From Pomacea canaliculata (taxonomy: Eukaryota > Mollusca > Gastropoda > Architaenioglossa > Ampullariidae): 64,000 nucleotides of DNA. The notes below the pieces were generated by a model, which was not told the DNA's origin, made no database searches, and saw only the letters and a list, made by a program, of their open reading frames with translations. The position numbers were made by a program, and so were the translations under genes. The stretch covers positions 44,060,296-44,124,295 of the forward strand of contig NC_037590.1 in NCBI RefSeq assembly GCF_003073045.1, given 5' to 3'. Numbering within the stretch: the stretch's first letter is position 1; each line of letters starts with the position of its first letter. Positions 1-64,000 of this stretch are shown piece after piece.

Positions 1-655
1 TTTCACAGTGTCTTCCGAATCAACAGCCATGGATGCTTTATTTTAAATGTTGAAACGCCCGATTTTGCAAATGGTTTGAAAGATACTTCATGGGTCTTGT
101 ATGTCCGGAAAATTCGCGCATGTAGATTAACCAGGGCAACTTCAACCTGTGTTTAGGTCAATATAAATGTTATAAGACAAACTGTAAAACGATGTTGACG
201 AAGAGATGTCTGGTTGGGCTCCATGTTGGGAAGAGCAATGTTGTGTAGCTCGGTAAGGTCAGCCTTCGACTGACAATTATGGTCTCAGCGTTGGTGTTAG
301 GCATCTGTTATTGTTAAAGTGGGAAGGCCACACCTTACTCCATAGTCTTCTATGTTTGACATTGGCTGACGTGCTACAGGGACACTCTTTTGGTGACAAC
401 AGTACTTATAATTTGTATCTTTCTCAGAAAGCAAATCGTTGCATTGGCTGTTATTGAGGGGTGCAGAAATTACCATTATGCATTCGACTTAGAACTTACA
501 TTGCAAGTCTTTTATTGTTGGGTTGTTACTAATATAAAATGTGTGAAAACAGAACATGCGCGTGGACATCTGCATTCCTAAATAGTGTATTAGGATAGGT
601 TATGCATCAGGGAATTGTAGCTATTTAGCAAGCAAGAGATCTTTCATTTTAAATG
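1..655 (+). other. 3' flank of an upstream paralog of the NERD/ATPase gene
   Basis: This stretch aligns by eye, with small indels, to about 20010-20695, the sequence following the stop codon of the gene at 15712-19847. Shared landmarks include the phrase around 'ccatggatgctttatttt' (28-45 versus 20032-20050), 'caatataaatgtt' near 160 and the closing 'tttcattttaaa'. Because the match begins about 160 bases past the stop codon of the downstream gene, a second gene copy in the same orientation should end just left of the window. No coding sequence of that copy is visible here. Confidence 0.75.
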
Positions 656-670
656 GTTTATCCTACTTCT

Positions 671-770
671 NNNNNNNNNNNNNNNNNNNNNNNNNNNNNN
701 NNNNNNNNNNNNNNNNNNNNNNNNNNNNNNNNNNNNNNNNNNNNNNNNNNNNNNNNNNNNNNNNNNNNNN
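671..770. other. Assembly gap (100 N)
   Basis: Exactly 100 N, the usual placeholder for a gap of unknown size. The paralog 3' flank ends just before it, so the distance to the next sequence is unknown. Confidence 0.98.
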
Positions 771-3620
771 TTTTGCAGTTCTATGATATAAAACATCACC
801 AGTATGTCAGCCGTCGAGCAGACATGAGACGTACTGACTAATTCAGGTCCTTCCGCGTTATCTGCGGAGCACGTGACGTTCCCTAACGACCATGGCGTAA
901 AACTGCGTGAGTGAAAGTCCGCTCCTGACCTGCAGGTAGACCGCTGACCGGCGGAGGCGCCATGACTGGAACGAGACACCACACGCTCCGTGTCTGCGCC
1001 AGGCAAAGGTGGACATTCTTGAGTGATCGGGTGGGGCGCTCAGCGGATCCTCACGTGACAGTTTAGAGGCCAGCGCACATGAATGGTATTTAAGATATCC
1101 TATCATTGTTTGCACTAAGATTAAGATCTTTTATTGTCAAAGATAACACCCCGACGCACGCACGCCGGGTCTTACTTTACACAAGGGCATACACACAAGC
1201 AGGTTTTAAATAATAGGACACGCTACTAATGGAGAAGTGTATTTGACCGTTATTTTCTATTTTGGCATCTGTGGGCTCGGATACAGGATCCGTACTTATA
1301 CGTATTTGGTCAAGGTTGCGAACAAAAAACACGTACATAACAGTTTTAAAATCCTTCATTTGCAGGACTCGTAACACTTTTTAAATGTGGATGTTATTAA
1401 TCGCCAGCGAATAATAATTTAGCTGTGATAAGTCACAAATTCATAATTAATTTGTAGAGCGAACTTCTCTGTGGTGAATGTGAACTCGGTAGGTTGTGTG
1501 GCACGAATACTACAAATGAACGGACAGACAAGATACAGCCTGTCGTTTTCATGTTTAATGTGTAGGTAGACATCGGGCTTTCTCAACCTCGCATCTGACA
1601 AGAGAAGAGACACGCAGCAGCTTTGCTTTCCTCAACATCACATGACACTAAATTGCTCGGGTGGGTCCTCGGTGCACCCTACCTCAGTCTGGGTGTGGTC
1701 AGTCAGTGACAGTGACGAGTGACAGTGAAGTGACAGTGACATTGACAGTGGCAGTGACGCAGAAATCTGAATCTCACCATTAACAACCATTTTAAATCTA
1801 GACTGAAATGAATTTTTTTTCTTGTCTTAAAACACTTTGTAGCTTGTAATATTATGAGAACTCGTAGAAAAATACACGCACTGTTTGTCAACAGCTCTTT
1901 TAGGACACGAGTTTGAGGAGCGGGTTAGCTACCAGTGACGAAGGTGCCCAAAATATCTCATCGATGTACAAAGCACGGCCATCCTTTCTTGCCGACTACT
2001 CCAGGTTTCACGCGTCCCCACACTCTCGAGATGTTATCTCACCTGTGGCACGAGAACGAAAAGACATTTCAAACAGATGATCTCACCTGTAACGAGATGG
2101 GAAAGAAGATGCGCCGGCTATTAGGGGCGTTATCATGTGACAAGGGGAAACAACTCCGTGCCCCAAAAAAGACTTACTGCCCCCCTTTAGTGATGAAAGG
2201 ATGTATGTTTGCTTGGGTTTTTTTTTTTATTATTATTATTATTTTTTATGCTTGCTTTGTTTTTTGGGGGTTTTTTGTTTGTTTTTTTGTTTTGCTTTGT
2301 TTTTGGGGTTTTTTTGTTTGTTTTGTTTTTGTTTGTTTGTTTGTTGCTTTTTGCTGCTGCTGCTGGGAGCTGCTGCTGCTGCTGCTGCTCTGCTGCTGCT
2401 GCTGCTGCTGCTGCTGACAAATGCTGCTGCTGCTGCAGCTGTTTAAGGAAGGTATCGATGATGTGTATCTCTTCCCCTTTTCGCAATGTGGCTGTCAGGT
2501 ATACGCGGCGTAACAACTGTTCTAGCAGAAATATTTTTTTATGAGAGAATCTGCATGGTAGCTGCCTCCTCTTCCGCCAAGACTGAATTCTGACACTAAT
2601 CTTCACCTACTTTCGAGTCAAGTGTACTCAATGGCTTTCAGTGCTGCGAGATAATGAGACTTTTTCCCAAAAAGAAAATTGGATGCTGTCTCCTTACCCA
2701 AAAAGAGAACAGACCAGACATACAGGTCAGGTTTGGAGGGTCGGCAATGAGTTTCTAACAAAGCTCGCTCTCTCTCTCGTTCTCATTGAATATTCTCTCA
2801 AATTATGAGATTGTCCTCGTTTGTTTGGCCTTTGTTAAATTAATCCACACACTCGAGCTCCTTTACCAGTTTGCGCACACCACTAAGATGTTGACTGGAT
2901 GTTGCCAGACGACAACGATGTAGACCAAAGATCCTCCTGAGGTAGGAATCCAACGAACGGTGTGCAGGTGAGATCGGAGGAGCACACGCGCACAATTTAT
3001 GTGTTGGCGTGTGTGTATGTAGACAAATAAACACCACATCACTACACTTGCTGTAATGATTAGACTGTTCGTGGGTGGTCGTGTAATAGCTCGGTGTGGG
3101 GCGAGTGCGCATGTACGATGTCCTGCGGATATTTCCGATCTTAGGTTTGAAGGGTCAACATGGAGGGCTGCCAAGATGCATCATACACCGCCTACAAGTA
3201 AAGCCTCTCTGTGTAGGACATTTCTCCGCTCCTTACAAGGGAAATGGCTTGAGTCAGACCTATTCAGACTAACCTTACAGTGTGAATAACTGCAAGACAA
3301 TTTTTTATATATATCAAACCCATAGTGAAAATAAAAACATTTTATATTTTCCTGATTTACATAAACAAGAAGATACCGTCGGTCTACGAGCAGAACCATA
3401 TATTCTCTAGGGGAGTTGCATTTATATTGTGTGACTGTGTGTATTGATATGAAACCACAACACCTAATGTTTACTACCTACAGAACTCTTCATGTGACAA
3501 GAATTATAATGCGTCCATAGATTATGTGCTCATTGTGGAGGGAATATATATATATGGATGATGGATGACTGATGGGTAACCTTTAACTTGTCACCTCTGA
3601 CGCGCTCACCCAACGCTTAC
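771..3620. other. No gene recognised; simple repeats
   Basis: No convincing exon was found on either strand. It contains GTGACA-type repeats at about 1705-1760 and a T-rich plus CTG-rich tract at 2219-2440. The last exon or exons of the minus-strand chitinase-like gene should lie in this stretch, but I could not identify one that carries the expected GH18 C-terminal tryptophan motif. Confidence 0.6.
2219..2440. repeat. T-rich tract followed by CTG trinucleotide repeats
   Basis: About 130 bases of T/G homopolymer-like sequence (GTTTT and TTTTTG runs) run into interrupted CTG repeats at 2352-2440. All open frames across it encode only homopolymers (Cys, Ala, Leu, Gln), as expected of a microsatellite and not of a gene. 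Confidence 0.9.
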
Positions 3621-8726
<5,106 letters not shown>

Positions 8727-10266
8727 TTCGCCACAGAGTTACTGAAACAAAATGAACGATTCTCAACGATTAGTAATGATCTTAATTTTTAAGCCGTGTA
8801 AAGACGGACTCATTGACCAAAACATGGCTGATAGGAAAATAAAACTACTCCACTCTTGAAGAAGAGACACAGGTCCATAAGGAACCGAAAGAACTAAAAC
8901 TGATTTTATAAAAATGCGGTTTGTTTACGTGTGTGTGACGAGCTCACCTAATCTCACACACAAGTCATAGATAGTAAACATGGCGTCAAGAAAACAAACC
9001 GGGGCTGGTTAGTTTACCCTAAACTTGTGAGTGAGAATATCAAGTGTGTCATGTAAGATAAACTTAGAAAATTAATTTAGAATCGAATTAAAATGTCAAG
9101 AAACGTATTTGATTATTTAATTATAATGTAATGTTGTTCACTCATAAAGTATTGTCTGAAGGCAAGGGTGACACATTGAGAGACTGTAGGAAAAAAACAC
9201 GAATAAAGAAGTCTTTCCTATTTTGCCATCTTTCGATGACCATCTACTACAGTAAACAATTTCTGTATCGTCCGTGGTTAGACTTTTATTGCTAACCTTG
9301 AGAAAATTATACAAGACTAATTATTAAATGCTAAACTTTGGCTTTTAGATAACCCTATTAAATTATTTCATCGCAGATTTCTTAGGGAAATAATACTATT
9401 ATGGAGTCTCGTATGATAACCATCTGTCTACAAATAAACTTTTTATTGTAGGGCATTGGATGTTGGTCTTCCTGTGAGGACTAAATCATCGACATGTCCC
9501 CATCCCCCTATAATGTCTTTTTGTCATATTGCGGTAATCTTCTTCGTATCACTACTTCAGTAAGTTCCCTATTGTTTACTACAGACCGTCCTGGTCCCTT
9601 CTCCTAATGATTTGTTTGTTGTTACCACTGTGGTCACGTGTTCAATCAGTATTTTTCACTGACCCCAAGAAGGCGCCGCGTGCCTCTCATATGAGCGACA
9701 GTCATTCGATCTCTGTGATGTGAACTTCACAAACTTTCAAACTCTTAATTTATTGTTTACAGGGTGGCTGCTTTGCCACGATGTAGTCTTAGTTGCTGGC
9801 CAATGCCCCCCTACTACAATTTTAATTGATGAAAATATCATCAGGTTAATAATATTGACCTGATCTTTTCATTTTTGTTTCACTCCTCTCAAATAAAACA
9901 GATATTAAATGCCATCAGCTTGCAGCAGGTAAACCTGTAGACTCCATGTTTAACTTTCAATTGTTTACAAATGTCTGTATTGTATGTTAACCTTCTGCTT
10001 GTAATAACAAGTTTACAAAAAAAGCACATTGGGAAAATCGCAAACAAACAGAATGGGGAAAATGTTTATTTCATAAAACACTTGATTTCGCGAAACTTGT
10101 CGGTGACAACACCAATGAGAAAGGGGAACAATAATTCTACACATGACAAAATCTCATGAGGACGACTTCACAACCATTCACTCCATTCACATTCACACTG
10201 AAGGTGCGACAATCGTACACAGGTGTCGCCAACACCTGAGAAGAGGAAGAAAGCGGCGAGCTGTCG

Positions 10267-10497
10267 TTAATAGACGATAATGACATTTTTCATCAGATAA
10301 GGATTTCTGGGAAGCAGAGAACGAAGAAAGCAGATGTTGTTGATACCCGGATCACTCAGGTCTTCCTGCAAGTCTCGATGGCGACATCCTGGTGAAGAAG
10401 TGGCTGCGGTGACAACATCGATGTTCTCCCGCTGCGCCATACAGTCGTTCCTAGAACTTGGACTGATTACAGGAGAACACTTCCCACATGAACACGT
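10267..10497 (-). CDS. Possible terminal exon of an unrecognised Cys-containing protein
   Basis: Following an acceptor (cttctttcag) the minus strand stays open for 76 codons to TAA at 10267, with third-position C/G preference. The start reads TCSCGKCSPVISPS; later pieces are NDCMAQRENIDVV, SPGCRHRDLQ and the end KNVIIVY. Five cysteines give it the look of a small secreted or cysteine-rich domain, but I do not recognise a family and found no upstream exon. It may be spurious. Confidence 0.25.
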   Translation of the reverse strand, partial: TCSCGKCSPVISPSSRNDCMAQRENIDVVTAATSSPGCRHRDLQEDLSDPGINNICFLRSLLPRNPYLMKNVIIVY

Positions 10498-10829
10498 CTG
10501 AAAGAAGTTTAAGGAAGCGAATTGCACGACACATTTCATGAATACACTCTTGTCGAGAACTGGTAACTTTGAAGTGTGGGTGATTATCATAGACTCGTAA
10601 CAGGCAATACACGATCTGGCGGGTGACTGCACTTAATAAGTCATGTGTGACAAACTCTACAATGACTAATGATTGACAGTAATGCGAGGAAACTGGGTGG
10701 ATAATTGGTAATGTAAGGAAGGGTATCACGTGTTCCAGTATTAAAAACTTTGTCTTGTTAAGGTTCACATGTAATTTAGCGAGCAACTCTGTGCAGCAAC
10801 CCGTATGCACTAATGCATGCACTCGTGGT

Positions 10830-10935
10830 GAGATCTCACACCCACTCACACCCACAGACCCATACACATGCACACACACATGCAGACACACACGCAAACG
10901 CACGGACACGCACACAGACACATATGCATATGCAC
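10830..10935. repeat. CA-rich microsatellite
   Basis: Degenerate CACACA and CACGCA repeats with interspersed TG. The open frames on both strands over it are repeat-driven. Confidence 0.85.
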
Positions 10936-12769
10936 ACGAGAGCGTGCGAGTTCAATGGGTGAGAAAAGGAAAATGACAGAGAAGATGTGAAAGGCCTACA
11001 AATGAAGAAGCGATGAATGAAAAAGAAAAGTAGGAAATACTGTGGAAGACATTCAAGAAGTGCATGTCCGGAGTCGGTGGAGTGAGCACGCGAGCAGCCA
11101 ACTGTGACATTGTTCAGTCTCCGGTTCTTCCCGCTCAACGATTGCAAGAAAAGTCAGTCTGTCCTCATTGTGAGTTATCCGTTACTACACACACGATAGC
11201 GACTTCATTCAGACATTTCCTTTTTTCTGATCAACTTGTATGTTTTAAAGTTTATTTCTTTTTTTTTTCCTTGTACTAAGTAGATTAACTAAGTTTCGCA
11301 ACCATGCCCGAGTACACTGCGAGTGTTTCATTGACCGACTTACTCAGACTGGGAATTCCCTGTATGTGTGTGTTGCAGGGTGACTTGCTATAAAGTCTTC
11401 TGTTTGTCACAGTGTGCTAGTCTCTGGAGGACAGGCAATCTTATCAAGGCGATCGACTCACAAGTTATACCAGGTGAGATAGTACAAACTAGCAGACTTG
11501 TTGCTCTGACCTTTGACCGAAGAAACAGCGGATACTAAAATGTGCTTAATAGACAAAAAATCCGACTTGTGACATGAATGTAAACAAAGACTGTTCTCAG
11601 TATTATAAAATAATATGACACATTGTGCTGAGGCTGATTCGTCTCATGTAATAATCATGTGTAGAGGGAAATAATTTAAAGATATAATGACTAATGTGTG
11701 ATTGTCAGAGACATGTACCATCAACTCTATGAAAAGATTCAACGGATGCTTCTGTCATCAAAAACATTTTGAACTATAATCAACTGATTGACCAAAAATA
11801 TTGAAGACAAATTACGATCTCCCTTGACAGAAATTGTAGACAACTTCAGAGATGTAGTGTAAAGACCTGTGTAGGCGTAGTTACAATAAGTGGTGGATGC
11901 TAGTGTTAACGCAATGACTAACATTGTTTACCAATGGTGATGATGGTGATGATGGTGATGGTGGTGGTTATTGTGCCATTTCTGTATTTTCTGAGTGTTG
12001 ACACTTCACCTGATCGTCTGTGCCTGCCACGACGACAAATCCGGTACAGTCCCAGTCCCGTGTGTTTTGCTCCTTGAGGACATGTTTGCTTTGTGTCTTA
12101 TGCCGGGCTGGCTTGTTTCTGATCTTGTTTTTCTAGTCTTCATCTACTCGACAACCTCGAGCATCTTCTTACTTCACTAATAGAATGAGTAAGCCACGTG
12201 ACTGCTCTTGCCGCTCCTCTAAGTACACTGTACACTGTACACGGTCATCACAGACACGGGCTCGGGTGTCGTGTGGACATGTTGTGGGGTGGCTGCCACC
12301 TCCACTTACAGGTCTTTGTTTGCATTTGAAGATGTGGGGTGGCTGCCACTTGTTTGTGTCTTATTTACATTTGAAGACGAGCCTCCACATCAAGTTTCCG
12401 TGTTGATGATGCTAGTGATAATCCTCAGAAAACGTGGAATACATTCTCGAGGAGAGAGAGTTCTCCTGCTTGTAAACTGTACATAGCAAGTGAGCGGGAG
12501 AGAGAATGCAACAGAACTAATACATACTGAAATACAGAAATAACAAATAAACACTTTTAAATCCTGTTCCCTCTGCCAGTGTCAAACTGTTTTGCTGCGA
12601 CCAATGATCACGTGCAGCGGCTCTGTCTAGAAATCCCTCCTCGTCTCCCTCATCTTCTTCCCTGTATTCTGTCTGTTTGGGTGTTAACTAAAAGCTCTTT
12701 AATCCCGCATTTAGTGGTGGAAAAATGTGTTATAGAAATAAATAATATTTTTATCAGTCTCTCTTTCTA

Positions 12770-12960
12770 TATATTTAGCTATCCATCTACCTTTCCATTC
12801 ATCAGTCCATCTACCTCTCTGTCTATTTATCTATTTATCCATCTTTCTATCCATTCATTTATCCTCCTGTCTATTCATTCATCTATTTCTCTATCGATTC
12901 ATCTCTCTACGGTCAATTTATTTCTATGTCTACCTGTCTATTCGCCCATCCATTCCTCCG
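12770..12960. repeat. ATCT/ATCC tetranucleotide microsatellite
   Basis: A degenerate run of CATC, TATC and TTCATC units. The apparent Ser/Ile/His-rich frame through it is not credible as a protein. Confidence 0.85.
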
Positions 12961-13074
12961 CAAGAACCATAACTAAGCAAAACTTTCTGTAAACAAACTG
13001 ATCCGCTTCTTAATTTTCCGCAACATAAACAATTTTATTCTTTGTGAAGATTTAGACTGTGCCAGGGCAGGTGC

Positions 13075-13207
13075 CTTCACTAGCAACCTAGCAACCTAGC
13101 ACTAGCAACCTAGCGACCTTACACTAACAACCTAGCAACCTAACACTAACAACCTAGCAACCTAGCACTAGCAACCTAGCAACCTAACACTAACAACCTA
13201 GCAACCA
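13075..13207. repeat. Minisatellite of AACCTAGC-type units
   Basis: Repeated phrases 'ctagcaac', 'cactagcaacctagcaac' and 'cactaacaacctagcaac' form a short tandem array of 8- to 18-base units. It is not a canonical telomere repeat. Confidence 0.9.
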
Positions 13208-13339
13208 AACGCTTGTCAGGCTGAGTGCAGGTGTACTTACAGGAGGAAATCACCGTGACAGTACTGATTGGCAGCACATGATAACTTCCTTCTAAAATCA
13301 AATAGTTTGGGGGAGCTTTTACTTATCTAACCTCGAGCT

Positions 13340-13525
13340 ACAATCAATATAGAGCAGTATACAGCAGTACAGAGCAGTATACAGCAGTATATAGCAGTAT
13401 AGATCAGTATACAGCAGTACAGAGCAGCATATAGCATAGATCAGTATACAGCAGTACAAAGCAGCTTATAGCAGTATAGATCAGTCTATAGCAGCATATA
13501 GCAGTATACAGCAGTCCTATACAAC
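13340..13525. repeat. Minisatellite of AGCAGTATA-type units
   Basis: Tandem units of about 10 bases such as agcagtatac, agcagtacag and agatcagtat. It is close to, but distinct from, the AACCTAGC array just upstream. Confidence 0.9.
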
Positions 13526-15711
13526 GTCCATGCTACAGGCCAGGGTGACTCACTGTATATATATATACCTTCACTCCGTGTACTCTCATTCTCTCCGGTC
13601 TTCTCGCCTCAGAGAAACGAAAGTAACATTTTATTTACCCGGAAATACAGACCTGAAAGATGTGAAAGTCTTTCAGTGCAGACAAAGTCCAGTGTCTGTG
13701 AGGTCAGCGACGACAGCGACTTGACTATCAGTGAACAGTGAAATCGAAACTACAGCTGGAGTTTGTTTGGGTTTTTTGTTTAAATCTCATTCAATTATAA
13801 AAATGACAGAATTTTTAATATGAATGTTTTTTTCCCCGAAAGTTTTCCTGGTAATAAAATATTCGTGGTGCTGTTTAAAGCACAGGAAAGCGGCAAATGA
13901 GGGGAAAAGAATATGTTAATATGTTAATTGTGAGCGTCCGGCAGGAGGTTATTAGAACAGCCGGCTGTGCGTGTAGTTGGCATTTCAACGGCGCGACAAC
14001 ACCGGAGACAGAGAATACCACAGTGTACTTGTTTATATATTACATCCTTGTGAGTATTTCTCATGGTAAGTTCCATTTGTAGCAGCTGAGTCGGTAAGAA
14101 GCTATTTATCATAGCAACAACTTTCAGTTTAGAGGATTTTATTTAATTATCGTATGGTTTCATTTTTGTGTTGGGTGGTCTTCCTTATTTGAAATCTTGA
14201 CACTGTGTCAACACATGTGGCTATGCTAACCACTTTATCTCCGAATTCAAGTGGCCAAGCTAAGGGGCACACAGGGGCACACAGGGGCACACTAGCTGTG
14301 CTTCTCACAGCAAACACTGTGAGCGTTCAGGAAACTGTTAGTAGTCTCTCAGTCTGATGTTAGAGATGTTACAGTATCTCTGGGCCAGATTCTGATGAGG
14401 GCGAGGCCCCATCTCACCCTCCTGCATGTCCTTCTTCAACCAGGAGAGGTGTCAGGTATAAACACATTTAACAGTTGAGTCGCAGGGGGAAGTACACTGC
14501 GCCTGACGGGTATTGAAACGACTAGTGCGCGCTTCCTCGGGGTGCAGACGAACAGCTCAACGGACAGATAAGTCTAGGTGAATATGCGAAAGTTTGAAAA
14601 ATTAAGTGAGCGATATTATTAACACATTATCTGTCTCTCTGTCTCTCACACATACACAACACAGACATGAAGAGAGAGAATGTGAACAGAAAGACATAGG
14701 CGGGGTGAGAGATGGAGGCAGAGAAGGATAAAGAACACACAGATGCGAATCGTTACTGAGCGGCTGTGGACAGAGTTTCATGACAGTTTTAGTTGTTAAT
14801 TAACCAGCCCTCTGAATTCCTGTGAATGAGAAAATTGTTTCTATTTCCCAGTAGTGAAGTCCCGCCTTAGTAGCTGAGAAATTAGAGCTTCTCTGTAACT
14901 GTCTCTCAAGTGAAAACCTTTCCTACCGGGAACTCAGGCTGTCCACCCGGATATATGGTCGTAAGCGTTTATAAAACGTTTAATGAAATGTTATCAGAGT
15001 AGCTGTCATTCTGTGTATGTGTGTAACTATTTCGCAAATTTCTGTTTGCCTGTCTCTTGTTTCTTTCGTTCCCCTCCCAAACATCTACATGTGGATGATA
15101 GATGTGAACAGCCTCAAACATCTGGACTGTCTTCGCTGCCAGACGACAGTCAGGAGTCACACTAACCTGCACCCACCAACAGGGTTTTGCTGTGTGGTCT
15201 GTGAGTCAGGATTGGATTTCAACTCTTATCAGTGCTAAACATTCAAGCTCTTGCCAAACATTCCAGCTCTTGTCAACAGCTACTCTGTTCCACAACAGAA
15301 GAATCTACCATTCCATATTCCTAATGACGGACATTATCCTAGCCTCAAATTACCAAACTGAAATGTCTTTCATCTAAATTTCGAGCCTGTGGTCTGACTC
15401 ACTATCGTGTGCTCGCACGTGCATCGCATGCTGATGGTGTTATATCTGTTTTCAAACGCGGAAATTCAGGCGACAATTAGTTGCTGTTCCTGTCAGTAGC
15501 GGGGGTGGGGAGCAGCAACTCTCTCTCTCGAGACAGTGACTCCGTGACCTCTGTAATTATGTGGCAAAAGCAGGAAGTGTTGCATATTGCAATGTACCCG
15601 TCATTTTGTGAGCAGGACACAAGCTGACGAGGAGGCCCAGCGTGTGCTTGAGGACAATTCACAGGACAAGACTTCATTTCCGATGGAGAACAAACACCCA
15701 AGACGACGACC

Positions 15712-18700
15712 ATGTCGGTAAGTTACAGTTAAAGAACTCCTAGAGACACTTGCGATATTTTTCTTGTCTAATATTTCGTGAGGTAAATGTCTAAGGGATT
15801 GAGGGTCTGAACTAGAAAACATTTTTGAGAATAATTGACTAAGAAATTGGCATGTCCTCAATGTAACTGTATTTACTCCTGCAGGCTAAGAGACGCCGCA
15901 AGAAGAAAAACAACCAGCTCATGTTGTCCAGAAAGGGAGAGAAGCGCTCCCTGCAGGACTGGACTATGCTGGACGCCGAGACTCTCTTCCCTCACCTGGG
16001 CGAGCAGACGTACCGCGTCCCTCCCGTGTACTTCAACCGCCAAAACGTTGTCCTGCAGGACGAGCACAACATCTACGGCACACCGACCGGAAGTACAGTC
16101 AACGGCTGCATTGCGCATGACGGGGTGAAGTCAGACGACAACGTGGCGGACACAGAACCCAGCGGGGACTCTTTGTCTGACGAAGAGGCACAGGAGAGTG
16201 CTGACAAGGGCTACACAAACGGTTACACTCTCGACAGCTGCAATCAAACTCCCGGCAAGAAACGGAAGCTGGCTGTACTGCGAGAAGTCTGCGAGAACGG
16301 ATGCGGGGAGGCGATAGGCTGCGAAGTTAAAGTAAGTAGGGATGTGTCCACCAACCTTAAACAGACGTCGCCGCAGGAGAAAGAATGTGGACAAACCCAG
16401 TCCCACCCCGAACTGTGGAGACAGGAGAAAGTGCGAGTGCTTGTCCCTCCGCAGGAGAGCCAGGTGCGACGAGACAAGGCCTGTCACGTGTGCTGGACAC
16501 AATGGAGTACCTGAGCCGGCAGCTGCAGCAGCAGCACCAGAAGCCACTCTTCATTGTCAGCAGCATCAGCTACGACAACTACCTCAGCCGCCTGCCGGCG
16601 CGGTCAGCGGCGAGTTTCAAGGTGCCCCGCCCCCAGGACGTGGCTAAGCGCGGCCAGCTGGACATCCTGGTCCTCCACGAACGAGCAGGTGTCATCCTTG
16701 TACAGGTAAGCTCCCCTTAGCACAGGTCTTCTCACGTCACCAATATCATTCCTTGAAGGCGGATCACAAGCTTGACATGGCGGTCCGGTAAATTATGCAC
16801 TCGCTTATAGGACGGCAGTGAAAGTCGGAAGGTTGTGGATTCGGATCTTATCTCGGGGCATCATTACCATCACTAGCACCCCTTTACATTGCTATCCGTC
16901 GGGGGTTTATCCCTTGTTCCGCTTTCCATTTCCTCAATAGTACGAAGTCAACCTAATCAAAGGGAGGTAAGACATGCTGTCACTTGACCCTTCTTCCCAC
17001 ATCCGTTAACCTGCGGATTGCTTTTAAAAAAAATAGGAGACTTGCATTATCAGGGTATACGATGACACTTTTCCCTTTTTAAAAAGTTGATAAACGCACG
17101 CGGTCAGGTAGTTTACGCAGAGTTCTTGTCTCATGGCTTTAAGTCTGACCTTTGGCATCGTCACTCGCAGGTCAAGGCTGTGGGAGACAACCTGGCTTCC
17201 TGGAACGCCACGCCGGCCGACGCCGAGCAAGCCATCGCTCGCATGGTGGACCGTGCCGTGAACCAACTGGACCGCGACCAAAAGGTCTTCAATCACGTGC
17301 TGAAAGACCTTGACCCTATCCCACCCTTCAGCCGAGTGGTGGCCTTGCCCTTCGTCGATAGGCAGGCCTTAGAAAAGGTGAGTGTCTTTTTATGTTTTGA
17401 GGGCGGTGAGATGGTGTGATCAGACTAAAGCTGAGACTGACCTATGAAAGTTCAATACCGTCAATATTGATGATGATGATGAGGAGGAGGAGGAGGAGGA
17501 AGATGTGGAGGAGGAGGATGAACATGATGATGATGATGATGATGATGATGATGCCATCTTTCCCATAAGCCGATTACTGGTCGCAGAGTTACATTAATAG
17601 TCTGTGTCTAATCCGCCAGGTACGGCATCTCGGTCAGGTGACTTGGGAAGATGTGAAGTTCCTGTGCCAGGACGACATCGAGGCTTGTGCTGGTGAGTGT
17701 TGTCTGCTGAGCCGAGTCAAGCACATCCCAGAGTTCTGCCAGGAGCATGCGGCTCATGACGATGCCAAGCTCCTGCTCACCTGGTGGCGTCGCACCTTTG
17801 ACCTCGACACGACTAGACTCAGTGTGCAGCAGCAGAAAGATGGTGGTGGGCAGGTAAGCCCCGAGACGCTTGGAAAACTGTATTATATGTACATGGATGT
17901 TATTCTATTTACTCAATGCCTCCTTTTCTTGTTAAACTGCGTGTCGATGACGATGGACTACCTGCCCTCACCCTCTACTCCACTGTAACATGTTTGTGGG
18001 CAGAGTGTGCGGCCTGCTGTCGTCGCTGCAGGTGCAGAACATCAGCAAGATGCGCGTGGAGGTGCGCACGTACGGCCAGGCTGTCAGCGAGACCGCAGCA
18101 CGCGCCACGTCATCCTTCCTGACTCCCGACCACTCGCAGGTGCTGCGGCGCCGTGACGACTTCCTCATCCTGGCAGGTCCACCTGGTGCCGGCAAGACGA
18201 TGCTGCTGACTCTCAAGGCGCGCCAGTGGCTGGTGGCTGGCCGCTTCGTGGTCGTCCTCAACATGGGTCGGCAGGAATCCGGCTTTCCTCGAGCCTACAC
18301 GCTTCAGAAGGCAGTCAACTGCGACCTCCCCAACGGCACTCTCAAGGCCGCCAGGATGAACATCGGCTTGTGCAACATCTCGTTAGAAATGTTGGAACAA
18401 ACGGTTGGGACGGAACTCGCTCGCTTGACTGAAGATCTCATGATCTCTCTTCAGACTGAAAGCTCGTTCTCCAAGGAGTACGCAGTAAAGCTGAAAGATG
18501 ATATAGAAAGGGGGAGAGGATATATTTGCTTCATAGTTGACGAGGTACTTCCAGACCTCGAGAAGTTCGTGAGGGTCAGGAAGCTCCTGGAGGTGATTTC
18601 CGGGAGGCCGGAGACTCGGTGCGTGTGGTGGGGCACCACGGGGTTGGTGGAAGAGGGCGCTTGGCAGAGGTACTCCCTCGTGACGATGAAGAGCGTGTTG

Positions 18701-19847
18701 CGGCTGCCGCCTGCGGTGCAGAGTCTGTTGCAGCGGCTGGAATGGCGAGATCCCTGGAAGGCGGTCTACTCGACCTCCAGCGCGGATGCAGGGCTCCCGA
18801 CGGACGGTCCTCCTGCCATATTCCTTCACCACAAGCATCACCTCCAGTCCCCCTCCAGTAACACCTCCTCCTGCCCCTCCACCAGACAGCTGTTCCACTG
18901 AACATATTCTGAAGCCCGAGGAGACGAGGGATGTCACGAATGCCGTAGCTTCGACAACAGTGTCCCTCAAGGGCCCACTGCAGTGCAGTCAGTGCGCGGA
19001 GGATGTGGCCCGGTTCCTGAAGAGCCTCCTGCAAGAGTCGGAAATTCCCGACTTCCCCACGCTGCTCACCTTCCGCAGGACCAATTCTGCTGGAGTCAAG
19101 GATCACTCGCCGGGGAAAATAGAGTTCAAGGACATTCTCCTTCTGACGGCCATTCCAAGGTCCTGTCATGGAGGTCAGCAAAGGGCTTTCCTCAGGGAAA
19201 AAGAAGAAGCGTTTTGGTCCGCCATCAGGTCTTGCAACTTCGTGAGGAGCTTCCAAGACCTGGGCATACCTGTTCAGGTGGAGCGTGATGAGCAATCTCA
19301 AGAAATCGCGGTCGGTTCCGGTGAAAAGGTGGTGTTCACAGACGTGAAGGTGGCTCGTGGGTTGGAGAGAAAAGTCGTTGTTTTTATTCCATTATTTTCC
19401 GATGACCCGTTCGCACCTTTAGCTGGAGACATGTCTGCGTGTACAGACAACATTCAGCCAAGCGTGCAAGAGGCTGCTAATGGCGCAAATCACAGCGGAA
19501 GTGACGATGTCCGAGCAGATTCCAGTGGTCAGAAAACTCACCAGCGAACAGCAGAGGAACAGTTCTCTCCCAATACATCTTTTGTTGATGTCATGTCAAG
19601 AGATTCAGGTGATGAAAAGGTTCGGGCAAGGCAAGCTGCCTTCTGCCATGCCCAGCGAGATGCCGACACCCTCGCAGTCATCAAAACAGACGCCACCTCG
19701 AAGCGATGCTCTCCCCTGCCATGGTGCATTGACGCCCTTGTGTCTGAGCTGGACGAGGCCACCAGGAAGGGACTGTACACAGCGGCTTCTTGCTGTGTGT
19801 CGCAGCTGTTTGTCGTCGTTCCAGACCCGTGCTTTCTCTCCAAGTAA
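15712..19847 (+). CDS. NERD-like nuclease fused to a superfamily-1-like ATPase/helicase
   Basis: Exons: 15712-15717 (ATG TCG then GTAAGT), 15885 to about 16344, about 16453 to 16705, 17171-17377, 17620-17853 and 18032-19847. The N-terminus is basic (AKRRRKKKNNQLM, nuclear-signal-like). About residues 200-330 resemble a NERD/PD-(D/E)XK fold: GQLDILVLHE, then ILVQVKAVG, giving D...QxK where E is usual. The last exon holds Walker A (LAGPPGAGKTMLL), a Walker B-like ICFIVDE, a LPTDGPPAIF segment and VKVARGLERKVVVFIPL, like SF1 motif V. The likely role is nucleic-acid processing or sensing; the family is not functionally known to me. Oddities: the second junction keeps frame only with a GTAGGG donor four bases after a better GTAAGT, and the frame changes near 18.85 kb in a C5 run before a proline-rich linker. 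A paralog ends left of the window. Confidence 0.75.
16783..16860 (+). repeat. Possible tRNA-derived SINE head
   Basis: Within the intron 16706-17170, 'ggcggtccggtaaatta' followed about 45 bases later by 'gtggattcggatc' resembles the A- and B-box spacing of a tRNA-derived SINE. The match to the consensus boxes is imperfect. Confidence 0.35.
17466..17554. repeat. GAT/GAG trinucleotide microsatellite
   Basis: GATGATGAGGAGGAG and GATGATGAT runs within the intron between exons 17171-17377 and 17620-17853 of the NERD/ATPase gene. Confidence 0.95.
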
Positions 19848-20271
19848 AGACATTATTTTCTTCTTCAGCAGTCTTTCTGACTTGTTCTTGATAAACATGT
19901 ATGCTTATAGACTGTGTATATTTATATATTTGAAACATTTTTGGTGTTGTGAAACAAATATCAATGTAGATACAAAATGATTGGTAAAGGGGTTAGTGAT
20001 CTCATCATTCACGGTGTCTTCATCAACAAAGACCATGGATGCTTTATTTTCAATGTTGAAAATGACTGCAATTGTTTTGAAAGATAATTCTTGTTATGTG
20101 TGTACCAGAAAATTTGGTAGATAAATCAACCTCTGTTTGTAAATATAAATGTTTAAGACCAAACTCTGTAAAAGATGTTAGCGAAGAGATGATCTTTCTT
20201 ATGTTGGGAAACTTACTGTAATCAGCCTCGACTGCAATTAAATGTCAGAAGATTCGTAGCTACGAAATAAA
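19848..20271 (+). terminator. 3'UTR and AATAAA signal of the NERD/ATPase gene
   Basis: After the TAA at 19845-19847 there is AT-rich sequence with an AATAAA at 20266-20271. Most of it is duplicated at the left edge of the window. Confidence 0.55.
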
Positions 20272-21313
20272 GTGGGTTTACATGTACAATTAAGAAAGGA
20301 CAATTGAATTCTCTCATTACTTGCAGTTTGAAAAAAGACAAGACTACATATTTATTTTACAAATTTGTGTTTTCATTACAATGAGTGTGTGTGTTTTCTA
20401 ACTCAAGGCTACTTAGCCAAAGGATGGATGAGAAACAAGGAATTCGTGGTGTTAACCTTACCCCAGAGTCATTCTATGTTTGACTTCTGCTACAGTTACA
20501 TTATACTTCTTTCAGAAAACACATCTTGTTATGAGGCTGCACATACACAATGCATTAGAACATTAACCTTTATGGTGATAAAAACTAATTAAAATGTAAA
20601 AGAACATGCAAGAACATTGCTTCCTAAAAAGTAATAAAATATTTATGTATAAATAGTCATTTTCAAAGCAAGAAGACTTTCATTTTAAACATGTCTTTAT
20701 TATTACTCAATAATTATTCTCCTAAGATATTAGTGCAAACAGCTACAGACGTATACAGTGATATTTGAAATGATTCTAGAAATTAAAAAGTAGTTTCTCT
20801 CGCTTTACACCTGGTTTGTCTGTTTAATCATTAGTTTTCCACTAACCCCCTCTCATTAAACACATGTCTCATTAAAAACTATCCTAAGACCTTATCGATG
20901 AGCCATAGCTAATAAAATAAACAAATGTTCCTCATTTTAAATCATTCAATTCTCTACTTTTTAAGTTAATTTTGCTACTACTGGATAAACAGTATTTACA
21001 GTTTAGCTGTGACAGCCAGATCATTTTCATACAAAATATTACAATTTGAACAGGTCTCTTGCTGTAAACAACATTAAACACTCGCAACCTGTGGTTGGCT
21101 AATTGCAGTATTTAATCAGGCAGACAGACGAGGGTATGAAAACAAAATGTCAAACCTTAGATCTCTAAACATGTAATAACAGGGTAGGATATAAAAAAGG
21201 TCTATAACCTTAACTCACTACATTCAATTCCTCCTCCTTGAAATAAATGTCCTGAAGATCTGGAGGTCGAAGGTCGTATCGGAGTAAACAGTTTACCAAG
21301 CCTATCAATGATG
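20272..21313. other. Intergenic region, no gene seen
   Basis: AT-rich spacer between two convergent genes. Its first 430 bases belong to the block shared with positions 1-655. I see no exon or structured repeat in the rest. Confidence 0.6.
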
Positions 21314-24230
21314 CTAGTAGCGGATCATGTGGATGTACTTGGCGATAAAGGTGAGGTAAAACTGTAACTGCTTGGTCCAGTCCTCGAAGTTTGTCATCGT
21401 TACATCTATTAGCAGGTCAGGGGAAGTCAGAGAGAATCCTGAGGGGAACTTGAAGTAAGTGGCGAACCACGGACTATGGAGCCGCCTGCCATTTACAGAA
21501 AGAATGGTCTAGAGATGTAATTATGTCAATGAGAAAACATGTTTACTAACAGCATTATTGGGTTTTTCTTTCTTTTTGCTTATCTTTTGTTATTTCTTTC
21601 ATTTCTCTTTATTTCATTTTTCTTTCTCTCTCCTTCTTTATCATTTTGTTCTTTTCTTGCGTGATTTCATTTTTTTCTTACTTTTTTTTTTAACCAGCTC
21701 CGCAACGTAAACGTAGCCAACCACTATCCTGACCTACATTCCTTGCACCGCGATTCACCCAATCATTTCTAACGTGCCCCCTAGTCCCTTAACGGAAAAA
21801 TATGTAATGGAAATTATTTGAGATGTTTGTTATCACGCAGCCCTCCCCAATGTCAATAAACCAGTTATTTTATTGTATCGTGACTTGCTGGACAATGTCA
21901 AGAATGAGAAGACCGCGGGACAGTCATCCAAGAATTTAAAATGTGAGGAGCTAACACAGACAAGGTGTAAACCTCTTTACCTGATGCCAAGAGCTTTGGC
22001 CAGGACGCCGGTGAAGTACGCGTCCTCCACAGGGATGAGTGGCATCCGGTGGTAAGCTCGTAAAAGGTCATCGATGACGCAGCCGGAAATGACGTATGAA
22101 TGGCCATATAAGTAGGTAGGGAACTGGTCAAACGGATAAAGATTGCTGTCCACTTTCCACCGGCCATACTCAATGTCACTTTTAATTACAACCTGTTTGG
22201 GAAGAGCACAAACATAATATTTTTTTTAATTGCAGAAACACGAGTAAAAAAAAAGATAGTTTATGTTATTTACAAAGAAACACAGACTATATCAGTGCAA
22301 CCAACAAAATTGCCATTCCTGTAATCGTCCTGACATTCCTGCCTCCCCCATCACCCATTCCCTGCAGCATCAACTTCAATCAGCGATGCAACAAGAACCA
22401 AACGGCTAGCCGAGACGTTTACCGGTTTGGGGTTGACATGGCCCAGCATCCAGCGATGCCCCGGGGCAGTCTGGGCCATGGAAGGCAGAGCTGAGAGGAG
22501 CGCAGTCAGCAGCATCATGTTGATGAAGGTGTCGCTGTCGACCTTGAGCACGTGCTGCACGCCGGGACAGTAGTCTCGCGCCCAGTACAGGGCCGTCACC
22601 ATCTGGGGTCGTAGTTATGGAGAGAGGGTGAGTCGATGCCCGGGGACAACTTGGGGAAATTAAGGAAAATTTTCTTGTCTCCGTAGTTATATTGCGGTGT
22701 CCAGACCTCACATGTTGTTTTAGTCATGAAGTATTAAGCGAAGACAAAGATTTCCTGGGATAAATGAAACAAAAAACAAGAAAAAAATAATGTGATACCC
22801 GATGGGTCTGGGCACTGCATTGTAACTACGAAATCAAGAAATTTTTCTTGAGTTCTCGAGATTTCCCTGGGGAAACGACTTACTCTCACTTCATAACTAC
22901 GCTTGCTTGCAGACTGGCATACAAACATGTGTATGAAAAAAATGTCATACGTTGGTACGGATATAACAATAATGGACACCATCTAAATGACGGAGGATAG
23001 GAAGACAGCACGGTATCAAACGACATGCAGACCTTCAACGGACTAAAATAAACATACATGAAAAAATGATGTATCATAGTTCAACGAGTACATTGTAAGG
23101 AATATACAAGTAATGTTACCTTCAACGACAGGTTACGGTAGGTGTCTATGAAGTCAGCCTGAACAATGTCTCGCTTTTGTGTCGCTTCCTTTTGTAGCTG
23201 AGTGTCGCTGAACTCCTCCCGGTAACCGAGGACAAACAAGAGCTTTATACGGTGACTCTCCTGTTCCTGAAAAGACAAACTTATCTGGTATGGAATAGAC
23301 ACTTCTAACTCTCTCTCCCACACACATTTCTGCAGAATTAAAGGGGAATCAAATCTTTATAGGGTATAGAAATTACAGAAATGAGAGAGCCAGGGGTGGT
23401 AATCATGGTGTCATTGGTAAACGTAAGCCAAGAGGTGATGATGACACTAAGGAAACGTCTCTCACTGGATCGTTAGCCCAGTTTGTCTCCACTTGACCCC
23501 ACGTCTTGCGAATGGCCTCTCTCAGCATCACGTCTGTGTGCTCCGTGAACACGACGACAAGCAAGTAGGGTACATCACTCATCACAGACTCCAAAAAGGC
23601 TTTCGATCCCGATTTGTTGCGCGTGGCGTAGCACCCGATGTCCTGGCCAATCAAAAACCGCGGCACGTAATGGTTGACGAGGTAAGGGCGCAGAATAAAG
23701 TAATGTCCAAAAGACTGGAGGTAGTCCTCGTCGTCAGCATCAAACATGTTGGAGGTCACGGTGCTGCGGGCCACGTGCCGGAAGAAGTCCTGGTCCTGAA
23801 TCTCAATGTCCCGACGGGCGACGTTCATGCGGTCAACGCGCTGCAGTGAACTGATTCTGGGCAGCGTTCTGTTGTCCGTGATGTTGAGAAAGCCCTTGAA
23901 CGCCACCTTCTCCTTCTTAAAGCAGCCGTATCTGCTGCCCTCTCTGGGGTCGAGGAGAGTGCATTTGGTGTAGTAGGATGACGTCAGCGGTTCCCGTAGC
24001 AGATCGTCTCGCCGAGACGCCAGGATACTCGCTCGCTTTCTCTGTCTGCCATTAGATGGATGCCTTACGATTTTCTGAAACGTCTCGGAAGGCTGGAGTG
24101 GGGACACCCCCGATCGATCCTCTGCAGAAAGACGGTTTCTTTTTTCCAGTTGTGTGTACATGATGGCCCCGTAGAAAAAAAACAAATAGACTATTATAAT
24201 GAACTGCACCGTTATGACTCTACCAAACAT
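21314..24230 (-). CDS. Beta-1,3-galactosyltransferase-like glycosyltransferase (GT31)
   Basis: Five exons join in phase: 23466-24230 (ATG), 23120-23266, 22423-22602, 21981-22192 and 21314-21485 (TAG), about 491 aa. A single hydrophobic segment at residues 5-23 (VITVQFIIIVYLFFFYGAI) fits a Golgi type II membrane protein. GT31 landmarks run in order: LLVVVFTEHTD, REAIRKTWGQ, IKLLFVLG, DFIDTYRNLSLK, YWARDYCPG, the metal-binding DxD region LKVDSDTF, YPTYLYG-like FPTYLYGHSYV, VEDAYFTGVLA and a C-terminal YFKF. The N-terminal stem (about 190 aa) is long for the family. It would transfer galactose or N-acetylhexosamine from a UDP-sugar to a glycan; exact acceptor unknown. The last acceptor was chosen at tggcag before 21485 because it alone keeps the frame. 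Confidence 0.88.
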
Positions 24231-24830
24231 CTCTGATAGCTTGCGATTTGTCCTTTCCGATCACAGGTAAGTAGTTTGGTCGATAGACTGACATCTAGAC
24301 ATTAGACAGAACTGTAGACGGCTGAGCACAGAGTAAGGTCCCTGTCTTTGTCACGCTCCCATTCTCAGCTACCTGGGGGCGCACGACGCGCTTGTAGAAT
24401 TATCTCCATGCTAGAGCGCCATACAATCTCGTGTGACGACATCACAGTAACAATCCCCTTCTGTGACGTCAGTTTTAAAGCAGCGTAACATTTGTGACGA
24501 AAGAATGATTTGACGTAAACTGAAGAGCACGTGGAGGTGACGAGCGAGACAAGCACGTGCAGCACAAAGCCTTCACGCGGCAACCAGCAAAGAAAGTTCA
24601 CCCACCTGTATGATGCCAGGTAAGATGTTGAGGACAAAGTAAACCGTTATCATCAGAGTCACGAGCCTAAGCAGCAACGTGGACAACACTACTAAGTCCT
24701 GGTTAAGTCCTGATTAACGACATATTGTATTAGTTTCTACTATTTGACACATTTAATTACTGCTGGCCATTATTTCGTTAATTTTTATTCCTTTTTTTCT
24801 GGGACAAAACATGTCACTAGTATATCTAAA
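24231..24830. other. Upstream region of the glycosyltransferase gene
   Basis: The promoter of the minus-strand glycosyltransferase gene should be here. No TATA box or clear upstream exon was recognised. An open frame at 24365-24637 on the minus strand has no homology I recognise. Confidence 0.5.
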
Positions 24831-24849
24831 GATGCAGCAACAGGAGGCA

Positions 24850-25290
24850 CAAGTACCAGCTGCTGTTTCTTAATGTACACCTGTTTGTTGGTGTTAATAT
24901 GCTAATAAATTCCTCTCTTCTTCTACACCTAACAAGTTTTAAGTGATTGGTTTGATATGGAAAGCATACTCATTATGATCAAATGCTGATAAGCATACTA
25001 ATTATTTATTCCCAAAATGCAAAATCAGATTTTCTTTCTGATAAAAGTTTTTAGCATTCCAACCCATGCTTTATTTTAACATATTTCTGTTTTTTTACCC
25101 AAGTCCTGCAAGGTATGGAAGTAAAGAGATTTTGCGATTGTGGCTGTAGCTAGAAAGGTAAACTAATTATACTTTAAGATCATGAACACACGGTCAGTGG
25201 AAAAACAACTCCGTTATTAGTTCTCACAACTGACCGCATCCTTCGCCTCGTGTTTTGCGTCCCACTCACGTGACACCTTTGACTATAAAA
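24850..25290 (+). promoter_or_regulatory. Promoter of array copy A
   Basis: CACGTG (E-box) at 25267-25272 and TATAAAA at 25284-25290, with the same spacing in copies B and C. Similarity to B and C extends several hundred bases upstream (from about 24870, 'cctgtttgttgg'), including 'ccgttattagttctcacaactgac'. The expected transcription start is about 25 to 30 bases after the TATA box. Confidence 0.75.
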
Positions 25291-25313
25291 GGCCGCCACT
25301 TCTTTGTCCAGAC

Positions 25314-27245
25314 AGGTTCCAGCCATCGACAGCTTCCACCACAACTTCTACTTTCATCACTCGTCAGAGGTAAGCAGTCTACTAAGGGAGGGATCCTAGA
25401 CTTTTGTTGGCCTCCGTATATGTAGGTGTATTCAGACTTCAACGCTTAAGTCTTGAACTCTTTTATCTTGTGGTGCTTCTGTTTCGCCTTGCTTTCAGAT
25501 TTGTAGTTTTCCACGAGTTTTAAATCTTTCAACACTTGTAGCAGTTCTTGGATATCTTAGGCGTATACCCTCAAAAAACTAAACTGTCCATATGTAAATT
25601 ATTCCACACTAGCCTCATACACTGCGGTAAAACGTGTTTGTAATCACAGGAGACAATGGCTGCTGAGGTTTTCTAGGGAATCATTTTGAAGACCTGCTCA
25701 AGAGCGAACACACACAAACACAGAAAAACTCATTCACATGTACAACCTTGGCGTAGTGATGTGTATTCGAACTGACATCCACATTCAGAAATATATGTAC
25801 TTGTAATACTTAGCTTCCACAATTCGCTTTTCTTCTGTTCTTTATATTTTATACTTCTACAAGTTTATTGACAGTAGTTTGGGTTTTCCTCTTGTTATAA
25901 AATTCGCCTAACAAGCGTAGAATGTTAAATGTGATTCTGTGACAATGAAAATGACTGTACATGACAAGAAGTTTTACTGATGAGAAAACACTAATGCTGT
26001 CACAAGAAATGTGGTTACAGTGACAGCACAATGTGACTTGTGTGACGACAACAGTGAGTGATGTGATTTCAGATCCTCACAGCCATGAAGTCGCTGGTGC
26101 TGATTCTGGTGTTGGCCGCAGCAAGCATGTCGGCTCATGTTACAGAAGAACGAGACTTGCTTGCCACCAATTCCGCGATGATGCTGGTCCCCCACTACTG
26201 ACAACCGTCATGTCTGTCCTCGGCCCCATTGCTGCTGCTCTCCTGAACGTTGTCACGTCCTTAGTCGGCAGCTTGCTGGGCAGTCTGCTGGGTACCGCTC
26301 TTGCTGTCGTCCAGGGCCTTCTGGCTCTTGTTCTTGGCATCGTGTCCAAACTGGTCAACTGTGTGACGGCCGCCCTCAACATACCCGTCGGCAACATTGT
26401 GCAATCCATCCTGGGTGCAGTCACCAGCGCTGTCTCTACTATAACATCAAATCTTACAGGTACCTACTGCACAATGACTGCAAAGCCAGTTTTTCTAACA
26501 AGTAAAGCAGTGTCAATGTGTGTGCTCGCGTGCGCCTGCATAAATGGGATGACCAAAACCGTCAACTGTAGTTATATTTTAACTGATTCTTTACTAATCC
26601 CTTTCACTCTCTAGATTTATCCCCCTTTTCATGTCCCTCCATGCATACATAAAAGTCTTTGGATTAAAGCTAGAGAAACAAACAAAGACACTTGACAAAC
26701 TGAGAACACAAAATGAAGAAAATGAAGAAAGGAGCAATAGAGAGTTTTACTGACTTGTTTCTCAGTCCTCGCCATTAGCTTTGAGTCCAAACTTTTTCAA
26801 CCTCGTTAATAATCGCTGATGTCGATGTGTGTGCAGAGGCCTGCCTGTAGTAACTATGATGGACAACTCTCCTTTGTTGGGGTAAGTGACTTCTGTATTT
26901 TTCTTTCTTTGACTACTTTTTCGGGGTGTTTCTCGTTTATTAATCATTTTCTGTGTGTGCTTGTGTCCTTGTTTCTTGTGTGGTCTGTCGTTATATGGAT
27001 TCAAATATCAGCAAACGGAACCAAACGTTTTTACTACCTCACGACGCCTGCAATATTTAAAACCACAAAAAGTAAAAAGACAAACATACCATCGCTAATA
27101 ATAATTTATCCTCTCTTTATTACAGTCCAGTTCCTGACTCGATGGGACGACAGAAACTTTGAGACATCCCATGAGGCATTCAAACTACTCCAACAGCCAA
27201 CAGGGAGGGGAATGTGTGAGACACAATAAACATGGCTACAACTGT
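25314..27245 (+). pseudogene. Array copy A of the hydrophobic secreted protein gene (disrupted)
   Basis: It has the same four-exon layout as B and C: non-coding exon ending at 25369 (GTAAGC donor), exon 26073-26459 with ATG at 26085, small exon 26837-26881 (codons for Glu-Ala-Cys-Leu, then TAG) and 3'UTR exon from 27126 with AATAAA at 27225-27230. The signal peptide MKSLVLILVLAAASMSA is intact, but the frame is interrupted soon after it compared with B and C. The rest of the hydrophobic region survives in another frame (LLNVVTSLVGSLLG, LVNCVTAALNIPVG). Promoter, splice sites and polyadenylation signal all look intact, so it may still be transcribed. Confidence 0.7.
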
Positions 27246-29100
27246 TTACACTCTATGTGTTGTTCTAGACTCTCTAAAGGTGTGTGTGTTTTTCTCTGCG
27301 TAAAGGATCTTGATTTTTATCTTTTTGTTTTTAAAAACCCAGCTGTTGCTAGCTAACTTAGAAAAGCACTTTGTTGAAATGTCAGGAGTAAATCTTCGTC
27401 GTCAGTATAAATGAACTCTCAATTTGAAAGAGAAAGTTCTGACACGAGCATAACTTTAAATTATAAAATCTGTGATTTCTCTAAAGCAAATTAAAACTCA
27501 AAGTATACACAATCAAAGATTAGAATGTTTAAGAATGCGTTTTGTAAACCGTAACTTGCCTTGTCCGTCATCTTGAGGAAAGACTAGAGAAAACCTTATT
27601 GCAGTGACGTGCAGAGCATATGTTTGATTCCTGCGACTACAATATAAATCACACACCCTCCATAAATAACACATGAATATCACAAACAGTGAACACAAAA
27701 TATCTGACAAAGATCCTGCTGGTACTACCCTGTTTCTCAGCCACCGACCAATCAACAGCTGCCTCTAATGTCTATCAGAACTTGACCCCGTGACGTCACA
27801 CGAGTAGTGGGGTCTGTAGGGTCAGCCTCTGAGGCCTCTTGGGTGAATTGTAGGAAAACGATTAGAAAAGTTACATAAAGACGAGGCCACTGGCATTATG
27901 TCTGCTGTGATGTGTTTGTATGTCTGTTGTACAGGGGAGTAAAATGCGTGTTTGGAGGAACGTTCGCGAGTAAGGTTTGTGTGTGATTGCGTGCGTTCGT
28001 ATGTAGGTGGGCGCGTGTGTGTGCGTGTGTGTGTCCCCGTGCGCGCTTTGTACTGATGTGAGGAATTTTACTTTCTATTATTCACTAATAATCATCATTA
28101 TAATTCTTGTAAATGAAACATTTATGAATGAATCGACTGATTAAGTTTTCACTTCGTTTACACGTTTTTAATAAAAGAAGAATGTCTAAATAATTAGTTA
28201 TTAGTTGTATCGGACCGCGGGTTTGGTGAAACAGTCGTGACTGTTATGATCGGTATACATCATTATCCACTGTAACCTTAGCTTTAGTGTCTTTGGGCGT
28301 TTAATCAAAGCTTATACAGAAATCCTCAACTGAATATCTACTTCCGGTGTAAAAGATGAAGAGTGTCTCCTCTTATAGCAGACACGCCACTGACTTTAAC
28401 AAATATTTCTTTCAAACTATTCACGGGTGAAAAGAAGGTAACCGAGACAAACAACTAATGGTGTGGTCTCGCTATGTGTCGAATGTCGAATAGAAGGAGC
28501 ATCACGCTGAGGAGCCAATGGAATCTTCTGAAGTATCCTGAACGATGTGACAGCAAAGCAGCTAGAGACACTGTGTTTAACTCAAACCTGTTCACCACTT
28601 TAAGGACAAGCAATGATGGCCATCAGACGACTGACCATTGTGTAAGCAGGCCAAGAAGATGCTCGTCTGCCAAGAGACAACTCCACCGGCTCCAACACAA
28701 GAGTACAAGTCCGCCAGGGGACATCTCCACCATCAGTGCAACAACATCTTTGACTTTGCATTGTAGACTTTTGTGGAATATTCTACAACACGCAGACACA
28801 CGTACAAGCTGCTGCTTCTTTCTTAAAGTGAAATACTGTTTGTTGGTGTGTAGATACAAAACATGTGTTAATGAATTCCTCTCTTCTTCTACACCTGACA
28901 AGTTTCAAGTGATTGGTTTGATGAGGAAAGTGTGATGAGTTGTGGCAGGTCTTGTATTGTTTCCTGTGCAATGGCGTCTGGTGTCTGACGTCTTGTGTGT
29001 GACGTCTTGTATGCGTCATTTGTTCCACGTCATTTGAAGCTGTGGGGATGACGTCATATAAGAGAAAAGCAGTCGCTCTAACAATGGCCAAGTGAGCAGG
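27246..29100. other. Spacer of array unit A, duplicated upstream of copy C
   Basis: Positions about 27650-29100 match about 51840-53690 almost base for base, including the 'gaccccgtgacgtcac' segment near 27785 and GT-rich microsatellites near 28010. No protein-coding exon was recognised; the open frame at 28474-28935 lacks conservation of frame between the two copies. Confidence 0.7.
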
Positions 29101-29299
29101 AAAAATCAACGGTCTTGTCCGCCATCTTCTTTGTGACTCTCTCAGTGACATTCCTCAGAATTTGTGCCTCTTCGATTCTATTCACCTCCAAATCTCTCCA
29201 TCCTCATCGTCATCTGTGTGGCTCCTCGAGCGTTGTATGTGTGTGAAATGCGTAGTGCGTATTCAAGGTAAGTGTACCTTCGTCATGCGACAGAAAGAA

Positions 29300-29665
29300 T
29301 ACTCAAATGATCGCATGCTGATAAGCATACTAGTTATTTATTCTCCACAAGCAAAGTCCGATCTTCATTCTGATAATAGTGTCTAGCATTTCCACTCCTG
29401 GGTTATTTTAAAGATTTCTGTTGTTTTGTTGGTTTTGTTTTTTGTTTTTCTGCCCAATTCCTGCGAGATATGAGAGTAAAGACTAATACTGCTACAAGTC
29501 AGATTTTCGGATAGCGGCTGTATCTAGCAAGGTAAATGAATGGTACTTTGAGATCAGAAACACACGATCATTAGAAAAACAACTCCGTTATTAGTTCTCA
29601 CAACTGACAGCATCCTTCGCCTCGTGTCTTGTGTCACACATCACGTGACACCTTTGATTATAAAA
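29300..29665 (+). promoter_or_regulatory. Promoter of array copy B
   Basis: CACGTG at 29642-29647 and TATAAAA at 29659-29665, followed by 'ggccgccacttcttt', as in A and C. The spacing between E-box and TATA (12 bases) is identical in B and C. Confidence 0.78.
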
Positions 29666-29689
29666 GGCCGCCACTTCTTTCTCCAGACA

Positions 29690-31700
29690 AACAGGTTCCA
29701 GCCATCGACAGCTTCCACCACAACTTCCACTTTCATCACTCGTCAGAGGTAAGCAGTCTACTAAGGGAGGGATCCTAGACTTTTGTTGGCCTCCGTACAT
29801 GTAGGTGTATTCAGACTTCAACGCTTAAAGTGTTGAACTGGGTTTTTTTCTTGGTGTTTCTGTTCTTTTTTGTTTTTCAGATTTGTAGTTTTTCGCGAAT
29901 TTGAATCTTTCAATAGATGTCGCTGTTCGGGGATGTCTTAAGCACACACTATCAGAAAAGGAAATGTCCATCTGTAAATTATCCCAATCTAACGGTATAC
30001 GCTGGGATGAAAGGTCAGAGGAGACAATAACTTATGGCTCTTTGCAGGCAACGACTTTACAAACCTGATCTCACACACACTCTCACTTACGCGAGCACGC
30101 ACACACACACACACACAATGCACGCATCCGCACGCACATGGCATCTCTGTCTCTCATAGTCACTCCATACTCCTTCAGACGTGCAACTTTGTACTTGTTA
30201 TACTTACCTTCCACACTCCGTGTTTCTTCTTTTCTTTATCTTTTATATTTCTACAAGTTTATTCACAATAGTTCAGGTTTTCTTTTGTTATAAAATTTGC
30301 ATAACAAATGTATTTGAATTTGAAGTCATCACAGTGTCGACAGTTAAATGTGATTCTGTGACAAGGAAATGACTGTACATGACAAGAATTTTACTGATGA
30401 GAAAACACTAATGTTGTCACAAGAAATGTGGTTACAGTTACAGCACAATGTGACTTGTGTTACAACAACAGTGAGTGATGTGATTTCAGATCCTCACAGC
30501 CATGAAGTCGCTGGTGCTGATCCTGGTGTTGGCCGCAGCAAGCATGTCGGCTCATGTTCCAGAAGAACGAGACTTGCTTGCCACCAATTCCTTGCTTTCG
30601 GTGGTCGATCCCCTTTTGGCGTTGGCTACCTCACTACTGCCAACCCTCCTGTCTGTCCTCATCCCCATTGTTGCTGCTCTCCTGAATGTTGTCGCGTCCT
30701 TAGCAGGCAGTCTGCTGGGTACCGCTCTTGCTGTCGTCCATGGCCTTCTGACTATTGTTATTAACATCGTGTCCCAACTGGTCGACTGTGTGACAGCCGC
30801 CATCAACATACCCGTCGGCAACATTGTGAAACCCATCCTGGGTACAGTCACCAGCGCTGTCTCCTCCATAATATCAAATCTCACAGGTACCTACTGCACC
30901 CTGACTGCAAAGCCAGCTTCTCTTACAAATAAAGCAGTGTGTCTGTGTGTTTGTCTGTTTGAATGTGTGTGCTGGCGCGCGCCTGCATGTATATAAATAA
31001 TTATATTAATGAGATGGCCTATACCGTCATATGTAATTATATTTTAACGGATTCTTTACAAATTCATCTTACTATTTCTATCCCTCTCTCTTCTCGTCCA
31101 TCAATGTGTCTAAAAGACTCCTTGACTTACAAATTAAGAAGCGAGCAAAGACAGTTAACAAACTTAAAACTGAAAGTGAGGGGAAGGACGACAGGGGCAA
31201 CAGAGAGTTTTACTGACTTGCTTAATTCTCAGTCCTCGCCATTTAGCTTTGAGTCCAAACTTTGCCAACCTCGTTAATAATCACTGATGTCGATGTGTGT
31301 GCAGAGGCATGCCTGTAGTAGCTACGATGGACAACTCTCCTCTTCTTGGGGGCAAGTGAGTTCCGTATTTTTGTTTCATGTGACTGCTTGTTCGTGGAGT
31401 TGGTCATTTATTAAGTCGTTTTCTGTGTGCTTGTGTCCTTGTTTCTTGTGTGCTCGGTAATTGCATGCAGTCAAGTGTCAGTGAACGGAACCATACATCT
31501 TTACTGCCTCACGATGCTATATTCATAGAGAATTCCTGAATAGATAATCTGTGCGATGCATGTTATCTGTATCCTCTCTTTATTACAGCCCAGTTCCTGA
31601 CTCGATGGGACGACAGAACTTGGAGAAATCCCATGACGCATTCAAACTACTCCATCAGCTACAGGGAGGTGATTGTGTCAGAGAATAATAAACATGGCTA
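29690..31700 (+). CDS. Array copy B: secreted hydrophobic two-cysteine protein, 132 aa
   Basis: The non-coding exon ends at 29748; the coding exon is 30490-30886 (ATG 30502), and a tiny coding exon starts at 31305 with TAG at 31316-31318; the 3'UTR exon starts at 31589 with AATAAA at 31687-31692. The protein has a signal peptide (MKSLVLILVLAAASMSA), then HVPEERDLL, then about 100 residues of Leu/Val/Ile/Ala/Ser/Thr helices with no charged clusters (for example LLPTLLSVLIPIVAALL). Cys96 and Cys131 could pair; NLT at 126-128 is an N-glycosylation sequon. I do not recognise the family. Such composition suggests a surface-active, lipid-binding or membrane-interacting secreted protein (inference). 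The donor after the small exon is GC (GGGGCAAGT), not GT, but lies in the 3'UTR. Confidence 0.8.
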
Positions 31701-32091
31701 AAACTATTTACACTCTTTGTGTTGTACTAGACTCTCTAAAGGTGTGTTTGTGTGTGTTTTCTTGTCGTCATGCTATCTGGATTTTTGTTTTTGCTTTTAA
31801 AAAAAACCAGCTGTTGCTAGGTAACTAAAATTTTTTAAAAAAACACTATGTTGAAATGTCAGGAGTTAGCGTTAGTCGTCAGTGTAAATTAACTCTAAAT
31901 ATTAAAGAGAAAGTTTTGACAACAGAATAAATTAAAAATAAATTAAAATTATAAAACCTGTAATTTCTCTAAAGCATATTAAAACTCAAAGTATACACAT
32001 TCAAAGATTAGAGTGTTTAAGAATGCGTTTTAAAAACCTATACGTGCCGTGTCCGTCATCTTGAAGAAAGACTAGAGAAGACTTTAGTCCA

Positions 32092-32123
32092 GTGTCTCTC
32101 TCTCTCTCTCACTCTCTCTCTCA

Positions 32124-32173
<50 letters not shown>

Positions 32174-32176
32174 CAC
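32092..32176. repeat. CT / CTCACT microsatellite
   Basis: TCTCTC followed by TCTCAC hexamers and CACACA. The matching site after copy C (about 59265-59295) lacks the expansion. Confidence 0.95.
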
Positions 32177-32284
32177 ACACACACATAAATAACACATGAG
32201 TGTCACAGACAGTGAATACAAAATGTCTCACACAGTTCCATAGACAGGCATGACAAATGTCACCATAAGAAGAAAAGTTGGTCA

Positions 32285-32570
32285 GTAGTCGTTGGCTTGT
32301 GGGTGGATGCAAGCTGCAAAGAACTCGATGACAATAAAAACTCTCGGAGTGAATTTAAAGACTTGCCGTTGATAGTCAACTGGCGAAGCATCCTCCATGA
32401 CGATGGTCAGAACACAGTGGTGTCAACACAACTACCTGTTAGTCCCCAGAAAGCACCGACCTCATTGTTTCTCGAGGTGGACTGCATCTGGAAACACTGA
32501 CTCCAGAGGACGGGAGGACAACAGTAGAAGAGGCCTTGTCATCTATTCACGTGCGTTTCGATAAAATCAC
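32285..32570 (+). pseudogene. Protein-like segment repeated after copies B and C
   Basis: The frame reads WVDASCKELDDNKNSR, then VNWRSILHDDGQNTVV and LFLEVDCIW. The second copy at 59390-59695 keeps the frame longer and ends with TVEEALSSIHARFDKIT. The few differences between copies are mostly amino-acid changing plus one indel. No start context or conserved splice sites were found, so it may be an exon relic of an unknown gene. Confidence 0.3.
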
Positions 32571-33911
32571 ACGACTGAAGTGTCTCCACAGCTCCATGTG
32601 ACCCTCTACAGCAGGTGAGGCAACTCATTCATCTTCTTGCTGAGTGAGTGAACAGGGGACAGCAAGAGGCCATCTTGGACCGTTACACTCGCTCACAACA
32701 AAGTTGCTAAGATAAAGCAAAGAGTGGGCTGCCAGTCACACCTGGATGTTGCCTAATGTAAACAAAGTCTTGTATGTATATAGACATACACACAGGCCGT
32801 AAGCCAAATGAGACACACAACTGTTGTGAGAGAATTAAAACAGCTTCACTTTACTCAATAAGTTTGATAAATGAACGCCATCCATTTTGTACTCATTTTT
32901 TGTTCATTCATTATCGCTAGGTTTGGTGTGTAGTCACCTGGCCTGTAGTTTAGGTATTTTACCCACCCGCCGCATAGGTTATTGAGACCGGCCTGCAAAA
33001 AGAAAACTTTTGCCCACCCCTGGGTTAGAGCAATGGAAGACATACCATCGAGTTACATAGTGTTTGCTGGAATTAGTCCTTTAATGTAATCGGGACTAAT
33101 CAGAGGCCTCCCAGAGTGACAGAGAAAGCCGACCTTCTTGTCAATGGTATCAAAATTCAAGTTGAAAGACTAATTGACTTCAGGTTGACTCCTCTCTGTC
33201 TTTTCTCTTGTCTTTCTCCTTTCCATCGTTGCCCTTCAACATTCGCTGATTTTGATGTCATCTGTTCATCCGTATTTTTGTTTCAGAGCCTTTTTAAAAT
33301 AAGGGTTGTTTTTGAACCGGTGCCAGCTTGTGTTTATCCACGTCGACTGACGGTCTCTACAGTCAGGCATCTGCCATCTTCTCCACTTGAAAGCAGTTTC
33401 TACGCTTATTTGGCTTTTCTACCATTTTAGGTACATGTATTAGATTTCCGTGTGTCAGCTGCGTAGGCTGGTGGCCTTTTATCTCTTTTGTTCAGATGAA
33501 GACATCTATGCCGGCAATCTGTGTGCAAGTCGAAAATGGACAACCATCTGCCTCCTTTACTTATTTTTCTCGCCCTTTGGACAAACAATAACACTAGACC
33601 TGTGCAAGTTGATCCGTGTACACTGTCTGTTTGGTGTCTGCTGAGATTTATCTTCTTCGAATCGTTTGACTGTTTGTACTGCAGCTTCTCTGCTCCTCGT
33701 CATGACTTGTTAGCCTTGTGTTACTGTGTTTTTGTGGCACGCTTGTGTTCACTCTTTGAGTTGGCCTTCGTTTTGAACGTTGATTAACCGTTATTAATGA
33801 GTATGTTCGTAGATACTGTGATCACGGATGCATATCTCTGGAATGTTTTCAGAAGAATTTTTCCGCGTGAACTTGTAGAACGAGGTCAGAGCACTAATTG
33901 GTTTGCAGAGT

Positions 33912-34215
33912 CTAGGGCACGGCATCTGCACGGGGGAGTTCACTTCTCATTATGCCGCCATTGACTTTCCCTGATAAATCGGAATCATTCCCTGTTTGGT
34001 TGCCATAGGGAGCCATCCAGTTATCGGGTATACCGAGCCTCGAACACGTGACCGTTTGTTTCGAGATCGAGCGAGTTGACCATAGGGCTACAAGTCTCTC
34101 TGGATTATGTATCATCATCCACATCAATTTATTGTGACACTGTTCACGTAGCTAGATTTTTAAAATGTCTTGCTTACTCTAACACCTTCGTTAATAAAGA
34201 ATTGTCATTGTGTGT
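33912..34215 (-). repeat. tRNA-derived SINE, copy 1
   Basis: Reading the minus strand, a tRNA-like head (tagccctatggtcaactcgc) and a B-box (cacgtgttcgaggc, 34036-34052) lie at A/B-box spacing. On the plus strand the element ends in 'gttaataaagaattgtcatt' next to a TG microsatellite. A near-identical copy lies at 63571-63870. Confidence 0.6.
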
Positions 34216-34271
34216 GTGTGTGTGCGCGCGCTTCAGTTAAGTGTATAAATTAATTTTTCTCCCTGTTTCAG

Positions 34272-34999
34272 AACTGGAAAATGGATGTTCAGAATCAAAT
34301 AGCACATATCGCGCAGACACTGGTCAGTATTTCTTCTTTCATTGTATTTAAGGGCAGCAGGAAGTTACTATCTAGTGCAGGCTATATGTTATTCGTTATT
34401 GTCTAAATGTAATATTTCAGTCAAAATACTTTAGTTGTCGGGGAAAACATAGGAGTGAACGTAATGAAGGCGTGAAACTGAAAGTCAGATATAGATAGAG
34501 AGAGAAATTCTTTTTCACGGTTTGTTGAAAATTAAATAAACTGTGTGTAGATGTCACAGTGTCATTGCAGTGTCACAGTTTAATTCAAATAAAGAGTATC
34601 AGAGGGCTTCATCATGAAATTTCGTTATTTTTTCCCCGATTTAGTGTGTTGTCATCTTAGCGGAGACGATAATGATTCCCAAGAGACACCTTTTGGTCAT
34701 TTAACACTTGTGTATAATTATTTCAACCAAGCTTTGTGGTTTCATCTACTTTCCATGAATAAAGGATTTCTACAAGAAGCATTTAAGTTATCGTTTATTT
34801 TTCATGTAGGATGCTTCCTTGAGACATTACCCTCACCCAGAAGTTGGCAGAAGGTTCGACTACGCAGACAAAGTACAAGAAGCTGAGAGAGAAAAGCGGA
34901 AGTACTTGAGTGACCCGGAACGAGCCACTGCGCATGCTCAAGACTTCTCAAGAACGTCACATGCGAGACGACAGTTTTGAAAGTGCCTTTGATGAGTAG
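34272..34999 (+). pseudogene. Duplicated exons 2 and 3 of charged-protein gene X
   Basis: Exon 34272-34322 (NWKMDVQNQIAHIAQTL) matches 63933-63983 exactly in translation. A second exon starts at 34810 (DASLRHYPHPEVGRRF, DYADKVQEAEREKRKYL, SDPERATAHAQ) and ends at one of two stops depending on frame (34978-34980 or 34997-34999). A charged helical tail ERHMRDDSFESAFDE is in a neighbouring frame, so one base seems to be missing. The first exon, seen at 63064, has no counterpart here, which marks this as a 5'-truncated copy. Confidence 0.5.
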
Positions 35000-37440
35000 A
35001 TGAAGAGGCACACCACGAACCAAGTTACATTTAGATGATTTGTTTGGGATTGAGATTATGTGTGTACATAGTTTGTGTGGAGCTTGTTTTACAGCAATAC
35101 GTGTGTACATCGGTGTACACATGGTCTGTGTGTACATAGCTAGACTGGAGTAGGTATGAGGGTGCGGTCTAAACACCTTTATGCATCTCTATCCACCCTC
35201 ATGCGCACGAATTAAGATCAAGAATGTACATGTATTCAAGAATGTACATGTATTATTAGACATGTACATATATATGTATATGTATACTATTTTGTTGTTA
35301 TTAAAAAAAGAAGACGGCATCAAGAAAAAAATGACATCTGATAGAAATATATGCTTTAAAGGGGGATAACAAAATGTTTTGTGGCTTTGTTTATTTATAG
35401 GTGGCCTCCCTTTAACTGTCTATGACACTGATGTAATATTCCTTCACTAGCTTCTGTCAAATGACAGGTCAATCTTCTCCACCCCACCCACCACAATAAA
35501 AACAAGCCAACACGTAATGTAATAAAATGCTGTGCTAAGTTCTCATCATTGACAGTTATCCTGTGTGGTGCGGCAGTGAAATATTTATTTCTTTTAAAAA
35601 TGTTATGTGAGAGACACGTGGCAACAAAATACTTAAAACCTTTAGGGCAGCAAAACCACACAGAAATGTAAAGTTACACTAAAAATTTCAGCTACCTACT
35701 TCCTTCTTCTACTTTTTGTCGCTCTCCCTCCCCCTTCCTCTCTTTCTTTCGTTTTACTGTCCTTTTTTTTTTTTTTTTTTTTTTTTTCAATTTCTTCCTC
35801 ACTTGTTTCCGTTCTTTCTTTGATTATTTTTTATTTCTTTATTTCTTCTCTTTTCTACATTCCTTATTTTCTAGACAAATTCACAGACCATAAAGTAAGT
35901 CAGGACTACCATCTATCACTGGGGAGGTTTTAGGCCATGAGGTCAGGTGAGCACTGTGAGCAAAATACTCTGATGTGGGCTGTAGGACATGAAAACATGA
36001 GTTTATTTCTTATGAGTATATATCTATATCTGGATAAATATGAGGGAGCGTGTGCAACTCACGTAAACAACATATACACGACCATAAGCGCGTGCACACA
36101 CAGTATATCCTCTTTATAAAGTTAATAAAGTCAAAGTATTTTGTCTTAGCAAATGCTTCGTTTTTGTTAATATAAAATTTCTTGTAGATGTGACTCTTTA
36201 TGGTATTTGTTAAATGTTACCTACGAGTAAACTGTCTATGGTACAATAAACATTCAGAATACCTTCTACATTTCTACAGCTCTCCACACGCATGCGCACC
36301 AACATTTTGACAATAAAGTGCAGGTACTTCTCACAACACCACTGCTCAAACTTTCGTTGGACAACTGTGGATTCGACAACTTAATTCAGAGTTTGTACAA
36401 ACCTGACTCGTGATTCAACCAGAGAGGGTATAACGTCTATGATTCAACCTGTTTCGGTGATGGAATAAGGGGATGACAACTGATGAGATGCTGTAGTAGA
36501 GCGTGGAGGAGCCTCGAGTAGTGGTGATGTTGGTGATGTTGGTGACAGTTTACATTGTAAAAGTTCTGTTGAGGGGTGTGCGTACACTTGTGTTTTTGAA
36601 AGTGCATGGTATACATGATGGGTGTGCGTACACGTGTGTACAAATGTGTATTGTATACTTGTGTGAATGCGGAAATGTGTACAAGAGTTGCTGCTTTGTA
36701 ATCTGTGTGTGTGTGTGTGTGTTTTGTACCTACTGAACCCGGCTACCCGACTCACAACCTGCCATACCACTTAGTCTGTAGAATGCTCAACTCTCACTGC
36801 TCAACCTGATCAGGTGGTCGCCTACCTGTTCTACATGTGCTTCGATAGTCGATTCCTCCCAAGTACCTGTTTGTGAACAGTCAGGAATATTTCCAGTCTT
36901 GTGCCTTGCTAGTGGCATTAGTCGCTGCAGTGGACACTTGTGATTGACCTTCACCTGAGGAGGAATTCACTCGACCTGTGATAAATAAACCCAAGAAAAT
37001 GTTTACTAATCCATCGGATGTTTATTCATCAAAAACCAGCTCAAAGCAGATTGTGAGTTGTATAATTTTGCTTTTGCAGTGCCATTTTATTTCGTATGTC
37101 CTGTAATGTTTCGTCCTTTACTTTTATTTCAAGTAAACTACCAGGCGGTAGTGAAGTTTCGCTTCATGCGCATACGCAGACTATACCCATACGTTTAGAT
37201 ACGCCCGGAGGTTTCGATTCACTACACCGGCAGGTCATTGTCGTCACGGGTCAAACACCGGAGCCCGCAGAGACACGAAATATAAATAGGGATCAACAAG
37301 ACACCGCCAAAACCAAAGGCGCGGATGAGAATCAGTTTACGGTAATCAGATTTTTAAAGACATGTGGGGCATTGATGGGCTTGCCAAAAAGCGGGACATT
37401 GGGCGTCCCGCCCGGACATTTCATGACCTGGTCACCTTAA
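35000..37440. other. Duplicated non-coding stretch
   Basis: No gene was recognised. It has a poly-T run near 35770, TG-rich stretches and several AATAAA motifs. All of it is repeated, with many small indels, at about 44300-46700. Confidence 0.6.
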
Positions 37441-37509
37441 ACAAGTAATGCTACACCTCCGGATCTGTATCTAGAACCTCTTCTGTTTTTCGTGAAACAT
37501 GTAAAACCA

Positions 37510-39175
37510 GCCAGGTCGACCTAGTCAAAGTCGTCTAGTTTTGTTTCTAAAAGACAAGCAATGTCTATTTTAGAAATTACATCATATAATTCCGGAAACT
37601 TTTTCTTTGCGGTGAGCCCACAAACATTCAGAGATAAGAAGCGTAGGTGCATACTTGCCAGTTTCGGACAGCTGCAATCATCATCTTTTAACCGGGCTGG
37701 AAATTCATAGCTAACCATACTAGTGTGTTTGGGCGAAGTAGCATAAAGTATTGAAAAGTCCTGATCTGCATCGGGCAAGCGTTCATTACATTGTTGGGTA
37801 GCTGGTCGAAGAAACACAGAGTTATGCCCCCTTGGGCCAGCCTATGCCTGTTGACTTATCATAGGGGTTTCATCCCCAAATCCACAAGAAGCACCCTCTT
37901 CGGATAGATACCCCAGACCGAGAGAAGCGTAGTCAATGACTTTCACCCCAAGCTTGAAAAGATCATCTGGGGTCTCGATTTCTATTGGCTTTGGGTGATC
38001 TGCGGAGGACAGTCCTGGAGGGGATTTCTTCGTGCACATTATCTTGCCGTCCACAGTCCACGCCATGTAGCCCAGTCTCTTGACTTGCCAAAGAAGTCGG
38101 GCACGTAGAAGGGTGATATCATCATTAATGAAAGTTTGCTCGTAGCCAGGTTTACCTTTTAGGTTCTTTTTCTTTGCCATGACTTCGTTTCGTTAGCGCC
38201 TGGAAACAAACTTGACCAACACAGGTCGAGTTCCTCTAGCCATCTTCCCAGCGCGGTGAACCACAGCGATGTCGGCAACAGACACAACTACTCCGGCATC
38301 GTTGAAAACTTTGATAGCTTTCCACTCCACTTCGTTCCGCCGTCTCTCCCGCATCCTGTGGGATGCCAAAAACTCTCACTGACTCTCGACGGCTGTACTG
38401 GTGCAGCCTGTCATTTTCGTACGTCAGTGTCCGTACAGCAGCCAACAACTTTTCAGTTGCTGGCTGCTGTTGAGCCTGCAACAAGGCGACTCTGTGTAGG
38501 CGACTGTCCAACTCGGCTGTCACACCTTTGATTACCTCCCCTACCACCACAGACAAAGCTGTCGCAAGTATAGGGATCATTTTTCCAATCTGGTCGCTTT
38601 CATCGCCGCTCACAGGTTTAAAGATCGACAGCGCCTCATTTACCTTTGAAAGGATTTTATCCTGAAATGACGAAGGATCGACACCAAAGAGTTCTACAGC
38701 TTGTAGTGTTGATGTACAGGTTGAAGACATACTGTCAACACGCACAGGGGCTGGTGAAATAGGCGAGGATGAAAATGACGATGGCGTCACAGATTTTAAT
38801 TTCAGTTTCTTTGAAGTTTCATTTTCTTCTGAACAGGGCGACGAAAACAAGCTCTTCTTCGCCTTGCCTCGGAAAGACATAGCAGATAAACACGTCACCG
38901 ACACTGAGCAAGGAGATGAACACAACCTTATGAGGCACAGAGATTATGCGACATAGGGTAAAAGCTGGATAATCAAAATCAGTTCCACACGAAATTCCAC
39001 ACGAAAACATAAATAAACATATATCCAGTGAATCAATACAGCAAATACTCTCAGGAGATGTAAGTATACATCACAATTAAGCCAAAACAATAGCAATTTT
39101 CCATAAATCAGAAAAATTTCACGGGAGCTCAAAAACACGGTGTCACCTCCATGAACACAGCTCACCAACCCAACG
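37510..39175 (-). mobile_element. LINE 5' part: 5'UTR, ORF1 and start of ORF2 endonuclease (copy 1)
   Basis: On the minus strand ORF1 starts at 38880 (MSFRGKAKKSLFSS) and carries an RRM-like ORF1 core seen as RRESVRVFGIPQDAG, with the HRAGKMAKGTRPVLVKF part clear in copy 2. It ends near 37842 (PMISQQA). ORF2 then begins and reaches LRFLSLNVCGLTAKKK and DIACLLETK, the start of an AP-endonuclease domain, before the element breaks off. No reverse transcriptase is present. ORF1 is frame-damaged here. Non-LTR element, probably of the Jockey/CR1 group; group assignment is uncertain. Confidence 0.78.
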
Positions 39176-39760
39176 GAACCAAACGTTTTTACTACCTCCC
39201 GACGCTTGCGAAACACAAGAAAGTAAAAGGACAAACATACCATCGCTAATAATAATTTCAAACATAATTATAGAAATACGTCCACACAGCACAGGAACAT
39301 CATTCCATCAAGCACAACCTCACACCAGCACCTTCTATCAAGACATTAAGAAATAGATAAAGAGAACGAAAGAGAGAAGTATGGTAAAAGGAACAAGAAC
39401 AGACAAAAGACACTATACCTGGGTGTCAAGTACCAGGGTTACATATAATGAAGTTTACACCACGATGGTAGTTGTACGAATGATGACAAGATAAGTACAC
39501 ATAAGTACTTAATTTATGACTGGTTTGTACGATTGTTCCCATGAGGCATTCAAACTACTCCATCAGCCACAGGGAGGGGATTTTGTGAGACACAATAAAC
39601 ATGGCTACAACTGTTTACACTCTATGTGTTGTTCTAGACTCTCTAAAGGTGTGTGTTTTCTCGTCGTAAAGGGATTTGATTTTTATGTTTTTGTTGGGTT
39701 TTTTTAAAAAACAGCTGTTGCTAGCTAACTTAGAAAAGCACTTTGTTGAAATGTCAGGAG
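39175..39760 (+). pseudogene. 3' remnant of an array gene (copy D)
   Basis: It matches the last intron and 3'UTR exon of copies A and C: 'aaacgtttttactacctc' at about 39186, 'gaagtttacaccacgatgg' at 39450, then 'catgaggcattcaaactactcc' and AATAAA at about 39594. All upstream exons are missing; the LINE fragment abuts it directly. Confidence 0.75.
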
Positions 39761-39878
39761 TAAATCTTTGTATTCAATATAAATGAACTCTCAATTTGAA
39801 AGGGAAAGTTGTGACACGAGCATAACTTTAAATTATAATAACCTGTAATTTCTTTAAAGTATATTAATACTCAAAGTA

Positions 39879-39969
39879 CATTGGAACCTCGAACTTAATC
39901 CGTTCTGGAAAGCTGTTCATTATCCGAAATATTCGTTATCCGAGGCGTTCGCTAACCGAGGTTCCACTG
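39879..39969. mobile_element. Short pogo/Tigger-like element, internally deleted
   Basis: 91 bases with terminal inverted repeats CATTGGAACCTCG and CGAGGTTCCACTG flanked by TA. The site in copies A and C is a single TA (ctcaaagTAtacac). It keeps one copy of the 15-base word that occurs twice in the long form at 49136-49962. Confidence 0.8.
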
Positions 39970-40689
39970 TATACACAAAGATTAGAATGTTTAAGAATGC
40001 ATTTTGAAAACCTTAGCGTGCCTTGTCCATCATCTTGAGGAAAGACTAGAGAAGACCTTATTCCAGTGACGTGCAGAGCATATCTACACCTGCAAATGGA
40101 GACCGGGCCATAGCCGGCGTCGTCAAATCGCTGCCTTTGCTTATCGCGAGGCCATCGCATAGGATAGATGCTATGGTGTCATAGTACAATTTGCAACCCT
40201 ATTCGTAAATGAACAAACACATAAGGGAGAGAACACGGGAACCCTTAGGACTTGTTCCTCCAACGATCACTTCCCTTTAAAGGGTGAACAGGTCAACCAA
40301 TCGGTTGTTACCTCGTGTAAATTCCACTCTAATGTTTTGCTTACTTGAGCGCCATATTGACATTCGTTGTGAGGTTACTCGATTTGACGTGGATTTGTTC
40401 TCAAACAACAGAAAATGAGAAGAAAACAGTAAGTAATATTTAAATACTAATGTATAATCTAATAAAATATTATCTTGTTTGGTACTTTATATATTGTATA
40501 TACTTGTATATATCATGTAAAAAAAAATTCTTAATTTCTGACTTAAGTGACGTTTCGATCGGTTGTGAAATCTCAGCCCCATACAGTTACTATCTTTGAT
40601 GTGAGCTTACTACAAGAAATCAGAATCTATAATTCTTGAAGTTAACACCAAGCAAATGTTTTTAAAAAGCTCTTTTAAACGGCGTATCA

Positions 40690-42725
40690 CCAGGGATGGG
40701 CAAGCTACTTTTAATTTGTAGCCGGCTAGGCTACAGCTACTTTTTTTCAAAATGTAGCCGGCTACACTACAGCTACAATTTTCCCAAAAGTAGCCAGCTA
40801 CTTTGGGCTACTTTTAAAATGTAGCCAGCTTCTTTTGGCTACTTTTAAAAGCGTGATGTTATAACAAGTTAGCTGTAGCCAGCTGCTGTAGCAACATACA
40901 CACATCAAACATACACACAAAACACTATTTACTTGCTTTACAAAGTTTTTATTATAATAATGAAACGGAGAACTGCGATATACCGACAATTTATTTAGTG
41001 AATCCATAAATGCTTTCATTCATTCTTGCCCCTTCCTCCCCGGCCTTTTCACACAATAAGTACACGTATTTACGATTTATATAAACATTTTCTGGATCTT
41101 TTTCGCTCATCCTGTTTTTAGTGACAAAAGAAATTATATAAGTTTTTTCCGATAAACATTTGTTTTTTTCTATAACTATTGTTCCTCCTATTACTTAGAA
41201 ATGAAAACTAAACAATGCTTAATATCAGGTACTGGAATTTTCATAATTAGGTTATGTGGTGATGAAAAATGTCAAACCTCTTATCAAAATACTGTGACTG
41301 AAACAACAGACCATTGAAATAAATGAGTTTGCACATGAGAGTAATAAATACACTGCTTAATTCTAATTTAGGCAAGCAGATCATCAAGCATTTTTTTCTA
41401 ACACTGGAACCACTGAAAAACAAAGAAGGACCAAACTAATTGTTTCCAAAAATCTGATAGGGTGAAAAGTATAGTCCTGGCAATACTAGAATATGACTTT
41501 AAATTATATATCGAGGCATGTCAAATGTAGCTAATAAACACTGAAATATATTTTTTCAAAAACGGATCTGATACAAGATATATTATTTAAAATCCTTTAA
41601 GGCCTTGAATTTCTCCTGTTGTCGTTTGACATCACAGTCCTAAACTATAGAAAACATATTTCTTCAAGAATTGCTTGTGCTACAGCCAGTACATTTTGCA
41701 GTTTTGTTTAGAATGCATAAGCACAAAGCGATGCATTTGAGAATATGGTATATAACATTACTTTTGATAAATTAACAATTTTTCTAAATATTTCTAAATA
41801 TTTAAATTTGCCACATTCACACTGAGGTCGGGGGGGTACCATGTCTGCATTTTTATATCTCCTAAAAACGAAAACAAAACGCTTTAATGCATGCAGTTTT
41901 CTTATCATGCCTCTAGTTACAAAAAATCCAAAACCTTTGGTATATACTTATGGTATTGTGTAAATTTGTTTTTAAATGCTGTACGTTTTGAAACAAAATC
42001 GTTGATCTAAAGTCACAATTACCACTTTAGGTACTCAAAAACCGTTTTAAAGTGCTTGATATTTTATGTTTACTTTTGTTTAACTCTATATGTAAAAACC
42101 CTCTAAAGAATATTTAAAATATGGATTTTAATTTTTGGAGTGGTAACCGGTTAACCTTAAAAACAAATCTAACATTCTTGTAGTCCTTCATGGAAATCGG
42201 AATTTGACCAGAACTGTGCCTCGAAAGTTGCTGTCCTGTCACCCTAGTGGCGCAGCTTTTGTCCATGATTAAGTCCTGCCAGACTCGAACATCTCCTCAA
42301 CAATTCTTGCATGAAACTATACCCACATTTTGTGGCTTCGCAAAACTGGGAAAAAAAAAAAAAAATTCCAAATAAGGGCCCCCTGGAAATTGATGGGTAC
42401 GTCCATCTTCCGTTTTTGAAATGAAACAAAATACCGCTCCCTTGCCACATGGACGACCCGGTACTCCGGTTACTGAGCGGCAGAGCACGTGGTGTCTGGC
42501 TGTCAACACACCTGAGCACTGAGAGCAGTGGCTGAACACCTGTCGTACGAAAATGGTCTGTGGAAGTAGCCAACCATGTAGCCAAGCTACAGCTATTTTC
42601 TTAACATGGTAGCTACGGCTACAAGCTACTTTTTTTTTAATTGGTAGCACGCTAACTACAAGCTACAAAAATTTGTAGCCAGACTACAGTAGCTGTTAGC
42701 CTAGCTGACAGCTACTCCCCATCCC
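40690..42725. mobile_element. hAT-like non-autonomous DNA transposon (about 2.0 kb)
   Basis: It is flanked by the 8-base duplication GCGTATCA (40682-40689 and 42726-42733). The ends read CCAGGGATGGGCAAGC and, in reverse, GGGATGGGGAGTAGC, followed by many subterminal TAGCC/GGCTA words. Copy 2 of the duplication has the uninterrupted site near 51320. Termini and duplication length fit the hAT superfamily. No transposase reading frame was recognised, so it is non-autonomous. Confidence 0.8.
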
Positions 42726-43299
42726 GCGTATCAAACATATATTTTGTCTTTTTGTAGTTAACCAGGTATAAGTTTTTTTAAACACCTCTAAACATTTGCT
42801 TCGCGAGTGCACTCGGTGCCGTAGTGAATGTCTACCTTCGTAGCGTACCGATAATAAATTATTAAATGCCAAATCTGATTTTTTTTACAAGACATGATGT
42901 TTATTCAATATCCATTTTATGCGGTACAAGTGTGATTCCTGGCCACCGTGTAACTTGTGCTAGCATGATAGTATCCTGTGAACCTGTTGAAATCTTTTTT
43001 TTAAAATTCAATTACACCTACTTTATTTGCTTTGATTACTAATAAGTGACTATTCATGCAGGAATTCAGATTAAACGAGTTTTGTTTCACTAGTTTGATC
43101 TCGTATTATTAGTTGTTTTTTTTTTTCTTCTCTTACAGTTATTTTTTATGAATTTTTTTGAACTTGGTGAATTTGCCATGCATACGAGTGAATGTGAACT
43201 CGATGAAAGCCTACATCTGCCCAATTTGAGTCATAACACCCTCCATTACATAGCACATGAAGATCACAACGTTATAACTTACAAAGATATCTGACAAAA

Positions 43300-43399
43300 N
43301 NNNNNNNNNNNNNNNNNNNNNNNNNNNNNNNNNNNNNNNNNNNNNNNNNNNNNNNNNNNNNNNNNNNNNNNNNNNNNNNNNNNNNNNNNNNNNNNNNNN
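43300..43399. other. Assembly gap (100 N)
   Basis: Exactly 100 N at the junction of the two duplication copies, followed by homopolymer-rich, low-quality-looking sequence. The first gene X exon expected in copy 2 would fall in or beside this gap. Confidence 0.98.
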
Positions 43400-44057
43400 T
43401 GGCAGAAGACAAAAAAAAAAAAAAGGATGAAAAAAATTTTCCATTTTTTTTGTAAAAAATTTTAAAGGGCAAAAAAAGAAAGAAAAGTTTTTTTTTACTT
43501 ATCTAGTGCATGCTATTATAAACCTCGTTTTAAAATTTTTTTTTGTTCCTAAATGTAAAATTTATTTCAGTCCCCCCAAAATACTTTTTTTTAGTTTTTG
43601 TTTCGGGAGAACCATAAGAGTGAAACGTAAATGGAAGCCGTTGAAAAGACTGGAAAGTCGCAGATGAAAATTAGAAATAGAGAGAGAAAAATTTCCCTTT
43701 TTCACGGTTTGGTTTTGAAATTAAATAAAACTGTGTGTGGGATGGGTGCCCCACAAGTGGTCCCATTTGCCAAGTGTCACAGTTTAATTCAAATAAAGAG
43801 TAAATCCAGAGGGGCTTCGATCATGAAAAATTTTTTGTTTGTTATTGTTTTTTTTTTTTACACCAAATTTAGTTGTGTTTTTTGTCGATTTTTAGTGTGA
43901 AAAGTGATGAAAATTGGATTTCCAAAAAAAAAACTTTCGATTATTTACAGTTTGTGTTTTTTGTTTCAAACAAGCTTTTGTGGGTTTTTTCATCTATTTC
44001 ATGAATAAGGAGTTTCTACAAGAAGCATTTAGTTATCGTTTATTTTTTTCATGTAAG

Positions 44058-44254
44058 GATGCTTCTTGAGACCAATTACCCCACCCTAGAAGTTGGCAGA
44101 AGGTTTCGAGAGATACGCAGAAAGTACAGAGAAGCGAGAGAGAAAAGCGGAAGTATTGAGTGGACCGGAACGAGCCACTGCGCATGGCGCAAAGACTTCT
44201 TCAAAGACGTCACATGCGAGACGACAGTTATGGAAAGTGCTTTGATGAGTAGAT
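44058..44254 (+). pseudogene. Second duplicated fragment of gene X, exon 3
   Basis: It corresponds to 34810-34999 (phrases 'gaagttggcagaaggtt', 'gagagagaaaagcggaagta', 'cggaacgagccactgcgcat'). Frame is not maintained across it, in line with the many indels of this stretch, some of which may be sequencing errors. Confidence 0.6.
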
Positions 44255-46629
44255 GAAGGACCACACCACGAAACCACTGTAATTACATTTAGATGATTTG
44301 TTTGGGATTGAGATTATGTGTGTACATAGTTTGTGTGGAGCTTGTCTTTACAAGCAATACTTGTGTACAAACAATACGGATCGGTGTACACATGTCTGTG
44401 TGTACATAGCTCACTGGAGTAGGTATGAGGGTGCGGTCTATAACCCTTTATAAATGCATCTCTATCCACCCTCATGCGCACGAATTAGATCGCGCGACAC
44501 TTACATATTGGCCGAACTGTGAATACAAACTCATTACGACATAGCATGCTCATCTGTTCAATCTGTCATGTATTCAAGAATGTACATGTATTATAGACAG
44601 TACATATATATGTAGTATGTATACTATTTTTGTTGTTATTAAAAAAAGAAGACGGTATCAAGAAAAATGACATCTGCTAGAAATATGCTTTAAAGGGGGA
44701 TAACAAAATGTTTGTGGCTTTGTTTATTTATAGGTGGCCTCCCTTTAACTGTCTATGACACTGTGATGTGTAATATTCCTTCACTAGCTTCTGTCAAATG
44801 ACAGGTCATCTTTCCACCCCACCACCACATAAAAAACAAGCCACCGTAATGTATAAACCGCTGTGCTAAGTCTCATGACATTATCTTGTGGTGTCCGGCA
44901 GTGAATATTTATTTTTTAAAATGTTATGTAGAGACATTTACGTGGCACCAAAATACTTAAAACTTTAGGCAGCCAAAACCACACAGAAATGTAAAAGTTA
45001 CACTAAAATTCAGCTACTTCTCTTCTACTTTTTGTCGCTCCCTCCCCTTCCTCTCTTTCTTTTTCTTTTACTGTCCTTATTTTTTTTTTTTTTTTTTTTT
45101 TCAATTTCTCCTCACTTGTTTCCGTTCTTTCTTTGATTTTTTTTTTATTTCTTTATTTCTTCTCTTTTATACATTCTTATTTTCTAGACAAACTCCAGAC
45201 GCATAAGTAAGTCAGGACTACCCTCTATCACTGGGGAGTTTTTAGGCCATGAGGTCAGGTGAGCACTGTGAGCAAAATCTCTGATGTGGGCTGTAGGAAC
45301 ATGAAAACATGAGTTTATTTCTTATGAGTATATATCTATATCTGGATAAATATGAGGGAGCTGAACTCACGTAAACAACATATATTACGACCATAAGCGG
45401 CGTGCACACACAGTATATCCTCTTTATAAAGTTAATAAAGTCAAAGTATTTTGTCTTAGCAATGCTTCGTTTTTGTTATGATATAAAATTTCTTGTAGAT
45501 TGTGACTCTTTATGGTATTCTGTTAAATGTTATCTACGAGGAGTAAACTGTCTATGGTACAATAAAACATTCAGATACCTTCTACATTTCTACAGCTCTC
45601 CACACGCATGCGCACCAACATTTTGACATAAAGTGCAGGTATTCTCACAACACTATTCTCAAACTTTCGTTGGACAACTGTGGATTCGACAACTTCAGAG
45701 TTTGTACAAACCTGACTCGTGATTCAAACCAGAGAGGTATAAACGTCTATGATTCAACCTGCTTCGGTGATGGAGTAAGGGGGATGACAACTGATGAGAT
45801 GCTGTAGTAGAGCGTGCGAGGAGCCTCGAGTAGTGGTGATGTTGGTGAGTTGGTGACAGTTTAACATTGTAAAGTTCTGTTGAGGTGTGTGCGTACACTT
45901 TGTGTTTTGAAAGTGCATGGTATAACATGATGGGTGTGCGTACACGTGTGTACAATGTGTATTGTATACTTGTGTGATGCGGAAATGTGTACAAGAGTTT
46001 GCTGCTTTGTATCTGTTTGTGTGTTGTGTTGTGTGTTTTGTTGAATCCTCAACCTACAACTGCTCACCTGAGTTGTCGCCTACTACATTGCTTCGATAGT
46101 CTCCTCCAAGTACTTTGTGAACAGTCAGGAATATTTCCAGTCTTGTGCCTTGCTAGTGCATTAGTCGCTGCAGTGGCACTTGTGATTGACCTTCACCTAG
46201 GAGGAATTCACTCGACCTGATAAATAAACCCAAGAAAATGTTTACTAATCCATCGGATGTTTATTCATCAAAAACCAGCTCAAAGCATATTGTGAGTTGT
46301 ATAATTTTGCTTTTGCAGTGCCATTTTATTTCGTATGTCCTGTAATGTTTCGTTCTTTACTTTTATTTCAAGTAAACTACCAGGCGGTAGTGAAGTTTCG
46401 CTTCATGCGCATGCGCAGACTATACCCATACGTTTAGATACGCCGGAGTTTCGATTCACTGTTTGACACCCGGCAGGTCATTGTCGTACAGGGTCAAACC
46501 CGGAGCCCGCAGAGACACGAAAATATAAATAGGGATCACAAACACCGCCAAAACCAAGGCGCGGTGAGAATCAGTTTACGGTATTCAGATTTTTTAAAAG
46601 ACATGTGGGGCATTGATGGACTTGCCAAA

Positions 46630-46708
46630 AAGCGGGACATTGGGCGTCAAAACGAGGTCAAAAGCGGGACTGTCCCGACTAAAGCGGGACGTCTGGTCAC
46701 CTTAAACA
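46630..46708 (-). mobile_element. Possible terminus of a hAT element (Tip100/Zaphod-like)
   Basis: The minus strand reads GGTGACCAGACGTCCCGC then TTTAGTCGGGACAGTCCCGC, which resembles the widespread 'gggtgaccagacgtcccg' ends of Zaphod-type hAT elements. Only one end is visible; copy 1 at about 37380-37437 has lost part of it. Confidence 0.35.
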
Positions 46709-46789
46709 AGTAATGCTAACATGCTCCGGATCTGTATCTAAACTCTTCTGTTTTTCGTGAAACATGTAAAACCAGCCAGGTCGACTGGT

Positions 46790-48425
46790 CAAAGTCGTCT
46801 AGTTTTCGTTTCTAAAAAGACAAGCAATGTCTATTTTAGAAATTACATCAATAATTCCGGAAACTTTTTCTTTGCGTGAGTCCCCACAACCATTCAGAGA
46901 TAAGAAGCGTAGGTGCATACTTGTCAGTTTCGGACAGCTGCAGTCATCATCTTTTAAAACCGGGCTGGAAATTCATAGCTAACCATACTAGTGTGTTTGG
47001 GCGAAGTAGCATAAAGTATTGAAGTCCTGATCTGCTTCGGCAAGTGTTCATTACATTGTTGGGTAGCTGGTCGAAGAAACACAGAGTTATCCCCCTTGGC
47101 CAGCCTATGCCTGTTGGCTTATCATAGGGGTTTCATCCTCACATCCACAAGAAGCACCCGCTTCGGATAGATACCCCAGACCGAGAGAAGCGTGGTCAAT
47201 GACTTTCACCCCAAGCTTGAAAAGATCATCTGGGGTCTCGATTACTATTGGCTTTGGGTGATCTGCGGAGGACAGTCTGGAGGGGATTTTCTTCGTGCAC
47301 ATTATCTTGCCGTCCACAGTCACGCCATGTAAGCCCAGTCTCTTGACTTGCCAAGAAGTCGGCACGTAGAAGGGTGATATCATCATTAATGAAAGTTTGC
47401 TCGTAGCCAGGTTTACCTTTTAGGTTCTTTTTCTTTGCCATGACTTCGTTTCGTTTGCGCCTGGAAACAAACTTGACCAACACAGGTCGAGTTCCTTTAG
47501 CCATCTTCCCAGCGCGGTGAACCACAGCGATGTCGGTAACAGACACATCTACTCCGGCATCGTTGAAAACTTTGATAGCTTTCCGCTCCACTTCTTCCGC
47601 CGTCTCTCCCGCATCCTGTGGGATGCCAAAAACTCTCACTGACTCTCGACGGCTGTACTGGTGCAGCCTGTCATTTTCGTACGTCAGTGTCCTTACAGCA
47701 GCCAACAACTTTTCAGTTGCTGGCTGCTGTTGAGCCTGCAACAAGGTGACTCTGTGTAGGCGACTGTCCAACTCGGCTGTCACACCTTTGATTACCTCCC
47801 CTACTACCACAGACAAAGCTGTCTCAAGGATAGGGATCATTTTTCCAATCTGGTCGCTTTCATCGCCGCTTACAGGTTTAAAGATCGACAGCGCCTTTAC
47901 CTTTGAAAGGATTTTATCCTGAAATGACGAAAGATCGACACCAAAGTGTTCTGCAGCTTGTAGTGTTGATGTACAGGTTGAAGACATACTGTCAACACGC
48001 ACAGGGGCTGGTGAAATAGGCGAGGATGAAAATGACGATGGCGTCACAGATTTTAGTTTCAGTTTCTTTGAAGTTTCATTTTCTTCTGAACAGGGCGACG
48101 AAAACAAGCTCTTCTTCGCCTTGTCTCGGAAAGACATAGCAGATACACACGTCACCGACACTGAGCAAGGAGATGAACACAACCTTATGAGGCACAGAGG
48201 GCGATGCAACAGAGGGGAAAAGCTGGATAATCAAAATCAGTTCCACACGAAATTCCACACGAAAACATAAATAAACATATATCCAGTGAATCAATACAGC
48301 AAATACTCTCAGGAGATGTAAGTATACAGCACAATTAAGCCAAAACAATAGCAATTTTCCATAATCAGAAAATTTCACGGGAGCTCAAAAAACACGGTGT
48401 CACTCCATGAACAAGCTCACAACCC
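46790..48425 (-). mobile_element. LINE 5' part: ORF1 and start of ORF2 (copy 2)
   Basis: This is the better-preserved copy. ORF1 runs from 48137 (MSFRDKAKKSLFSS) through the ORF1 core (SVRVFGIPQDAGETAEEV, VVHRAGKMAKGTRPVLVKF, NEVMAKKKNLKGKPGYEQTF) to about 47230 and, after a frame break, ends at 47105 (PMISQQA). The ORF2 start with the endonuclease motif follows and is truncated near 46790. It is present because of the segmental duplication, not as an independent insertion. Confidence 0.8.
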
Positions 48426-49010
48426 AACGGACAAACGTTTTTACTACTCCCGACGCTTGCGAACACAAGAAAGTAAAAGGACAAACATACCATCGCTAAT
48501 AATAATTTCAAACATAATTATAGAAATACGTCCACACAGCACAGGAACATCATTCCATCAAGCACAACCTCACACCAGCACCTTCTATCAAGACATTAAG
48601 AAATAGATAAAGAGAACGAAAGAGAGAAGTATGGTAAAAGGAACAAGAACAGACAAAAGACACTATACCTGGGTGTCAAGTACCAGGGTTACTTATAATG
48701 AAGTTTACACCACGATGGTAGTTCTACGAATGATGACAAGATAAGTACACATAAGTACTTAATTTATGACTGGTTTGTACGATTGTTCCCATGAGGCATT
48801 CAAACTACTCCATCAGCCCAGGGAGGGGATTGTGTGAGACACAATAAACATGGCTACAACTGTTTACACTCTATGTGTTGTTCTAGACTCTCTAAAGGTG
48901 TGTGTTTTCTCGTCGTAAAGGGATCTTGATTTTTATGTTTTTGTTTTTTGGTTGTTTTTTTTAAAAAACTGCTGTTGCTAGCTAACTTAGAAAAGCACTT
49001 TGTTGAAATG
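48425..49010 (+). pseudogene. 3' remnant of an array gene (copy E)
   Basis: The same remnant as at 39175-39760: last intron, 3'UTR exon ('catgaggcattcaaactactcc') and AATAAA at about 48843. Upstream exons are absent. Confidence 0.75.
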
Positions 49011-49135
49011 TCAGGAGTAAATCTTTGTATTCAATATAAATAAACTCTCAATTTGAAAGGGAAAGTTGTGACACGAGCATAACTTTAAATTATAATAACC
49101 TGTAATTTCTTTAAAGCATATTAATACTCAAAGTA

Positions 49136-49962
49136 CATTATAACCTCGAACTTAATCCGTTCTGGAAAGCTGTTCGTTATCCGAAACAATGTTTTCCACA
49201 AGAAATAAAGGAAATAGATTTAATTGTTCCCAGCCCTGTTGACTCGTAATATTTGAAAGTTACAGGCTATATAGGGTATTTGTTTAATGAAACAGTTATA
49301 ATGCAATAATATAATGGAGTTAAACAAACAGAGAAACATTAACGAAAGCATTTAAACATCAGAAACTTGCCGTTTTGACGGCGTGGTGGATGGAGGTGTG
49401 GGAGGAAGGGGTGGAATTACTGCTTGGATTCCCCCTCAATTAGCACACGTGATATTATAAAATCGGGGTGACTTCCCTTTTCTGTCGCTTTGAGGTTAAA
49501 GGAAAAAATCTTGTCCAGTGTCTGTTCCTTCTGCCTTTGTGTGTGTGTGTTTGTAAAACTCTTCGATAATACGACATCACATATCCGACAGACGCATGCC
49601 ACCTTCATACTTTGAAATCATTTCCTTTTTCAATTCATTTGTTGGCCGCTTCCTTGTCATTACTTCACTACTATTAATTGTTCTTAATCTTCTTTGGAGC
49701 CATGATTGAGGATTATCTTATTAAAATTATTAAACTAAAGCACAAAAATCACTAAATAAGAAGGATGTGCATAGATAAGGAACGACCGATCGTAACTATG
49801 TCTCAAGCACAAATGATGACATGCTGGTCGGTCACGTGTGGTTCACGTGGCTGTTCGTTATCCGAAATTTTGTTCGCTATCCGAGACAAACTTTTAATGA
49901 AATTTTTGTTCGTTATCCGAAATATTCGTTATCCGAGGCGTTCGCTAACCGAGGTTCCAATG
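49136..49962 (-). mobile_element. Pogo/Tigger-like DNA transposon, deleted
   Basis: 827 bases flanked by TA with inverted termini (right end in reverse: CATTGGAACCTCGGTTAGCG). Subterminal 'gttcgttatccgaaa' words occur near both ends. On the minus strand, near 49700, a remnant reads MAPKKIKNN, and further on KRPTNELKKEMISKYEGG and MRLSDM, like the N-terminal DNA-binding region of pogo-family transposases. The catalytic domain is gone. Confidence 0.75.
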
Positions 49963-50616
49963 TATACACAAAGATTAGAATGTTTAAGAATGTATTTTGA
50001 AAACCTTAACGTGCCTTGTCCATCATCTTGAGGAAAGACTAGAGAAGACCTTATTCCAGTGACGTGCAGAGCATATCTACATCTGCAAATGGAGACCGGG
50101 CCATAGCCGGCGTCGTCAAATCGCTGCCTTTGCTTATCGCGAGGCCATCGCATAGGATAGATGCTATGGTGTCATAGTACAATTTGCAACCCTATTCGTA
50201 AATGAACAACACATAAGGGAGAGAAACGGGAACCTTAGGACTTGTTCCTCCAACGATCACTTCCTTTAAAGGGTGAACAGGTCAACCAATCGGTTGTTAC
50301 CTCGTGTAAATTCCACTCTAATGTTTTGCTTACTTGAGCGCCATATTGACATTCGTTGTGGGGTTACTCGATTTGACGTGGATTTGTTCTCAAACAACAG
50401 AAAATGAGAAGAAAACAGTAAGTAATATTTAAATACTAATGTATAATCTAATAAAATATTATCTTGTTTGGTACTTTATATATTGTATATACTTGTATAT
50501 ATCATGTAAAAAAAATTTCTTAATTTCTGACTTAAGTGACGTTTCGATCGATTGTGAAATCTCAGCCCCATACAGTTACTATCTTTGATGTGAGCTTACT
50601 ACAAGAAATCAGAATC

Positions 50617-51260
50617 AAAAATCAAAATCAAATCAAAACAGACTTTATTGTCTGCCCAGGAGGACAGAAATTTGTCTTTGCTCACATACCCATACAGGAC
50701 ATTTAACACACAGTTAGAAGTAAAAGTGAGGAGTAAAATAGTGTTGATTGCACCAGTCCATCAAGGCAGTGTATGTTTATCCTAAACACAAACCTTGGGT
50801 GACCAAGGGCCTAAAAGCACTGCTGAACAAAAAGAAACATTTGTTCATCACGGGCAGAAGCACGACAGAAGATTAGTACATAGAGAGGACCATGATGCTA
50901 TCCGTTGGGTGGGCAGAGGCTCTACGAGCATACTAGTTAGTCCGATGCTTTCAGTAGTTTGCCGGTGGACCAACGAGTGTCGACGAGATTGAAACAGAGG
51001 TCGAGTTAGCTCTCGCCATAAACCCGATGTGTCAGAAATGCGGCTCGTGGTTACATCTTGAGCTCGCTGGAGGGACTGCCAGACGTCGAGTGTTGATGCT
51101 TCCGCATGACGCAAGAGATACGCCGAGAAAGATCTTGGTGTCCTAGTGGAGGCGTACGGCGGGAAAGATGTCGACATCAGTGCCACAGCAACGTGATGAG
51201 GTGGTCGACGAATACGCCGCGAAGCTCCAGAATTTAAGCAGGCGAGGTAGAAGGCGGCGC
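50617..51260 (-). mobile_element. Insertion of retroposon-derived sequence in copy 2
   Basis: 644 bases sit between direct copies of AGAATC (50611-50616, 51261-51266); copy 1 has the uninterrupted 'agaatctataattcttg'. The left end is a run of AAATCAAAATC units followed by 'acagactttattgtctgccc', which looks like the tail of a retroposon in minus orientation. On the plus strand a fragment VTKGLKALLNKKKHLFITG resembles the linker of invertebrate LINE polyproteins. Class uncertain; it may be composite. Confidence 0.55.
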
Positions 51261-51839
51261 AGAATCTATAATTCTTGAAGTTAACACCAAGCAAATGTTT
51301 TTAAAAAGCTCTTTTAAACGGCGTATCACATATATTTGTCTTTTTTGTAGTTTACCAGGTATAATTTTTTTTAAATACCTCTAAACATTTGCTTCGCAGG
51401 CACTCGGTGCTCCGTAGTGATTGTCGCGCGGCTCTCTACCTTCGTAGCGTACCGATAATAATATTATTAAATGCATCAATCTGATTTTTTTTTTTACAAG
51501 AACAATGTTTATTCATTTCCAGTTTATATGCGGTTATCAAAGTGTGATTCCTGGAAGTGTAACTTGTGCTAGCATGATATATATCCTGTGAAACCCTGTT
51601 TGAATTTTTTTTTAAATTCAATTACACCTACTTTATTTGCTTTGGATTACCTAATAAGTGACTATTCATGCAGGATTCAGATGTAAACAGTTTTGTTTCA
51701 CAGTTTGATCTCGTATTATTAGTTGTTTTTTTTTTCTTTCTCTTACAGTTATTTTTTTATGATTTTTTGACTTGGTGAATTTCCATGCATACGAGTGAAT
51801 GTGACCTCGATGAAAGCCTTACATCTCCAATTTGATCAT

Positions 51840-53690
51840 ACACCCTCCATAAATAGCACATGAATATCACAAACAGTTAACACGAAATATCTGACAAAGA
51901 TCCTGCTCTCACTATCCTGTTTGTCAGCCACCGACCAATCAACAGCTGCCTCTCAAATCTATCAGAACTTGACCCCGTGACGTCACGCGAGAAGTGGGGT
52001 CTGTAAGGTCAACCTGTGAGGCCTCTTGGGCGAGTTGTAGGAAAACGATTAGAAAAGTTACATAAAGACGAGGCCACTGGCATTATGTCTGCTGTGATGT
52101 GTTTGTATGTCTGTTGTACAGGGGAGTAGAATGCGCGTTTGGAGGAACGTTCGCGAGTAAGGTTTGTGTGTGATTGCGTGCGTTCGTATGTAGGTGGGCG
52201 CGTGTGTGTGCGTGTGTGTGTCCGCATGAGCGCTTTGTACTGATGTGAGGAACTTTTAAACTTACTATTATTCACTAACAATCATCATTATAATTCTAGT
52301 AAATGAAACATTTATGAATAAATCAACTGATTAAGTTTTCACTTCGTTTACACATTTTAATGAAAGAAGAATGTCTAAATAATAGAATTAGTTACTAATT
52401 GTATCGGACCGCGGGTTTGGGGAAATTTTGCAGAAAATAGAAACGTTTGGGTGTTCATGCCTATGGGTACACATAGGAATTAATGCAGATACGAAATACG
52501 TGTCTGTATAATAACATCTGAGTGTGTTAGTGTGTTTTTGTCTCTCTTACGCAGATCTCAACGATAAGTCATGGAAAGATGGAGTACACCTGACAGTAGG
52601 AATAAGTAAAATGACAGGAAAGATGAAAAGTGGCACAGATATAGAAAGTCATCGAGAAACGTAGCTAATATCGTAACAGATGTACTGATGAGCATTAGAC
52701 ACACAACTTCACGCAGATTAACGGACAAATATGAAAAATGAGGGAGAGCAGTCACCCTCGAGACAGACTAAGCGACATAAGTCTTCCCATGGATGGGAAT
52801 GGACTAAAAATAAATAATTAGTGAGTTGACAAAAAAACAGTCGTGATTGTTATTATTGCTATACATAATTATCTACTTTAACCTTAGTGTCTATGGGCGT
52901 TTAATCAAAACTTCTGCAGAAATCCTCAACTAAATATCTACTTCCGGTGTAAAAGATGAAGCGAGTGTCTCCTCTTATAGCAGACAAACAGCTGACTTTA
53001 AGAAATATTTCTTTCAAACTATTCACGGGTGAAAAGAAAGTAACTGAGAAACAGCCAATGGTGTGGTCTCGCTATGTGTCGAATGTGTAATAGAAGGAGC
53101 ATCTCGCTAAGGAGCCAATGGAATCTTCTGAATTATCCTTAACGATGTGACAACAAAACAACTAGAGACACTGTGTTTAACTCAAACCTGTTCGCCACTT
53201 AAAGGACAAGCAATGATGGCCATCAGACGAGTGACCATTGTGTAAGCAGGCCAAGAAGATGCTCGTCTGCCAAGAGACAACTCCACCGCCTCCAACACAA
53301 GAGTACAATGCCGCCAGGGGACATCTCGACCATCGGTGCAACAACATCTTTGACTTTGCATTGCAGACTTTTGTGGAATATTCTACAACACGCAGACACA
53401 CGTACAAGCTGCTGCTTCTTTCCTAAAGTGAAATACTGTTTGTTGGTGGGCAGATACAAAACATGTGTTAATGAATTCCTCTCTTCTTCTACACCTGACA
53501 AGTTTCAAGTGATTGGTTTGATGAGGAAAGTGTGATGAGTTGTGGCAGGTCTTGTATTGTTTCCTGCGCAATGGCGTCTGGTGTCTGACGTCTTGTGTGT
53601 GACGTCTTGTATGCGTCATTTGTTCCACATCATTTGAAGCCGGGGGGGGGATGACGTCATATATAAGAGAAAAGCAGTTGCTCTAACAAT
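51840..53690. other. Spacer upstream of copy C, duplicate of 27.65-29.1 kb
   Basis: No gene recognised. It matches the spacer after copy A with one larger difference: about 370 extra bases near 52425-52835 that A lacks. Confidence 0.7.
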
Positions 53691-53693
53691 GGC

Positions 53694-55997
53694 GAAGTAG
53701 CAAACTGGTTAAAATACAAGGGCTTTAGATTAGCTTTTCCCAAAACCCAGGCAATAATATTTAAAAAACTTAATCAGAAAACAGACTATCCCAAACTAAC
53801 ACTTAACCAAACAACCATTGACTATAGCTTCCAGGTACAATTCTTAGGAGTAATTTTCTCGGATAAAACCAACTGATCCCCATTCGTGGACAAAATAACG
53901 AAATCTGCCAAAAAAGGAATAAACCTAATAAGAGTAGTAAGCGGTAATACCTGGGGCGCCCACCCAAAATCGTTACTTAACTTATATCAAGCCCATGTAA
54001 TGTCAAAACTGCTCTATGCAGCCCCACTCTTAGTACACTTGAGGTCTAACCAAATAGTCAAACTCCAATCCGTTCAGGCCAGGGCACTAAAAGTAGTGTT
54101 GGGTGTACCTTTGTACACACCAAACCTGTCAGTACTGGCAGAGACAGGACAAAAACAAATAATGGAGCTGATTATCAAATTATCAAGAAGAGAACAGTCA
54201 ACTTCTACTACAAGACGCAGTGTCTCCCTCCAGACCATCCAGTCCGACAGATCCACTCAACCCCACAGACACATGACAGTAAGCCGCACCCCACAACCCA
54301 CTATACAGCATCACATCCAACAGTTAGAAAACACAAAAGGAGCAGAAACAAACATTACAGCGCCCTACCCACACAGCGACATGTAAACTTCACCTTGGAC
54401 ACTTCCACAACCGTAAATAGACACTGATCTCATCAATATGGCAAAGAGGACCATCAACACCTAATCACCTCAGAGATCAAACTCAAACTGGGCGCCACCT
54501 ACCAGCAGAAACAAACATTACAGCGCCCTACCCACACAGCGACATGCAAACTCCACCTTGGACACTTCCACAACCACAAATAGACACTGATCTCACCCAA
54601 TATAACAACAAAGAGGACCATCAACACCTAATCACCTCAGAGATCAAACTCAAACTGGGCACCACCTACCAGGGCTATACGCAGATATACACAGATGGCT
54701 CCCACAGCACAGAAACGCAATAACTGGGCTAGGAGTTTATTGTCCTGACAACATAAACCTTTCCATCAAACTCCCGACCCACACCTCCATTTTCACAGCC
54801 GAGATGACTGCTATACAGACAGCCATTGAGAATATACACCTCCAACTGAGGGACACCACAAGCCGACATTTCCACATACTATCGGACTCCCTGTCAGCAA
54901 TCCAGTCTCTTCAAAACAAATCATCGAACAGAGTAGACATTGTTTATGAAATATTGTCCCTCATAAACAAGATTAACAAAGACAATAGAGACGTCAGGTT
55001 CCTTTGGGTTCCCTCCCATATTGGGTTAGAAGGAAACGAGGGAGCTGATAAATTAGCCAAACTGGCAGTAAAACGAACTAGCAATCCTAAAGTCACCACC
55101 CTAAACATCTCTATTTCACCAGCAGAGAGAAGAATAGCAATAAAACCAGCGATAAAATTAAGGTGGAATGAGAAGTGAAGGTAAAGGAACTAGGAGACTG
55201 ATAGATGAACAACCAAGTACTACTCTGCTTTTCTTTGGCTCAAATAGGCCCCTCCAATCCAAGATAGCCAGAATGAGGCTTAGCGGAGAATATCTAACTA
55301 AATATAAAAGAGACTCTCTTTCCTGCACATGTGGAGACAGGATTAGCACCTCACATGTGCTTTTGGAGTGTCATGAAAACAAAGATGAAAGAGATGTCTT
55401 AAGTCAGGTCTTAAATAAACACAGGCTAGCCTTAAACATTATCAACTGTCTTAACCCACCAAAAGATATATGGGACACCATACTGTCATTGGTAGTGACA
55501 ATGGTGGCACGCCACCCGCATGCTAAGCTCATATAAACAGGTTGAAGGTAACCCTGAGTAAGTCCTTCAAAATATATCTTTATAGGGAAAAACTGCATGA
55601 CGGGTGCTTGACCATCGGCACTAGCACCAAACTAAAAAAAATTAAAATTAAAAAAATTTAAAAGCAGCATAAGCATATTACCCTAATTTAAATAAAAGCC
55701 TAGGACATAGATATATGGCAACAAAGAGGATCTGGTAACCTGGACAATACACCACCACTGCGGACTTGGCAGGCGTCCAGGATATCATAAGCGCAGCACC
55801 TAAAATGGTAAAGGGCACCAGTAGACAACACCATGAACGGCAACCCTTCTCCCTTCCCTTCCCTTCCCATCTTCCCACCGGTTCCCCCCCCCCTTTCCAA
55901 ACTCTTCCCCTCTCCTAAACTCCCTTGCCCCTCCCCCACAGTGCGAAATCGCCTCGCGGTGGAAGCACTTTCCCTTTTCAAATACAACAACAACAAA
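53694..55997 (+). mobile_element. 5'-truncated LINE with RNase H domain (I/Nimb-like)
   Basis: Flanked by TCTAACAATGGC (53682-53693 and 55998-56009); the duplication extends to 17 bases with one mismatch. The matching site of copy B (29076-29096) is empty. It starts within the reverse transcriptase (KGFRLAFPKTQAIIFKK, FQVQFLGVIFSDKT), continues through the thumb (SKLLYAAPLLVHLRS), then RNase H motifs (IYTDGSHS near 54685, LSDSLSAIQSL near 54885, WVPSHIGLEGNEGADKLAKL near 55005) and a CCHC-like tail (CTCGDRISTSHVLLECH). The 3' end is an ACAACAACAA tail. Several stops and frame changes make it inactive. RNase H after RT points to the I superfamily. Confidence 0.85.
54341..54672 (+). repeat. Internal tandem duplication in the LINE (about 165 bp x 2)
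   Basis: Unit 1 is 54341-54503 and unit 2 is 54504-54672, both starting 'agcagaaacaaacattacag' and ending 'ccacctaccag'. They differ at a few bases. The unit lies between thumb and RNase H domains. Confidence 0.9.
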
Positions 55998-56219
55998 TCT
56001 AACAATGGCCAAGTGAGCAGGAAAAATCAACGGTCTTGTCCGCCATCTTCTTTGTGACTCTCTCAGTGACCTTCCTCAGAATTTGTGCCTCTTCGATTCT
56101 ATTCACCTCCAAATCTCTTCATCCTCATCGTCATCTGAGTGGCTCGTCGAGCGTTGTGTGTGTGTGAAATGCGTAGTGCGTATTCAAGGTAAGTGTACCT
56201 TCGTCATGCGACACAAAAA

Positions 56220-56607
56220 ATACTCAAATGATCGCATGCTGATAATCATACTAGTTTTTTATTCGCCACAAGCAACGTCCGATCTTCATTCTGATAATAG
56301 TGTTTAGCATTTCTACACCTGGGTTATTGTTTTGTTGGTTTTGTTTTTTATTTGCTTTTATTTTGTTTTTTGTTGCTGTTGTTGTTGTTTTTTGCCCAAT
56401 TCCTGCGAGATATGAGAGTAAAGACTAATACTGCTACAAGTCAGATTTTCGGATTGCGGCTGTATCTAGCAAGGTAAACGAATCATACTTTGTGATCAGA
56501 AACACACGATCATTAGAAAAACAACTCCGTTATTAGTTCTCACAACTGACAGCATCCTTCGCCTCGTGTCTTGTGTCACACATCACGTGACACCTTTGAC
56601 TATAAAA
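56220..56607 (+). promoter_or_regulatory. Promoter of array copy C
   Basis: CACGTG at 56584-56589 and TATAAAA at 56601-56607, embedded in sequence nearly identical to B. The LINE at 53694-55997 ends about 600 bases upstream of the TATA box. Confidence 0.78.
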
Positions 56608-56631
56608 GGCCGCCACTTCTTTGCTCCAGAC

Positions 56632-58880
56632 AAACAGGTTCCAGCCATCGACAGCTTCCACCACAACTTCCACTTTCATCACTCGTCAAAGGTAAGCAGT
56701 CTACTAAGGGAGGGATCCTAGACTTTTGTTGGCCTCCGTACATGGAGGTGTATTTAGACTTCAACGCTTAGAGTGTTGAACTGGGTTTTTTTCTTGGTGT
56801 TTCTGTTCTTTCTTGTTTTTTCAGATTTGTAGTTTTTCGCGAATTTGAATCTTTCAATAGATGTCGCTGTTCTTGGATGTCTTAAGCACACACTATCAGA
56901 AAAGGAAATGGCCATAAGTAAATTATCCCAATCTAACGGTATACACTGGGATGAAAGGTCAGGGGAGACAATTGCTTATGGCTCTATGCAGGCAATGACT
57001 TTACAAACCTGATCTCACACACACTCTCACACACACACACACACCAATGCACTCATCCGCAAGCACACCATCGTCTGTCTCGCATAGTCACTCCATACTC
57101 ATTCAGACATGCAACTTTGTACTTGTTAAACTTACCTTCCACACTACGTTTTCCTTCTGTTATATTTACTTTTATATTTCTACAAGTTTATTCACAATAG
57201 TTCGGGTTTTCCTTTTGTTATAAAATTCGCATAACAAATGTATTTGAATTTGAAGTTATAACAGTGTCGACAGTTAAATGTGATTCTGTGACAATGAAAT
57301 GACTGTACATGACAAGAAGTTTACTGATGAGAAAACACTAATGCTGTCACAAGAAATGTGGTTACAGTTACAGCACAATGTGACTTGTGTGACAACAGTG
57401 AGTGATGTGATTTCAGATCCTCACAGCCATGAAGTCGCTGGTGCTGATTCTGGTGTTGGCCGCAGCAAGCATGGCGGCTCATGTTCCAGAAGAACGGGAC
57501 TTGCTTCCGATGGCCGATCCCGAGTTGCCGTTGATTACCTCACTACTGACAAACCTCCTGTCTGTCCTCGGCCCCATTGCTAGTGCTCTCCTGAATGTTG
57601 TCACGCCCTTAATAGACAGTCTGCTGGGTGCCTCTATTTCTGCCGTCCTGGGCCTTCTGGCTCCTGTTCTTGACATCGTGTCCATACTGGTCAACTGTGT
57701 GACACCCGCCAGCAACATACCCGTCGGCAACATTGAGCAATTCGTCCTGGGTACAGTCGAAAGCGCTGTCTCCTCCATAAAATCAAATCTCACAGGTACC
57801 TACTGCACCATGACTGCAAAGCCAGCTTCTCTTACAAATAAAGCAGTGTCGCTGTGTGTCTGTGTGTGTCTGTGTGAATGTGTGTGTGCTGGCGCGCGCC
57901 TGCATGTATATAAATAATTATATTAATGGATGGCCCTTACCGTCATATGTAATTATATTTTAACGCATTCTTTACAAATCCATCTTACTATTTCTATCCC
58001 TCTCTCTTCACGTCCATCAATGTGTCTAGAAGACTCCTTTACTTACAAATTAAGAAGAGAGCAAAGACAGTTAACAAACTTAAAACTGAAAGCGAAGAGA
58101 AGGAAGACAGGGGCAAAAGAGAGTTTTACTGACTTGCTTCTCAGTCCTCGCCATTTGGCTGTGATGCTAAACTTTGCCAACCTCGTTAATAATCGCTGAT
58201 GTCGATGTGTGTGCAGAGGCCTGCCTTTAGTAACTACGATGGACAACTCTCCTTTGTTGTGGTAAGTGACTTCTGTATTTTTATTTCTTTGACTACTTGT
58301 TTGGGGTGTTTCTTATTTATTAATCATTTGCTGTGTGCTTGTGTCCTTTGTTTCTTGTGTGGTCTGTGGTTAGATGGATTCAAATACATGTATCAGCAAA
58401 CGGAACCAAACGTTTTTACTACCTCACGACACAAAAAAAGTAAAAAGACAAACATACCATCGCTAATAATGATTTCAAACATATTTATAGAAAATAAGTC
58501 CACACAGCACAGGAACAGGATTCCATCAAGCACAACCTCGAAGACACTATACCTGGGTGTCATGTACCGGGGTTACATATAATGAAGTTTACACCTCGAT
58601 GGTAGTTGTACGAATGATGACAAGATAAGTACACATAAGTACTTAATTTATGACTGGTTTGTATGATTGTTCATTCCGTAGCTTTCCCACGGCAAACAGA
58701 AAGAATAGTGAATTCTTGAGTAGATAATCTGTGCGATGCATGTTATCTGTATCCTCTCTTTATTACAGTCCAGTTCCTGACTCGATTTGAAGACAGAAAC
58801 TTTGAGGCATCCCATGAGGCATTCCAACTACTCCATCAGCTACATGGAGGGGATTGTGTCAGAGAATAATAAACACGGCT
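56632..58880 (+). CDS. Array copy C: secreted hydrophobic two-cysteine protein, 126 aa
   Basis: The non-coding exon ends at 56691; the coding exon is 57417-57795 (ATG 57429), the small coding exon starts at 58217 (Glu-Ala-Cys-Leu, TAG 58228-58230), and the 3'UTR exon starts at 58769 with AATAAA at 58868-58873. The signal peptide MKSLVLILVLAAASMAA and HVPEERDLL match B. The mature part differs strongly (for example LGASISAVLGLLAPVLDIV against LGTALAVVHGLLTIVINIV in B), yet the internal Cys, the NIPVGNI motif, the SNLT sequon and the C-terminal ACL are kept. It is six residues shorter than B, with the gap after ERDLL. Unknown family; secretion is the only firm functional inference. Confidence 0.8.
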
Positions 58881-59389
58881 ACAACTAGTTACACTGTGTT
58901 GTACTAGACTCTCTAAAGGTGTCTTTGTGTGTATTTTCTCGTCGTAAAGGGACCTGGATTTTCATGTTTTTGTTTTTAAAAAACCCAGCTGTTGCTAGGT
59001 AACTTAAAAAATTTAAAAAAACACTGTGTTGAAATGTCAGGAGTAAGCGTTTGTCGTCGGTATAAATGAACTCTCAATATTAAAGAACAAGTTTTTACAC
59101 CAGAATAAATCAAAATTATAAAACCTGTAATTTCTCTAAAGCATATTAATACTCAAAGTATACACATTCAAAGATTAGAATGTTTAAGAATGTATTTTGA
59201 AAACCTGAACGGGCCTTGTCCGTCATCTTGAAGAAAGACGAGAGAAGACTTTAGTCCAGTGTTCGAACTACAATATAAATCACACACACGCATACATAAC
59301 ACATGAGTGTCACAGACAGTGAATACAAAATGTCTCACACAGTTCCATAGACAGGCATGACAAATGTCACCCATAAGATGAAAAGTTGG

Positions 59390-59695
59390 TCAGTAGTCGT
59401 TGGCTTGTGGGTGGATGCAGGCTGCAAAGAACTCGATGACAATAAAAACTCTCGGAGTGAATTTAAAGACATGCCGTTGATAGTCAACTGGCGAAGCATC
59501 CTCCATGACGATGGTCAGAACACAGTGGTGTCAACACAACTACCTGTTAGTCCCCAGAAAGCACCGGCCTCATTGTTTCTCGAGGTGGACTGCATCTGGG
59601 CTCCAGAGGACGGGAGGACAACAGTAGAAGAGGCCTTGTCATCTATTCACGCACGTTTTGATAAAATCACAGCCCCACAGAAGGCAGCCCTGTAA
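59390..59695 (+). pseudogene. Second copy of the protein-like segment after the array gene
   Basis: It matches 32285-32570. The frame stays open for about 100 codons (WVDAGCKELDDNKNSR, SILHDDGQNTVVSTQLPV, TVEEALSSIHARFDKIT). No splice or start signals conserved with B. Unrecognised family; possible exon relic. Confidence 0.3.
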
Positions 59696-59795
59696 ACAGA
59701 TGCCACGTGCAGAGAAAGAACAGCATGCCCGAGAAGAGAAATGAACTCTGGGCAGACAGCGCTAACCGTTGCGCCACCGGGCCGCTATTCCAGCA
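59695..59795 (-). repeat. tRNA-derived SINE fragment
   Basis: The minus strand begins gcggcccggtggcgcaacgg, continues with ttagcgctgtctgcccagag, and contains a clear RNA polymerase III A-box (tggcgcaacggttagcgc). Sequence after copy B at this point differs, so it is an insertion or replacement specific to C. Confidence 0.65.
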
Positions 59796-60708
59796 GGTGA
59801 GGCAACTCATTCATCTTCATGCTGAGTGAGTGAACAGGGGACAGCAAGAGGCCATCTTGCACCGTTACGCTCGCTCACAACAAAGTTGCTAAGATAAAGC
59901 AAAGAGTGGGCTGCCAGTCACACCTGGATGTTGCTTAATGTAAACAAAGTCTTGTATGTATATAGACATGCACACAGGCCGTACGACAAATGAGACACAC
60001 AACTGCTCGTCGTAATAGTATGTGACCTATGACCCCTATTTTACTATTTTCGTGGCAGATATTAAAAGAAACTGAGCTTTGCCACTACTTTGTGTGCTTT
60101 TTACTGACGGTCCTCAACACTGGTGTCAAAGATGGATAGAACTTATCACAACCATTTTGTCAATTATGAGTGATGTCCCTTCGACTAATTGACTTCAGGT
60201 TGACTGCTCTCTGTCTTTTTTCTTGTCTTTCTCCTTTCCATCGTTGCCCGTAAACTTTCGCTGATTTTGATGTCCACTGTTCAGCTGTATTTTTGTTTCA
60301 GCGCCTTTTTAAAATAAAGTTTGTTTTTGAACCGGGGCCAGCTTGTGTTTATCTACGTGACGGTCTCTACAGTCAGGCATCTGCCATCTTCTCCACTTGA
60401 AAGCAGTTTCTACGCTTATTTGGCTTTTCTACCATTTTTGGTACAGGTATTAGATTTCCGTGTGTCAGCTGCGTAAGCTGGTGGCCTTTTATCTCTTTTG
60501 TTCAGATGAAGACATCTATGCCGGTAGAACGAGGTCAAAGCACTAATTCGCTTCCGGTTTAACTATCAACATCAACGATCTCTCGTGTTGACAGAAGTAC
60601 GAAAACTGTATTTAATGTAGGGAGGGAATTCCTGAAGGACAAGTGACCTTGTGGCTAAATGGAAAAAAGAATTTTCTTGCTTATTTTACTTCTCGTTAAT
60701 AAGGAATT

Positions 60709-60783
60709 GTCATTGCCATTGTCATTGTCATTGTCATTGTCATTGTCATTGTCATTGTCATTGTCATTGTCATTGTCATTGTC
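60709..60783. repeat. (ATTGTC)n microsatellite
   Basis: About twelve hexamer units follow 'gttaataaggaattgtcatt', the same word that ends the SINE copies at 33912 and 63571. Confidence 0.95.
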
Positions 60784-63040
60784 CTGAAGGACGGTTATAG
60801 ACAGGGTGTTATGTGGGGCGACATGGCCAAACCAAACAGCTTGCGTCACGTGAGCACGCTAGCTACGTAGTCGAGTGTGTGATAAACGTGCGCGCGTGTG
60901 AACGGAGGGGAAATCGACTTTTTTAACAACCTTTTATGTTATAATGAGCCGTCTATTTGTGTCTGTTCGCATGATCACTGTACACTCCGACTCACTGTTA
61001 AAGCCCTTGCTCAGCGTAACAATGACTGGAGCTCTTTTTTACACTCCACATTATACACTAGACCTTAGAATTCTCACACACACACACACCTGACGCCCTT
61101 CCAGCCAGGCTTTCTTTTCTTTTTTTATTTATTTATTATTTGTGTGTGTGTGTGTGACTAACCTACCCATTTATCTGCCCTTGTCGGTCGCTTCACGCGA
61201 AAGAAAGCGGCCTGACGCCATCAATAACCATCACTCTGTCGGCATGAATAGCCTCCTCTGTAACTCAGTAAAAGAACCGATGACCCCAAGCTAAAAAAAA
61301 AGTCACTGTCTGGCTTGAGTGCAGACAATACAACCATATGCACGAAATAAAAGAATTAGCTACCTTGCATGGTCAGATAACTCTGGTAGGCACACTGTCC
61401 TTAAACACCACACCACCACAATAATACTCCCCACCCCACCTTCAACACTGGTTTGGTGAGTTAGTGGGGTGGGGGCCATCAAAACCTGGGGTGGACGCAC
61501 TTTACATATAATCGAAGTCGTTGTGAGCTGTAAAGGTTGTTACAAGACAAAGTATTTGTAAACTGATCGGTTTAATGTCTGCATGGGATTTGAACTCATC
61601 ATGGTAAAGCTACCTACGACAGGTAAGAAAAGGGTTAGGGTGTGATTGTGTAGAGGGTAAAAGTTTCTGCGATTATAATCTCTGTGACTTTGTGACTTTG
61701 CCAAAACGTGCAGCGCTGCCTGTTAATAACATGCAAGAGAAATAAAAATCCTAACAGATAACATCAACATGTAGCGACAGCGGTCACCTGAACTTTTAGT
61801 GCCTTACATGCAGACTTCATTAGACGACAAACGAGAAATTTGTGACAATAATTCCTACTCTAAAAGTCATTAATAAATGTCAATACACTTACAAAGTCGG
61901 TCACAGAGACTGTGACAAGACAGACGTTGCTGAAAACAAAAGCCTCATTCTCAACTTCAAGGACTGAAAGACAGACTAAACAAATGAAAACGCCTCAGCG
62001 GCCGTGTTCTTTGCGATCAGCCAGGTGTGACAACGGCCTTTCACGCTCCACTGATGGCAACTCAGATCACTCGCCCCCAACGGCGCTGAAAGACTTTGGC
62101 TCCAGGGCACAAACTCACGCTGACGATAGAAAACCTACCCCGACCCCACCCGACCCCACTACCCACCAAACAGATCGACCGAGTGATTGTAAAGCCACCA
62201 ACAGACAGACTAACCTTGTCAGACCTTGGCTCAGACACGAGAGTGGTGCACGGTGTCAGCAGTGGAGAGCTGTGAAGGTAATATCGATAATAATTGTCGA
62301 TAATATCGGTCTTACGTGAGAGGACTGTGCACAGTCCCACCCCACCCCAGCCACCCCTGTGCACGGCCCGTGCACCCTTCAGGCCGTGTGCATGACTACA
62401 CGCTTACCCGGGTATTCGCCTTACGTCCACACCAAACATCGTCTGACAACCAGCCTGTTGCTTAGCACCTCCACCTGTCGTGTATTCAGGTAAGCAAATT
62501 TATGCAGAATATTCTGCAACTAGCTCACTTTCTACTATACTATACCCGTATATTGCCTGACTTGCACTCTTTTTCATCTTTTGCCTTGCTTTCACGTTTT
62601 GCTTTCATATTATTCCTTTTTTTTCTTCTTTATTTGCTTCTTTTCTTCCTCTCTCCGTGCTTTATTCTTTCGCTTCCACTGTAATGAGTTCCACACACAC
62701 TGGATCTGACGGATTTTTGAACAGGATGCCGTAAGTCAGGACAGTGATGATAAAATTATAATCCAAACCAACCGTCTCTTTACTTTACACAAAAGGATTT
62801 CTAAAGAAAGTGGTTTTTTATTTGGTGTTTTTGTTTTGTTTTGTTTTGTTTTTTGTTGTTTTTTTTTAAAAAACAATAAAGACAGCAGTGAGACTAGGCA
62901 AATAATTCTGCTTGCTTCTTTTTTACCTATATTATGAAGTTAGAGAATGAAAAGCTGAGTCTACAATATTACCATACAGCTTTTATCAACAGATCTCTCG
63001 ATGTCACCGCCAAATAAAACATTGTACAGCATTATCAGGT
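60784..63040. other. Insertion relative to unit B; no gene recognised
   Basis: Together with flanking bases, about 60560-63555 is absent from the matching place in unit B (33865-33905). It contains T-rich and CA-rich low-complexity runs (61075-61155, 62590-62680, 62820-62870). The open frame at 61912-62319 is Thr/Pro-rich without splice support. Confidence 0.55.
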
Positions 63041-63063
63041 AGACTTTGCCGACAGGTACTACG

Positions 63064-63861
63064 ATGGCCAGTCGTCCCGTGAGCTCCGGTCCTGGCTCTT
63101 CCAATGCCAGCTCGGTGGACCTCCCTCCCCTGACAGGAATCAACAGACACGGAGCACTTCCCGAAGAATGGACGCTTCCTCACGAGTGGAAAATGGAAAG
63201 CGAGAACCGTTTGAGGCAAGTGCCATCGGCAAGGGAGGACAGTACGAGGACCTGGGGGAACTAAAGGATTTTACTTTTAAGTTTCTGATGCCTAAGCCTA
63301 ATAGTGTGCTCATTTTAATTATATATCAATGAAAGAGGAAGCGGGTAGCTGGGTGGTTAAAGCTTTGTTTAATACTGGTTTGGCACAGAAAACTACCTTC
63401 GGCGAATGAGAGGCAGCGATAAGAAAACAAACAGCGTCCTCACAGAAATGTTGGTGAACAGATAAGTGTGGTCGCTAACACCTCCTTCCCTAAAGACCTT
63501 TCCTTCTTAGAACAGTAAAGGTCCCGTACCCTAGTGATGGCCTGTAAACTGTTTAGGTGGTTTGCCTAGGGCACGGCATCTGCACGGGGGAGTTCACTTC
63601 TCATTATGCCGCCATTTACTTTCCCTGATAAATCGGAATCATTCCGTTTGGTTGCCATAGGGAGCCATCCAGTTATCGGGCCAACCGAGCCTCGAACACG
63701 TGACCGTTTGTTTCGAGATCGAGCGATTTAACCACAGGGCTACAAGTCTCTCTGGATTATGTATCATCATCCACATAAATTTATTGCGAAAGCGTCCACG
63801 TAGCTGGCTGTTTAAAATGTCTTGCTTACTCCAACACCCTCGTTAATAAAGAATTGTAATT

Positions 63862-63892
<31 letters not shown>

Positions 63893-63983
63893 CTTAAGAA
63901 GGTGTATAAATTAATTTTTCTCCCTGTTTCAGAACTGGAAAATGGATGTTCAGAATCAAATAGCACATATCGCGCAGACACTG
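63064..63983 (+). CDS. Gene X, first two coding exons (runs off the window)
   Basis: Exon 1 is 63064-63219 (ATG at 63064, 52 codons: MASRPVSSGPGSSNASS, VDLPPLTGINRHGALPEEW, TLPHEWKMESENRLRQ), ending at a CAA-GTGCCA donor. Exon 2 is 63933-63983 (NWKMDVQNQIAHIAQTL) with good acceptor (ctgtttcag) and GTCAGT donor. All junctions are phase 0, as is the third exon known only from its copy at 34810. The implied protein has a Ser-rich start and a charged helical body. I do not recognise the family. Linking exon 1 to exon 2 is inference from phase, order and spacing. Confidence 0.45.
63571..63875 (-). repeat. tRNA-derived SINE, copy 2
   Basis: Nearly identical to 33912-34215, with the same B-box (63693-63710 region) and the same 'gttaataaagaattg' end. 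It is in the intron between the two visible exons of gene X and next to a TG/CG microsatellite. Confidence 0.6.
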
Positions 63984-64000
63984 GTCAGTATTTCTTCTTT

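Follow-up and report, generated by a model that had tools for sequence, protein, structure and literature searches.

Why do two copies of an apple snail gene differ in their mature part almost only by amino acid replacements, in excess over the changes in their introns and flanks? The question is raised by a locus of Pomacea canaliculata (NC_037590.1, forward-strand positions 44,060,296 to 44,124,295), a stretch of 64,000 nt that we refer to as the window and that holds three array copies, A, B and C, all of them on the (+) strand. We consider positive selection on a functional, predicted secreted protein encoded by B and C the best explanation, with a probability of about 0.8 that does not extend to the role of this protein.

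Gene copies and the predicted protein

Copy B is preceded by a TATA box (TATAAAAGG, 29659..29667) read in the sequence; this string is common to all seven C1 copies, and TTATAAAAG is its counterpart in one paralog on C10. Exon 1 of copy B (5'UTR, 29690..29748, 5' limit provisional, donor AG/GTAAGC) was placed by eye and by copy alignment, and exon 2 (30490..30886, CDS 30502-30886) by its open reading frame, with predicted splice sites called by eye. Exon 2 encodes, in this order, the leader MKSLVLILVLAAASMSA, HVPEERD, a linker and a hydrophobic core, of which 84 codons (30634..30885) were used for the selection tests. Exon 3 (31305..31351) would add (E)ACL and the stop codon, followed by 3'UTR, with GC and not GT as donor, and exon 4 (31589..31700) is 3'UTR with AATAAA at 31687-31692. 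Copy C follows the same plan, with exon 1 (5'UTR) at 56621..56691 (5' limit also provisional), exon 2 at 57417..57795 (CDS from 57429; 84 core codons for the tests at 57543..57794), exon 3 with (E)ACL, stop and 3'UTR at 58217..58261, and exon 4 (3'UTR) at 58769..58877, with AATAAA at 58868-58873. The exon 2 donor CAG/GTACCT is identical in the seven C1 copies, all of which have the EACL-stop exon 3; the exon 3 end of copies B and E has no GT donor. In the copy comparisons, exon-intron edges lie within a few bases of the coordinates given here.

Copy A (exon 2 at 26073..26459, exon 3 at 26837..26881, exon 4 at 27126..27237) is not an intact member of the array: its linker carries a net frameshift at a C run near 26189, and the frame of its own start codon contains five stops. 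Its core (26195-26458) remains open, and the part upstream of the frameshift was used only in the leader comparison. The window self-BLAST also detected, on the + strand, a relic with a partial exon 4 and 3' flank of another copy (39537..39878), where exons 1-3 gave no match, and a second relic of the same kind within a duplicated block (48787..49135). Pieces of intron 3 lie just upstream of the former.

At least four further copies (D, E, F, G) are found on the chromosome, with an open exon 2 and an EACL-stop exon 3. In the first 24 codons, the seven C1 copies differ from one another by 0-2 replacements. Three deep paralogs on C10 have the leader, the exon plan and the C-terminal cysteine in common with the C1 copies, and this cysteine, judged by eye, comes from exon 3 in all three. 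Leader and 3' part of two C10 genes agree at about 90%, and their mature parts gave no blastn match to each other.

The leader, called by eye, is probably a signal peptide, which predicts secretion. Besides the cysteine of exon 3, the C1 product has one in exon 2 (in B, C and D-G). The product looks like a hydrophobic, amphipathic-helical protein: in five of the six family cores the whole-chain periodicity peaks at 96-104 degrees and the best 22-residue moment reaches a permutation p of 0.01 or lower (200 shuffles; B, C and D being closely related). The C10b core fails this test (peak at 180 degrees, p 0.075). The positions that vary between B and C do not cluster significantly on a single face of the helix (permutation p 0.06-0.28, depending on stretch and angle).

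Searches for relatives gave little. No Pfam model reached the gathering score in an hmmscan of six family proteins (first C10 paralog excluded), none passed the cut-off in an NCBIfam scan of five, and a PDB sequence search with copy B gave no match. A C10 paralog and a five-member profile gave only weak PDB matches, designed helical bundles among them; the best was 9j1k_J FtbJ (profile E 2e-4), in which no individual stretch passed, and we read these matches as shared helical composition. IMG/VR and GTDB scans with the B protein found no relative, which is what one expects of a snail protein. On C12, a short DNA match was rejected as a relative (tblastn without a convincing score, best E 0.28). 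Among the open-access papers listed, none could be tied to this family, which does not prove that it is undescribed.

Replacement divergence and its noncoding control

Between B and C, 29 of the 84 unambiguously aligned core codons differ, all by replacement and none synonymously (Nei-Gojobori dN 0.243, dS 0.014), and the changes at codon positions 1, 2 and 3 number 21, 15 and 2. Because the linker (about codons 25-44 of B) cannot be aligned unambiguously, it was excluded from the codon tests. Counted from codon 34 to the splice site, there are 34 replacements and no synonymous change in 95 codons, whichever of the two linker gap placements is used. In agreement with the original prediction, which had been counted by eye, the last 56 codons of exon 2 hold 20 replacements and no synonymous change between B and C, and 13 replacements with 3 synonymous changes between A and B. 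The 24 leader codons of B and C differ by two synonymous changes and one replacement. At most one of 38 B-C steps is synonymous against 11.6-12.5 expected (P 5e-6 to 2e-5). The pairwise likelihood-ratio test rejects omega=1 for B-C (p 1.4e-7 with F3x4, 1.3e-7 with equal frequencies), and so do the branch tests for B and C together (p 2.0e-8), B alone (2.0e-4) and C alone (2.4e-5). A dN/dS clearly above 1 had been proposed as the check on this pattern, and for this pair it is far above 1 by codon counts and by both kinds of test. Eight codons carry replacements proper to B and fourteen proper to C, and neither branch has a synonymous change. At six codons both copies changed, each to a residue of its own, an overlap that is not significant (P 0.07). 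Comparisons with D are weaker than B-C (omega 2.3, p 0.09 for B-D; 3.4, p 0.013 for C-D).

The replacement burst is restricted to B and C among the seven C1 copies. For the background copies (A and D-G, with the broken copy A among them), omega is near 1 with few changes. Diversifying selection, proposed for the array, holds for the B and C branches and not array-wide; the other five copies are near-identical in exon 2. The cores of these five are near-identical and their introns differ by 9-32% in nine of ten pairs, which suggests that their exon 2 was homogenised by an exon-centred process.

The leader, 5' exon, introns and 3'UTR exon had been described as nearly the same between copies. This is accurate for the B-C upstream region, exon 1 and introns 1-2 (1-7% divergence, 6-7% in the two introns). 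It does not extend to B-C exon 3 (8/48 differences), the start of intron 3 (32/161) and exon 4 (12/108), nor to introns 1 and 2 of A, which differ by about 20% from those of B or C. At its start, intron 3 has diverged as much as the nonsynonymous sites; there C resembles A, as it does in exon 3, which suggests a mosaic. Introns 1 and 2, proposed as neutral control, diverge less than the B-C nonsynonymous sites (70/1127 against 37/178, Fisher p 6e-9), and the same is found when two upstream blocks are added to them (157/2546, p 6e-10). Adding the remaining B-C rows outside exon 2 (far upstream, promoter, exons 1, 3 and 4, intron 3 start and all 3' flanks) gives 292/4577, or 6.4%, as a simple sum.

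Exon 2 dS is below intron divergence in most copy comparisons (synonymous 1/79 against 126/515 intron sites for A-D, p 4e-8; 1/74 against 70/1127 for B-C, p 0.12), and gene conversion or constraint may have lowered it. Hence the size of dN/dS is unreliable and only its excess over 1 holds, so that the comparison with introns (0.243 against 0.06-0.07) is the safer one.

Competing accounts of the pattern

Relaxed constraint, in which B and C evolve neutrally as redundant or dead genes, would fit an array where copy A is frameshifted, two further copies are reduced to partial exon 4 with flank and the exon 3 donor of B is GC. Neutrality predicts that dN, dS and the intron rate are equal, and the intron comparison, with no synonymous change in the core, already makes it hard to hold on rate. 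The possibility that C is a decaying copy had also been raised. Exon 2 is open and free of stops in both B and C, and its gaps are mostly multiples of three (23 of 29, against 50 of 254 in introns 1 and 2, counted pairwise among six open copies, the pairs not being independent), and we regard this account as very unlikely. The strong change of exon 2 beside quieter flanks could also come from local hypermutation of the mature exon, for which there is a precedent in passages of PMC3862624, where error-prone polymerases are suggested for conotoxin exons. However, a mutator is blind to codon position and one third of the changes would be expected at third positions (P 3.6e-5 for the two found), and the conotoxin mature exons (exon 3) show Ds values of 0.34-0.68 and Dn values of 0.35-0.53 (same passages) whereas B-C dS is near zero; this account is hardly credible. 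Antisense coding was suggested by an antisense ORF over the exon in A, B and C, and it cannot explain the pattern because the sense and antisense frames share their third positions. Gene conversion or exon swap, by which one copy took its mature exon from a more diverged paralog and which would make the difference old instead of a burst, finds some footing in the mosaics of the family, namely the A-like exon 3 and intron 3 of C, the homogenised exon 2 of A and D-G and the two C10 genes with unmatched mature parts. An old imported exon should bring synonymous differences, which the 84 codons do not have, and searches of the snail's genome with B, at protein and at DNA level, revealed no donor with B- or C-specific residues among the matches listed. 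We find this account improbable.

A different question is the role of the product. The same anatomy and selection would be compatible with a reproductive protein, either of egg albumen or perivitelline fluid or seminal, or with a chemical signal. Apple snails load their eggs with secreted proteins. Perivitelline fluid is the subject of passages in PMC13336756, where none of the passages listed points to this family. In rodent ESP pheromone genes, passages of PMC3477143 describe the same mix of a leader under purifying selection, gene conversion between paralogs and Ka/Ks above 1 in the secreted parts of some pairs. This likeness concerns the pattern of selection and no sequence relation is claimed. 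Neither the window nor the searches indicate a tissue. The comparison with immune or interaction proteins made at first is a guess. We see a reproductive or signalling role as a serious candidate somewhat short of even odds, and lean slightly towards a putative role in defence over a reproductive one.

Likely mechanism and known secreted families

Returning to positive selection on B and C, a segmental duplication would have given rise to both copies, and selection on the two lineages would then have replaced about one sixth (B) and one fourth (C) of the core residues. The product would consist of the leader with the conserved HVPEER, a length-variable linker and a hydrophobic, amphipathic alpha-helical core with one conserved cysteine, the tiny exon 3 supplying the second one near the C-terminus; these two may form a disulfide or a disulfide-linked dimer. 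In the most likely mechanism, the helices would assemble as a small bundle or oligomer with affinity for a lipid, a membrane or a partner protein, and exposed positions of B and C would have been retuned against a changing partner.

By kind, not by homology, the locus can be placed among positively selected secreted multigene families: dN exceeds both dS and intron divergence, in B and C only, and a conserved leader, recognisable also in the three C10 paralogs, is joined to a variable mature part. Like the conotoxin superfamilies, as described in part of PMC3862624, this is a gastropod multigene family with a conserved leader, conserved intron ends and a fast mature part with many trinucleotide indels. 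In contrast to the cysteine-rich framework of conotoxins, the C1 copies have two cysteines, one per exon, and their product is longer and very hydrophobic. Moreover, three-exon conotoxin genes keep leader and mature peptide in separate exons and have a high Ds in the mature one (same part of PMC3862624), whereas here both lie in exon 2 and the core dS is near zero. The predicted product is also comparable to other small helical secreted proteins with two cysteines, being small, probably secreted, helical and cysteine-poor. Secretoglobins, which belong to this kind, have a four-helix fold and form a disulfide-linked dimer, but the six snail proteins scanned had no Pfam match at gathering score.

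It is conceivable, although we hold it as rather doubtful, that a lineage of snails distinct from the cone snails runs a system of secreted proteins that share a leader and are hypervariable, helical and poor in cysteine. A homogenised pool would keep one mature exon by exon-centred gene conversion, and copies that leave the pool (B and C and, more deeply, the C10 genes) would change almost only in amino acids or swap their mature part.

The divergence of B and C offers an exceptionally clear example of change by replacement only, for which introns and flanks serve as internal neutral controls, and it occurs in a protein family without a Pfam match here. As a homogenised pool and two diversified copies occur in one family, it lends itself to the study of how gene conversion and adaptive divergence are balanced. 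Furthermore, the family belongs to an invasive snail, and if its function lies in defence or in eggs, the protein would be a candidate for the host-parasite or reproductive biology of apple snails.

Gene plan and family members

The array gene was predicted by eye to have four exons. In this model exon 1 is 5'UTR and is preceded by a TATA box, exon 2 encodes the leader together with the hydrophobic core, the very short exon 3 supplies the protein end (E)ACL and the stop, and exon 4, which contains AATAAA, belongs to the 3'UTR. Leader and splice sites were likewise assigned by eye. The window holds three copies with exon 2 (A, B and C), one of which, A, carries a net frameshift in its linker, and two relics that retain only part of exon 4 and its flank. 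We also observed that the bases directly after exon 3 are GC in copy B (31352-31353) and GTAAGT in A, C and G, and that copy E (L010) lacks GT there. Both relics lie inside a large segmental duplication (34403-40633 and 43549-50622; 77-98% identity by block) that also contains repeated reading frames of mobile-element look. The C unit bears a stretch that is extra relative to the B unit (53703-55997), with a reading frame matching RNase H, and it is probably a retroelement. Among three other reading frames, at 7786-8094 (-), 22351-22602 (-) and 17990-18901 (+), two gave matches above cut-off, to glycosyl hydrolase 18 and galactosyltransferase, and one gave weak AAA matches below cut-off.

A search of the own genome (440,159,624 bases, 24 contigs) found that C1, the chromosome of the window (C1:44060296-44124295), has four extra copies whose exon 2 is open: D (C1:44924698, +), E (C1:44920572, -), F (C1:43783418, -) and G (C1:43712588, -). 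Three deep paralogs were found on contig C10 (13954861, +; 13968395, +; 13975614, -), and the second of them, used as query against the own genome, gave no additional locus. The family size is a lower bound from this search, and every copy analysed comes from one assembly. In all seven C1 copies the TATA string is present, the donor of exon 2 is identical, and exon 3 encodes EACL followed by the stop. By eye, the C10 genes retain the leader, H(V/A)PEER, the intron positions, the core cysteine and the exon 3 cysteine, with exon 3 endings NACL..., NTC... and GAC-stop; apart from these features, their mature parts differ strongly. At the level of sequence, the intron 2 phase and the cysteine common to C1 and C10 genes are the best support for the predicted gene model.

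The first two C10 genes (L028 from 4861, L029 from 8396, in locus coordinates) share 89% identity by blastn over the 93 bases that open the coding exon and 90% across 975 bases starting near the exon 2 end, and between these two blocks their mature parts gave no blastn match, which may reflect either extreme divergence or a swapped part. A C10 paralog also carries, between leader and core, a 13-residue tandem repeat with eight identical copies and one variant (L028, about 4940-5320). The last ~80 bases of intron 1, together with the leader, can be aligned from C1 to two of the C10 paralogs at 81-82% identity (intron end at window 30411-30489, L028 about 4760-4850 and L029 about 8296-8380); this conserved end is possibly an intronic element or an unrecognised exon.

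Replacement changes between copies B and C

Selection tests were restricted to the last 84 codons of exon 2 (B, 30634..30885; C, 57543..57794), the core, where the alignment is beyond doubt. The original prediction, that B and C differ almost only by replacement changes, holds in its counts. In the core, 29 codons are replaced and none is synonymously changed. We found Nd 37 and Sd 1, giving dN 0.243 and dS 0.014; the Sd step lies in a codon with several changes, and 21, 15 and 2 substitutions fall at codon positions 1, 2 and 3. Among 38 random non-stop mutations 11.6 to 12.5 are expected to be synonymous (transition bias 1.0 to 3.0), and the probability of one or fewer is 5e-6 to 2e-5. A codon model of the pair rejected omega=1 (p 1.4e-7, or 1.3e-7 when codon frequencies are set equal). 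On a seven-copy tree with B+C joined, E+G joined and the remaining copies unresolved, omega of the B and C branches reached the upper bound and omega=1 was rejected at p 2.0e-8, and also for B alone (p 2.0e-4) and C alone (p 2.4e-5). The background of this branch test takes in broken copy A, and the pairwise test is made without it.

The intron control that had been proposed together with the dN/dS check points in the same direction. Introns 1 and 2 of B and C differ at 70/1127 sites, or 157/2546 when two upstream blocks are included, against 37/178 nonsynonymous core sites (p 6e-9 and 6e-10, respectively), so that replacement change was roughly three to four times as fast as change in the introns.

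When core changes were assigned to branches by majority rule, 8 replacement codons belonged to B and 14 to C, six further codons were altered in both to different residues, and one difference was common with G; neither branch had a synonymous change. The B-C stem carried 4 N + 3 S, of which 2 N + 2 S were B/C-only. B and C pair in the intron tree (bootstrap support 100; terminal branch lengths 0.033 and 0.035) and in the core tree (89; other supports low, 38-41), although the trees disagree on D + E, which only the former groups with B + C. This pairing, together with the changes on their own branches, places the burst after the B-C duplication. At the start of intron 3 (C 58262-58432; A 26881-27047; B 31355-31517), C shows 15/164 differences to A and 32/161 to B, the opposite of introns 1 and 2, and it is probably a mosaic there by gene conversion.

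Near-identical cores of the sister copies

The cores of D to G (L009, L010, L011, L012) and A (window 26195-26458) are nearly identical: of 88 codons, 2-8 carry a replacement and 0-3 a synonymous change in each pair. Intron 1 in its 5' part, however, differs by 0.29-0.32 between A/F/G and D/E, against 0.09-0.12 within A/F/G and 0.03 between D and E; for A-D, synonymous differences are 1/79 and intron differences 126/515 (p 4e-8). The A/F/G-to-D/E profile (mean difference per 80-column window) is 0.23-0.45 in intron 1 columns 420-820, and falls to 0.04 and 0.01 near the intron 1 end and leader. It reaches 0.14 in the linker, which is rich in indels, drops to 0.000-0.037 over the core, and climbs from 0.07 at the splice site to 0.21-0.29 across most of intron 2. 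Since synonymous sites are conserved too, protein selection alone should not suffice. Exon-centred gene conversion is the simplest reading of this likeness, strong synonymous constraint being the alternative. This effect would likewise depress dS wherever B and C are compared, and for this reason the case for selection rests on introns as well as dS.

Protein character and comparison with known systems

No family reached cut-off in Pfam or NCBIfam, and PDB searches yielded weak helical matches only. The C1 cores are strongly hydrophobic (mean Kyte-Doolittle 1.24-1.62), and in 5/6 cores tested hydrophobicity shows the periodicity of a helix (peak over the whole chain at 96-104 degrees; best 22-residue moment, permutation p 0.01 or lower, 200 shuffles); the C10b core fails this periodicity test (p 0.075). 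The core of C is more polar and acidic, with net charge -3 versus 0 or +1 in other copies. Sites differing between B and C, scored in copy D, average 0.76 in hydrophobicity versus 1.92 elsewhere (Mann-Whitney p 0.076), and their clustering on one helix face, mapped in the same copy, was not significant. The product may be a secreted helical bundle binding lipid, membrane or a partner protein.

Conotoxins share with the array genes a conserved leader and a fast mature part, and differ from them in their cysteine frameworks, in the placing of leader and mature regions in different exons (in the three-exon superfamilies) and in the high Ds of their mature exons (PMC3862624). Rodent ESPs resemble them in that the leader is conserved, gene conversion occurs and Ka/Ks exceeds 1 (PMC3477143). 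Membership in either is not claimed. The pattern in these snail genes works like that of other positively selected secreted multigene families.
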